A DNA stretch of 64,000 nucleotides from Tetradesmus obliquus (lineage: Eukaryota > Chlorophyta > Chlorophyceae > Sphaeropleales > Scenedesmaceae), in assembly GCA_030272155.1 (NCBI GenBank), contig CP126198.1, forward strand, positions 5,332,001-5,396,000, written 5' to 3'. Of the stretch, positions 1-64,000 are shown piece by piece. Position numbers and translations under genes: made by a program. The notes below the pieces were generated by a model that made no database searches, was not told where the DNA came from, and saw nothing but the letters and a program-made list of their open reading frames with translations. Numbering within the stretch: position 1 is the stretch's first letter; each line of letters opens with the position of its first letter.

Positions 1-356
1 CACTGCCCACGACAGCCGCTGCTGGAACACCAGCAGCAGCACCGCTGCAGCGCAGCTGTGGAACAGCGCCGGGTGGCAGGCGGTAGCGCCGCCTGCTGCT
101 GCTGCTGCAACCAGCAGCGGCCGCCGCAGCACAACTAGCAGCAGGCTCTGCACAGCTGCAAGCAAGCTGTCCCTCATGCTGTGGTAGCTGCAGGGGTTGG
201 ACAGCAGTGCTGCAAGCGGCATGCCTCCAGCCACTATGCCAGCTAGCTGGTGGCTCACTGGCAGTGCCCAGCTGCTGCTGCTGCTGCTGCTAAGAGCTGC
301 AGAGAGATCCTGCTGCTGCTGCGGCAATGGAGCTGCAGCAGGCTGGAGCCACGCTG

Positions 357-388
<32 letters not shown>

Positions 389-652
389 AGGCGCACGAAG
401 AGCGGCAGCAGGTGGACTGCTGTCTTGGTAAACGCTGACAGCACAGCATCAACTGCAAGCCGTGAGTCAGCCAGCACCTGCAGCAGCAGCAGCAGCAGCA
501 GAGCCGGGGTTATGTACAGGTAATCAGCATGATGCGCGGCAGACAGAGCGCCCTTCATCTCTTGAATAGTTATGCCCGCATGCTGCTGTTGAAGCAGGCC
601 CATCCACGCACACCCAACAGCAGTGCTTGCGCTGTGTGCACAGCTTGCCCTG
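1..652 (-). CDS. Open exon at the left window edge (probable continuation of the SBP factor)
   Basis: From about 652 to position 1 one minus-strand frame stays open, with non-repetitive text such as QQHAGITIQEMKGALSAAHH and LADSRLAVDAVLSAFTK, followed by hydrophobic stretches (SLLLVVLRRPLLVAAAAA). The frame begins after a TCTGCAG acceptor. It is hydrophobic like the preceding exon, so I place it in the same gene. The exact phase from 1043 to this exon did not resolve, and an intermediate exon or a separate gene is possible. Confidence 0.5.
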
Positions 653-3315
653 CTGCAGACTGTACAACAAAACCAAGCCAAGCCCCTTGCAATAAACATC
701 ATTTACGGTAAGAATGCCGATCAGAAATGCAGGCTACCCGCTGCTCACCTTGCGGTAGCGGCCCTCCAGCCTTGCATCCTCAAAGGCAAGCGTCCTTAGG
801 CGAACACGTTTGCATCATTACATATGCACAGTGTCACCATGCTCACCTTGCGGTAGTGACCCTCCAGCATTGCATCCTCAAAAGCAAGCTTCCTTAGGCG
901 AAAACCTTTGCATCATTACATACGCACCGTACCAAGCTGCTCACCTTGCGGTAGTGACCCTCCAGCATTGCATCCTCAAAAGCAAGCTTCCTTAGGCGAA
1001 AACCTTTGCATCATTACATACGCACCGTACCAAGCTGCTCACCTTGCGATAGTGACCCTCCAGCCTTGCGTCCTCAAAGGCAAGCGTCCAGCTGCTGTGC
1101 GGCACACCTAGCGGCCGCACTGCACAGTGCGCCAGCAGCCGCAGCTGCGCCTGCAGGCCTGCAGCATGCGCCACTTTCGCCTTCAGCTGCGGCTGACTCA
1201 CCAGCACCAGCAGGCGCTGCAGCATAGTGCAGCCCAGCAAACCTGCCACACACAGCAGCAGCTGGCCCTGCGCGTGGCGCAGCAGTGATGCCAGCAGCAG
1301 CAGCGTGAGGGCAAATTGCATGGCAGCAGCAGCCGCCAGCAGGGACAGCCGCAGCCAGGGCTTGCAGGAAAGCTGACTGTGCATGCGCTGCAGGCAGCCT
1401 GCTGCAAAGCGAGCAGCAGCGCCAGGTGGCAATGCTGCTGCAGCTGCATCTGGCTCATCAGCATCAGCTGTGGATGTGGCCTGGCAGCCTGGCAAGAGAT
1501 CAGAAGGCAGGGCGGCACCCGGCAGCCATGTGGCGCCGCCGCTGCTGCTGCTGCTGCTGCCGTCTTTCTGTGCTCCATCATTGCACACGCTGCAATCCGG
1601 CCGCTGAGCTGCCGCTGCTGCTGCTGCTGCTGCAGAGGAGCCGGAGCGGCAGCTGCTGCTGCTGTCCTCTCGCAGGGAACCCAACTCCTGCTGCTGCTGC
1701 TGCAGGTTGTGTGCCGCTGATGCCTCCCAGCCGGCGTCTAAGCTGCTCCTGTTGCTGTACGAGCCTACGCTGCTGCTGAACGGCACTGCTGCCTCAGATC
1801 CTGAAAAGCTGTCAGGGCGAGGGCCGCCTACACTAGCAAAACCGTCTTCAAGCTTATCAGCAGCACCAAACTCTGCAGGTGCGTTCGCCGCTGCGGCTTC
1901 ATGCGCGCCCCCAGACATCGCATTGTCAGCGATGCCTGCGACAGCAGCGGCAGCGCTGCAAGAGCAAGAACCTGCAGCCACAGAAGCAGCATGCTCGACA
2001 AATGTGCAGGGCATGCCATTGTTGACATCACCTGCTGCTGCTGCTGCTGCTGCTGCAGGAGGCTCAGCCGCACTGCTGCTGCTGCTGCTGGCAGCTGCTG
2101 TATGCTCGGTTGGCAGCCTTGCCCTGGCCGACGCAGCAGCTGCAGGCTTGGATGCTGATGCCCTCAATGGCACATCTTCTGCCAACTGCTCTGCAGCCGC
2201 AGCTGGCAGGCTTGACACCCCAGTAGCCACCATCGCCTGCTGCTGCTGCTCCTGCTGCTGCTCCTGCTGCTGCTGCTGCTGCTTCAGCTGCTGCTGCTGT
2301 TTTGCGACATAAGGCTCGGTAGCCTGCTGCTGGGCAGCTGCCGCACCAGCTCCAGCAGCAGCCGCATCACGCTGCTGCTGCTGCTGAGCCGAATGCAGCT
2401 GCGCTGCTGCTCGCTGCTGGTCCCTGAGCAGCTGCGTGTCTAGCCGCTGCTGCTGCTGCTGCTGCTGCTGCCTCGGCTGCTGCCTGTGCTGCTGTACGCG
2501 TGCGCGTGCTCCTGCGCGCTGCTGCAGCAGGCCGTGTGCGAGCTGGTTGATGCTGGTGAGGCCCATTGTGGTGGCAAACATGGCGGGCGTGGCTCCGTTG
2601 TCGGCCTTGGTGCTGAACCAAGCTACTGCGAGGCCTGCAGGCATGTGCCACACAGAGCAGCGCACATGTCAGCACACACGCACCCTGTCACCACGCAGCT
2701 CCACGCAACACAAGTGCGGCCAGGTGGCATGGTCACACAATACGCTGCAAGTTGTGCACCGGACGTAGCAGGACCGTCATGACAGCGCTGCGCCTTGCGT
2801 TAGCCTGGTATGCTACCGCAGTAGAACCCTGGGTTTGACCAATTCTCACCTGGCTTTGACTGCAGCACCATAGCTGCCACTGGCCGCTTCTGCTTGCCCA
2901 GCAGTGCAGCCAGGTGCAACGGGGTCAGCCCCATCGGCCCTGGGGCATCCCACGCAAAGCAGTGCCGGTGCCGCACTCCCCAGCCCATTACTGCAAGCAG
3001 CATTGGGGTGCTACCTGATCTCACAGCCCTGTGCAGCAGCCCTAGGCCGTCACTGCCTGCTGCTGCGCGTGCCAGTGTGGGGAAGGATGCAGCGGGGGCT
3101 GCTGCGGTGAGCAGGGTGTCGAGCACCATCTGTGCGGCGGCTGGGAGGCCGCGGTCCACGAAGAAGCACAGCAGGCGCACGCCCACATCCCTGCAATGCA
3201 GCAGCAGCAGCAGCAGCAGCAAGAGGATCAGCAGGATGTCGAGCACCATCTGTGCGGCGGCTGGCAGGCTGCGGTCCACGAAGAAGTACAGCAGGCGCAC
3301 GCCCACGTCCCTGCA

Positions 3316-3364
<49 letters not shown>

Positions 3365-5258
3365 GAGGATCAGCAGGGTGTCAAGCACCATTTGCGCGGC
3401 GGCTGGCAGGCCGCGCTCCACAAAGAAGCACAGCAGGCGCACGCCCACGTCCCTGCAGCAGCAGCAGCAGAAGCAGAAGCAGCAGGATGAAGACGCATGC
3501 GACAGATCAGCAGCAGCAGCAGCAGCAGCAAAAGAGCGCGCGCCGACGTCATAGCCAGTAACATCTGTAAAACACAGCTGACATTCAAGGCAAGCCCTCG
3601 TGTGCACAAGCTGCTGCCAAGCTTGTCTGGCCTGCAACAACAATCGCTTGATACTCACATCATGCTGTCGCAAGCAGACAAATCATCAATACAACCCCCT
3701 GCAAACTCACATCATGCAGCCGATGTACTCCGGCCCAAGCAGCGGGTGCTGTGTGGGTGCCCGCATCTGCACAGCTTCTTCCGCCTCTGCCTCCTCTGCA
3801 GCTTCCGCCTGCTCCTCCTGCTGCTGCTGCTGCTGCTCTGCTGGTGCAGCCACTGCTACACAGAAGGCACTGTCATCATCCGCCACTGTGTCAGCGTCCC
3901 CATCAGCATTCGAGCTGCCAGCAGCAGACACCCTCGCAGTCATCTGCCGCTGCCCAACCCCTGGAACAGCAGCAGCAGCAGCACTGCTGCCAGCATCCTC
4001 GGCATCCTGCTGCTCCGGCATGCCCCGTAGCTGCTGCTGCTGCTCCTGCCACTGACGCCGCCGCTGCTGCAGCACCTGCGCAACAGCCGCACTACTGTTG
4101 TTGCTGGCGCTGGCGCCGCTAGTCTCAACCGGCGGAGACCCATCTAGGCTGTTCCTAGAAGCTGGAGAGGCACTGCCAGACCGGAAGCTGTGGCCGGATC
4201 CCCCTAGCCTGAAGCTCCTGCTGCGCAGCGCAGCAAGGAATGCACTCCGGCTACTGCCCAATCCCAAGTCCAGTGACTGCGAGCGCCGCTTGTCGATAGC
4301 GTTGGAAGGAGAGAACAAAGAGAAGCTGCCTCCGCAGCTGCTGCCGCTGTCGCGCCGCGGTGGCGCCAGCGCGTCCCCAGCTGCGCTGCGCCGCCCGAAA
4401 GTGAAGCTGCGGTTGCGCACCAGCTGCGCAAAGCTCAGCCGGTCCTTCAGCCGCCGCGTCGCTGCTGCTGCTGCCGAGCCAAAGCCGCTGCTGCTGCCGC
4501 TGCCGCTGCCGCTGCTGCCGTTCACTGCTGCCGCAGCAGCTGCAGGGGCTGCCGGTGGCTTTGCAGCAGCAGCTACCCTGGAGCCAGAGCTGCTCAGTGA
4601 TAGAGTGGCCAAGGAGCGCAGCGCGCTGCGCCTGCTGCCATTTGCTGCAGCAGGTGATGAGGCAAGAGGAGGTAGGGCTCGCGCTGTGCTGCTGCTGCTG
4701 GCGTGCCTGCTGCTGCTGGCAGCGCTGACCTCAGCAGCGCGAGAGAAGGTCACAGATGCGGCACCTGGCGCTGGTCGTGCGCCGTTCCCTGCTGCTGCTG
4801 CTGCTGCTGTGCTGCTGGATTCAGCTGCAGGCTCAATTTCGCCCACAGCAGCTGCGCCGTGGTTTGTACGAGCGCTTGCAGAAGTGGCAGCAGCAGCAGC
4901 AGCAGCAGCCCCTGATGCAGGGACGCCTGGCGCATAGAGCAGGCTGGTTACAAAAGGCACACCCTCGTGCGCACTGTCGTCAATGTCGCGCTGCACGCGC
5001 GAGCGTTGGGCGCGCTGCCGCGCAGCAGCAGCAGCAACAGCGGCGGCGGTCGCCCTGCTACTGCTGCTGCCCTGTTGTGGCCTTTCTGCTGCTGCAGTCA
5101 AGGGAGCCGCATCAGCTGCTGCTGCAGGCTGCTCTACCTCCTCAGTGCTATCAGTGGCCTCTTCAAGCACCAAGCTGCCCCTGTGCCTCTCAAACACAGC
5201 ACGGAAGTCCAGCAGTCGCCCAAAGTCCACCAGCACATGCGCCGCCTCCGCCTGGCTC

Positions 5259-5293
<35 letters not shown>

Positions 5294-5770
5294 AGCTGCA
5301 GCGCCATCCGCAGCAGGCCTCTGCACGCACTGCAGCATGCCTTGCAGCTCTGCTGCTACTTCAGCGCTGTCCACAACCAGCAGCGGCTTTGCTTGAGATA
5401 GCAACAGCCCCTGCTGGAACTCGACATGCACCAGCCCATACGGCTGCAGCCGCTGCAGCTGCACACCCACACAGTCGGCCACAACAGCAGCATTCACATC
5501 TGCTGCATCAAAGCTGCGCCTGCTGTAGGGCCGCGGGCGAGCCTCAGCAGGCAAAAACATGCCCTGCATGCGTGCTAGCACGCTTGTGCCATTGCCAGCT
5601 AGGCCCATGCCTAAAGCTAGCACTGATGCGCTGCCGCCTGCACCCAGGCTCGTGCTGCTGATGACAGCAGGCACCAAATCGTCTAGGCGGCACAGCGCAT
5701 GCGCGCTGCTGCTGCTGCTGGCGGCAGCGGCAGCAGCTGCTGAGCTGCATGGTGCATCCAAACCCACCAC

Positions 5771-5807
<37 letters not shown>

Positions 5808-8800
5808 AGCAGCTGCAGGTTGACTGTCCTGGTTGCTGCACCATCCCGAACCAGCACTGCCTGCTGGTTAGGTAGCTGCACTGTCACAGAGAGCTGCTCG
5901 CTGCCGCCAGTCAGCGCCTGCGCCCAGTCGCTGCCGTCGAGCCCTGCAACCACGCTGGACAGCACATCCGCTGCTGCTGCTGCTGCTGCTGGTGCTGAGA
6001 GTGATGCAGCGTGTGGTGCTGCTGCTGTCACAGCTGGAGTCGCAGCCGGCAGTGGCGCGCGCACTTGCAGCACCAAATGCACGCAACCGGGCCGGATGAA
6101 GCCGCTTTCCACTGCTCCTCCTGCTGCACCCAGCAGGCCATTCAGTTGGCTGTGCATGGCTGGCTGCAGCTGGCTGGGAGTGGCGTTGTGCACCTTCATG
6201 CTGAGACGCATGGAGGTGTCAACAGGCATGTAGCTGGCGTGCATGCCGCCACCTGTGGAGACAGAACAGACGCAGCACACACAGCACAGGTGGTTCACAG
6301 GATACAATAGAGGAAGTAGCAGATCACAGCAATGAATCGCCAGGAAGTAGTCATGCGTGAAGCTGCAGCTGACACACATGCCATCACAGTGGAGAATGGC
6401 CCAACTCCTAACAGCAAAAGCATCCCGCAACCCACCTTGAGCGACCTGCATGGCTGCAGACAGGGACAGCAGCTGCTGATCTTTGGCAAGCACAGCTGCG
6501 CCAGCCATGCCTGCCGAAGCAGCAGCAGCTGCAGCTGCCGCAGCGCTCCCTGCTGCATTGGGTGAGCACCAAGCCATCTGCTGCTGCAGCATCGCGTGCT
6601 GCTGCTGCTGCCGCGCCATCAGCTGCTGCTGTTGCTGCTGCTGCACCATCATGTGCTGCATCATCAGCTCCTGCTGCAGCAGCTGCTGCTGCTGCTCTGC
6701 AACAACTGATCCGACTTGCTGCGGAATAGAGCTGTGTGCAGGCCAACCAAGCTGTCCTGAGCCACCACAGCCGCTAGACATACCACCAGCGGCTGCAGCT
6801 GCTGCCGCTGCTGCCGCACCAGCAGCCTCTGAGCTGCCACCATCCAGAGGAGACAGAGAGACCTGCATCTGAGCCACCAGCAGCAGCTGCTGCAGCTCTA
6901 GATCTACTTCAATCTCCTCCAACTCCTGCGCTGTCAAAGCCTGCCGCACCGACTGCTGCTGGTCCTGCTGCCACTGCTGCTGCTGCTGCTGCAGCAGCAT
7001 CTTGCTGCCCTGTGCATGCATGATCTGCATCGCCTCCAGCTGCTGCTGCTGCTCCAGCAGCTGCTGCTCAACCAGCTGCTGCCTGCTGGCTGCCTGCTGC
7101 TGCATCACGGACGATGCAGCTGCCTTGTGCTGCATGCCTGCCTTGCTTGACGTCTCAGCCGCATCGTCTGTGCTGCCCTGCCGCGGCTGCTTGTGTGAGT
7201 GCATGCCGGCCCCAGCGCCATGGTAGCCCTCTGCACTGTCATCCTGCACTGTGCTGATGCTGCCAGACCCTTGCTTTGTCAGTGGCGGCAGCACATCCAT
7301 GGACAGCCGCGGCAAGCGACTAGCATGGTCCACATCAGATGGTACTGACACCAGCACCTCCGAGCGACGCTTACGCTGCTGCTGCTGCTGCTGCTGCTGC
7401 GAGCCGAGGTGGTCGCTGATCTGGCTGCTGCTGGCGGGCCGTGCGCCTGCTGCTGCTGCTGCTTCATGCAGCTGTGCAGAGCTGCCAGGCATTGAGACTG
7501 AGCCAGTGACGGTTGAAACAGCCAGCCAGCCATCCTTCAACTGACCTGGCAGCATGCGGCAAGTGCACGTGCTGCAGCCGCATCCTGCGCAGCGGCCACT
7601 AGCAGCTGTGCCCATGCTTGTCGTGGTGGTGGTGATGCTAGTTGTTGCGCGCGGCTGCCTCAGCAGCGCAGCATTGAGTGCAGCCGAAGACAGCCCACCA
7701 ACGACAGCATTAGCGCTGCCCCCTTTGCCAGTTGCTTGCTCGCTGGTGGCTGGCCGCCCTAGCAGGTACCCCAGCAGCTGCTCACTGTTGCCTCTGGGAG
7801 GCAGCTTAGGCTGCAGCTGCAGCTCATGCAGCTTCGGCAGCGGCCCTGGAAGCAGTGCCAGTGGTGCTCCCTGCTGCTGCTGCTGCTGCTGCTGCTGCGT
7901 GGTTGGCGGCAGCTGCTGCTGCCCCATGCCGACCTCTTTGTACGATGCAAGCATACCCACGACTTCCGCTGCGGCCTCGCGCTGCTTGCGCTGCTGGCTG
8001 CCGGCTGCATGAATTGTAGCCTCTAGCTGCAGCACCTGCTGCCACTGCACTAGTTCAGCCAGCGATAGCTGCTCCACAGATTCCGCAGTGCAGCCTCGCG
8101 GCAGCGGCAGGCCAGGCATGGATGCCACAGCAGCAGCGATGTGCTGCACCAGCGCTGCATTGCTGCCGCCGCTGCTGCAGCTGCTGTGCTGCGTGTTGCG
8201 AGCAGCTGCCGGCTGCGCCTGCTGCTGCTTGGCGGGTGCTGGTGCTGCAGCTGGGTTGGCTGGCAGCAGCGGCGCAGCGAGAGGCGCAAGCATGTGGTCC
8301 ATTGGGAACGCAGCTTCTCCATCGGCTGCCATATCAAGCCCTATGTCTGTCATAAGCTCGCTGAGGTTTGGTGAGGCACATAGGTCAGGCAGCTGATCCT
8401 GGCCCAGCAGTGCAGCCAGCACACAGCCAGCTTGCTGCTGCTGCTGCTGCTGCTGCGCTGGTTCGAGCTTCGTGACTCGCGTGTCACTGCCAGCACTGGC
8501 CTCCGCTGCTGCTGCTGCTGCTGCTGCTGCCGTCTGACCTGGCAGCAAGCTTGCGTCACCAATGCAGGCAGCAGCTGAGCCTTCGCCAGCGGCAGCCTGC
8601 TGCTGCTGGCAGTCTCTGCTGCTTGCCGCTCCACTGCCAGCGTCGAGCATGCTGCTGCGGCTCCTGCCAGCTCGCAGACGCTGCTTGCTGCTGCTGCCAT
8701 CGCCATCAGGCACGCTGAGACTGCCGGAGGCAGAAGTTGCCATGCCGCTGCCTGCATATGCGCGCGAGCCACTGCTGCCTGCACCTGCTGCAAGCTGCTG

Positions 8801-10103
8801 CTGCTGCTGCTGTGCCTGCTCTGCCTCAGCAGCCGCATCCTCATCCAGCCCTGCTGCAGCATCTGCCTCCTCCTCATCATCTTCTTCGCCTGCTGCGCCT
8901 GCCTGTGCTGCATCTGCAGCTGCCGGCAGCTCGCCAGCAGCCCGGCCCGAGCCTGGCTTATCCGCTGCCTTGCTGCTGGCTGCTGCGTTGCGGCGCTGCT
9001 TGCGCAGGCTGCGGTGGCTGACGCCGAGCTTGCGGCGCCGCTTGTTGTGCTCAATCAGGCGGGCACGGCAGCTCCTGCAGGCACCAGCACAAGCAGACGG
9101 GAAGATGGAAACAAGCACCAGCAGAATACCAATGCATTATGTTTTGTATAATTACAAAAGCACAACCTGTGGACAGACGTGATTGTAACGACCGCACGAG
9201 TTGTGCAAAGCTTCCTGCAAGTAAGGCAAACAGCAGGATGCAGCGACCTCGCGCATCAAACAAAGTATGACAAGGCCTGCCACAGCAGTGAGCCGTCCAC
9301 AGCTGCTGCTTGTACTGCTGCTGCCTCGCCGCCACTCCTGCCACTCCTCAAATTGCTCGCACCTCTTGTTGCTGTCAAACGCCTCCACTGGCTCAAACTT
9401 GGCGCACTGCTGGCAGAACCGGCAGAGCGTGCCATTGACTGTGATGGCCAGGGAGCGCATGTGCTCCTCACACACGCCGAAGCGCTGATAGTATGGCTTC
9501 TCATCCCGCAGCAGTCGCTGGCAGCCTTCAACCTGGAGCAGCACGCAGCATGTAGCAATCGCAGGACATGCGTTTCAGTCAGATGATGCGCTTCGATGGT
9601 TGCCAGGCGGGTGCATTGAAGGACGACAGCATTCCTGCAGACCACCACCAAGCAGAACGGCCTGAAGCCAAGCGGGGCAGTGCTGCCTGAAGGGTGCAGG
9701 CGTCGCAAGAACGATGCTGCTGGATGATGACAGCAACCATGGCTATACAAGGGATGCAGGCAGGCACACAGGCTGCAGACAGCCCAGCCTCGCTGGCAGT
9801 TGCTTTGGCAGTGTCCTGCAAGCTGCTAACAGCTGCTGGCCGCACCTTGCAGCACGCAGATGGCGACACCGAGCGCTCGCTGGGAGCTGGCGTGGACTCC
9901 AGCACTGGCAGCACTGGCGGCACAATCGAGTCGGGCTGCGTGCCGCCTGCTGCTGTGTTGACGTGCAGTGCTGTTGCCGAGGAGTCCTGCACAGCCACCA
10001 GGCGGTGGGGGTCCCAAGCATAGTCAGCTGCTACCCAGCTGGCTGCCTCTGCCACTTCCATGGCTGCCTCTGACACATCCAGTTTGATCATGCCGCTTAA
10101 CAT
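1..10103 (-). CDS. SBP-box transcription factor with ankyrin repeats (SPL1/SPL12/CRR1-like), 3' end outside window
   Basis: This is a plant-type SBP-box DNA-binding protein, expected to act in the nucleus on GTAC-core sites. Exons read on the minus strand are 10103-9846, 9532-9363, 9074-6436, 6252-3711, 3190-2850, 2634-1043 and an open exon from about 652 leftwards; all joins through 1043 keep phase. Domain order is an N-terminal segment with DYAWDPHRLVAVQ, the two-finger SBP domain, a basic NLS, more than 1500 residues of Ala/Gln/Ser low complexity, a conserved block around GFIRPGCVHL, ankyrin-like helices (GLTPLHLAALL), and hydrophobic segments near 1300-1150. This order matches the long plant SPL1/SPL12 class and Chlamydomonas CRR1. 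The start is the ATG giving MLSGMIKLDVSEAAM. The true 3' end and the join between 1043 and 652 are unresolved. CRR1 orthology, meaning a copper or hypoxia role, is only a hypothesis. Confidence 0.85.
743..1090 (-). repeat. Four tandem copies (about 98 bp) of an exon 3' edge with donor
   Basis: The donor-side text GCTCACCTTGCG(G/A)TAG recurs at 743, 841, 938 and 1036 with spacing of 98, 97 and 98 bp. Each copy contains the end of the coding segment AFEDA(R/M)LEGHYRK and a GTGAGC or GTGAGCAT donor. The copy at 1036 belongs to the long exon; the others lie downstream on the minus strand. Confidence 0.9.
1043..2634 (-). CDS. SBP factor C-terminal low-complexity and membrane-like exon
   Basis: The exon begins GLAVAWFSTKADNGATPAMF, an ankyrin-like turn, passes through long Gln and Ala/Ser tracts, and ends in hydrophobic segments (MQFALTLLLLASLLRHAQG and LLLCVAGLLGCTMLQRLLVL) followed by EDARLEGHYRK at the GTGAGC donor. 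Hydrophobic C-termini are known in SPL1/SPL12-type proteins, so membrane tethering is possible. The last about 45 coding bases plus donor are repeated three more times downstream at 743-1035. Confidence 0.75.
2850..3190 (-). CDS. SBP factor ankyrin-repeat exon
   Basis: The translation includes DVGVRLLCFFVDRGLPAAAQ, then GLGLLHRAVRSGSTPMLLAV and GPMGLTPLHLAALLG. The last two are clear ankyrin repeat helices (xLHRAVRSG and TPLHLAALLG). It ends at a GTGAGA donor at 2849. Two further copies of its first about 75 nt, each with its own acceptor, lie upstream at about 3239-3315 and 3379-3452. Confidence 0.8.
3120..3460 (-). repeat. Three tandem copies of the ankyrin exon 5' edge separated by CAG tracts
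   Basis: Segments at about 3117-3190, 3239-3315 and 3379-3452 each encode DVGVRLL(C/Y)FFV(D/E)R(G/S)LPAAAQMVLD and each begin after a CAG acceptor. The pure repeats between them (the longest at about 3319-3363) read CTG on the minus strand and act as polypyrimidine tracts. The middle copy is in frame with the first; the third is not. Confidence 0.9.
3711..6252 (-). CDS. SBP factor exon 4: conserved mid-domain and Ala/Ser-rich region
   Basis: This exon carries the block ESGFIRPGCVHLVLQV, followed by a Trp-containing DGSDWAQALTGG segment, QAVLVRDG, and YGLVHVEFQQG. These resemble the post-SBP region of long plant SPL proteins, where PGC and a beta-rich segment recur. Ser/Ala/Arg-rich linkers with many RSxS motifs follow. 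It ends at ATGAT before a GTGAGT donor at 3710; the apparent TGA there is part of the donor. Phase 2 joins exactly to the ankyrin exon at 3190. Confidence 0.75.
6253..6435 (-). other. In-frame 183-nt intron or exitron within the SBP factor
   Basis: The segment starts with a GTGGGT donor after ...MQVAQ and ends in TCCACAG before GGMHASYM. It is 183 nt (61 codons) with no stop in the reading frame, so spliced and unspliced messages both stay open. Its translation is Cys- and Leu-rich and unlike the flanking Gln/Ala text, which favours an intron. Confidence 0.6.
6436..9074 (-). CDS. SBP factor exon 3: end of SBP domain, NLS and low-complexity region
   Basis: The exon opens with SCRARLIEHNKRRRKLG, which holds the last Cys ligand and the bipartite nuclear localisation signal typical of SBP proteins. 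It then runs into acidic, poly-Ala and poly-Gln tracts. A short acidic and hydrophobic segment around DLCASPNLSELMTDIGLDM could serve as an activation region; that is inference. The tracts are pure (CTG/CAG)n DNA read in different frames, so their length is likely polymorphic. Confidence 0.8.
9363..9532 (-). CDS. SBP domain exon (zinc fingers 1 and 2)
   Basis: This 170-nt exon encodes VEGCQRLLRDEKPYYQ, then RFGVCEEHMR, then LCRFCQQCAKFEPVEAFDSNK, ending in the first two bases of an Arg codon. Together with C-K from exon 1 it supplies the Cys3His ligands of finger 1 and the CxxC of finger 2. The position after CQQCAKF is Glu, where SBP domains usually carry the His ligand. The donor at 9362 (GTGCGA) and the acceptor before 9074 join it to RSCRARLIEHNKRRRK. 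Confidence 0.9.
9846..10103 (-). CDS. SBP factor exon 1
   Basis: This first coding exon begins with ATG at 10103 and ends with ...SACCK before a GTGCGG donor at 9845. The last Cys-Lys joins VEGC of the next exon to form C-K-VEGC, the start of zinc finger 1, so the boundary is fixed by family conservation and phase 0. An upstream ATG at 10238 is in frame, but the stretch between contains a good polypyrimidine plus TGCAG acceptor, so it is more likely untranslated or intronic. Confidence 0.75.
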
Positions 10104-11071
10104 TGCAGCTGCAGCACAGCTGGTGGCTTCCTGCAAGCAGCAGATGCAGGTGCAGGCACGCAGCAGTGACACAGGTGAGCAGGAGCCAGCGAAGCCCCCA
10201 TCCCCGGGTAAATGGGAACGTGAACAGGTACCATTCAAACACGAATCATGCGCTGGTCAGGTCTCCTGGCCAATCACAGAGCTACAGGAGACAATATGTA
10301 GTGCAGAGACAGGCAGCAGGCTGTGGCCCTGTCCTGCGCATGCGAGCTGCGTCGTCCTGGGGAAGAGAAGCTGACGTACTAAACGTTGCATCGGCTACAG
10401 TACCAGCGGAGAGGTGCCACCGGAGGTGCCCGGCGAACAATCCGCCCGGCACACACACTGCTCAAGGAAGGCGACTAAGGCGTCCCAGCACCATGATGCG
10501 ACGCAAACCCCTAATACGATCGGTACATGTGACTTGCTGGTGCTTTGCTGGTCCATGTGGCCTTACCTGCTGCTGCTGGCCAAGTTCCCAACCACTATGA
10601 AAGCGCTGCAACAAGCAGCCTATCTCCTCAATAACACATTCGTCAGGCTGAAGCACGCCGTCGCTCCCCAATAGCAACCCCTGAATGTGTGCAATCCTTT
10701 TGCTTCAACGTCTGGAACCGATCAAACTTCTCTGCATTTGAAAACCACATATGCACGCATAGAAGCCCACACAGCCGCCAGAACGTCAGTCTGCACCGTG
10801 CTGACGTTGTGCTTGTAACTGGCACAAGCTGTACCCCCCTGGTGATGCTGCAAGACCCGGCGGCAGCGCAAAACAAATGAAATGATATCAAGAAGCTGTT
10901 CTTTTGTAGCTTGCCTGTTGATCTCGCCGATCCGATGATCAGTTCGGCTCTGTTGCTCAGTTGTTAGTCTGTCCACCTTCATGTTTGTGCTTGCACAGAC
11001 TACGACAGAAGTCCATTGCATCATTCTTAACATGACTTGCTGCTGAGCAAATACAGACACGTCAGCCCAAC
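10104..11071. promoter_or_regulatory. Divergent intergenic region between the SBP factor and PAT1
   Basis: No convincing coding exon is seen. The region must hold the promoters and 5' leaders of both divergent genes. GTAC, the core recognised by SBP-domain proteins, occurs at 10228, 10376, 10400 and 10523, which allows autoregulation but is not proof. No TATA box was identified with confidence. Confidence 0.45.
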
Positions 11072-14000
11072 ATGGAGGCTGAAGGCAAGTGCAGCCAGAA
11101 TCACCGATTCTTGGGATAGCCAAGTTTCTTGTCTAGTATTACTTATGCAATTCTTTTTTGATCTGCAGAAGAGGGTTACGTGCGGGCGACAATTCAGCAG
11201 GTGGAGGTAAGCAGCAGCGGGCAGCGGGCTGTGTGTGCCTTGCAGGGGCGTTCAACGCTAGGTTCTCAGCCTGATCACACAAGTTGATTTCTTGTGCAGG
11301 GTGCTTTCGATGCCGGGGCTTACAGTTTCTTCGGGGACATGGCTCCCCTGGACGAAGGACTGGGAGGTGCACTGGAGGTAGGTGATCTGGCAGCTGCTGC
11401 TGCAACTTCAGGGCTCCAGTTTGGCTTTTTATTTGACATAAGACAGTCACATGCACGTTGCATGCGCTGCTACTGCTGTGTATGCGCCAGTCGGCTGCTT
11501 CAGCTTCAACCAACACTCTAGCTGTAGTGCTGCTGCTGTTGTTGCTGCACCCGCTGTTGCTTGAATGCCGTCAGCCTGCCAGGCGCTTCAGACCTATACC
11601 TCCACTGCAAACCACACGCTGTGTTGCGATGCATGTACAGTACAAGCAGCTGCATAAACAATGTGCCTGCCTGTGTGTGTCTGCTTGCAGGATGGTTTGG
11701 ATGCTCCTCCAGACGAGTGGCCATCAACATGTGCTCTTGAAGATGATGAGGACTTGCCTATTGAGGCACTCATGGATGAGGAGGAAGAAGATGAAGACTT
11801 GTCACTGGCTGCACTGCTGCGGCGGCAGATGCTCGCGCAGCAAGGAGAGGAGCACGGCGCCAGCAGCAGCAGCAGCAGCAAGGTGCGGGACAGGCGGCAT
11901 TTCAGCCAGCAGCAGTGTAACGCGCGTTGCTGCACCCTGTGCTTGCTGGTATCAAACGTATGTTCGGGCTTTTCAACTGGGTTTATGGCGAGGGATACTG
12001 CAGCGGACGCAGGACGCTGGTTCGCTGCACATGCATTCCATCACGACAGCTATGCTGGCACTGGCGTTCAGCCTGCCAACCATCTGCACACCTGCACCTG
12101 TTTCACGAGTACCGCTCGCGTGTGCAAACTCGCGCTGCTCCAAGTGTTTTCAATTCTTTTGCTGTGTTTGTCATGCATGCAGGCTGTGCAGCAAGCTGGT
12201 GCTGCTACTGCAGCGCCCGCAGCTGGCACTGCGAATGGGCTCAGCAGCAAAGATGCAACAGGGGCCACACAGCAGCAGCAGCAGCCGCTGATGCCGCCGC
12301 TGCCACCCCAGCCACAGATGCTTGGGCACCTGAGCCACCCGCAGGCAGCACCAGCAGCAGGACTGGGCTCCAGCTTAGCAGATGCAGCAGCACCTGCAGC
12401 AGCAGCAGCGACTGCTGCCGCGGTGGAGCAGCGGGCAGCGCCAGCAATGCCGAGTGGCATGCTGTCAGCTGCAGATCTGGAAGCCCGCATGATCAGCTCA
12501 GCAAACCAGCAGGCTGCGCAGCAGCAGCAACAGCAGCAGCAGGGCGGCCAGCTGCTGTCCATGCTCAAGGCAGGCGGAGGAGCAGCAGCAGGCCAGCAGC
12601 AGCAGCAGCAGCACTTGCTGCCGCAGCGGCAGCCGTCGCCGCTGCACGGCGGTGCTGTGCTGCCACCGCCAGGTCATCCTGGCATGCCAATGCAGGGCCC
12701 TCCAGGACCTTTTGGACCTGGCATGTTACCTCTTGGCGCGCCAGGCGGCCTCACAGATCCTGCGCTGCAGCAGCACCAGCAGCACCAGCAGCAGCTGCTG
12801 CCACAGCTGCCGGACGGCCTGCAGCCAGGCCCCCCTTACCCAGGCCTGCCGCCGCCACCCCACATGGGTGGTGGGCCCGGCATGCCGCCGGGCGGTGGGC
12901 CGTACGGTGGGCTGCCGCCGCCGCCGCACATGCTGCCGCCGCCGCACCACCCAATGCAAGCTGGCCCTGGGCCGCTGCCACCCCACTTAACGCACGGCCC
13001 ACACGGCCCCCATGGTCCGCAGCACATCCCGCCACCTATGCCGCCACCTGGCCACCCAGGTCACCCAGGGATGCTGCCTCCAGGCATGCCTGGTATGCCT
13101 GGAATGCCTGGCATGCCACCTCCTGGGCACCCCCACCCTGGTGGTCCTGGGGTTATGCCAATGGGTCCAGGGATGGGGCCGGGGATGGGCCCTGGTATGC
13201 CTCCAAGGGGGCCTCCGCTGCCTGGTGAGCTGCTGTCACAGTGTGCTAAGCATATAAGTTAGTGAGATGACTTTGGGCATGCATGGATTTGTTGCCGTGT
13301 GCATTGTTTTGTGTGGGGGCCATGGGACCGGGAATGGGCCCTGGTGAGCCTCCAAGGGGACCTCCCCTGCCTGGTGAGCTGCTGCTGCTGTTTGCTTGCT
13401 GTTATGTGATGACTGTGGGCATGCACACGTTGTTGCCGTGCGTTGTTCTGTGTCAGGTTGCTGCCGGCCGCACGTGATGCAACGCATGGCGCAGCAGCAC
13501 TTGTTGCAAAACTCTGCTGAGGCGTGCAGCAAGTGTTAGCGGAGTAACCACGCAGTGATCCTCATGCACGCAGTTCATGCCACGCAGTGACATCTCAAAA
13601 CCTTCTGTCCTGCTGCTGCTGGTGCTGCTGATGTGATGCTGCCGGCCCGCAGGCCAGCTGATGCCGCCACAGCAGCGCATGCCGCCCCCAGGCTTCCCTG
13701 GTGGCCCGCCAGGTCAGCAGCAGCAGCAGCAGCAGCAGCCGGGGATGCCAGGCCTGAAGGGAATGCCGCCCATGCAGCAGCCAGATCAGCAGGCTATGGT
13801 GGGCGCGCAGCAGCCGCAGCAGCCGCAGCAGCCAGGCGTAGGGGGGCCCTATGGCGCGCCGCAGCAGCGGCAGCAGAGCCCTGGTGCTGCACCTTGGAAC
13901 CGGCCGCCACTCCAGCAGCAGCAGCAGCAAGGCATGCAGCAGCAGCAGGGCTCGCCCGCACAGCGCACCATGCCCGTCATCGACCCGTTCACCAGAGCAC

Positions 14001-16383
14001 CAGTAGCAGCAGCAGCAGGAGGAGGAGGGTTTGATGCAGCTGGCGCCTTCAGCAGCTATGGTGCTGGGGTTGCAGGGGGTGCTGGGGCATCTGGAGGGCC
14101 TGGTGGCGAGCAGAATATGGCCGCGCTGGTGCACCGGCTGCGCTCTTTTGGCAGTGAGATGATGGCTGCTGATGAGATCAACTACATCCTGCGCATCCAG
14201 CACATGGCCACACATGGGGGGCACCCCTACCTGGAGGATTTTTACTACCAGGTGAGCACTGTTGACAGAGACTTTGCAAGTTGTATCTAAGCATTCTGAG
14301 CACATTTGATTTAGGGTGGGCGCATCCAGCACATGGCCACACATGGGGGGCATCCTTACCTGGAGGATTTTTACTACCAGGTGGGCACTGTTGAATTTGT
14401 TGATGCAGTCGCAGTGGCAGCAGCAGCAGCAGCATGCATGTCACTTATCCTGCGCATCCAGCACATGGCCACACATGGCGGCCACCCCTACCTGGAGGAC
14501 TTTTACTACCAGGTGGGCATTGAATTTGGTGTTGCAGCCGCCGCAGCAGCAGCATACATGTCATTTATTCTGCACATTCGACACATGGCCACACACGCGG
14601 GCCAGGAGTATTTTTACTACCAGGTAAGCACTGTTGACTGAGACTTTGCAGTTTGCAGCACCAGCTCTCAACTTGCACGGTTCTTTCACGCTTTCAACTG
14701 CACAGGCTTACCTCAACAAGTACTACGGCGGCCGCAACGCGCTCGTCTTTGCTCCGGCGGAGCTGCGCGACCTGGCGGCTGAACTGGCGGGCGCGCTGCA
14801 CCATGAGGGGGGCGTTGAGCCTCGCTTTGCTGACCTGTCTGGTCTGGGCAAGATCGTGCTGAGCAACATCCGCACACCCAAGATGCTCATGGACGTGGGT
14901 GGTGGCCCTGCTGCTGCTGCTGCTGCTGCTGGTGCGGACAAGGCTGGCAAGGCGGCGGCAGAGGGCAAGGCCAAGCCACTGGAGCAGGTGAGCGCTACAC
15001 AATGATCATGTTGTTATTGTGGTGCATTACGTCGCCAGCAGGTTCTCTGGCATGTGCTGCAGCACCTGTTACTGGCTCCCGTATCGATTGAGTCTTACGC
15101 AACATTCATTGCGCTCCCTGGTGTTGTCTGCGCATTGCTGTCCTGTCTCTGTCAACACTCAGCTCTATGCCATCCCATGACCTGTGCGTGCTTGTTTGCC
15201 TGCCTGCCCTGTTCGTGCCTTGCAGGAGCCCATGCTCGCAGCACGCATCATGATCGAGGACTGCATGCTGCTGCTGAGTGACGTGGAAGACATTGACCGC
15301 ATGTTTGCAGCAGCAGCGGCAGCAGCAGGAGGCGCAGGCGGCATGGCACCCCCTGGAGGCTCAGTACTGATATCCCCTGCGCAGGCAGCAAGCCTACTGC
15401 ATAGGCGCGCTGCTCTGCTGGGTGGTATCGCAGCATCATTCAGGCTGCCGAACGCACCTACGCTGCCAGGCGCAGAGGATTCTACTGCAGCAGCAGCAGC
15501 AGCAGCAGGAGGGGATGGGGTGTTCATCCGCTTGATGGGCCTGCCTAAGGGCAGGGCGCTTGTGAGCAAGACGCTGCGCCTAATGTTCAGTGCACCGCCA
15601 TCAGCAGCTGCCAACAAGGGAGGCAAGGGTGGTGCAGCAGCAGCAGATGCGGAGGGTGGCAGCAGCAAGTCAGTTGGCCTTGATGTGATTTGGGCACTGC
15701 TGCGCAACGCAGAGCTTACTTTCGGGCCTGCAGTGGCAGCAGCAGCAGGCAGTGAGGCTGAGCGCCGCATGACGAATGCAACCGTAGCGCTGTCAGCAGC
15801 AGCAAGCGAGATGATCAAGCGGCTGAGCACCCCAGAGGAGGCTGTAGCATGCCTTGCAGCGTGCATTGCAGGTCTGGAAGCCAGCACAGCTGCTGCTACA
15901 GCCGCAGGTGCGAGCCAGCTACTGCCGCTGTTCCCTGCCGGCAGGCTGCCTGCAGACGGCAGCCCAGATTGGCTTGGCGGCGTGCTGGCCTCACTACTGC
16001 TGCGCTCATCTGAGCTGGGGCTTGGTAGCTTTGCTGCTTCCGGCAACGTGCGGACGCTGGGAGAAGGGTATGACAAAGAAGCTCGCGAGCTCGCTGAGCA
16101 AGAGGCTCGCGAGTTGAGTAGCGCAGCGGACTCGGCTGCGGCTGCACAGTGGGGCAGGCTGCTTGGGCCCTTCTCTGAGCTTGTGATGCTGCACCTGTGG
16201 GCGCTGATTCAGGCGGTGAAAGAGTCCGGTGGTATGGCTGCTGCGGCTGGCGGTGCTGCTGTGGATGTGCGCGCGTATCTGCAGAAGCTGTCGTGCGTGC
16301 CGCTGATGCGGGTGCTGATGGCACACTGCGATGCGAAGCAGCAGGAGCAGCTGAAGAGCTACCTGTCGGAGCTGACCCACTGA
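11072..16383 (+). CDS. PAT1: PAT1 homolog, mRNA-decapping activator and P-body scaffold
   Basis: PAT1 bridges deadenylation and decapping of mRNA in cytoplasmic P-bodies. Exons are 11072-11084, 11169-11206, 11300-11377, 11691-11882, 12183-13224, 13653-14251, 14706-14987 and 15235-16383; all phases agree and give 1130 codons plus stop. The N-terminus is acidic (DLPIEALMDEEEEDEDLS), the middle is a Pro/Gly/Met/Gln-rich region, and the conserved C-terminal core follows. Diagnostic motifs are EMMAADEINYILRIQHMATH with PYLEDFYYQ, then EPMLAARIMIEDCMLLLSDV with DIDRMF, then FIRLMGLPKGRALVSKTLRL. These match plant and animal PAT1 closely. The first intron uses a GC donor (GGCAAGT). Two exon edges are duplicated in the following introns. 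Confidence 0.93.
13160..13385 (+). repeat. Duplicated 3' edge of the PAT1 Pro-rich exon
   Basis: The end of the exon (about 13165-13230, with GPGMGPGMPPRGPPLPG and a GTGAGC donor at 13225) recurs at about 13317-13380 with the same donor and following GCTGCTG. The copy lies downstream in the intron. Confidence 0.85.
14166..14625 (+). repeat. Four copies of the PAT1 exon edge encoding RIQHMATHGGHPYLEDFYYQ
   Basis: Copies end at 14251 (the exon used in the model), about 14381, about 14513 and about 14623, each followed by a GTGAGC, GTGGGC or GTAAGC donor. The second and third copies preserve nearly the whole motif; the fourth is degraded (HIRHMATHAGQEYFYYQ). The second to fourth copies are open in one shared frame. 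Confidence 0.92.
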
Positions 16384-18522
16384 GTTAGCAGTAGGACCAT
16401 ACTGCAGCTGCGCCCATGCTAGCTGTTGTGTGGCAGAGAGGTGGCACTGAGGTGGCTGGATGTTATGGACTATTGGATGGATGGTTTGAGGGTTGTGCCT
16501 AGCCTTTTGGGCCTTAGCTTCGGCAAAGTTGGTTTAATGGCAACAGATCCAAGCATCATCAGCGCAGGCTGTGTTGCATTCACCTGCTATCCTGACGGCA
16601 CGTGATGCTGCTGTCAACAAGATGCAGAGGCACTTGTGTGCTCGTGTGTGCTGTGCTTCAGCAAATGTTGCCCTGCAAACGAGGCTGCGGGCAGGATTGT
16701 TTTGCAATATGTGCTTCTTATGTTGGTTTGCTGGGCTGCGCTGTCAGCTGCAGCATCAGAGTTTTTTGGGCGTGGCATGCAGGCTCTTCCAATATGTATT
16801 GCGCAGCTTCCACTATGCGCAGTTCAGGTTTCAAAATGGCGCTTTCGTTTGTGGTTTAGAGGGTGGCGGAGCCCCCATCAGGGCTTAGGTAAGGATCCCT
16901 TGCGGCCCACACCGAGTTTTTGCAGGTGTGACGGCCAGGCCTGCCCACGCATGCCGCCTTTTTGAGGCGTGTTGGGCAGCTAGCAGCATTTGGCTGGCGC
17001 TCGCACAGCTGCGCATATCTGACGCATGCATGGTTGACTTTGCATCAGGTTGGGGTGGTATGTACTTGCGCTTCGCGGCTTCTGCTTCCGGCCATGCTTA
17101 TGGTAGTTGTGGTGAGAGTTTTGGGGTTTGGCAGCAGTTTGAGCCATTCAGGGCAGCAGTTTTTCTCAAAGGGGTGGTAACTGAGGTCATGTCGTGTGGA
17201 TGCTGAAAGGCAGTTGAAGTATGGACTGCCTTCTTGAAGACGTGGTTTCTGCCTGCAGGCACGTTGTGATGGTTTGCTGGATCACCCATCGTTATTGAGC
17301 AGCACCCCATGACAGTGCGGCTGGGCGGTACAGGTCACAGCGCACACATTGATGCTCATTTTCTGCGGCTGAAGCAACCTTGCGTTTGAAGCAACCTTGT
17401 GTATAAAGGATCCAATGGAGCCTTGGGATCTTGCTGCAAGGCTGTTCAAAGGCACAGCGTAGGCCTCTTTGTTCTTGTGTCTGTTCCAGCTGGCTGGTTT
17501 GATGTGCGTGTGGTGGTATGTGTGAGAGCCAGCTTCCAGCAGCGGCCGCAGTTGCTTCCTTTTGCAGCGCTTATGAGCTTGTACTACACGGCTACTGGCC
17601 TTCTTGTGTTGGACTTGGTCATCAAAAAACAGTTGATCTGCTGCTGGTCCAACAAACAAGCGTTGAGGTATGGTACGACTGTCTCAGTGTGGTGAAGTAC
17701 ATGGTAGGGATGCTGGGTGTTACCACATACAGGGTTCTTTGCAGTTGTGATACTCATATGTGCTACTTACGTGTGCAGGCGATTCATTGGTGCTATCTGG
17801 TCACACAGCTGGCACTGGGCTGGAGGCTCCCCAGGCTTGCAGCTGCTTGCGTGTTGCTGTGGCAACAAAAGTCGGTGCAAAAGTGGGTTCGTATTTACCG
17901 GTAGTCGCGCCAGTGTGTACTACAGGCTAGTAGAAGCCTGATCATCATGTTACCGTAGAGCCCCAGCAGCGACGCCGCTGGCTTTTGTGCTTGTGTTCCG
18001 GCAACTTTTCTGACACAGTATGGCTGCAAGCAATTCAGTTGCGCATCGATCTCAACCATGCTGCTGGCTGATGTGAGTTTTTCATACAACAGAGGTCTGC
18101 TATGCTACAGATCTCAGAATGTTTGTCCTCAAAGACGTGGCATTGGCGGGCATTGCGCAGGAAACGTCTAGGATACGTGTGGGCCGTGGTTTGCGCTGCC
18201 ATGGTCATTAGTGTGTTTGCTGTGGAGAAAGCATATATCGTATATACAACAGGAGATCCCAGTCTGCCAGACTCAGTGCACAGCAGTGAAGCTGTTCACA
18301 ATTCAACTGTTTGTGGCTGTGGAATTTGATGCCACTTGTAATGCTTGTCAGCACCACACTGCCTGAACCCTATCGTTACAACCTGACTAAAACGTCCCAC
18401 GCAACATTTTGTTACACGCTCCACCATCAAGGATTGGGAACCCCAATCACCAGCAGTTGCAGGCAGCGACTGCTGCTGGACCAGCGTGCAAGCCGTCCGT
18501 CTCCCAAAACAAGCAACAGAAG
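16384..18522. other. Intergenic region after PAT1
   Basis: About 2.1 kb without a recognisable gene. The first part is G/T-rich and low in CAG repeats, as expected for a long algal 3' UTR. Short open frames here show no family features. The right part contains the 3' side of the convergent minus-strand gene. Confidence 0.5.
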
Positions 18523-19310
18523 TCAGAACTGCATCTTGTACACATGCTTACGGTGCCTGACAAAGGGCTCTCCGCAGGCCCACTCAAACAGGAGCAGCGC
18601 TGCTGCTAGCAGCAGCAGCCCCATTGCCAGCTGTGGCATGACTGCCGCTTGCCGGCACAGCCACAGTCTGTGCTGGCTACCGGCTGCCCTGCCCGGCCCT
18701 CGTCCGTCTGCCTCAACCATCTCGCCCAGATGCCGTGCCCGTTGGAGAGCCAATGACAGGCTCGTTGACGAGCTCTGCATCCTTTGTCAGCACCTCCATC
18801 CACCCCACACACAAGTCAAACTTGCTCAGCGGCTTCTGCACTGCACTGCTGGGCTGCATTTTGTCCGTAAGGAAGGCAAAGGGGTCCCCAGAGAACATCT
18901 GCTGAATAGCAGCTGCCCTTTCCAGAGCCCTGTTCTGCTGGCCGAGCAGGCGCTGCTGCTCCTGCATTTTCCCCTGCAGCTGCTGCCACTGCTCAAGCAT
19001 GCGCTGCTGCCGGTCCAGCACCCTGCGTTTGAGGTCCTGTCGCCCTTCTGTCAGCGGCAACAACTCCACCAGCCGCTGCAGCTCGTGCTGCTGCTGCAGC
19101 AGCCGCTGTAGCCCCGCCGGCAGTGGCTGCTGGCTGTTACTCCCACAGAACAGCTGCCAGAGGTGCAGCACTCGCTGCTTTTTCTGCAACAGGACTTCAA
19201 CCAGCGGCAGCTGTTGTTCTGGCACCATGCTTGTTGCTGTTGCGAGCGCTGCATCCACCTCCTGCAGGGTCTCCCGTGCGAGCTGCGACATCTTCTGCCA
19301 GTCTTGCTCA

Positions 19311-19341
<31 letters not shown>

Positions 19342-20238
19342 GCAGCTGCTGCTGCTGCTGCTGCGCCAGCTGCTGCTGCTGCGCCGGCTGCTGCTGCTGC
19401 TGCTGCTGGCTTGAGCCCCCAGTAAGCCGCAGCCCTCCACCCAAAGATGCTGGAGCTCCTGCTGCTTCTGGCTGCAGGTTGTCCTGCTCTGTGTAACTAA
19501 GCATTTGCGTGCTCGGCTCTGCAGCTGCTGCAGCTGCTGCAGCAAGCACGCTTTCATGTGGCAGCGGGATAGGAGCAAGCAGACCGCCCAGCTGCTGTCT
19601 CTCTAGCTCTGCCAACTGCGCCTCAAGCCTTGCAAGAAGCTCCCGGTTGCGCTGCTGCTGCTGCTGCTGCTGGCGGAGGTCGTGCTGGTCGTCCTCCTCA
19701 GGCCCTAGTGCGCCAGCCACATCAAAACCTTGGGAGGCAAGGAACTTCAAAGCAGCACGCCTGCATACACAGACATACAAAAAATTGCAGAACGACATGT
19801 ATGATGCAAGAGGGTTTAGCGGCAGCCATGCTGAAGCAACACGTGTACTGGCAGCAGCCATCCCCATGGTGCTGCACTATCTGCGGCTGCATGCTTCTTG
19901 AGAAAGCTTGCTGAAGGACCAGCAGTGATGTTGCGTAGTCTGTGGCATCTGTCATATTTACAGCAGCCCTGCGACTGTGCATAGTCTGCTCACTCAGAGG
20001 GGGCCCTGGGCCTGGGTTCCAAGTACACACATGTCAGCTAAGCTGCTGTGCATGCCTCTAGAGCTGTTTGTATATAGGACGCTGTCTTGAACATGCTTAC
20101 TTAGAGGGCGGCTTCGGCATGGGCTCAAAGTGCACGAGGCCGCCTGAACCCCGCCCCAGGCACGCGTCTTCAATCTGCTTGTTGCGCTTGCGCGTTACGG
20201 CAGCTGCTGCTTCCTGGTACTGCTCCTCGGTCTTGTCC
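18523..20238 (-). CDS. Gln-rich coiled-coil protein, unrecognised, possibly tail-anchored
   Basis: I do not recognise the family. An exon at 20238-20101 encodes KTEEQYQEAAAAVTRKRNKQ and ends LVHFEPMPKPPSK; its AA|GTAAGC donor joins in phase to the exon starting at 19760 (RAALKFLASQGFDVAGALG). The latter runs through coiled-coil helices, an Ala tract, a long Gln tract, then QQPLPAGLQRLLQQQHELQR and DPFAFLTDKMQPSSAVQKPL. A minus-strand frame at about 18690-18523 gives a hydrophobic segment (MPQLAMGLLLLAAALLLFEW) and a basic end RHRKHVYKMQF followed by a stop. This would suit a tail anchor, but the splice joining it to the preceding exon is not resolved. The 5' end upstream of 20238 is also not found. 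Confidence 0.6.
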
Positions 20239-21264
20239 CTGTGCATGCAGGGAATACAACACAGGAATGTGGACTGAGCAACTGCAAAGTATGAGATGCA
20301 GGTTGAGTGCTACATTTGTTGGGGTGACGGCACTGTGGTATCTGGCAGGTGGTGACAGCAAAGGCAGCTGGCAGGTGTGGGTGGCGGCAAGGAGGCAAAG
20401 CCACCAATTGATACCTGCATCCAGACGTTGCTGTAGCTGAGGCATAGCAATGCACGCATGGGAAGGCTGACAATATGTCCTGTTGCAGGGAGGGCTGTGC
20501 CAGCACTGCTAGCTTTTATGTCAGAGCATTGGACATCGTGTGTTGGGTTGCTCTGCCAGTGAGTTGTAAGCGTGCAGCCTGCCAGGCAGAACCATGCGTA
20601 TAAAGAACAGGGCTGCTACTCCCAGCTAGCCTCAAAAGCTCACTTGTTGGACAGTAGGGCCACGTTGTTGCCATGTCGTCTGCCTGCATGTGCTGCTGTA
20701 CTGCGTTTGTTCGAAGCACCTGCCGGGGCTTGATCACTATCACACTGGTAGTCATCCAGCCGACTAGCGCGCTTCCTGGTTCGTTGTTCCCGCATGTCGA
20801 CAGCACTGGAGTAGCCAGTCGGTGTGTGTCACCTGATGGCGGATTCAAATGGTTGATAGCCTTTGCACGAGTAAATGAGGGACTAACGCTACTACTAGTC
20901 TGGTTTAGTTTTGTGTCATGGATCTGTGCTGGCAACAAGGCTCTGGAGACTCCTCTGTGTGGTCGGTTGGTGGATTCAAAAGCACAGTGGTGACCTGCTC
21001 CTCTCCAATGCACAGATCGGATAGACTTCAGCGTAGCATAAGCGGTGCCATCTACCTCTTGCAGCGTGTGTGCGTCTTTGTGTTGGGCTAACCTGTGTCA
21101 CTAACACCAGTCAAATTTATATTGACTGTCGTCGACAACGTCGTCGGATGCGCCCGATTGCTGCCATGCATTGATGTCAAAGGTCAGACTCTGCAGAGCT
21201 GATGGAGTGGTTGAAGCTGGTGTGCCACTGGGGTTCCACGACGTTGCACCACTTTGATACCTAG
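20239..21264. other. Region upstream of two divergent coiled-coil genes
   Basis: It should contain the missing 5' exon(s) of the minus-strand gene and the promoter of the plus-strand gene starting at 21265. I found no exon that I could support; open frames here are short and lack conserved text. Confidence 0.4.
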
Positions 21265-24200
21265 ATGGCTCGAGAGGAGCGTCACAGGAACAGCAGTAGC
21301 TTCCTTGGCAAGCCTTCACTTAAGCATTTAGATGATGTGGAGGCAGACCTGCAGTGGCTCATGTCAGGGCAGCATACAGAAGCAGCAGAGGTTGAAGCAG
21401 CAGCAGGCATTACCCGCAGCAGCTTCCGTGAGTCCATCAGACAGCATCAGAAAAAGCTATCCGGCATCTTGACAGGAGTCAGCAGTAACACTCACACGCT
21501 ATCGACTGCTGCTGAGGATGGTGGAGGCAGCGGCACAGCGCAAAAGCAAGGGGAACCCCGGCGGTCACAACAAGCACAAGGCCAAAGCGGCAGCAGCAGT
21601 AGGCACAGCAGCAGCAGCGGCCGGCATAGCTTGCTGACAGATGTCCCACCACGACAGTCGCAGTTTGATGCCAGCAGCAGACACCAAGCTTCAGCTAAGT
21701 TTGGAAATGACTTGGCAGCAAACAGGGCTGCTAGTTGTGTCCAGCAGCTGTTCTGCAAGAGCACACAAAGCGAGCTGGGCACTCAGATGCAGCGACCGCA
21801 AGGGAGCAGGCAGTCAACCAAGCAGCTAGAATGTGACGTCAGCATGCAACAGCCCAGAGCATCCAGCGCTGCAAGATACGGCAGCCCAGGTGCACTGCAG
21901 CAGGAATGCGTGGTTACTGTGCTGCTGCAGCAGAACGATGCACTGCAGAAGCAGCTGCAGGAACTGCTAGCAGCCAACCAGCAGCAACCCGCACCACCAA
22001 CAGCAGCACCAGCATCGGAAGGAACAGCAAGCGAAGGCGGCGCAGCAGTGCAGCAGTTGACAGCCAATGAGAGGCGCCTAGTGAAAGTGCTGAAGAAGAT
22101 ACAGAAGGACAAGGACAGGTAAGGATGCCTGCTGCAAGCATCCAAAAGGTCCAGCCACAGGTGCTGTGCAAACAGCTCCCTGTTGTTGCCACACATGCAG
22201 CTGGTTGCCTCAGTCACACCACATCAATGTGCTCTTCCTGCTGATTGTGCTGCCACTTGGTTCGATTCCAAGGTGCTAAGGCACTGTGCCGTGTGAATGC
22301 CTTGCTGCATGTCGCGTTCCTGCAGGCTGAACGAGCAGGTGCAGCAGTTGCTAGGCAGCCAGGCAAAGCTGTTGGAGGCACGGGTGGATGCAGCAACACA
22401 GCAGACAGATGTGCAGCAAGGCCGCCAAGAGCGCTGTGGCAGCCAACTGCCGCAGGGTGTTGTGGTGACACTGCCCGAGCAGCAGCAGCAGCAGCAGCAG
22501 CAGCACAGCCAGGCTGGGCCACCTGCCAGCGGGGGTGATAGCTTGCTAGGCACGTCCATGCAGGACTTTGAGCTGCAGCTGCAGCAGCTGCAGTCTCAGG
22601 TGGACAGCATGGGAGGGCAAGGGCAGCCTCCGTCAACAACAGAGCAAGCATCGCTGGATGCTGCTGCTGTAAGTGGCTGCAAAGGCTTGCAGGCAGCAAG
22701 GTTATCAACACGATGCAGCCTGACGTCAGCTCAGCAGCAGCAGCAGCAGCAGCAGCAGTTGATTGATGACCAGGCTGCAACCATTGCTGACCTCAAGAGG
22801 GTCATTGCAGGTGAGCAGTTGTGGCCGGACTACATGCAACGTATTGTTGCACTGTGTCTCGTTTCATCCTTGCTCCACACAGCAATGCTGGCAGTCTGCT
22901 GTCTACCGCTAATCTTCTGCATGGGCGAAATTTAGATGCACTAAAGCACTGCTACTCAGGGATGTTCAAGTCGTCTGCATTCTGCTGTGCTGCTGTGCTG
23001 GTGTGTCACCCTGCAGAGCTGGAGCTGCAGACATCTGTGCTGCGCAGCCAAGCCGCCAGGCAGAGCAGCGCTGGCCAGGCCTTGACAGAGTGCCAGGCGC
23101 TGCTACAGCAACGGCAGCAGCAGGTGGAGGAGCTGCAACAGCAGCACGAGCTGTCACAGGTAAGGGTTTTCAGCGCTGAGCAGCCATGCGCACAAGGCAT
23201 TTGGACAGCATGCTTGCATGGAGGCTCGCATGCTGCACAGCATGTTTCCCATCTACACATTAGTGCTCAGGATGCGATGTGAGGGTTGCCGTGCTACTGC
23301 TGCTGTTCCTGCAGGCAGCCATCCGGCAGGCGATGCGTGCCACAGCAGCAGCGGAGGCGGAGCGCGACGCCTTGAGCAAGATGCTGCAGGATGCTGGGGC
23401 TGAGCAGCAAGCAGCCAGCAAGGGGCAGGAGGCGGCAGATCAGAATGAGCAGCTGCAGCAGGAGAATGGTGGGTTGGCGCGTGCATTGGTGCTCTGAATG
23501 CACATATGTATTGTCGTTGTTGTGCAGGCTGTGTGCACGTGTATAGCGCAAGCGCATGCATGCATCTGCTGTCTCCCTGACACGAACTTGCAAGTTGTAC
23601 TGTTAGCTTCTTACAGCTCTCTGCTTGCATCACAATGTAGACAGCCCTCACCTACTTGCCCACAGCTTGTCATCTGCTCTCTGTTTGATTGCCTGCTGCA
23701 GAAGAGCTGGTGTCGCTTGTGGCTCTCCTGCGCCAGGAGCGCCAGCATCTGCTGCAACGCCTGCTGGAGGCCAATGAGCAGATCAGCGACCTGCATGATG
23801 AGATGGGGCCAGCACTGCTGCGGGGCTCACCCACGCGCAACAGGCCCAGCAGTGCAGCAGCACGCGCCAGCGCAGCAGCACGCGTGTCCTGGCTGCTGCC
23901 GAGCGATGGAGGTGACAGCGGCGGCTGGGGCAGCGGGGCAGGCAGCAGCCATCCAGGTGGGCGTATAACACACCAGGGAGTCAAATGCATGAATAGCAGG
24001 TTACATCACTAGACCTGCGAGGGCGTCGTTGTACTTCCTGTCATAACATGCACCCAAATAGCTTTTGAGCCGCCAGATACCAAGCTGGGCTGCTTATGCT
24101 GCTGCCCACCTTGAATTGCATCCTGTGTCTGTGATGCTGCTCAGGCTCCTCATCCGGCATTGGGCAGCAGCTGTCAGCGGCTGTTGGCGAGCTGTCCAGC

Positions 24201-27200
24201 AAGACGCAGGCTGTGCGGGCAGCACGCAGCGCCGCCATGGCAGAGCTGCAGGAGCTGCATGAGGCATATGCGGAGCTGCAGCAGCAGCATGGCACGCTAC
24301 AGGTGGGCCCAAACTACGGCAGCACACCTGTAGTTAAAGCAGCGGCAGTTGCACAATGCAAGGTGCTGCTAGATAGTGCCAAAGTGATGAAACATCACGG
24401 ACCAGAGCTGTCTAGCGCCTGTCATTACACCTTGCTTGAAATTTGTGCCACTTTTTCTTGCTGCATTGTTGCTGTTGCCAGGCGAAGCACCAGCTGCTGC
24501 AGGAGGAGCACTCCCAGCTGCTCAACAGGCAGCTGGGCGTGACCAGCGACAGGGGCAGCCTGCGCCAGCAGTTCCTGTCAACGGAGGAGCAGCTGCAGGC
24601 TGCAAAGAAGCAGGTGAGGTGCATTTTTCAGGTGGAACGCAGCAAACACAGCACACAGGAGCAGTGCAGAGGAGGCACACTTGCTCATGATCACCGTTGA
24701 CTGGTGGCCTACCAACAGCGTCATGCGCTGTTTGTTTTGTTTTTTGCCACTTGAGGGCTCTTTGCTGCGCGTATGCATTGCTGCAGGTGGCAGATCTGCA
24801 GGAGGAGGTGCTGGCTCTCAGGGCTGCTCAGTCAGTGGGGACGCCACGCTCCCCAGCTGCATCACCTCAAAACTTAGCTGCCACAGCACAAGAGTCCTCA
24901 GGCAGCACAGAGCAGCAGCGGCAGCAGCAGCAGCAGCTGATGCTGTCCATGGCGGCAGACAATGCGAGGCTGGCTGTAGCGCTTGCAGAGATGATGGAGG
25001 AGATTGATAGGCTGCAGCAGCAGCAGCAGCAGGGAGCAGGTGCCAGCACTGCAGTTGCTGAAGTGTCAGAGCTGCGTCAGCAGCGGCTGCAGCTGCTGGT
25101 GAGCCAGCTGGTGGTGGCCAGGGACCAAGCTGCTGGAGCCGCCAACCTGTCAGAGCTGCAGCAGCAGCAGCTTACGCAAGCCACCGCTGAGCTCGCGGCA
25201 GTGCAACAGCAGCACGCGCAGCTGCAGCGGCAGCACCTGCAGCAGGCGCAGGCGGCCGTGGTGGCGGCTGTCATGGCAGCAGCAGAGCCAGGCTCCCCAG
25301 CTGTCGCACAGGTGAGGTGCATTGCTCTGCAGCTTGATGTCGCACAGCCAGTGTTGTGCACACTCTGTTGCCAACTTCTTTCTACCTGCCACATGTAGTG
25401 CAAAGGGCTCTGACCTAGCCAAACATGCAACCCAGCAGCAGCAGCAGGCAACGTACCAAACATGAGGTGCAGCAACACAAGGAGGCTGAGATCCCGTCCA
25501 ACTGCTGCCGCAACTGCTGCCGCTACTGCTGCTGCAACTTTCACGGCTGCCAGGTGATGGAGGAGAACTTCCGGCTGAAGCTGCAGCTCGTGGAGAAGGG
25601 CGAGGCGCTGCGCAGGGCAGCAGCAGACGCGGCAGGCCTGCAGGCCGGCCTGGCCAGCCGCGCTGCACTGCACAGCTTGGAGGCGAAGAACCAGGTGCTG
25701 CTGCAGGTGAGGCTGGCTGGCTGGCTGGGGGTGAGATGCACGCTGCGTAACTGCAGCTGCAGTTGCCGGGCACAGGTTTGAGAGGCGTATGCCGTGTTGT
25801 ATTGGCGGGGTCAATGTCAACATCTGGCAACTGAGCGCAAAACCCAGCGAGATGCTCGGGTGTTGTTTGATGTGGCATACTCAAGTGCCTGTCGCTCTGT
25901 GCTTGCAGGAGGTGACACGGCTGCTGGCAGAATCCAGTCAGCTCAAGCAGCAGCTGGCAGATGCAGAGCCAGCCGGCGCAACTGCAGGTCTGGCATCAGG
26001 CACATCACAGTCCTCCTTCCATATGCCTTCTTGGGGCCACACACAGCAGCAGCAGCAGCAGCAGGTGATGGGTTTGGGCTCGCCACGAGAAGCAGCAGCA
26101 GAAGCAGGCCGCAGCCTCAGCCCACTAGGCGGCAGCAGCAGCAGCAGCAGGGTCGTCAGCAGGCAGCCCAGCCTGCACCAGCAGCTGTCAGGCAGTGCCA
26201 GTGGCATGCGCAGCCCCACTCTGAGCAGGCATGTGAGCTTTCACGCGCCCGATCAACCTGCTGGTGCTGCTGGTGCAGCTGCAGCAGCAGCATCCAGCCG
26301 CAGCCCCTTCAGCAGTGCCTCTGGTGCTGAGAACGGCAGCTCCGTCTTTGGTTTGACCGAAGCTGCTTCACGCAGCCAGAGCCTGATTGAGAGTGAGTGG
26401 CTGTTATCGTGCACGACTTATCTCTACAGAACCCTGGCACCGATGCTTGAAGGGTGTGTGCTTTGTCACAAGTGCGGTGGTTCATAGATGCACCTGCACC
26501 GTACCTGACCAAAGCATAGCTGTAGAACGCCTGCAATGCTCAATTGGCTCCGCTTGCTTGGTTTTCAACACTCAACACATCTCTAGACACTTTGACCATC
26601 TGTGATGCACCTTGCACACATGCAGGCAACAGCCTCAAGTCGGGCTGGTCAGCGCAGCAGCTGGCTGCAGACACAGCAGCAGCTGCAGCAGCGGGTGGGG
26701 CCACTTTCAGCCGCTCCAGTTCTGTGGTAAGCTCCCCAAGAGGTGGCATGCCATCAATGTCACAACAGCCCAGCTTAGGGCGGCTGAGAAGCAGCTCTCA
26801 CACATCTCTGCAGCAGCAGCAGCAGCAGCAGGAAGAAGGGATCTTTGAGGGCTTCAGTGGCAACCCTGCAGTTGCATCATCTGCAGCTACTTCAGCTGCT
26901 GGTGCCAGAGATGCGGCAAGCTATGGGGCAGCTCTGGATGGCGTGATAGCAAGCAGCGGCGGTGATCAACCCCAAGCTGGTGTCAGCGCACAAGCGGCAG
27001 CAGCAGAGCCCGAAATGAGCAGCCGCTCTTGGTCAGGTATGCAGCCCACACCCCGCAGCACCGCACCACCCAGCAACGCTGCGTCAGCATCACATGTCGC
27101 AGCAACAGCGGCAACTGCTGCAGAGCCGGCAGCGGAGGGTTCAGGCGTGTTCAGTGCAGCAGGAAGCGACAGGGCAGCTCTTGTTGCTGCTGTTCTGGAG

Positions 27201-27905
27201 CGCCAGAGGGCCAAGGCAAGCAGCCCTATGGCCTCAGCAGATGGAAGCACTGTACAGCAGCAGCAGCAGGTAGAGGCTGGCCGCGCAAGCAGTAGGAGCA
27301 GCTTTGCATCTCAAGATGGCAGCAAGGCGGCTGTGCTGGCGGCTGTGCTGCAGCGGCAGCTCTCCAACAGCAGCAGCAGCAATGCGGGCGCACGCTCGCG
27401 CGGAACATCAGTCTCTGGCTCAACAGCAGCAGCTGCAGCAGCAACTGCTGGTGAAGGTGGTGGTCAGCAAGACAGAGCAGCACTGATCGCTGCTGTGCTG
27501 CAGCGGCAGAAGGCGAAGCAGGCAGGCGAGGCGCCAGGGCCGTTATCGGCCCGCAACTCCAGTACATCACTTGCTGTTGCTGGTGCAGCAGCTGGCGCGG
27601 CTGGCAGCAGCAACAGCAGGCCTGCATCTCTGAGTGGGGTGCTTAGTGCAGAGCCATCAGCAACAGGTTCGCCGCTGCAGTCGCCCAGGGGTACTTCTGC
27701 GCTGGCAGGCAAGGATAGGGCTTCGTTAGTGGCAGCTGTGCTGGCGCAGCGGCAGCAGAAGCAGCAGCAGGGCGCTGAAGTTGTGAGCCCCCGCAGCAGT
27801 GCGGCAGCTGTGGGGCAAGGGCCCAAGGCGTCGGCGGCAGCTTCGAGTGATAGAGCTGCATTGGTGGCAGCTGTGCTGGCCAAACACCGTGTGACAGGCA
27901 GTTGA
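21265..27905 (+). CDS. Large coiled-coil protein with C-terminal DRAALVAAVL repeats, unrecognised
   Basis: About twelve exons can be chained: 21265-22118, 22326-22810, 23017-23159, 23315-23469, 23702-23957, about 24150-24302, 24482-24612, 24788-25312, 25555-25706, 25909-26391 and about 26625-27905. The start ATG encodes MAREERHRNSSSFLGKPSL. The N-terminus is Ser/Gln-rich; the middle has long heptad-like coiled coils (QNDALQKQLQELLAANQQQ; ALLRQERQHLLQRLLEANEQ; DLQEEVLALRA). The C-terminal exon is Ser/Ala-rich with five spaced copies of a D(R/K)A(A/S)LVAAVLxRQ motif, the last at the extreme C-terminus. The layout suits a scaffold or cytoskeletal protein, but nothing identifies it. Confidence 0.75.
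27168..27896 (+). repeat. Five protein-level repeats of an amphipathic DRAALVAAVL motif
   Basis: Copies lie at about 27168, 27318, 27471, 27714 and 27850: DRAALVAAVLERQRAK, SKAAVLAAVLQRQLSN, DRAALIAAVLQRQKAK, DRASLVAAVLAQRQQK and DRAALVAAVLAKHRV. Spacing is uneven (80-245 bp), with low-complexity Ser/Ala linkers. This suggests selection on the motif rather than a young tandem array. Confidence 0.85.
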
Positions 27906-28524
27906 GTGCAGGTGCTGCAGTGTGGCCTGTGGGGCATGGCACTTTCCTAACATTGAAGTTGCGCACGTGACAGACGTCAGTGACTTGAGGCTCAGAACCT
28001 GAGTCAGCATGAATGCATGGTTGGGCACGATGAGTGATCGATGACCATTGATTTTGAGTTCCTGTTTGAGCCCTGTGAGGGTGCAGCACACCACTGCGGA
28101 CGAAGCAGTAAGACTATGAGCTAGCTTCAAGGTAGTACCTTGGACATCCGGTTTGTCCATGCATGTTGCACTGCGGACAGCAGCGCAGCGAGAGCCATCT
28201 AATTGGGCAGATGTGACGCACGTAACGCTTATGATAGGTGTACGCCATGCATGGCGTGGGATTCAGCGGACTGCCATGGACGGCCCGTCCAAGGTCGGCG
28301 CAACCGACTTTGATCAGCCCCAGTGACATCGGTAAAAGCCCACATTCCCTTGATAACATTGTTTACGTTCACCTTACTTGCTGTCACAGTGTGCGTATCT
28401 CAAAGATCAACTGTCTATGCAAGCGTGGCTCCTCTCGTACGTGTACTGGCTTTTGCCACAAGCACTCATCGGAGTGAGCAACTACAAACCCTGATACGTC
28501 ATTTGCAATCTGCAGTTTACCGGC
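27906..28524. other. Intergenic region
   Basis: No gene or strong element is seen. CAG repeats are almost absent, in contrast to the flanking exons. It presumably contains the 3' UTR of the coiled-coil gene and the promoter of the next gene. Confidence 0.4.
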
Positions 28525-29380
28525 ATGGCTGAGCCCGAGGCAGATCGGGGAGCCATGCAAGCGTGCTGCGCAGAGGTAGTTGAAGGTAGGCAACCCTATT
28601 AATCGCATGCTTCAGACTGCGCCCATGCATATCTTATAAAACAAACGCTTGTAACCACTCGTCACTGCGACCAGGTGACCAGCAAGCTATGAGCATGAAA
28701 GTGGCACTTCTGATATTCTTGGGAACATCGACCCTGCATTGTACCTACATGCAGAGCTCGAGGAAGGCGAGATTCCGCAGCAGACCTACTGTGAAGATCT
28801 TGATGATGACAGCATAAGTGAAGCTGGCTGGTTAGTCCAGCTGCTGGCACGGTGTGCCCACCTGGAACAGTTGCTGGCAGCCAGGGAGCAGCAGCTGCTG
28901 TGCAGGGAGCAGCAGCTGCGAGAGGAGCACGCTTAATTGCAGGAGCAACCGCGCGATGCTCAAGGTATTGATCAGAACATCAGCTTTTCTTATACAATCA
29001 GTGTTGGATTGCAGACAATGCCTGCACTGCTGGACCTCAGCAAGCTCATTTGCACGGCATCTGCAAGTGGGAGCATCAGGGGCAATGCATCTCATGTATG
29101 GATCTGCATCAAAGTCGACCTTAAGCAGCATCAGGGCGGTGGCTCAGTCTACATCAGTGGTAGCTGCTTTTTTCTTGGGAGGTATAGCTTTTGACAACTG
29201 GTCAGCACAGCAGGTAAGCTTTCTGCATCAGCATGCATATGTCAACAGCATGTCCGTGTTGAACACAGCACTGCATGAACCCTCACCCCCTTGCTGAATC
29301 TTCTATGTGTCGCTGCTCGCTGAAATAGGGGTGCTGGAAGGCCATGACCAGCCATTGCAGCCGCCGCAACAGCAGCAGCA

Positions 29381-29425
<45 letters not shown>

Positions 29426-29888
29426 GCAGCAGCACCCATACTCGCACCTGCACCTGCAGCAGCCGCAGCACCAGCAGCCGCTGCAGCAGGCGCATCCGCA
29501 GCACCCGCAGCAGCAGCACCTGTACCTGCAGCCACCGCAGCAGCCCTACCTGCAGCAGCAGCCGCAACTACACGCGCACCTGCAGCACCCATACTCGCAC
29601 CTGCAGCAACAGCCGCACCTGCAACAGCACCTGTACCTGCAACAGCACCTGCAGCCTCAGCCGCCGCCGCCGCAACAGCAGCAGCAGCACCAGAAGCAGC
29701 GGCAGCAGCAGCAGCAGCAGACACAGCCAGCCATCTATAAGCAGCAGCTGTTGAGCAAACGCATTCACAGGAACAGTGATGCGGGTGCAGGCACCAGCTA
29801 CAATGCAGTGCATGGGCGTAGCCAGCCTGGCAGCAGCCGCAGCAGGTTTGCTGGCAAGCCCAAGTCTTTTGGCAGCCCCCACAACTAG
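28525..29888 (+). CDS. Tentative Gln/Pro/His-rich protein, unrecognised
   Basis: A first exon could run from ATG at 28525 (MAEPEADRGAMQACCAE) to a GTAGGC donor. It would join in phase to an exon encoding SDILGNIDPALYLHAELEEG and WLVQLLARCAHLEQLLAARE, a short coiled coil, before a stop at 28934. A separate open frame from about 29332 to 29888 begins VLEGHDQPLQPP after an AAATAG acceptor. It is dominated by Gln with His/Leu/Pro and ends RFAGKPKSFGSPHN and a stop. Whether the two parts form one gene depends on introns I could not resolve between 28900 and 29330. Confidence 0.45.
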
Positions 29889-30801
29889 AGAAAGCTCACC
29901 ATTGCAGCAGGGGTGACTGTTCAGCGCTCAGCACACCTGTGCTCGTACCTGATCACAGACAAAGCCCCAGGAGCAGCAGGCAGGTGCTGCGTGCGTTATC
30001 AGAGCGGGCACCGATGGCAGGAATGCCGGGAGCAGCACCCACCAAAGGGTTATCCGGCAGGTTACGCTCCGCCAGTATAAATGTTGATCAGGAATGATGG
30101 GTGCAATGCAGGCTAGTTTCAGTGCTGTTCAGTGCTGTGGACTCCAGCAGAAAAAATCTTGCAAGGGCTTATACTAGTTAGTAGGTTAGCAGGAAGTGTT
30201 GAGCTCTGGGTGTGAGAAGCGCTGTGCAGCAGCGGATGAGTGATGAGCTGACCTGGAGGGAGCCCACTGTAACAATACATTTCACATAACGTGGTTGACC
30301 TTGACTGGGTTTCACAACCAACACCGTAGACGCATGGCAAAAAGGAAGTGGGCAGGGCTGCCGCCACCAGTCACAAACAGTTGTGTTGTCGACAGTACTG
30401 TGCAAAGGCAAGTGCTCGCCTGCTACTAGCTAGTAGCTGCTGCACCAGCTTTGCTAAGACAGCACAGACAAGACGCCAACATACCTAGGCCCGTGGATGT
30501 TTCTGGTAGATGTTTCTGGCAGATTTTGAAGAATATCAATGCTGTAGCTGTGTACACAGCTTAACATGTCTTTATATGTTAAGATCTCAAAGGGGAGTCA
30601 AAACTCTACTGCAAGTGCAGCGCCGCCTGCTGCTGCAGTGACGTCATTGCAGAGCATTTGAGCTGCCCAGCATTTCGCAGTTGTCAGTGATACATGGTTG
30701 TTTGAGAACTGCCTTTTCCGCCACTGTTGTTACGGATGTAACCGCCTCTGCCAGCATGCTGCAATGCGCATTGGGCACGTGCACGTGGGCACGTGCACGT
30801 G
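29889..30801. other. Intergenic region with a CACGTG cluster next to the mobile element
   Basis: No coding exon is supported. Close to the mobile element, at about 30775-30802, the text contains nested copies of GCACGTGCACGTG, i.e. several overlapping CACGTG palindromes. Confidence 0.4.
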
Positions 30802-31830
30802 CTGGTAAGCACGTTTTGTGCTGCAGGGATCATGAGGACTGACAGGTGTTAGTTTGACTAGGCTGTTGTCATCAGGGTTCAAGTGCATGGTAGTGTGATT
30901 TCGCTCTATTAAAGCAGATACAGCTTGGCTTGAATGCCAGCTGTTTGATTGTACGGGAGCAACGTTTGTGCATGCCCATCACCCCGGCCCTGTTACTCAA
31001 GTTTGTGCGGGCGCTGCCGCTGGGCGGCCCTGCACTTGCTCTGTGGGCAGCAATACTGGTGGGATTCTTTGGCTTTCTCCGCAAAGGGCATTTGTGTGTG
31101 GACGGTGTTGGGCTTGGCCCTGTGTCTATGGCAGTGCTGCGGCGCAAAAACTTTGTGTTTGACCATGCGGCTTACTGTGTGCATATCACAGTTACCATGT
31201 CAAAGACCAACCAGTTTCGGCAGCGGCAGCAGGTCATCACCATTCAAGGGGTGAAGGGACACGTTTTGGACCCATACGCCTGGCTGCAGAAGCTGTTCAC
31301 GTTGCATCCTGCAGATGGGGATGCATCGGCGTTTGGTCATGTGCAGGTGGTGTGTATGTGCCCCTGACATACTCTCGGCTGCTGGTGGGTCTGAAGGATT
31401 TGATTAAGGCGTGTGGCCTGGACCCCTCTGCATATGGTGGGCACTCGCTGCGGCGAGGCGGCGCCACGTGGGCCTTTCAATGCGGGGTGCATCCGCTGTT
31501 CATTCGCATACAAGGTGACTGGCAGTCTGACACGTGGCTGCTGTATGTCGGCATGTCGGCAGCGCAGAAATGTGCTGTCACGCGCATGATGCAGGAGAAG
31601 ATCGCAAGCCTGCCTGGTGCAGCAATTTGAGTGAGGTGGGGAGTGGGTTGGGATGTGTGCTGTGTGCTGCTCAGCTGAGAATGCTGAGCTGTCACTGCTC
31701 TGGCGGCTGCTGTGTGCGCGGCACACGCGTAGCCTGCCCGCTTCTGGCCCAACCTCACTCATTGCTGGCATGTCTGTTGTTATTTTAAGTCAAGATGGGG
31801 ATGTTGTAACACACCTAAGGCAATCATGAT
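30802..31830 (+). mobile_element. Tyrosine-recombinase mobile element (Crypton/DIRS-type), copy 1
   Basis: The 1029-bp unit begins CTGGTAAGCACG and ends GGCAATCATGAT. Both ends are defined by the second copy that follows directly. It encodes the catalytic core of a tyrosine recombinase, and no reverse transcriptase or RNase H is present. No terminal inverted repeats were noticed. The arrangement resembles Crypton-like elements, or the recombinase remnant of a DIRS-type retroelement. Confidence 0.8.
30930..31630 (+). pseudogene. Tyrosine recombinase, frameshifted
   Basis: The catalytic residues are recognisable. Arg I lies in ILVGFFGFLRKGHL, the H-x-x-R box is GGHSLRRGGATWAF, a downstream W is in GDWQSDTW, and the nucleophile Tyr follows in LLYVG. 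This pattern is typical of DIRS/Crypton-type recombinases of eukaryotes. The reading frame changes near 31350: the first part ends VQVVCMCP and a stop, and the second starts VYVPLTYSRLLVGLKDL in another frame. The N-terminal arm-binding region is missing, so this copy is probably inactive unless frameshifting or splicing repairs it. Confidence 0.8.
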
Positions 31831-32273
31831 CTGGTAAGCACGTTTTGTGCTGCAGGGATCATGAGGACTGACAGGTGTTAGTTTGACTAGGCTGTTGTCA
31901 TCAGGGTTCAAGTGCATGGTAGTGTGATTTCGCTCTATTAAAGCAGATACAGCTTGGCTTGAATGCCAGCTGTTTGATTGTACGGGAGCAACGTTTGTGC
32001 ATGCGCGTTTCCCTCCCACCCACCCTTGATACTCCATTGATGGGCTGTCATTTGCCTCTGCTTGACTACATACCACCATGTCAGTACTGTGCGGGATGTG
32101 TGCTGTGTGATGCTCAGCTGAGAATGCTGAGCTGTCACTGCTCTGGTGGCTGCTGTGTGCGCGGCACACGCGTAGCCTGCCCGCTTCTGGCCCAACCTCA
32201 CTCATTGCTGGCATGTCTGTTGTTATTTTAAGTCAAGATGGGGATATTGTAACACACCTAAGGCAATCATGAT
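31831..32273 (+). mobile_element. Internally deleted (non-autonomous) copy 2, head-to-tail with copy 1
   Basis: The first 174 bp repeat 30802-30975 and the last 181 bp repeat 31650-31830, with very few differences. Between them lies about 88 bp not present in copy 1, so copy 2 is not a simple deletion of copy 1. The two units abut without a spacer. Confidence 0.88.
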
Positions 32274-33964
32274 CACTGTCGACAACATGTGAGTACTGAT
32301 ACAGTTGCGGTGGTTGAACAAGCAGAACCGGCATATATAAAACTATAGAGTTCCGTTATATTGACGTGATTGGCCTGCAAAGGATTGTTCAATTTTGGGC
32401 ATGGCGGCGCTGGCTCAGCTGGCAGCGGGTGACACCATGACGGCAGCAAGCTTCCACGCTTGATTTCCTCTTTCTATACCGTTTGTTGGACTGTAAAAAG
32501 CTGTTACGATGAAACGAACAGCCTGGCGCGGTGCCGTAACTGAGTTCGTCGGTTCCTGCCGCCGTGAAGCGTGCTGGAACTCCTGGATATTTCGTCGTCG
32601 CTGCTACAGCTGGATGCGTCTGCGCCTTCAGACTGTGTTTTGTAAGCACTTATGCTAAGAATGTTGCGTCCAGAGCTGTGCTCAGTTGTGCAGGACGTGG
32701 TGTCACTACCCTGACGTGGCATGCATTACCGCCGTCAAAATGGCCCACGCATGTTGGACCGGGTATATGAGGGTGTTCAGCGGTGCTGCATTCTGTCTCC
32801 GACTCGGCAGCGGCAGCATTAGGAGCTTGCATGTACTACACTGAGACTACGACTGGTAATGGATTGCATTTTTTGTGCCTTTCTTTCACCTTTCTAGCCT
32901 TGCCAAGTTGGACAAGACGGCACCGTACAGCTGCAAGGGTCTTCAAAACAGTGTGTAGTTGTGCCAGCCCTGCTAGATATTGCTGCTTTGGAAAGAGCAT
33001 ATTTGGCTTTACATTCAACAGATGCAACAAACCACAAGAACAGTCAGAACTGGTCGCTTTCATGGCCGGTCTATCTATTTACGGAAGTGCAAAATAACTC
33101 AGCCGCACACAGTCTATACAGATTCTCCACGACATCCCTGTCCTAGACACCAGAGCGCTTGGCAAGTATGCATGCGCACAATGACGCCAGGCGGTTGTAG
33201 CTCTACTTGCCAGCAGGTAAGCTTACTTCACACCACGTATCATATAAGCATGGCACCACAGCCACTGACAACCACCCACCACCGTGAGACAGAAACAACC
33301 CGACTAAACCACCACCGTTCCGTGGCATTCTGGCACCCGCAGCCTTGTAAAATGACGATTTTTTAGACACAGCCAGGATCCCGACGGACGCTGGTGATGC
33401 ACAGCTGCGCACCAAGCACTGCTGGACCAGAAGACCCCCGTTCAGCAAGGCATCACAACAGCCTGAAGCAGAGCAATTACTGTCCACACCAGAAGCAGAG
33501 CACACTACCTGCCACCCTTGCCCCAGCATCAAGTTGGCCTGGCCATCAGCATGCACAGTTAATGCAATTCTTTGGCTACAGCCATGACATAGGCTGCCAT
33601 GCACACAACCGCACAAACAAAAACACAGACAGTAGATGGTGATACTTCATCTATAGGCTGCCATGCACACCACCACACAAACAATAGCACATACAGTAAG
33701 AGGTGGTGCTTCATCTATGGCATGGCGTACAACAGCATACGCTGCGAATGAGGCCCTGTACACGAATCGAACACCTCATCTCTGCAAGCAAAGCCAGCGA
33801 AGCAGCCGCACACGCATGCCAAACTGCCACTTTGCGGCAGTGCTTCCGCGCTGTGCAGCATCATTGGCACACATGTGTGTAATGCACTGACCCTCCGCAC
33901 AAGCGTGCCGAGTTGTGCTGCGGCTCCACAGGCGTGCGAGACGTGGATGTGTGACTTGTGTGAA
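32274..33964. other. Intergenic region between the mobile element and the cyclase 3' end
   Basis: About 1.7 kb of mixed composition, almost free of CAG tracts. I see no gene. A tandem duplication of about 68 bp is present at about 33590-33720 (both units contain GGCTGCCATGCACAC and a CTTCATCTAT segment). Confidence 0.5.
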
Positions 33965-34483
33965 TCAGTAGCCTCCAGTGGGGCCCAGCACGCTGCTGGC
34001 TGGACCGCCAGCTGCTGCATGCTCCCTATCCTGCTGCTGCTGCTGCTGCGCAGGCCAGACCGCAGCTGCTGCTGCAGCACCAGCATGCGCGCTGCCGCCG
34101 CCTACAGCACCGGTCGATGCTGCCGCCCCATGCGTGCTAGCTCCGCCCGCAGTCGGCGTCGCGGCGGCACCGCCGCTCGTCATGCCCCCAGCAGCAGCAG
34201 CAGCCACGCCGCCAGCTGATAATAACACCCCTGGATCTAACAGGATCGTGTCCAGGTTGACAACTTCCACCCAGAGCTCAGCCAGCAGCCCCTGGGCAGG
34301 CTGCACGCACACTGCCTTGCTGGATTTCTTGGCTGGTGTGTGAGCCAGCCTGCCAGCCAGGCGGCTCGGCAGCAGCAGCACCACGGGGTGGGCGCCTGAG
34401 ATTCCCTTGAAGGTCCAGGTGCCCTGGTCATGCAGCTGGATGTGCAGCGGCACGCGCTGCGGCGCTGCTGAGCGCTGCGCTTG
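33965..34483 (-). CDS. Last exon of the cyclase gene
   Basis: It encodes [20 protein letters not shown], then [20 protein letters not shown], followed by an Ala/Gly-rich tail and a TGA at 33965. The D-x-G-x-x-x-F-K-G segment matches the strand that closes class III cyclase domains in algal and oomycete proteins. A comparable segment ([13 protein letters not shown]) ends half C1 at about 42900, supporting one gene with two halves. Confidence 0.8.
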   Translation of the reverse strand, partial: QAQRSAAPQRVPLHIQLHDQGTWTFKGISGAHPVVLLLPSRLAGRLAHTPAKKSSKAVCVQPAQGLLAELWVEVVNLDTILLDPGVLLSAGGVAAAAAGGMTSGGAAATPTAGGASTHGAAASTGAVGGGSAHAGAAAAAAVWPAQQQQQQDREHAAAGGPASSVLGPTGGY

Positions 34484-34503
34484 CTGCAGGGGGCGGAAAA
34501 CAT

Positions 34504-34540
<37 letters not shown>

Positions 34541-36711
34541 CAGGAGGATGTGAGCTCATTGAGATCTGATCAATGTGGCAGCAGCAGCAGAAGCAACCGC
34601 CGCAGCATGGTGGCAGGGGCGGGGTCAAGATGGCGTGGCAGCGGCAGCAGCAGCAGCAGCAGCAGCGGACTCCAAAGAGCAGGAATGATAGGCACACCAG
34701 GCAATGAGCCACATGCGCATAAAAGGCAGCACCTTTTACAGCAATATAGGAGCCACGGGGTGTGTTTAAAGCAGGAAGCAGACTCCCCTGAGACTCTCTG
34801 AGCATGCCCTGCAACCCCCCAGCACCCTGTCAGTACTGCACCCAACAATTCACATCAAACCTCGCCAAACCTTCCCAGCGCACCTGGTTAGTCATGGCCT
34901 GCAGGATGAAGCTCTGCTGCGCCTTGTTCAGCAAACAGTAAGACGTCAAAGTATGCAGGCAAGCATTTGACTCCATTCAAGATAAATCTGACTGCATAGC
35001 TCACCTGGTTGGTGATGGCCTGCAGGATGAAGCTCTGCTGCGCCTTGTTCATCTTGCCCAGCCGCCAAGCAGTTTGACGCAGGTGCTGCTCACAGACGTT
35101 CACGTCAAGCAAAAACACCGTGTTGAAGCAGGCAGTGCGTCCTCTTGTTCCCAGCAACAACAACGAAATGGCGCATGCCAAGATGTACAGGCAAACCTTT
35201 AAATGCCACTACATAGTTGCCAGCGCACCTGGTTGGTTATCGCCTGCAGGATGAAGCTCTGCTGCGCCTTGTTCATCTTGCCCAGCCGCAGTGCAGGCAG
35301 CGCCTCCAGCGGCAGGGCCCCAGTCAGGCCCTCAGGCCCAGACACTTGGCCGGGGCTGTTTAGCTGCCCAGCAGCAGCAGCAGCAGCAGCAGCAGCTGCG
35401 GGGGCCTTGGGTGGAGGGTAGGTGCTGCTGAACCTACTGAGCGCCTGCCTGAGCTGCTGCTGCTGCTGCTGCTGTTGGGGTGCGGTGCCTGGCCGTGCTG
35501 CTGCTGCTGCTGCTGCTATGAAGCTCTGCTGCTGCTGCAGCTGGTGGTGCGAAGGCAGTGCGGCAGGTCCGCTGCTGGCACTGCTGATCCGGGATGCTGA
35601 CTCGCTGTCTCTTCTGCTGAAAGATGTGTTTGAGCGCAAGTTGGCGGGGACCGATGAGCTGTCAGCATAGGGGCTGTGCATGTTACCACCGTCACTTCCA
35701 CAACTGTGCTGGCTGGGCTGCTGCTGCTGCCGCTGCTGCTGCTGTTCTGTTGGTGATGGCGGACCAGCCTGCTGCATATGCTGCTGCTGCTGCTGCACAC
35801 GCTGCTGTACCTGCAGCTCCTGCTGCTGAAGCTGTGCATCTACATAAGGAGTGGCTGACATCATCAGCAGCATCTGCAGCTGCTGTTGCTCAGATGCTGA
35901 CATGCGCCTAGCAGAGCTGAAGCTAGGACCCCTGGGCTGCCTAGGTCCAAGATGCTGCAGCTGCTGCTGCTGCTGCTGCTGCTGTGCTGCGTTTGTCCAG
36001 CTGAGCCGTCTGCTGCTGCTGCCAGCAGCAAACGGCGGCAGCGACTGCTGCTCATATGCGCTGCTTGCACCGCCTGCGTACAAGATGTGCTCGTGAGAGG
36101 CAGGTGCAGGGCCGAAACCCAGCAGCCGCTGCTGCTGCTGCTGCCAGGCACGCGGGCTGGCTGCTGCACCCGCTAGCTTAGAGCCGCCACTACTCAGTAT
36201 GCCATGCATTGTGCCAGTGCTGCTCCTGCGCCTGGCAGTGCCAGATAAGCCGCTGCCATCTACTGCTTCCGCTGCTGCTGGTGCTCCATGTGCTGCTGCT
36301 GCTGCTGCTTCAGCACCAGATGCATCAGTCATGCTGCGAGTGCTGCTCCTGATGTTTACAGATGGCGGGCTGCTAAACAAGCTCTGAATGCGTGCTGCTC
36401 TACTAGGCACCAGCGCTGAGCCGCCGCTGCGGTCTATGCTGGCAACACCAGCGGCACCTTTCAGGGAGCTTCTACGCATAAGGAAGCTCCTTGACCGGCT
36501 GCCAGTGCCTGCCGGCTGCTGCTGCTGCTGCTGCAGCAGGCTGCTGCTGGTGTGTGCGATGTCAGGTTCATAGTCGAACTCTGACAGGCCGCTCGTGCTG
36601 CTGGCATCGTCAAATCCTGCATACAGCTCCGCCGCCAGCGTCGCGCTGGGCTGCAGGTTCTGCTGCTGCGCATTGCTGCCTGCTGCTGCTGCTGCCAGCG
36701 TGCCAGGCGGG

Positions 36712-36746
<35 letters not shown>

Positions 36747-39700
36747 GCCTGCCGCTGCAAAAGGAGTGCTGTCAGCCCCGCTAGGCTGCCAGTGCTGCTG
36801 CTGCTGCTGCTGCTGCTGGTGATCTGGGCGTTCGTACAGCGTGGGTAATCCAGCGCCTGCAATGCTGCTGCGAGCGCTTCTAAACGGCGCAGACGCGCTG
36901 CCAGCAGCAGCAGCACTACTATCAGGCGAGCCAGCTGCATTGCTGCCATCTGCCTCCCCAGCTGCGCCACCAGTGACGCTGTCTGCTGCTGCTAGCTGCT
37001 GCATGTAAGCATCGCTGCTGCCGCGGCCGGCTGAAAGTGCCGTGCTGCTGCCAGATGATAAGGCAAGTGACAGCGTGGGAAGCCGACCAAAGCTCTGACC
37101 GCTTGGCAGCTTATCTGCGATGTTACCAGGTGATGCTGGCACGCCTGCTGCTGCCGCAAAGCTGCTGGCTGTTGGCTGCTGCTGCTGCTTCTGTGCGTTG
37201 GGCAGCAGGGCACATGACGCCTGTCTGCTGTCTGATGCCAGCCGGCTGACGAATGAGAAGCTGTCTAGTGCAAGCTTGCTGGTAGGGCCATGCGCGCTGG
37301 GCACTGCCGGCTGATCTGCAGCTACAGCTGCTGCAGATGTGCTGGCAGTAGCGCCAGATGCAGTTGCAGCAACATCAGATGGCTGCGGATCCTCACCAAC
37401 CAACGCTTGCTGCTGCTGCTGCTGTCCTGCAGCAGTTGCATTGCTGCTACTTATACCTGCGGCTGTTCCCTGCCCAGCTGCCTGCTCCTGCAAACCATCA
37501 GCAGTATCATCTGTGCCATCTGCGGCTGCAACAGCAGCAGCCGCTGCTGCTGCGATGCTGCCATGCTTGCTGGTGCCGCCGATGCTACTGTAGCCGCAGC
37601 TGCTGTGGAAGGAGGCTTGCGCCTGCATCGCGCGCATCTGCAGCGCAGCTTGCTGCAAGCAAAAGATACACACACGAGCAGCAGTGGCAGCGGCAGCGCT
37701 GTTCAGACGTACGTGCTTGTGGCAGGCACAGCATACGGCTGTGCAGGGACCATCATGGATGACTGACTGTCACATAAACTGCCGCATATGTGGCCAGGCC
37801 CTTCCAACAAACAGCTGCCCATGCTGTTACGCTAGCGAGTTTACCATGAAGCATCCTAGCGCATTGATCGCCGCAGCACTCCAGCCACAATGCACTGCCC
37901 ATGCCACGTGACAGCTGCCCGTGTTCCTCAAAGACTAAACTCACACAAGCATGACACAATCAAAGCGTCATCTACAAGAGTTGCACCGATTACCTTGTCA
38001 GCCGCGCCCCATGCGGCCATGCACTCCTCAACCAGCCCCCGCTCAGCCAGGATCTGCCCCGGTGCACCCTGTGCAAAAAATTCTCATTAGACTACTTTCA
38101 GCACCAGTTGACCCACCTTGTCAGCAGCGCCCCATGCCGCCATGCACTCCTCGACCAGCCCCCGCTCAGCCAGGATCTGCCCCGGTGCAGAGGCAGCCAG
38201 GAAGCGCGCCGCGCGGTTGACCGGAGGCCCAAAGTAGTCGGCGCGGCCGGTGGCGCGGTGCGGAATGATGCGCGTGATGCTTCCCTGCACATGAGCAAGC
38301 GATAACATGTGTTAACAGCAGTGACCGGCGGCCCAAAGTAATCAGCGCGGCCGGTGGCGCGGTGCGGAATGATGCGCGTGATGCTGCCCTGCGGGACAAA
38401 TGACACCATGTGTTGTGTTGGTCAACAGGGCGCCCTAAGTAATTGGCATGGCCAGTGGCCCTGTGCGGGATGATGCGCGTGATGCTGCCCTGCAGATGCG
38501 TGTGACAATATGTGTCAAAGAGATGTGTTAGCATCTTGATTGAGGCCCAAAGTAGTCGGCGCGCCCGGTGGCGCGGTGCAGGATGATGCGCGTGACGCTG
38601 CCCTGCGGGACAAATGACAGGATGTGTAAACAGCGGGTTCAGCGGCCTATGCTAACGATCAGGGCATGTGCTAACATCAGCGATCAAGGGCCCAAAGTAG
38701 TCGGTGCGCCCGGTAGCCCTGTGAGGAATGATGCGCGTGATGCTGCCCTGCACAGGAGCAAGCGACAACGTATGTTAACAGCAGTGACCGGCGGCCCTAG
38801 GTAGTCGGCGCGGCCGGTGGCCCTGTGCGAAATGATGCCCGTGATGCTGCTCTGCGCACAGGCAAATGACAACATATGTTATCATGATCAACAGGCAGCC
38901 CAAAGTAGTCCGCGCGCCCGCTGGCCGTGTGCGGGATGTTGCGCGTGATGCATCCCTGTAGATCGACAAACAAGTGTAAGCAATGGCAAAATGTTTGCTG
39001 TGTACGCGTTACTTAAGCATAGGGATGTGCCAGCAGACCGACTGACTCAGCGGAGCAGGCCATCACAGAAGCACAGTAGACTCACCAAATAGGCAATTCC
39101 ACAACTTTGTCTATGCGCACCTTGAAGATGCTGAAGCTAGCGCAGATGCCTCCGAACAGCACTTGCGTGCATGCAAGGTATCAAGGCATGCTGCAAAGCA
39201 GGATCATCATCAGGAAGCTGAGTCCTGCAACTGCGTACCTTGTAGATGCCAGAACATGCGCGGATGCCTCTGAACAGCAGCACTGAGATGTGATCACCTG
39301 TGCTAACAAAACCCATCAACAGCAAGTCAGGCCATCAACGCTATCGCTGTTGCTGCTTACCTTGTAGATCCCCACGCGTGCGCGGATGCCTCGGAACAGC
39401 AGCTCCCCGTGCTCCCCGTACACCTCCCTGCCTGCTGCTGACGCCAGCACCTCGGGCGCCCAGTGCACGCACATCAGCACCATGTGCAGCAGGCAGCCCC
39501 ACTCCAGCGCGTCACCTGCGCAGCACACATCACGCACATACTGCATCAGCACCATGTGCAGCAGGCAGCACATCAGCACCATGTGCAGCAGGCAGCCCCA
39601 CTCGAGCGCGTCACCTGCGCAGCACACATACACCACAGCAGGCAGTGCATCGGTGTCACCGAGAACCTTGGGAACATCAGCACCTCAGGTGCGCTGTGCA

Positions 39701-40904
39701 CACACATCAGCACCATGTGCAGCAGGCAGCCCCACTCCAGCGCGTCACCTGCACAGCATGTAATAATTCACTTCAACACGTATGGCATGCAGGTGCCTGT
39801 TGTGTATCATGTGCAACCAACAAAGCCACAAGCGCATCCGCGACCAGAGCACGTAAGAGCACCAGCAGGCGCCAAACCATCGCTGCAGCTTAACCGTATC
39901 TCCAAACCCGGGCATGATGCTGTCCTCTTGGCCCGGTGGGCCCTGAACCTACGCCCCTAGATCTGAACTGACACCGTTGCAGTACACATGCCATGGTAAT
40001 CATTATGATGGCTCACCCGTGTCTTTGAAACCGAGCATGAAGATGCCGTCCTTCTCTAGGCACTCGTAGCCCCTTGATCCTACATACCTAATCCTAAACA
40101 TCCAGGCTCAGATACCATTTTCAAATCTCACCCGTGTCACCAAACGCGAGCATGAAGATGCCATCCTTCTCCTGACCCTGTAGGCCGCTGTACCGGTACC
40201 TCAGGTCTTCACTCAACATGTTCATGTACCAATGCTACAAAAACAATATTTGTGTCTCACCAGTGTTGCCAAAGGCAAGCATGAAGATGCCGCCCTTTTC
40301 TTGGCACTCGTAGCCCCATTGATCCTACATGCTAACCCTAAACATCCAGGCTCAGTTCATGTTTCACCTGTGTCGCCAAATGCGAGCATGAAGATGCCGT
40401 CCTTCTCCTGACATTCGTAGCCCCTGCAGGCGCTCAGGCTAGTGCGCACAGCCGAGCAGAACATCTCGCGCGCCTGCTTGGCAGCGCGGCCACAGCTGGC
40501 TTCAAGCGCCCGCATGCCCTCGGGCGCGCAGAACGCGACAGTGACCTGCGGCCGCACATGCCAGGGTGCAAGGTGTTAGTGGCCGGAGAAAAAATACAGG
40601 ACATGATAGGAGTCGAGCGCGGCTGGTTTCAAGCGCACGCATGCCTTTGGGGGCGCAGAACGCAACTGTCACCTGCGGTCGGATCACATGCCAGGATGCA
40701 AGCTTCAATGGCTGCAAAGAGCAGGTCAGATAACAGCAATGGACTGCTTGCACGGCACAGCCCGCACTGGTGCAGCTGCAAGAGCAGTTGCGCTACGGCT
40801 GCCAGCAGATAGCAGCAACAGCAGCACAAAAGCACTGTCATTGCACTGCCATGACAACGCCCGCCCGCCCGCCCGCCCGCCCGCGCGCACGCCCGCCCGC
40901 CCGC

Positions 40905-40961
<57 letters not shown>

Positions 40962-43900
40962 CGTACCACTGGCAGCGGCTGCTAGCAGGACAACAGAGAC
41001 AGCAGCAAAGTTTCCTTGCCATTGCAATGTAAACACAAACACGCACCACTGGCAGGATCTCCCGCTTGAAGACCAGGCCGTCTGGCAGCAGCGCGTCGGC
41101 AGCAGAGGGAGCTTGGAAGTAGGAGGGATAGATCTGCACGCAATGACAAGCAGCAGCAGCAGTGGCACCGCATGAGGTTTCAAGAAGAGAGAGGTGAAAT
41201 GCCACCAGCGGTGGCAATCAATCTGCAAGACAGATTATCAACTGATAAAAAGGACGGGTGGATCTGCATGCCAGGCACCAGGAGAAGCGGCATTACGGGC
41301 AGTTGCATGAGAAGCTCCTTGCAATCCAGCGCGGAAAGCACACACGCTATGTTCCTCACGCGCACATCTTCACTTGCATGCCTTCACGCCCACACCTTCA
41401 CGCACACATCCACCGATTCTGCCCCAGCTGGCATAGACGGACGCGCACACACATGAACATACACACCCCATCAGCCTCATCAGGATGGCAATAGAAGCAC
41501 ACGCAAGCGCGCGGACACAAAAACACGCACACGCACACGCACACGCACACGCACGCGCACGCACACGCGTGCGCACACGCACACGCACACGCACGCACAC
41601 GCGTGCGCACACGCACACGCACACGCACACGCGCACGCGCGCGCGCGCGCGCACGCGCACGCACACGCGCACGCGCACGCACACACACACGCAAACGCAG
41701 ACCCATGCGCACGCGCACGCACGCGCACGCACGCACACGCGCACGCATGCTGCATGTGTGCACACACACGCGCAAACGCAGACCCATGCGCACGCGCACG
41801 CACGCACACGCGCACACATGCAGACGCACGCATGCTGACACAACGCATGGGGAGACACAAATGCAGACGCAATGCGCGCAGACGCAGCGCGCGCGGACGC
41901 ACAAATGCAGAAGCAGCGCATGCAGACGCACGCGCGCAGACGCACGCATGCAAACGCAGCGCGCACCAACACACCTCGCGCAGACGCACACGATCAGGTG
42001 CACGTGCACACAGACACATGCACACAAACACGTACGCAGACGCATGCGCGTAGATGCACGCATGCAGACGCAACCCGCACAGACGCATGTGCGCACACGC
42101 AACGCAAGGACACACACGAACACAGATGCAATGAGCACAGACGCATGCGCGCAGACGCTACGCGCAGATGCCACGCACGCAGACGCAATGTACACGGATG
42201 CGGGCGCGCAGACGCACACGCACGCAAACGTCAACGCATACATACACAGAAGCTTGCATGCACACAGACGCCAGCGCGCCAAAGGACGCGCCCAGATGCA
42301 CGCACACGGACATGCACATGCCCGCAGACGTAAGCACACACAGACGCAGACGCACGCAGACGAGCACATGGGCGTACGGGTAATCCTGCCGACACAATCA
42401 TGCGCGCACTGGCATGACCGAGGTGACGCTAGTATGCATGCTCAACTCCGCACAGCGCGATTGTGCACACAGGCAAACTATTATGACACTCTGAAGACCA
42501 TGCGTTTGCACGTTTAGTTGATGCTACCATGCATGCACACACGCTTGCGCACCCAGCATCCTCGCGTGCGTGCGTGCGTGCGCACATGCACATTATCGTA
42601 TAATGCGCTCAAACAATCACAAAAGCGTTCAGGCGCGCACGCGCGCACACCTCACGACACGTGCGCACGCACAGGCGACATATGCACTCCCCAGCCACGC
42701 CACAACCTCTTCACGCGCACCACAAACCACCATGCAAACGCATCAGCCAGCCTCACCTGCCGCTGTGTCGCCAGCGCTGGAAAGTGTGCAGCCCTGGGCG
42801 CCAGCCGCCGCGTCACGATCTGCGTCAGCCGCACCCCTTGCAGCGCTATTGCGGGGCTTCCCAGCACTGCTGAGCTGCCAAGCCCATCCATCCAGTGACT
42901 GCCCAGGTCTATGACCATGGGGATGTGCTCATTATCCTGGATTGCTGCTGCTGCGGCTGCTGCTGGGCTGGCACCACTTTTCAGCAGGGTGGCCACTGCC
43001 AGGGTGCTGGTGTCCCTGATGAAACAAGGGGGCACGCAGCAGACGAATGTGATTAAATGTTATACATGCTGTGTGTCCAGTTGGCTGGGCTTCCAAACAT
43101 CAGACACACAGCATTGTTGAACAGCTGCTTGCTCTGCATGATGCCGGAGTAGCTGGTGTCTTGCAGGCTGTGACTGCTGCTGAGCATAATGGCCGTGGCA
43201 AGCACTCCTGCTTGGTTCCACTGCTGCTGCAACAGCTTCACAGTGATAGAGCACTAAGCACAGCAATGAGCCACCGGTTCTGCAATGTGTGTGGCACTAC
43301 TTTTAAGTTATGGACGCACTTTGGTTTTGTGCCACCTGGTGCAGCAGCAGCAGCTTCCAGGTCCTGCAGCTCCACTGAGCTTGTGCCGGCAAGCCTGTTG
43401 CCCGACCCTGTGCTGGACGAGAATAGCCGCGCTGCAAACGGCAGCGCACCTGCAAGTGATGATGCATGCGGACATTGCAGCAGGAGGGTGTGGGCAGCGC
43501 GCACGCGGGCCATGGGCAACGTTGGCGAGAAATGCGCAGTGCCCGGTGCGTGCAGGTCCATTAAAACATGCTCACGTGCAGCGCCTCCACAGAATCTACA
43601 CCATCCCACAACAGCATCACAAATGTGCTGGCCAACGCGCGCCAACCATTGGTTTGGGTAGTTGCGCACAGCCTTGGCTGAAGGATGTGCTTCACTCCTC
43701 AGATCCAACAATAAAACCATGTTTGCCTAGCTAACAACTGCCCAAAGGTATTGGCCACTCACTTGATGTTGATATGGCATCCACAGACCTCCTGCGGGTC
43801 TGCGAGGCAGGCCACAGCCAGTGCAGCCAGCCGCCGCCAGCTGCTGCTGCTGCCTCATCTGCATGATGCGCGTCACCAGCAGCACCATGCGGGCTGGCTG

Positions 43901-46900
43901 CAGAGCCTGCTGCTGCTGCTGCTGCTGTGCTGCCTGGTAGCTCAGTTTGGTGGCTGCCGTGCTTGTGCCGTTGCGTGCTATGCTGCTGGTGCTGCAGCCG
44001 GTGGCTATGCTGCTGCTGCTGCTGCTGCCCGAGCAGGTGGGCGCCGTTTGCGAAAGGGCCGTCCCTGCTGCTGCCTGAGGTTGCGCTGCCAGAGCTGCCT
44101 GCCGCCTGGCCTGCAGGAGCAAACAGAGGCGGAGGCAAGAGAAGATTGGTTATGTGCGGCTGCTTTTGTGGCATATGTTTCACGCTGCCAGAGCTGCACG
44201 CTGCCTGGCCTGCAAAACGAAGGAAGCCACAGCGGCAGCGGCAAAGAGAAGGTTGCCGTGGGCAGCTGCATTACAGCATGTTGATCAAGCTGCGGGATGT
44301 GATTTAGTCAGTCACACAGGTCCCTGCAATTGTGACGACTGGAGCATTTTGCAACATGTGTGGCAGACGAGCGGTGCTCTATTCAATCAGGCAGCTGGGG
44401 TTTGCGCAAACGAAGCCGCAAGCAGAGCAGTCAGCTCACCAGGCAGCAACCTGCCATCATCTAGCTGCTGCTGCTTGCTGCTGCCTAGCACAGCAACGCC
44501 TGCTGCGCCTGCCGCCTCGCCTTCAGTGAGCATAAGGCGCACCCCCAGCTCTGCCAGGCGCGAGGCGATGCTGCTGAAGCTGTGGGGGCCTAGCAACACC
44601 TGCATCAGCAGCAGCAGCAGCAAGCACCAGCAAGCACCAGCAGAGGTTGGACTACAGCCAACAGCAGCGGTTACAGCGCTTGTGTGTATGTCAGTCGTGA
44701 GGCGATGCTGCTGAAGCTGTGCGGCCCTAGCAGCACCTGCAGCAGCAGCAGCAGCGAACACCAGCAGTTGAAACACAGTCTACTACAGCGGTAACAGCAT
44801 TAGTGTGTATGCCACGCGTGAGCTAAGCTGCTGAGCTGTGGATATGCACCTGGGCGACTCAACATATGTTTGCAACTTGCGATTCTTCAGCTGTGTGTGC
44901 ATGCTGGTTGTCGCAGCTGCGGCAGGCTCACTGCTCACCTATCCGCCGGCTGGCAAATCGCTGAGTGCAGCCACCATGTCTGTGACTGGCCCGGCATACA
45001 CCATGTGGCTGCAACACACGCCTTGCACTTGCCACTTGCCTGACAGCCGTCCTCAATATCTGCAGCTGATGCGCGGCGGCAGCGCATTGCAGTGTGTGCA
45101 TGCCAAACATGCAGCTGTGCGCAGGCTCACCTGTCCGCCAGCTGGCAGGTCGCTGAGTGCAGCCACCATGTCTGTGACTGGCCCAGCATACATGAGCGTG
45201 TTGGTGAGCTCGTGCGCGTACACCATGGAGGGAATGCCTGCAAGCGTGGTACAGAGCAGCAAAGCGCAGCACAGCACAGCACAGCACAGCACAGCACAGC
45301 ACAGCACAGCACAGCACAGCACAGCACAGCACAGCACAGCATACACCAGCGTGTTGGTGAGCTCATGCGCATACAACATAGAAGGTATGCCTGCAAGCGC
45401 GATGCAGCACAGCAGAGCACAGCACATCACGTAACAGCGCAGCACAACACAGAACAGCAAACATGAGCGTGTTGGTGAGGTCATGCGCATGCACCGAGGA
45501 AGGAATGCACGCAACCAGCCTTAACACACATCACAGCACGCCACATATCTGGCAAGAGATGTAGCAGCTTCAGCCAAGCGGTACAGTGCTGGCAGTACCG
45601 CACATGCTGCTGACCAAGGAGCTGCCCTAAATGCAGCCGTACATGCAATGATGCAGCAGGCCGGCACACTGCACCCTCCCACCTGTGCTGACGGCCACGC
45701 GCACGCGCAGCCCCCTGAACAGCAGCTGCCCCGGCCTGCTGCTGTCTGCCGTTCTGCCTCACATGCTGCTGCCTTTTTGACCTGCGCTGTTTGCGGCCTT
45801 TCAAACCACAACAGAACGAGGTGACGGAGTGTAGGTCCTGACGCCGCCTAGAACCGTCCGAGTAACAAGGACATCAAACCATTGCCTGAAACTAAAAAGC
45901 TTCCGCACAAGTCATCCAGCTGAAGCACCCTCTCACCTGTGCTGACAGCCACGCGCACCCTCAGGCCCCTGAACAGCAGCTGCCCCGGGCGGCTGCTGTC
46001 AGCCGCGCTGCTGTACACGACACCAGCCTTCTCGTGGCTCAGCAGTGCCTGCGGCCAGTCTGCCTCCAGCATGGCCTGCTGCATAGCCAGGCTCCAGCAG
46101 ACAGCATCGAAGGCGTCATGAAAGGCAATGGTGAAGCTGTCGCCCTCTGTTGTCACCTCATAGCCACAGTACCTGCGGTTAAGAAAACACGCTTTGATGT
46201 TCAGGGTTAGGCTAGGGGATGAGGGATATGAGGATCATGAAGGGATAGCGAAGCTGTCGCCCTATGTCGTCACCTCGCAGCCACAGTACCTGAATGAGGA
46301 AAAGTGAGGAGCTTCCAGGTTTCAGGTTTGGGGTTTGTGAAGCATTTAAACATCACAGCAGGCAAGTGTGAAGCTGTCACGTTGTGGCCGCAATACCTGC
46401 AAGCGCAGAAGTGAGGGGCATTCAGGTGCAGGTTGAGAATCTGCGGCATCTTGGCATCATGTAAGCCAGTGGTGATGCTGTCAGCCGCGTTGATCGCTGG
46501 TAGCTGCAGTGCCCGTCACAGCGTGCGCATAATGAGTTGGGTGCTGCCGCTCACCTTCCAATCAAGCTGCGCATGACGCTGTCATGCACCTCCTGCGCCA
46601 GCGTCATCCCTAAGCACTTCAACCCGTCATAGCACTGCTGCTGCTGCCACCGCTGCTGCCGCTCACCTTCCAATCAAGCTGCGCATGACGCTGTCGTGCA
46701 CCTCCTGCACCAGCGTCACACTGCCAGTCAGGCTGTGCATGACACTGCTGCTGCTGCTGCTGCTGTTGCTACTGTTGCTGCTGCTGCCGCTGCTGTTGCT
46801 CACCTTCCAATCAAGCTGCGCATGACGCTGTCGTGCACTTCTTGCGCCAGCGTCATCACCGCGTAGTCCCACTCCCATAGCTCCGTAGAGCCCTCCACGT

Positions 46901-48380
46901 CAGTCACCACCAGTGTCACCTCACGCAGCACCCTGCAAGACAGAAACACAAGCTAGGAGATGAACCATGCTCCAATTGTAAACAAGCAAGTGTACGTGTT
47001 TGGGAATCAAATGGAACAAGAAAACACAGCTGAACGTGCGCGCCATGCCACACAATTGTTGCCCCGCAACACACACGCGTGCCTGGCGCGGATTGGAGAC
47101 AGCAAATGTCAGTAACAGGCCGTTATTCCTAGCAGCGCACCTGTCATTGCCGTCGCTGATTATGCCCGGTGCATTGCGGCGCTTCCAGGCCTCTGTCAGG
47201 TGGACGGCGTCGTGGCACAATAACCAACAATAAAGCATGACAAACGTTCTGACACCACCACCACCGCCCATGCAGTTATCGAACCACCATGCAGAGCAGC
47301 AAACTCTGACACCAGCATCAGTCAAGCGCGCACATCCTGTCTGCCGCACCAAGCATTGGGAACACTGCGTCAAAAAAGAAGTCATCGATCAGCAAACACA
47401 CCTGTCATTGCCGTCGCTGATTATGCCCGGCACGTCGCGGCGCTTCCAGGCTTCTGTCAGGTGGATGGCGTCATGGCAACATAACCAACAATCAAGCATC
47501 ATCAACAGTCCACTACCTACCATGCAGTGCAGCAACCTTTCAAACAGCAGCAGTCAAGCACGCACGTCCTGAAAACTGCGTCAAAAATGAAGTTATCAAT
47601 CAACAAACACACCTGTTATTGCCGTCGCTGATGATGCCTGGCGCGTTGCGGCGCTTCCAGGCCTCTGTCAGGTGAATGGCGTCATGGTTGATTTATGCAA
47701 ATAACACTAGTGTAAAATCCCATCTCAGCAAACGCAGATCAACTACCCACCATCGGTGTACGCCCTGCCCTGCTTCACCAAGCCATCAAACACTACCGCT
47801 CAGGGTCTGTTTACAAAGCGTCACCCGCAGCGGCGCACCTGTCATTGCCGTCGCTGATTATGCCCGGTGCGTTGCGGCGCTTCCAGGCTTCCGTCAGATG
47901 GATGGCGTCATGGCTACGCTTGAGGTAGCGCAGGTAGCGCATCAGCGCCACGCTCAGCAGCACCAGGCCAACCGACACTGCCAGGGACGGCACCAGGATC
48001 ACAATGACCAGCACCTGTTTCAACAGCGCAGACGGTGCAGTGTGCCTCAACTAATCAGGTGAGCAGCAACAGCAGCAGCAGCAGCAGCAGCTAAACACTC
48101 AGCAACACCAGGCCCACAGATACAGCTAGATAAGGGACGAGGATCACAATGACCAGCACCTGCGGCAGCACAAGTGGTGGGGTGCGTGTGGCTGTCACAA
48201 ACATGCTTGAGGTAGCGCAGGTAGCGCATCAGCGCCACACTCAGCAGCACCAAGCCCTCCGACACAGCTAGAGAAGGCACCAGAATAACAATCACCAGCA
48301 CCTGCAGCAGCGCAGATGGTGCAGCGTGTCATGCAGCGTGTCACAAATGACCAGGTGTGCAGCAGCAGCATCAGCATCAG

Positions 48381-48459
<79 letters not shown>

Positions 48460-48796
48460 AGCGCCACACGTAGCAGCACCAGGCCCGCTGACACTGCCAG
48501 AGACGGCACCAAATTCACAATCACCAGCATCTGCTTCAACATCACATATACTACGATGTTGTCACATACAGTGGACTTTTTTGTTTGACTGTGAGAGGGT
48601 GGCGTACAGCCACCCAGTATGGCAGCTGATCCATTGTGAACATGCTGCAGCAATCATTGCTCGAATGCTGCTGCTGCTGCTGCCGCACTCACCGCCTGCG
48701 ACAGGCTGCCATTGTCAGTTTCGCCCAGCATGCCTGGCTGGCCAGGCACGGACAGCAGGCAGTCGGTGCGGTCATAGTACAGGTCGCTGATGATGA

Positions 48797-48848
<52 letters not shown>

Positions 48849-49572
48849 CAGCAGCAACAGCGGCAGTGGCAGCAAAGCTATTGCAGCGATCTGCACAACG
48901 TTACAGCACATGCCATGCTTGTGTTGGGTACAACACAGAGTGTGAAGACAAGTGACTGCACCTTGAAATGTGCCGTACAGCAGCATCAGCTACTGTGCAG
49001 CGACAGCTTGCGCTTTACTGCAAGCGTACTGTGCTGTTCAAATGCAAGGATATAACTCCTGCAAGCGCAACATCGGGGCCACACACCGCCACACACCTCA
49101 GGTTGTGGAGCACCCCTGTACACCCGCGCCAGCTTGTCTGCTTTCTGCCGCTGCGCTGTGAAAGTTATGACTGGGCACTCCAGGCCACTATGGTCGTAGT
49201 AGAAAGTGTTGGGCTGCTGCTGCAGCCAGGCTGGCAGCGGGCACGGCTGTGGCTGCTCTGTTGTGGCATTGCAAGCCATCTGTGTGCCCTCATTGTTGAG
49301 CTGCCTGCGTGGTATAAGGCAAAGCAACAGCGCGCAGCAAAGATCCAGCAGGTAAGATCCAGCTGGTCGGGGTGTTGCTGTCTGCTGCTGCAACACTCAG
49401 GGTCAGCATCCGTTTGCAGGAATGCTGACCCTGTCTCCACAGCCAAACACATTGCAAGGCATAGCAAGCACCTGCAGCTGCTGACTGTATACGCGCAGCG
49501 CCACACGCAGCGAGACAGCCACCGCACCACTGCATGATCAACTGCTGATGTTGCTGCTGCCTTTGTTTTGGC

Positions 49573-49629
<57 letters not shown>

Positions 49630-50677
49630 CTCGCTCCTGCTGCTGCTGCTCACCACAAGAATGGGAGCTTGCCCAAGCTGTTGGGCAGCGTGCCTTGCAG
49701 GCCTGAACAGGCAGCACAGCAGCACAGTGCAGCCGTGACATGCAAGTTGAGTCAGCGGCAGCACTACCATGGATGCTGAGCTATTGCTGATTGCACATGT
49801 GTATTTGTATCTTGTTCGCTGCTGAGGAGCTGATTATGTCAATGGCAAAGCATCCTGCAGGACATACAGCTGCAGCTGGACTCCAGTCGGTTTGCGCTGC
49901 ATGCCACAAAGCATCGCAGCTGCCGCTGCCATCACCGCGTCGTGCGACTGCTTTGCTGCGCATATGTGCTCATGAAAGTCTCATCTAAATTCTTGCTTGT
50001 TGCATGTGTATGCAATTCGTGTCGGACACGTTACCTCTGTTGTAACTGATGTCCAGCACTTGAAGGTCTGGCAGCAGCGCAAACACGTCTGGCAGTGTTC
50101 CTTTGAGCCCCACTGCAGGCAGCTCCAGTGCGCTGATGGAATACCAGGAGCCTGAGGCAGCCTCACAGATTGCCAGCTCTTCTGTGAGGGTTTGACCGCA
50201 GCAGGTGACGCCCCACCACAAGCAGTAGCTGACGTTTGCTGCAGCCCATTGCGACATGCCTGGGTAACCCAGCCCTGCAGGCAACACACACTTACATTTT
50301 CAAACTTTCAATTCAAGATTCTGCATGACTGGATAGTCAAGTGGGTGTGGATGGCACCGAACCACATGATAGTAAGAAGGCAAGAGCAGTTGCCTTGTGA
50401 CGCAGCGCTGCTGCTGTTGGTGGTGCTAGGGGTGCTATGTGGGGCTGAAGGCAAGTCTGGGATTGGCTGACTAACCTGTCAGGGAAGAGTTTGCGTATGC
50501 GATGTCCGAAGACATGCCAACAGCTTGCAGGATGTCCAGCAGGGCCTGCCTCTGCTCAGGCAGGTCGTCTGCTGCCTGGAAGTACTGCCCATCTGCCGGC
50601 GTGTGTTGTGCACCGGCATAGCCGAAAGAGATGATAAACAGGAGCAGCATACATTGTGCTGGCTTGCAGCCAGCCAT
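33965..50677 (-). CDS. Receptor-type class III nucleotide cyclase: LRR ectodomain, one TM, two cyclase halves
   Basis: Predicted product: a plasma-membrane adenylyl cyclase. It starts with a signal peptide ([20 protein letters not shown]), an LRR N-cap and repeat ([28 protein letters not shown]), further extracellular exons, a single membrane span ([18 protein letters not shown]), cyclase half C1 and half C2. Supported exons include 50677-50476, 50274-50035, about 49692-49658, 48014-47839, 46932-46804, 46172-45937, 45237-45131, 44599-44440, about 44117-43767, about 43018-42757, 41133-41047, 40545-40368, 39515-39361, 38284-38117, 37652-35229 and 34483-33965. Phases agree for the joins I checked. 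Almost every exon has partial copies of its edges in the adjacent introns. Ligand and exact substrate are unknown. Confidence 0.87.
34880..35290 (-). repeat. Three copies of an exon 3' edge encoding [15 protein letters not shown]
   Basis: Copies end at about 34885, 35004 and 35229, each with a GTG(C/A)GC-type donor. The copy at 35229 ends the 808-codon exon; the other two lie downstream in the intron. Confidence 0.9.
35229..37652 (-). CDS. 808-codon low-complexity exon inserted in cyclase half C2
   Basis: The exon begins [20 protein letters not shown] and ends [21 protein letters not shown]. Nearly all the rest is Ala, Gln, Ser and Gly tracts with scattered Ser/Arg clusters ([24 protein letters not shown]), candidate phosphorylation sites. 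It is exactly phase 0 on both sides and separates VNRAARF...ADK from the final beta-strand exon at 34483. Confidence 0.8.
37975..38200 (-). repeat. Two copies of the C2 exon 3' edge
   Basis: The text encoding [19 protein letters not shown] plus donor occurs at 38117-38190 (in the exon) and again at about 37993-38066 with a GTAATC donor, downstream. Confidence 0.85.
38117..41133 (-). CDS. Class III cyclase half C2 (transition-state half)
   Basis: Exons 41133-41047, 40545-40368, 39515-39361 and 38284-38117 join in phase. The text runs [48 protein letters not shown], then [20 protein letters not shown] and VNRAARF. The metal Asp of the FTD-x-x-GST motif is absent (FCAPEGM), while the Asn and Arg of VNRAAR are present. 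An Asp in RADYFG is at the adenine-selecting position. C2 therefore complements C1, as in animal transmembrane adenylyl cyclases. Confidence 0.83.
38214..38958 (-). repeat. Seven-copy array of the C2 exon 5' edge
   Basis: Units at about 38214, 38322, 38425, 38543, 38685, 38788 and 38891 each carry a CAG-type acceptor and the first about 65 nt encoding [20 protein letters not shown]. Only the unit nearest 38214 continues into the rest of the exon; six others lie upstream. Units are about 100-140 bp apart and diverge by scattered substitutions. Confidence 0.92.
39112..39760 (-). repeat. Edge copies on both sides of the C2 exon 39515-39361
   Basis: Copies of the 3' edge ([12 protein letters not shown] plus donor) lie downstream at about 39112-39165 and 39230-39290. 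Copies of the 5' edge ([15 protein letters not shown] with acceptor) lie upstream at about 39540-39625 and 39690-39760. Confidence 0.88.
40014..40690 (-). repeat. Edge copies on both sides of the C2 exon 40545-40368
   Basis: The 3' edge ([12 protein letters not shown] plus donor) recurs downstream at about 40014-40075, 40134-40185 and 40255-40310. The 5' edge ([15 protein letters not shown] with acceptor) recurs upstream at about 40615-40677. Confidence 0.88.
40857..40963. repeat. (GCCC)n/(GCAC)n microsatellite in a cyclase intron
   Basis: A run of CCCG/GCCC tetranucleotides passes into a pure GCAC tetranucleotide run of about 60 bp. It lies inside an intron and is strongly GC-rich. Confidence 0.95.
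41483..42370. repeat. About 0.9-kb CA/CG-rich minisatellite in a cyclase intron
   Basis: The block is built of alternating CACG, CACACG and, further right, CGCAGACGCA-type units. The stretch near 41630-41665 is almost perfect alternating purine-pyrimidine (CG and CA steps). The long open frames crossing it on both strands are artefacts of the stop-poor repeat. Confidence 0.93.
44560..45510 (-). repeat. Edge copies around the C1 exons 45237-45131 and 44599-44440
   Basis: The [13 protein letters not shown] 5' edge recurs upstream at about 44698-44740 and more weakly near 44815. The [14 protein letters not shown] 3' edge recurs downstream at about 44940-45000. The IPSM(V/L)YAHELTNTL 5' edge recurs upstream at about 45345-45390 and 45465-45505. 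Confidence 0.85.
45131..46932 (-). CDS. Class III cyclase half C1 (metal-binding half)
   Basis: Exon 46932-46804 encodes [20 protein letters not shown], with the first metal-binding Asp in TDVEGST, then [11 protein letters not shown]. Exon 46172-45937 has [20 protein letters not shown], with the second metal Asp, and ends in [15 protein letters not shown]. Exon 45237-45131 has [20 protein letters not shown] and [11 protein letters not shown]. At the place of the usual N-x-x-x-R transition-state residues this half has T-D-M-V-A, so C1 should bind metal but cannot complete catalysis alone. Confidence 0.85.
45266..45341. repeat. (CAGCA)n pentanucleotide microsatellite
   Basis: About 15 perfect CAGCA/ACAGC units lie in the intron between two edge copies of the C1 exon. 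Confidence 0.95.
45681..46400 (-). repeat. Edge copies on both sides of the C1 exon 46172-45937
   Basis: A copy of the 3' edge ([17 protein letters not shown] plus donor) lies downstream at about 45681-45742. Copies of the 5' edge (acceptor plus YCGYEV) lie upstream at about 46250-46292 and 46370-46397. Confidence 0.85.
46551..46860 (-). repeat. Three copies of the C1 exon 3' edge encoding [13 protein letters not shown]
   Basis: The donor-side text CACCTTCCAATCAAGCTGCG occurs at about 46553, 46666 and 46801. The copy at 46801 belongs to exon 46932-46804 and the others lie downstream. Confidence 0.92.
47138..47914 (-). repeat. Four copies of the juxtamembrane exon 3' edge
   Basis: Units at 47138, 47398, 47610 and 47836 (spacing 260, 212 and 226 bp) encode [16 protein letters not shown](P/T) with GIISDGNDR and a donor. 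The unit at 47836 is the real exon end. Confidence 0.93.
47839..48014 (-). CDS. Transmembrane and juxtamembrane exon of the cyclase
   Basis: It encodes [20 protein letters not shown], then [20 protein letters not shown], then [19 protein letters not shown]. One hydrophobic span is followed by a basic stop-transfer segment. Three copies of its 5' half with acceptor lie upstream (about 48088-48158, 48206-48304, 48462-48534), and three copies of its 3' half with donor lie downstream (47138-47218, 47398-47478, 47610-47686). Confidence 0.88.
48018..48534 (-). repeat. Copies of the transmembrane exon 5' edge plus (ATC)n microsatellite
   Basis: Three partial copies of the acceptor and [14 protein letters not shown] segment lie at about 48088-48158, 48206-48304 and 48462-48534, upstream of the exon. 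A pure ATC/CAT run of about 23 units lies at about 48379-48447. Confidence 0.9.
48800..48847. repeat. (GCA)n microsatellite beside a cyclase exon
   Basis: About 16 GCA units lie directly upstream (minus strand) of the ectodomain exon encoding [20 protein letters not shown]. Read on the minus strand it is a TGC run ending in a CAG acceptor. Confidence 0.9.
49568..49627. repeat. (TGC)n microsatellite in a cyclase intron
   Basis: About 20 uninterrupted TGC/GCA units. Confidence 0.93.
50035..50677 (-). CDS. Cyclase gene exons 1-2: signal peptide and LRR N-terminal domain
   Basis: Exon 1 (50677-50476) encodes a hydrophobic signal peptide ending near GYAGA, then [16 protein letters not shown]. 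Exon 2 (50274-50035) has [19 protein letters not shown], the LRRNT-type WxGVxC motif, and one repeat, [20 protein letters not shown] then ISYNR. The next small exon continues [13 protein letters not shown]. This is a plant-type LRR start, suggesting extracellular ligand or wall sensing. Confidence 0.85.
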
Positions 50678-51038
50678 GATCCTGGATTCTGAGGCTCACT
50701 CCATCGCCGAGATGAGCTCCCGAAAGCGGGCAGTGCGAGGTTCCATTGCTGTGTTATACAGTATCAGTTGATTACGGTTGAGGTTACCCAGAACACCGGC
50801 TGTGCTCGTGGGGGTGAGTGCTTAGCACTGCTAGGGCTCTCGATGTGCGTAACATCGGTCACCTGCACGCTCCCTGCATTTTGTCTGCGTAAACTTTGTG
50901 CAGGCATTGCATTCGTTGCACCTTCTTGTTGATCGCGCTGCAGCATCAGTATATACCTCGACAGCCTGCACTCAATCTGAACAGAGTGAGCAGTACTACC
51001 AGGACAGCCACACACTGTCCTGCAACACCAAACATTCC
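50678..51038. promoter_or_regulatory. Divergent promoter region between the cyclase and the lipoyl-like gene
   Basis: The two start codons face away from each other across 361 bp, so the segment must serve both genes. No TATA or named element was identified. Confidence 0.5.
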
Positions 51039-52016
51039 ATGTTGCAGGCAGTTGTTCGTGGCTGCAAACATAAAGCTTCATGGCAGGCGCAGCTACCCTG
51101 GAAGCTGATCTCAGCAGCGTTGTCACCAGGCTTCGGGAGTACAGCAGCAGCACCAGCAGCAGCAGCCAGCTTTCACACAACAGGCAGCACATTGCAGCAG
51201 CAGCAAGAGCAGACGCAGCAGCAGCAAGGAAAGCTGTTGCCAGAGGGTGTCATAGTGCTGCCCATGCCCGCTCTTTCTCACACTATGGAGCGGGGCATTG
51301 TCAAGCGCTGGCTGAAGCAGGAGGGAGAGCTATGCCAGGAATATGACTTGGTGAGACATGCAGGTGGTGATGTGTGTGCGATGTAATATGCGACATGAGT
51401 GCGCGTGTATGACGGCTGCGTATGAACTGTTGGCTGCACCAATGCCAGTCACTTTTACACCCAATCACTGTGAGATGCTGGGTACAGCTTGGCACCAACG
51501 CACGTGCGTTCCTGCAAGCATCTTTGTAAGGGCACGCGCCTGCTGGCCCCCAGCAGCAGTCTCTGAAAGATGCCTACAAGTTCAAAAAGCATGAAAGTTG
51601 CTGGGAGCCCTGCGCACAGCTGTGTGCTTCAGCTTGCTGTGTTGAACCTGTGTGGTTGCTGTGCTGCCCATGCTGTGTTGATGCAGGTGCTCGAAGTCGA
51701 AACAGAGACACTGGTAGAGGAGGCCTACAGACTAGATGACTTTGCAGGAAAAGTGACGCTGCTCATAGAGGCGAATGAAGAAGCATGGCTAGCAAAGCAG
51801 CTGGTGCCTGAAGGGAGCGAGCTGCCTGTGGGCAAACCTGTTGCACTGCTGTGTGAAGAGCAGGATCAGCTGCAGCAGGCCGCACAGCAGGCAGCAGCTG
51901 TTGCAGGTGTGCGCAGCGTATATGATCATGAGGCAGAAAGCGGGCAGTCAGTTCGTACGCTGGTGTGGCAGAGTTACCTGAAAGAGTCAAACAAGGAGTC
52001 AGGGGGCTGCATGTAG
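51039..52016 (+). CDS. Small mitochondrial-type lipoyl-domain-like protein
   Basis: Two exons, 51039-51350 and 51687-52016, give 213 residues. The N-terminus MLQAVVRGCKHKASWQAQLP, with Arg/Lys/Ala/Ser and no acidic residues, looks like a mitochondrial presequence. The core VLPMPALSHTMERGIVKRWL, then KQEGELCQEYDLV, is the N-terminal half of a 2-oxoacid dehydrogenase E2 lipoyl domain. Exon 2 continues VLEVETETLVEEAY, then EEAWLAKQLVPEGSELPVGK. The lipoyl lysine of the usual E-T-D-K-A turn is Thr or Leu here, and about 16-20 residues are inserted after it. There is no E3-binding or acyltransferase domain. It may be a structural or regulatory relative, not a working E2. Confidence 0.8.
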
Positions 52017-53139
52017 GGGCAGACGGGGTTTTCTGCAGCTATGTGTGCGCTGCTGTATCATTGCTTGGCTCTTGTGCAGTGTGGAGGACAGCAGCTTGCA
52101 GGCTTGTTTTGCAGCGTTGTACATTTTTGTACATCAGCTTACATGTGCAGTGCCGATCATCAGTAGCTTGCGGCATTTCAAAGTTGCCTTGGTGCTGACG
52201 GGAGAGATAAGCATGCGGTGTCAGCAACATAGCACTGCCGCTGCACCTGCGCTTATGCATTCATTGACCATGTCTGTGCGGTGAACTGTGCACTGCGGTG
52301 TTTAGGTTCAACAGCGCAGCGGCAGTGCTGTCACATGTGACAGCCGTGTACACGGCTGACCACCTGGGTCTGGACCTGGGATCTCGATCTCAACCTGACT
52401 CTCACACATCCTCCCCACTTCCTCTAGTTTAGAACAGGGGCAATAGCTGTTGCATACAATGCCTGTGAAGCCTGTGTTTGGAGATGAGTATCATTGTGCT
52501 GGTGCACAGGATCAAGGACGCATCCAGGCAGCTGCAGTTTTGGGCGTTCTAAGACCCAGCACGTTTTGCATCTGGCATTTTGTACATGGTTAAGTTGTCT
52601 GTTTCAAGCTAAGAGCTTGAACATACCTTGCAAGAGATGCAGGTGGCACTGCTGTATTGCCACCAAGTGGACCCAGTCAGATCGTCACCGCACAGCACCA
52701 GAGGGGGGTGCCGCGCAGAGGCTACCCCTGTGTTGCCCAATTCTTCGTGAATGGAGATACGTTTGATAGTTTATGTGGTAATGTTGGTACGTATAGACGA
52801 GTTTTAGAGCTGGATTGCTATACATGCGTTTCTAAAAGCATGGCTGTGCGCAGGCGGTGCCAGGACCTGAGGGCATGACAACCCCAGGGCAGGGTAAACG
52901 ATGCATTTGCATAGGATCTGCAGCTGCAGCTACGTTATGACTGTTGATTCTATTATGTATGCACGCTCAGTTGTTCGCATGGAGATCGGTTGTCACGGTG
53001 CACGAGGGTTCATTGAGACACGTGTTGACTGGGCGTTCCTTTATTTATGGCCAGCAAACCCAATGGTGTTGAAGCCGGAGAGCTGAAACTAATCTAATAC
53101 AATGTTTACATAACATGTATACACCAGGGGCTGACCACC
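52017..53139. promoter_or_regulatory. Intergenic region upstream of the K+ channel, with paired palindromes
   Basis: No exon is supported. At 52330-52341 (GTCACATGTGAC) and 52341-52358 (CAGCCGTGTACACGGCTG) two perfect palindromes adjoin, sharing one base. They could be a cruciform or a binding site. Confidence 0.5.
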
Positions 53140-56100
53140 ATGTTGCGGACCAGCAGCAAGTGGAATGCCTTCAGCAGGTTCGATGCAGGCGAGCAGGAGC
53201 CGGACTTTGGCGATTACTTCGGTGGGGGAGAGGGCCAGACATCGTCGTTGTTGAGCAGGATGTCGCTGGATACACCGCAGAGGTGAGAAAGTTGGCAACA
53301 AATGCTGTTGACAGTACAGCCATGCATGTGAGCTGTGCATGACTGCTGGTTGCCAGTTGTGCACATGAGCATCACACGTTTACCTGGTTACAGGCAATCC
53401 ACTGCTCGCTTTGTGGGATCACCCCGCTTTGAGGGCTTTGAAGGGGCTGCTGGCGTGGTCAGAGAGGGCTCTGGGCTGCCATCTACTGATGAGGACGATG
53501 GCCAGCAAGGGGCGGTGAGCAACTCACTGTCAGCAACTGCTGCCACGCTGATGCATGTGGTTCCTAAGGCCGGCACAAACATTGTGAAGTACCGCCATGG
53601 ATGGTCGCTCCGCACTGTGTGTCACAAGTCCTGCAAGCTGCACAAGGCAGTCGCTGGCATGGTGCTTGCTGCCACTCTTTGCAGGACTATGGTGGCAGTG
53701 CAGCATCCAGGCCCCATGACGGCAAGCTCATCATCCTGCCTGAAGGCAGCTTCCGTACAGCGTGAGTCAGCATTGTAGCTGCAGCAGCCGAGTCAGGTGT
53801 GCAGCTGCAGGATTGTCCATGCAGTCAGCAAGCATTGCCGGCGTGGTTCTGCTCAGCACCAAGCAGCCGCTGCCTGTGCGGCACAGATAACTCTTCAACA
53901 GTCTACAGCGGCCAACAATACATTTACACACAACAACTAAAGCAGTTAAGCTGCAGTGTTCACTGTCAGCAGTGTCCAGCAGCGTGTTCTGGTGCTGCAT
54001 GCCCTGCAGGTGGATGCAGATTCAGCTAGCAGTGGCGATGTACATCATCTGGGTGACGCCTGTGCGAGTGGTGAGCATCAAAGCAGCAGCCAATGGTTCA
54101 AGATTGTGTCTGCAGTAGCTGTGAGCAGCTGCAGCGGCGCTTTGTTTCCAGGCCAGCAGTAGGCAGCATGACTTGCATGTTGCTGCACCAACCTCACTGC
54201 TGCTATGTTGTGCAGAGCAGCGTGCCTGCTGCTGCGTGACGCAAGCTGTGTGGCAGTGAATCCTGCAGTGCAGGTATGCCAGCTGCAAACTCGCACTTGT
54301 ACTGCACAGCCAGTATGTGTTGCTGCGTGTGGGTCGCAGGGATTCAACATTCCTTCAGAGGGCTTGTGGTTCTGGTTTGAGGGCATGATTGATCTGTTCT
54401 TCTATGTGGACCTGGCGCTGAACTTCTTCACAGCATATGAGGTGAGTAACGGCAGCGTGTTGACTGGTGAAGGACATGCTGTACAGTGTGTGCAGCTTGC
54501 AGCTACTCTGCACATGGAGTAACCGTCAGCACCACAGCAGCTGTATGCAATACGCCTGCTCAGGGTTGCCCGCTCGTTGATGCACCCTGTATTGCAGTGA
54601 GCAGCAGGGCCTGGGCTACCACACTGCAACGTAAGCAGCAACCATGCATGAGATGTGTACATTACTGGCCACGCAGCAGCAATGTGTCTCCAAGAAGTAA
54701 CATGCATGCATGCATAGCAAACAGCCGTCTGCCTGCGTTTCCATGTGCTTGCAGGACTCTCTGACAGGTGACATCATAACAGACCACAAAGCCATAGCGC
54801 GGCGCTACCTCAAGGGCTGGTTTGCCATAGATGTGCTGGCCACGTTCCCTGTCGACTACATCGTGCGGGGTGTGGAGGTGTGTACCTGCTGCCATTGTGA
54901 ATGCGAAGCACCAAACACACTCGTCCCGCTCATTTCAATTCATAGTGCAGTGTGCAGCTCTTGGCTAGCCTGATAGAGCTGCTGGGGTGCCTCAGCCCCG
55001 GCCGCCCAGCAACACCAGTCACCCCCTATCTCTTGTGAAGAGCTGCTGATGCAGATGGGTGGACATCAAAGCTATTTTTACCTGTGCTTCTGACAGTGAA
55101 GCTGTTCTGGCTTGGCTGCTGTGCTGCAGGGCACTTGGATGTGCTCACTGCGCGGTGACTGCTCATGGAGCATCATCGTCGGTGGAGGCGTTAGTCTCAT
55201 TAGCATGCTGCGGCTGCTGCGCTTCTTCCGCATTGTGTGGATCTTGAAGCATGTCAAGTTCATGCGCTTTTCAACCATCCTGGGCAGCTTTGCGGTGAGC
55301 CTTGATTAGAACTGCAAGGGCAGATAGCAGAGCTGCCGATGGTGCCTGGCAGTGCACTGTTTCATAATGACTCAAACATATGCCATGACAGCAGCACTAA
55401 CGGTGTCCCTGATCTCAGGAGCTGTGGTGCACGTGATTGTAACAGGAGGAAAGGTTGGTTACACTCACTGTCTCCCTCATGAGCGTAGTAGCGGCTTGCT
55501 GGGCTAGTGCCTGAGGCAGGATTCAGTCGCGAGATGTATTGTGTTGTATCAATATCCTACACAGAACAGACTGTGCAGATGCTGTGGCTTTGTGTTAAGC
55601 ACACCTGCATGCTTTTCCTTTCCTGCATGCTCCTTCAGGACGACCTGTACGCCATCATGCCCATCCTGAGCATCACTGAGCTGGTCATCATCCTCATCTA
55701 CCTGGGGCACATCAGCGGCTGCTTCTTCTACCTGCTGTCAACGCCTGCCTGGCAGACCAAACGTGAGTTCATCATATTCCTGTTACAGTACGTTGGAGGC
55801 GCTGCTCAGCATGTGTCTGCGATTGTGATAGGCGGCTCAACCTTTAAACATTATGGAAAGCAGGTACCAAGGCAGGACAAGCACAACCCGACAAGTCACC
55901 TGGTGGTGTTGTCTGGTGTGCAGATGAGAAGGCGCTGATAGCAGATGGGGAGATCACCACCTGGATGCAGCACGCCTTCGGTGGGGACAAGACAGTGATG
56001 CTGCCAACGGCCTACAGCTTCAGCAACAGCAGCAGCATTCATGTGCCACCCAACGTCATGCAGGACAACAGCACTGGCAAGTGGTGGTCCTGCCCTGAGT

Positions 56101-59100
56101 TTGGGTATGACATCACACCCTGTGCCACGTGCCATGGCCCACACATGCGCTGTGTGTCGCACTACAAGCTTGCATTCAGGTGAGTTGTCAAGCACATCTA
56201 TTGTCTGCGGGCTACAGGAAGAAGACAGCGTGCCTATGCCACCCTCGCCGCCAGATGCCTGGCTTGTGACATCCGCACAGCAGTGGTTGTTGTGAAGCTG
56301 CAAGCCCTGCCCTTCCACCAAGCACCTATCTCTCAAGCAGGTTGCCACTGCCTGCACTGCCAGTGATACGAGGCGACCTTGTCTCTGACCAACCTTGAGT
56401 ATGCTGTGCTGCAGGTATGTAACATCCATGTACTGGGCATACACCACCATGACAACAGTGGGCTACGGCGACATCAGCAGCCAGACGATGGCTGAGAAGA
56501 TCTGGGCCATTGTCACAATGATTGTCAGCGGCTTCTTCTTCAGCTTTGTTGTGGGGCGCATGGCGAGCCTGGTGAGAGCAGCTGCAGCAAGCGGCTCCAA
56601 AACAGCCTAGCAAGTTCGTGTGTGGCATCGGCGCCTTTATGTGCACTGTCAATGTACATGCAGTTGGCCAAGCCAGCTCTGCTATGAAGCTGCCACAATT
56701 AAGTCTGCCATGCAACCCTGTCAAACGGCTGTGACGTTGTTCTACAGCCACAGCCACAGCTGTACGTTTGTCTGCTGGCAGGTGGCCAAGCTGGACAGCC
56801 ATAGAACAGCCTACAACGATAAGCTGGAGGTGGTGACAACATTCCTCAAGGACACAGACCTGCCACGGCATCTCAGCAAACGGTGGGTGCAGTCAGCTAC
56901 AACGCCAAAACAGTTATGTTGCAGAACACCACCATAAGCATGTGTGCCAGGCTGCTGCATACCATCACTGCATGCCTGACAGCAAACAGTGTCTGCAGTA
57001 GGCCACAGCAATTGCGGTCCCTTGACACCACTGCTGCTGCTGCTGCAGTGTGCTGGACATGTTCAAGAAGCAGAAGATCAAGCCCTATGACAGGCAGCAA
57101 GTGCTGGGCATCCTGCCCTTTGAGCTCAAGGCAAAGATCCTGCGGCACTTGTATGCTGGCGCCATCCAGAGCGTGCCGCTGCTCAAGCAGATGGCTGATG
57201 ATGACATGTTCCTGACTGACGTGTGCATCCGGCTGCAGCCATACAACTGCTCAGCCAACACCTATGTCTACCAAAGGGGTAAGCTGCATATATGCTGCCT
57301 CTGCTGCCAGCCAGCAACCCAGTGCTCTGGTGTGCGCTTGTGCTGTTGACTGCTGCTTTGGTGGGTTTGTTCCTTACCCATACACCAGCCGCTGGTGTTT
57401 CACTAGATGTGCACTGGTGTGTACCTGAGACTGCATCATACCCGTTAAACCCATGCCTGCCTCCTGCTGCAGGTGAGACTGGCGGTGACGTGTTCATCCT
57501 GATGCGTGGCGAGCTGCACATGGTGGACATGGACAAGGAGACGTTCCTGGCCAAGATACCTGAGGGAGGCGTGTTTGGCGAGGGCACAGTGCTGCGGCAC
57601 TTGGAGGTGCACACTGCTTGCTGTGGTCCTCCTCCTGCTGCCTATGTGATGAGCAGCTCACTGCTATCAGCAGTTGTACAGCAATGTCCAAAGCCCGCCT
57701 GCAGGAGTTGACTCCACCAAGGCATATGCCAGGCTATTATTGTATTGTAGCGCGCTCACTGCATCATGCGCTTGGCTGCCTGCCTGCAGGGCTTCATGAA
57801 GGCCAAGCGCATCGCCAGCATGTGGTGCAAGACGCCCTGCTACATGCTGCGCATTGCACAGGTGGGCAGGCGGCTGAGCAGCTGCACGACATAAGGACTA
57901 TCGCACAGCTCGCGGGGTATCTGCCTTGAAGTGTCACGGCGCTATTGTGCTGCCCGCACTGCGCTGGCTGGTCTGCTCCTGATGACGCCTGCAGAGCTGA
58001 GCGCATGCATGCGCCTGCCCATGCACTGTTGGTAACCCCCAGTGGAGTCTGTCGGCAGGCTGCTCTTATCACATGCGCGCTTGCCTGTCTGCCTGTCATC
58101 ATGTGTTCCACAGGAGGACATGGCTGACCTGCTGGAGCACTACCCTCAGATGCTGGACAACCTACGAGCACTGCACAAAACCACACGCAGCAAATGCAGG
58201 TGGGTGTTACAATGTGTGATGTTACTTTACTTGGTGACGCAGACAAGCACCGGGACACAACACCCTGCTCACGCGACAGCAAGGGATATGCTTCTGCCTT
58301 TGTTAAACCGATGTAACTGCAGGAGTGAATGGCTGGACAGCATGCTAATCATGGAAACATACGCCGTGCAAACATGTGAATGTTGTTGCTTTTGCAGGCC
58401 AAAGGTCGTTGGAGCATTGCCATCCCTGCCGCCTGGCAGCACTGACAGCATCCCTGCTGTGCGTGGTGGCAGTGCCAGCCTGGATGGCCCTTCACCGTCC
58501 ATGAGTGCTTCAAACAGCTTGGCAGACCTGGGCAGGGCAGCGATAGCAAACAGCAGTGCGCGGGACCTGCAGCATCTGACGCGCTTGAAGCTGTCTGTCA
58601 AGGTATGTGAGGTGCTTGCATGCTGCAGGAAGTGTATATGTTTAGCTGCACAGGCACAGCCTTGAATCTCCTTCATCTTCCTTGAAACAGGAAGCCGCCA
58701 GTTGCTTGTTGCGCACAAGCAGGGATACTGTGGCATTGGCACCTGACCTTACTGCTTGCGCCGCAAGGTGCAGCTGCTGACACAGCATGGAACGCTGGCA
58801 CATGTACAATCTTGCCATGCAGGAGAACCCTCAGCTGCTACGAGCAGCTGAAGAGGCAGCAGCAGCAGTGGCAGCAGCAGCAGCAGTGGCCCCCAACCCA
58901 GCAGCATCACCCACTGACAGCATGCCGTCACCAGCAGAGACTAGGCAGGAACCTGCTGACGCCGCCGCAGGAGCAGCAGTGTCAGGCCTGCAACAACAGC
59001 GTGCTAGCAGCAGCAACCTTGGGCAGCTGATTCTGCCCCAAGCTAGCAGCCCCAGCCAGCCTCAGCAGCAGCAACACCAGCAGCAGCTGGCGCAAGGAGT

Positions 59101-59663
59101 AGTCACAGCAGCGCACAGTGCAAGCACGGCAGGTGCAGCAGCACCAGCAGCCAGCATTGAGCAGCTGCGGGAGCAGGTGCAGCGGCTGAGCCGCATTGTG
59201 TCTGAGCAGCACTCTGCTGTGATGGATGAGGTGCAGTTCCAGCGCTACATGATACACCAAGTGCCAGGTAGGCAGAAGCCCCGGCATGCAGCTTGTGGCA
59301 TTAGGACCAATTTGAGAGTATGACAGTAGCACTGAAGCGCATGTTGCAGCATTAACCTGGGCAAGGAACGCAGCCAGCCTTTTCATGCTTGCGTGCTAAC
59401 CTGCCACACTGCGGGGCAAATGGCTGCGAGTCACAGTACGGAGCAAGTGGCTGTGCGATACCATGATGCCATGGGCTTGTGGTGTGATGATGTGCTGGCA
59501 TGAGATGATGGCTCTCTAAAGGCTGCCTGCTGCTGCTGCTGCTGGCGCAGGCCGCATCATGAACCACCTGGTGATGGTGATGGGCAGCCCCTCGGAGGAG
59601 CAGCGGCGCATGCTGGAGTCAACCACAGAGCAGTGGAACAGGCAGCAGCGCTGGAACGTGTGA
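53140..59663 (+). CDS. Voltage-gated K+ channel with C-linker and cyclic-nucleotide-binding domain (KCNH/HCN/CNG superfamily)
   Basis: Eighteen exons: 53140-53282, 53394-53514, 53684-53761, 54010-54070, 54340-54441, 54755-54877, 55130-55294, 55639-55762, 55924-56179, 56415-56571, 56782-56882, 57049-57278, 57473-57606, 57790-57861, 58114-58199, 58398-58602, 58823-59267 and 59551-59663. S1 is MQIQLAVAMYIIWVTPVRV. S2-S3 include FWFEGMIDLFFYVDLALNFF. S4 is MLRLLRFFRIVWILKHVKF. S5 and a long Cys-containing turret follow, then the pore TSMYWAYTTMTTVGYGD with the K+-selective GYG. The C-linker starts VAKLDSHRTAYNDKLEVV. The CNBD has VFILMRGELHMVD, GGVFGEG and AKRIASMWC. The C-terminus is Ala/Gln-rich with a final coiled coil. 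No exon-edge duplications were seen. Confidence 0.92.
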
Positions 59664-61053
59664 GCGAGCTGCGTGCTGGCAGCGACCCTATATGCTAGCT
59701 GTCATGATTTCGGTATTGATAAAAAGGAGATTCTTAACACTCATGCTGACGATTGCCCTGTCATATACATGTATATAGCAATGGGTGCAGCAGCTGGATT
59801 GGCATGGGTACGTGGTATTGGCACTCATTGTTACCCAAAAGCAGCTCACACTGTGGTGCTACAGCATGTTGGCAAGCGGTGTAGGCACGCATTGTGTGTA
59901 AGCTGGACACAGCCTGGCCAGTGTACTGCGCTGCCCCAACAAAAACACAGTGTCACGGTGGCATGTATCCCCAGCATTCATGCATCTCAGGCCGCAGGTT
60001 TGCCAAGTCGGCGACGCAGCGACCGCAGTGCACAGATTTAGTACCAGATCCAAAAGGATGTGACGCAACACTGCATCTGGATTCAGCCAGTGACTCTAGC
60101 GCACTGGCACGCTGCACTATGGCAACCAAGTCGCGGCTACACAATCAGATCAGGAAGGTATGCAAAACCCTTGCGGCACCGCTATGCGCACAGACAATGC
60201 ATGCATGGCATGGACAAAAGCCCACCATCGGCTGACACATGGTCACCACATGCAAGAGCATGTTTAGCAAGTAACAACAAGTAGCTTGGGACAATGCTCA
60301 ACACGAACTGATCAAGTGCTGTGTCACCCCTTGAGGTTGACAAGGATTGAGAAAGAAGCATGTTACAACCAGTTCAGACTGGCTGCTGCCACAAAACGCT
60401 AGGCATGCTAGCTGTGGCAAGGCGCTTTGCATCCCAAAAGTTAATGCATGTGCCTACCAAGTCCAGTCAGCGTGTCATATGGATTACTACGGACAGCGAC
60501 ATCACCATTCGATCGGTGCAAGTAAAATACAGCAAGCAGGTGGAAGCAGGAAAAAGGGGAAGGCAAAACAGACCCTTCCAACTCTCAAAAGTAACAACTA
60601 CACCAAAAAGCCCCGATCAACGTCCTGGTCACTGCAATTGCATGGCACACCTGCAAGCAAACTGTGATGCTGAATAATCTGCCTGCCAGCATTGCCAGAA
60701 TCTTAAACTGCAAAATGAATGGTTGTGGAGGTATGGGTGCCCTAGAGCTGCACACCTGGGCTGAATGAGGAATAGGCAGATGCAGAAGTTTGCTGCTCAA
60801 CAGCACCGGCAGAATCATACAGCGCATCTTCACGCTACTGCTTGTCACGCGACACTTCTGTTGGTGCGCGTCTCCGAGCAAATACAGCCAGCTGCATGCT
60901 GAGCAGCTGCAAGTGCAAGCCCGCTCACAGCTCAATGGATCACTGCTGGATGAATCACAGCTGGATGCATATGCATCCATGCATCGATCCTGCGTATGCA
61001 TCCATATGGATCACTGCTGGATGGATGACTGCTGGATGGATGACTGCAGCTGC
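59664..61053. other. Convergent intergenic region between the K+ channel and GH135 genes
   Basis: No coding exon is supported in about 1.4 kb. The right part, just past the stop of the minus-strand gene, has direct repeats of CTGGATGGATGACTG (about 61010-61045) and a perfect 16-bp palindrome GGATGCATATGCATCC at 60963-60978. Confidence 0.5.
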
Positions 61054-61777
61054 TCAGATGCAGCTGCTGGTGGCTCCCACAATGGCAGTCTCATTTGACC
61101 AGAGAGCAGCAGCAGGCAGTGTGTCCCTGCAAGCAGCAGCAGCAGCAGCAGCAGCAGCTTGTCAGCAGCTGGAAGAATATCATCAACAACCAGCTCAGTT
61201 CCCGGTTCCGACAGATGGCCACACATCAGCAGCATCAGCAGCGTGCGCAGTGTACTCACAAGCCTTTGCTATGCTGTGTTTGCCATGTGCAGCAGCAGCA
61301 GCACTTACACTTTAATGCGATCAGCTGCCTGCGCACAAATGATAGCATGCTGACAGTTGTTGTTCTCACCAGGGGTTGTTCATGACATCATTTGTGACAT
61401 ACACCCAGCCAGCATGCCTCGCGCGAGCCAGGCCCAGTGCACTGCCAAATGCCGCCGCATTCGCAGGTGCAGAATGCACCAAGTGCCAGAAGCGGTGCGC
61501 AGGATATGCTGCAGTCCACGCGGCTGGCCCGCTCCAAGATGAGTAAGCAGAGTACGTGTCTTCAAAGTTTATGATGATATCTGGGGTGTTGGCAGCAGCT
61601 GAGAGGAAGCACTCTGGGCCTTGAGTGCCCCAGTTGAGTGCTGTGAGAGAATTTTGGGCCTTGGATTTTGTGTAGGCGACGAGCTGCTGGTAGTAAGGCA
61701 GGGTGGCACAGTCTGTGGATCCTTCATCCAGAAAGATGCCGCTGATGTTTTGGTAGAAGTTGTAGTACCTGTTGGTA

Positions 61778-61811
<34 letters not shown>

Positions 61812-62669
61812 GCAGCAGCACTAGTATGTTTCCCTACTTCAGGAAAAAGCCGCTTTGATGGCCGAGTAGAAACTGTAGTACCTGTAAAAAGATAGTGGCG
61901 TGAGATGAAGATGTAAAATGTGCAGTCAAAAACATGATGGTGCATTATGCAGGGTGTTTGCAGCAGTCTGTGGAGCCCTCATCTAGACAGATGCAGCTGA
62001 TGCTGGGGTAGAAGCTGTAGACCTGTTGGTAAAGACATGAAGAAGTGAAGTTCAACCATATGCTATGCATTCAAGGCGGATTATGAGGCCGCAGAATGCT
62101 ATGCCATGTTCTAAAGGTGCACCCTCAAGTGTTACAAATGGTTCCAAGGTGTCTGACGTAAACCTTGCTGCTTGTGTGTGGGTCAGTGTGTTGTACTCTG
62201 CCTAGTGCTAGCATGCAATGCTGTAATGCTTGACAGCTTCACAGCAGGGTGAATGCAGGTAAATGAGCAGAGCGACATGGTGTTGCGCATCAAAAGCAAC
62301 AAGCGTGCAACCAGTCAGCACACAACGCAGCAGCCAGCTACTTACTTGTCAATGTCAGCCTGTACTGTTGCTGCTGCCCTTGCGCCGTAGCCAGTGTAAG
62401 TATACGCCAGCACGATGAGTCCTGCAGCCTTCATGTTATTTACAATTGTAACATAGTTTGAATCGACAGCTGTGCCTGGCCCGCTTGCAGGATTGATGAT
62501 GACTAGGCGAGTTGCGTCATTGCCGGAGGTACGGCTCCAGTGGCAGGTGGCAGTGTTTGTAAAGCAAGGGTAGTAATAAGAAGGAACGCCAATCTGCTGT
62601 GTGGTGGATGTCAGGCGGACTTCAAAGTCCCAGAGACCAGGCGCAGATGGCAGGGTGTCCCTGAGAGAT

Positions 62670-62736
<67 letters not shown>

Positions 62737-64000
62737 TTGTAGCAAAGTAAATGACAACAGCAGCTGAGGCAGTATGATGGATGTGAGGCGCACTTGTAGG
62801 TCCCAGAGGCCAGGCGCAGAAGGCAGCGTTTCTCTGAGGGATGCAGCAGCAGCAGCAGCAGCAGCAGCAGCTTCAGCTGGAGGAGGAGCAGGAGCTAAAG
62901 AGTAGCAGGTGGCAGACGTGGTGGCAGCAGCAGCAGCAGGGGCGATATTGTGAAGTGCCTCAGCTAGCTGGCATCATCTGCTATTGCATGGCAACTTTGT
63001 TGTCAACGCAGGCTGCCTTTGCATTGCAGCCATGCATTACAAAGACAGCAGTTCAGCCACCACAAACAGCACAACAGAGAACCAGAGTGATGTCGCAAAT
63101 CGTTCCGCACACCTATGCAGTTCCGCCGGCTCACCAAGGGTTGCCATCTGGTGTGATGCTGTCGTCAGTCACGTACACCCAGCCAGCCCGCCGCGCCTTG
63201 GACAGAGTCAGCACCTTGTAACAGTCATACACATGCTGTGTTGCACAACAACAGCAGAACTGCAATGCCAACAATGCATTGCAAGCAGCTGCACCCAACA
63301 GGCACCAAAACGCCAGAAATATAAGCGTAGCAACTGCACATCCACACAGCTGACTCACCAAGGGTTGCCGTCTGGTGTGATGCTGTCATCTGTCACGTAC
63401 ACCCAGCCAGGTCGCCACGCCTTAGACAGCATCAGCGCCTTGTAACAGCCTTACACATGCTGTGTTGCACAACAACAGCACAACTGCAACATCAACGATG
63501 CATTGCAAGCAGCTGCACCCAACATGCACCAAAGCGCCAAAACCATAAGCGTAGCAACTGCACATTTACACAGCTGACTCACCAAGGGTTGCCGTCTGGT
63601 GTGATGCTGTCATCAGTCACATACACCCAGCCAGCCCGCCGTGCCTTAGACAGCATCAGCGCCTTGTAAAAGGCCTCAGGCGTAGGCGGAACTTCATACA
63701 CCAGCTGCCAGAATCTGCTTGCAGGATAATCTGACACCCAGGCAGCTGGCCCTGACCAAGTCAAGTAGCTTGTATAGCTGCTTTCAAAGTTGACCACAAT
63801 ATCGGGTGCGTTAGATTCAACTGTGAAGAAGCATTCGGCTGCTGCTGAGTCTGTGCCCCAGTTTAGGACTGTGGTGGGTGCTGGAGCGGTGCCAGCAGAA
63901 ACCTTGGATTTCGTGTACCCGATCAGCTGCTGGTAGTATGGTACAGTGGTGCATTCAGTGCTGGCTTCGTCAAAGAAGATGCCACTGACTCCATACCAGC
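61054..64000 (-). CDS. Spherulin-4 / GH135-like protein with at least two domains, 5' end outside window
   Basis: Exons on the minus strand: from beyond 64000 to 63593, 62660-62346, 61768-61370 and 61126-61054. The first carries GVSGIFFDEASTECTTVPYY, then NAPDIVVNFESSYTSYL, then RRAGWVYVTDDSITPDGNP. It joins in phase to WDTLPSAPGLWDFEVR. A second domain follows: RLVIINPASGPGTAVDSNYV, AGLIVLAYTYTGYGARA, then KYYNFYQNISGIFLDEGSTD and DIIINFEDTYSAY. The last exon is DTLPAAALWSNETAIVGATS and ends SCI. The Asp-Glu pair (FDE/LDE) and the later Glu (NFE) fit the proposed catalytic residues of GH135 (Sph3) enzymes. The NPW-stop readings seen at 63579 and 61366 are donor sites (TG|GTGAG), not stops. 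A secreted polysaccharide-active role is inference. Confidence 0.88.
61745..62030 (-). repeat. Copies of the GH135 exon 5' edge (KYYNFYQNISGIF)
   Basis: The exon start at 61768 is echoed upstream at about 61845-61882 (short) and about 61965-62023, the latter including the DEGSTDC-like segment. Each has a possible acceptor. A (GCA/GCAACA)n run lies at about 61779-61820. Confidence 0.8.
62610..62842 (-). repeat. Duplicated GH135 exon 5' edge flanking a (GCA)n tract
   Basis: The exon start DTLPSAPGLWDFEVRLTS (62660) is repeated upstream at about 62770-62838 as ETLPSAPGLWDLQVRLTS with its own CTCAG acceptor. About 21 GCA units at 62671-62734 lie between them. Confidence 0.9.
63130..63672 (-). 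repeat. Three copies of the GH135 exon 3' edge
   Basis: The segment LSKARRAGWVYVTDDSITPD plus GNP and the GTGAGT/GTGAGC donor occurs at about 63593-63670 (real exon end), 63358-63440 and 63134-63220. Spacing is about 225-235 bp. Confidence 0.93.

Follow-up and report, generated by a model that had tools for sequence, protein, structure and literature searches.

Ladders of silent exon-edge copies in introns of Tetradesmus obliquus

Silent partial copies can exchange sequence with an expressed gene, and the repeats of a tandem array can evolve in concert. The intronic arrays described here are similar to such exchange systems in that silent partial copies resemble the adjacent expressed copy. 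They differ from them in that the differences are largely synonymous, the genes include those for a kinesin and a cyclase, no diversification is apparent, and the exchange is something that we infer.

A second group of related systems concerns the origin of introns. Introns have been described as arising by tandem genomic duplication of segments of exon, or of intron plus exon, in the potato RdRp gene (PMC4974935) and in Drosophila (PMC2891723), and this source has been reviewed (PMC3443670); the same literature cites Gao & Lynch 2009 and Hellsten 2011. As in this process, a segment carrying splice signals is duplicated locally and in direct orientation, and the coding sequence can stay unchanged; the potato unit (PMC4974935) likewise comprises intron-exon structure. 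In contrast to intron gain, the extra edges are silent, serial and located inside an existing intron, they are found at around one in ten of the junctions probed, and exon blocks last longer than spacers. Break repair can give rise to small tandem duplications (PMC8355091, which cites Vaughn & Bennetzen 2014 for rice), and these are likewise short, local and direct. Introners (PMC9860276) also change introns on a genome scale, but they are mobile families common to several genes, whereas the three ladders that we searched are private to their gene. An introner or other mobile element is not supported as the source, as related sequence at unrelated loci was absent for these three ladders and between-locus matches were few, with 4 outside kinesins in about 310 kb; the idea that the spacers are a mobile element found no support either. 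A literature search, weak evidence since subscription papers were mostly outside its scope, returned no account of ladders of silent exon edges that are kept alike. The surprising part is that the exon blocks persist while the adjoining DNA often does not, even when one silent copy is compared with another.

Exon-edge copies in the window and in other loci

The window, the whole stretch of 64,000 nucleotides that was analysed (C8:5332001-5396000), belongs to a genome of 104.66 Mb in 17 contigs. It was compared with 20 further 10-kb stretches from 14 contigs, 20 kinesin loci located with a Pfam PF00225 profile search, and one extra kinesin stretch. Four of these 20 (L030, L037, L038 and L039) partly coincide with others of the set and thereby inflate the denominators of the repeat scan, the 40-nt probes, the control-intron and wrong-edge comparisons, the random placement and the per-gene counts; the main counts were redone without them. 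Two satellite loci (L002 and L009) were excluded, and the repeat scan covered about 311 kb, or 301 kb once overlapping loci were removed.

Exons and introns were called with a simple gene finder that was trained on our own data with kinesin matches as seed and has the consensus CAG/GTGAGC for donors and CTGCAG/G for acceptors. It labelled as exon 94.7% of the 8,928 bases in 42 Pfam kinesin stretches, which were hand-chosen from 135 PF00225 matches (mostly stop-free, in sampled loci) and 14 of which had served as seed. At times it read silent copies as exons, and it overlooked one gene of the window (GH135, see below). The ladder of this missed gene and that of the so-called PAT1 gene, where copies were taken for exons, are therefore outside the statistics, as is kinesin exon B, which the gene model misread or missed.

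An earlier sequence-only reading of the window had described intronic ladders of exon-edge copies in four genes, named SBP factor, PAT1, cyclase and GH135. We found all four, the first and third by self-alignment and probes, PAT1 and GH135 by reading the sequence. Pfam matches agree with the names of the SBP gene (PF03110, E=1.3e-27), the cyclase gene (two Guanylate_cyc stretches, PF00211), a K+ channel gene (ion channel, PF07885) and the gene near 63 kb (Spherulin4, PF12138, which we take to be GH135). The region named PAT1 had no Pfam match, and its name rests on that first reading. Self-alignment of the window revealed about 25 clusters of local direct repeats by our own tally, with low complexity removed. 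For seventeen junction calls in the window, 11 donors and 6 acceptors, the 40 exonic nt at the junction recurred close by, although at least three of them (38053, 40079 and 46666) duplicate arrays counted elsewhere and 48202 is a doubtful donor. The arrays are as follows.

749-1089, minus strand: donor-type ladder of the SBP-domain gene; live 3' edge 1043-1089, silent 945-991, 847-893 and 749-795; unit 98
3198-3452, minus strand: acceptor-type copy of the SBP-domain gene in CAG-rich surroundings; live 5' edge 3198-3310, silent 3340-3452
14186-14650, plus strand: donor-type ladder of the so-called PAT1 gene, by sequence reading; live edge ends at 14251, silent ends 14380, 14512 and 14623, the last with a deletion
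34884-35289, minus strand: donor-type ladder of the cyclase gene; live 35229-35289, silent 35005-35065 and 34884-34930
37994-38189, minus strand: donor-type copy of the cyclase gene; live 38117-38189, silent 37994-38066
39121-39403, minus strand: more diverged donor-type ladder of the cyclase gene; live junction at 39360/39361, followed downstream by silent ones at distances of 122 and 240 nt
40017-40424, minus strand: donor-type ladder of the cyclase gene; live 40368-40424, silent starts 40261, 40132 and 40017
44555-44736, minus strand: acceptor-type copy of the cyclase gene; live 5' edge 44555-44599, silent 44692-44736
44939-45192, minus strand: donor-type copy of the cyclase gene; live 45131-45192, silent 44939-45000
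45184-45508, minus strand: acceptor-type ladder of the cyclase gene; live 5' edge 45184-45237, silent 45337-45390 and 45455-45508
45683-46005, minus strand: donor-type copy of the cyclase gene; live 45937-46005, silent 45683-45751
46133-46289, minus strand: acceptor-type copy of the cyclase gene; live 5' edge 46133-46172, silent 46250-46289
46555-46857, minus strand: donor-type ladder of the cyclase gene; live 46804-46857, silent 46667-46718 and 46555-46608
47141-47914, minus strand: donor-type ladder of the cyclase gene; live 47839-47914, silent 47613-47687, 47402-47477 and 47141-47216
63130-63672, minus strand: donor-type ladder of the Spherulin4 (GH135) gene, by sequence reading; live edge within 63578-63672, silent 63354-63448 and 63130-63224; unit 224

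In a genome-wide search the ladders at 47141-47914 and 63130-63672 had no match elsewhere. Ladders were seen with 15 of the 27 probes of the cyclase gene, with none of 28 in the K+ channel gene and none of 11 in the gene at 21518-27902, and the two ladder-free genes are those that had been singled out as such before. The ladders are not a speciality of the window: loci on other chromosomes have them as well, and direct local repeats were seen in the window and in most other sampled loci.

About one in ten splice junctions in the examined parts of the genome carries extra silent copies of the exon edge in the adjoining intron. By local alignment, with overlapping loci removed, a copy in the edge's own flanking intron was present for 26 of 234 donors and 24 of 228 acceptors, compared to a fraction of 0.000 at a score of at least 38 for unrelated introns from other loci. 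Half-decayed copies were few, the donor fraction being 0.128 at a score of at least 26 and 0.104 at a score of at least 38. In the scan with 40-nt exonic probes, a copy was defined by at least 31 of 40 matching exonic nt, also for the junction-aligned profiles, so that blocks shorter than about 40 nt are under-counted in both; dropping low-complexity probes left 205 of 369 acceptor and 201 of 361 donor junctions. Acceptor probes found a copy upstream in 20/205 cases and downstream in 5/205, donor probes downstream in 29/201 and upstream in 8/201. Some copies on the unexpected side come from arrays where the model had called a silent copy as the exon. Copies of the wrong edge were found in 3/165 and 0/169 cases by local alignment. 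The rule that copies of the 5' edge lie upstream and those of the 3' edge downstream of their exon thus holds in the larger sample, but it proves little by itself, because geometry dictates it whenever a tandem duplication keeps the exon intact. Intron-side probes yielded copies upstream in 1/90 and downstream in 3/90 cases for acceptors, and in 4/179 and 6/179 cases for donors; reversed and antisense probes gave 0 copies in the same loci.

A ladder anchored by homology lies in a kinesin gene on C2, where a single intron contains two silent copies of the 3' edge of the upstream exon and six of the 5' edge of the downstream exon, spaced 123-141 bp apart. Each of the six carries 3-4 differences from the live exon in 66 nt. 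Pooled over the six, 17 codons with a single change are synonymous and 3 are not; as these differences are mostly common to the copies, the synonymous bias stems in part from changes on the live branch.

Anatomy of the copies and the duplication unit

Homology between live edge and copy extended over a median of 53.5 nt on the exonic and 10 nt on the intronic side (72 copies), and its intronic part measured at most 14 nt in 49 of the 72. In junction-aligned comparisons, agreement between live edge and copy was about 0.85-0.9 for the 40-50 exonic nt next to the junction; on the intronic side it dropped to background within about 10-25 nt. Pairs of silent copies gave the same profile, with exon blocks about 0.85 alike and intron flanks at background, here with few acceptor arrays. 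When gaps were permitted, the intron flank was recognisable in 59% of acceptor and 46% of donor live-copy pairs and in 55% and 43%, respectively, of copy-copy pairs, compared to the exon block in all of them. Near-identical blocks with an abrupt loss of homology inside the intron were observed in L034 and at L010 6562. The exon-side end is near-constant inside arrays (e.g. 47, 47 and 47; 75, 76 and 76; 49 and 49), with a mean within-array standard deviation of 6.5 nt in 16 arrays against 27.3 overall, so that an array looks like one original breakpoint that was multiplied. For the three ladders searched genome-wide, copies lie only beside their own exon, and no paralogous source was found elsewhere.

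Doubtful calls in L013 and L015 were excluded from the tests of homology extent, splice-site strength, decoy against live site and exon-side AG, the last two of which also omit two double-called acceptor arrays. Mutually exclusive or cassette exons were rejected as a reading of the copies, an exon-side AG being present in 9/49 donor copies compared to 6/49 at a control position; the same test lends no support to mini-exons.

The approximately 311 kb contained 207 direct local repeats and 1 inverted one, a denominator inflated by overlapping kinesin loci. Among 101 minimal spacings, 68 fell into 90-159 bp; the mode was 120-129, and a second, lower peak lay at 210-259. Together with the clustering by gene described below, this supports the earlier suggestion of a duplication-prone process. 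The earlier interpretation as a whole is supported in part. A junction was contained in a copy in 46 of 82 arrays compared to 35.3 under random placement; mixed arrays numbered 18 against 10.9, both-intronic arrays 9 against 16.5 and both-intergenic arrays 7 against 14.5. This enrichment of junctions is modest, and purely intronic arrays exist; their unit size equals that of junction arrays, so the duplication process extends beyond junctions. The common unit size suggests a single process. Tandem duplication across splice junctions, as proposed from the window, agrees with direct, same-strand copies that contain the junction; it does not explain why the exonic and intronic parts of a unit are mostly unequal in similarity, being equal in some young arrays (window 743-1089, L020).

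With overlapping loci removed, 47 ladder junctions were counted for 418 probes in 34 genes, and 20 of these genes had none. The heterogeneity between genes was 123.1 compared to 33.0 under permutation, with 0 of 5000 permutations as large, and persisted without the kinesin loci (66.1 vs 17.0) and without the window (76.4 vs 28.9). Third-position GC was discarded as a driver of these differences (Spearman 0.09, p 0.59). A search of the Guanylate_cyc family for ladders that run in families gave 11 matches only. A periodicity of intron lengths is suggestive at most. With its unit of about 120 bp and the strong differences between genes, the duplication process is open to direct study.

Proposed exchange with the live exon, or plain duplication

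The copies stay similar to the exon even where the intervening DNA has diverged, as it often has, which suggests a mechanism that holds them together in sequence. Our preferred reading, with a probability of roughly 45%, is that tandem duplications of about 120 bp leave silent edges behind, and that gene conversion with the live exon would maintain the block while the spacers drift. The first step, a local tandem duplication with a unit of about 120 bp, is shown as a pattern. Such a unit would span an exon-intron junction, and splicing at the outer site would preserve the reading frame; judged from reading frames, the outermost site is probably the one in use. A silent edge with its splice site would thus stay in the intron and could then be multiplied into a ladder. 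The silent block may subsequently recombine with the live exon and with other blocks, most likely by gene conversion, which would homogenise the constrained exon sequence, while unconstrained spacers would drift until they are unable to pair. Recombination between silent and live copies would account for intact donors and coding-like variation, because a bad copy that overwrites the exon would be harmful and hence disfavoured. We infer gene conversion from the pattern of blocks and flanks within one genome.

A competing explanation, which we regard as rather unlikely, is plain tandem duplication over junctions followed by neutral decay, with the edges conspicuous only since the live exon changes slowly. 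It fits the identical unit size of intronic and junction arrays and the several arrays that are full tandem repeats, and it makes the positional rule automatic. The divergence of the exon blocks, however, does not follow that of the spacers. Between live edge and copy it was 0.128 with and 0.118 without spacer homology, and between copies 0.156 and 0.162, respectively; within 13 arrays, pairs with non-homologous spacers were more diverged in 6 and less diverged in 7. The similarity of the exon blocks is independent of their flanks, as expected of gene conversion or concerted evolution. Plain duplication and decay is hard to reconcile with this independence and with the fact that homology ends near the splice site even between silent copies, whose exon blocks are alike and whose flanks are at background although both are free to change, the flank being unrecognisable in 57% of donor and 45% of acceptor copy-copy pairs. 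The scarcity of half-decayed copies likewise speaks against it. Incompatible site pairs were present in a few arrays, in small numbers.

Third positions made up 0.494 (0.43-0.58) of the variable columns among copies, where the mutation spectrum of the spacers predicts 0.332; this test contains a few double-called arrays, and once L013, L015 and the acceptor call at 40079 are set aside, 69 of the 135 variable columns are third positions. Changes private to one copy comprised 52 synonymous and 76 other changes, a synonymous share of 0.41 compared to 0.28 expected, and as private changes are nearer to neutral, the constraint on silent copies is weak. Part of the third-position bias is due to changes on the live branch, as in the kinesin ladder. 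Against the conversion model stand this weak constraint, the live-branch share of the bias, the weaker silent acceptors (see below), and young arrays that fit plain duplication.

A more far-reaching version of the conversion model, which we put forward tentatively and consider doubtful as a whole, would see the arrays as private silent exon-edge cassettes kept in step by local recombination. As a bad cassette could overwrite the exon, intronic DNA would come under coding and splice-site selection though it is untranslated, and at either end of the intron the spliceosome would choose the site lying furthest out over several decoys of equal strength.

Splice-site strength and the remaining explanations

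A serious rival to recombination, though in our estimate an unlikely one, is that the copies are functional decoys: selection would retain silent edges that bind splicing factors and regulate site choice, intron retention or transcript decay. Splice-site strength is the property that was measured here. GT was retained in 52 of 56 silent donors, which also keep the consensus at +1, +2, +3 and +5, and the median donor strength was 8.7 bits for silent compared to 9.3 for live sites. In 21 of 28 donor arrays and 11 of 16 acceptor arrays, some decoy matched the live site in strength. These values, as well as the strong differences between genes, are in line with decoys that function. Silent acceptors, in contrast, were weaker than live ones (median 5.7 vs 8.2 bits, with 4/20 below 0), and the conserved block reaches 45-80 nt into the exon, up to an array-wide breakpoint, which exceeds what a splice signal needs. 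Coding-like variation is not predicted by a splicing role either, and the few ladder-rich genes that can be named by Pfam have no common theme. Under the conversion model, equally strong decoys would be ignored, perhaps because the exon is recognised as a whole unit and a lone edge lacks a partner site.

Exon-only copying, in which a short edge with its splice site would be inserted into the intron without flanks, e.g. from RNA or by templated repair, appears improbable. The sharp loss of homology just inside the intron, even in near-identical blocks, is what it would produce; the exon-side end common to the copies of an array and the several homologous spacers indicate multiplied units instead of independent insertions. 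An assembly or sequencing artefact is highly improbable, as errors should yield near-identical units, whereas the copies differ mutually, their spacers are often unrelated, ladders lie on many contigs and the adjoining exon stays open.

If the conversion model is true, the ladders would offer many natural tests of how the spliceosome chooses among nearly equal sites, and of whether non-coding DNA can come under coding selection through its exchange with an exon. Automatic annotation can take silent edges for exons, as our own gene model did.

Kinesin ladder at a comparison locus

At C2:7429801-7433000 (L041), elsewhere in the genome, a kinesin exon is accompanied by six silent acceptor-type edges, extra copies of its 5' edge with the splice site, with CTG-rich spacers between them. 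Exon, silent edges and spacers form a single long open frame, and the gene model, seeded with kinesin matches, therefore called one exon.

Spherulin4 matches

Spherulin4 (PF12138) was matched twice on the minus strand within window positions 61369-63998. The match at the 63.6-64.0 kb end of the window covers profile positions 96-222, while the other, further on in this region, covers 2-87 plus 87-226. The two matches therefore probably represent adjoining paralogues.

Repeats in the window and elsewhere

A repeat of approximately 95 bp at 33346-33440 is dispersed through the genome (276 candidate sites); all 40 candidates scored matched, with 84-88% identity, self excluded. An Rfam search of 30000-35000 revealed nothing matching over this repeat, which is perhaps a short mobile element. 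Outside predicted genes, 30802-32274 holds two longer direct repeats (98-100% identity):

174 bp, offset 1029
182 bp, offset 443

The predicted cyclase gene contains a long low-complexity tract, ACGC-like and CGCA-rich (40857-42187). Satellite-like arrays with approximately 98% identity were observed at two comparison loci:

C1:4507001-4517000 (L002), 311-312 bp units
C5:2707001-2717000 (L009), 311-312 bp units
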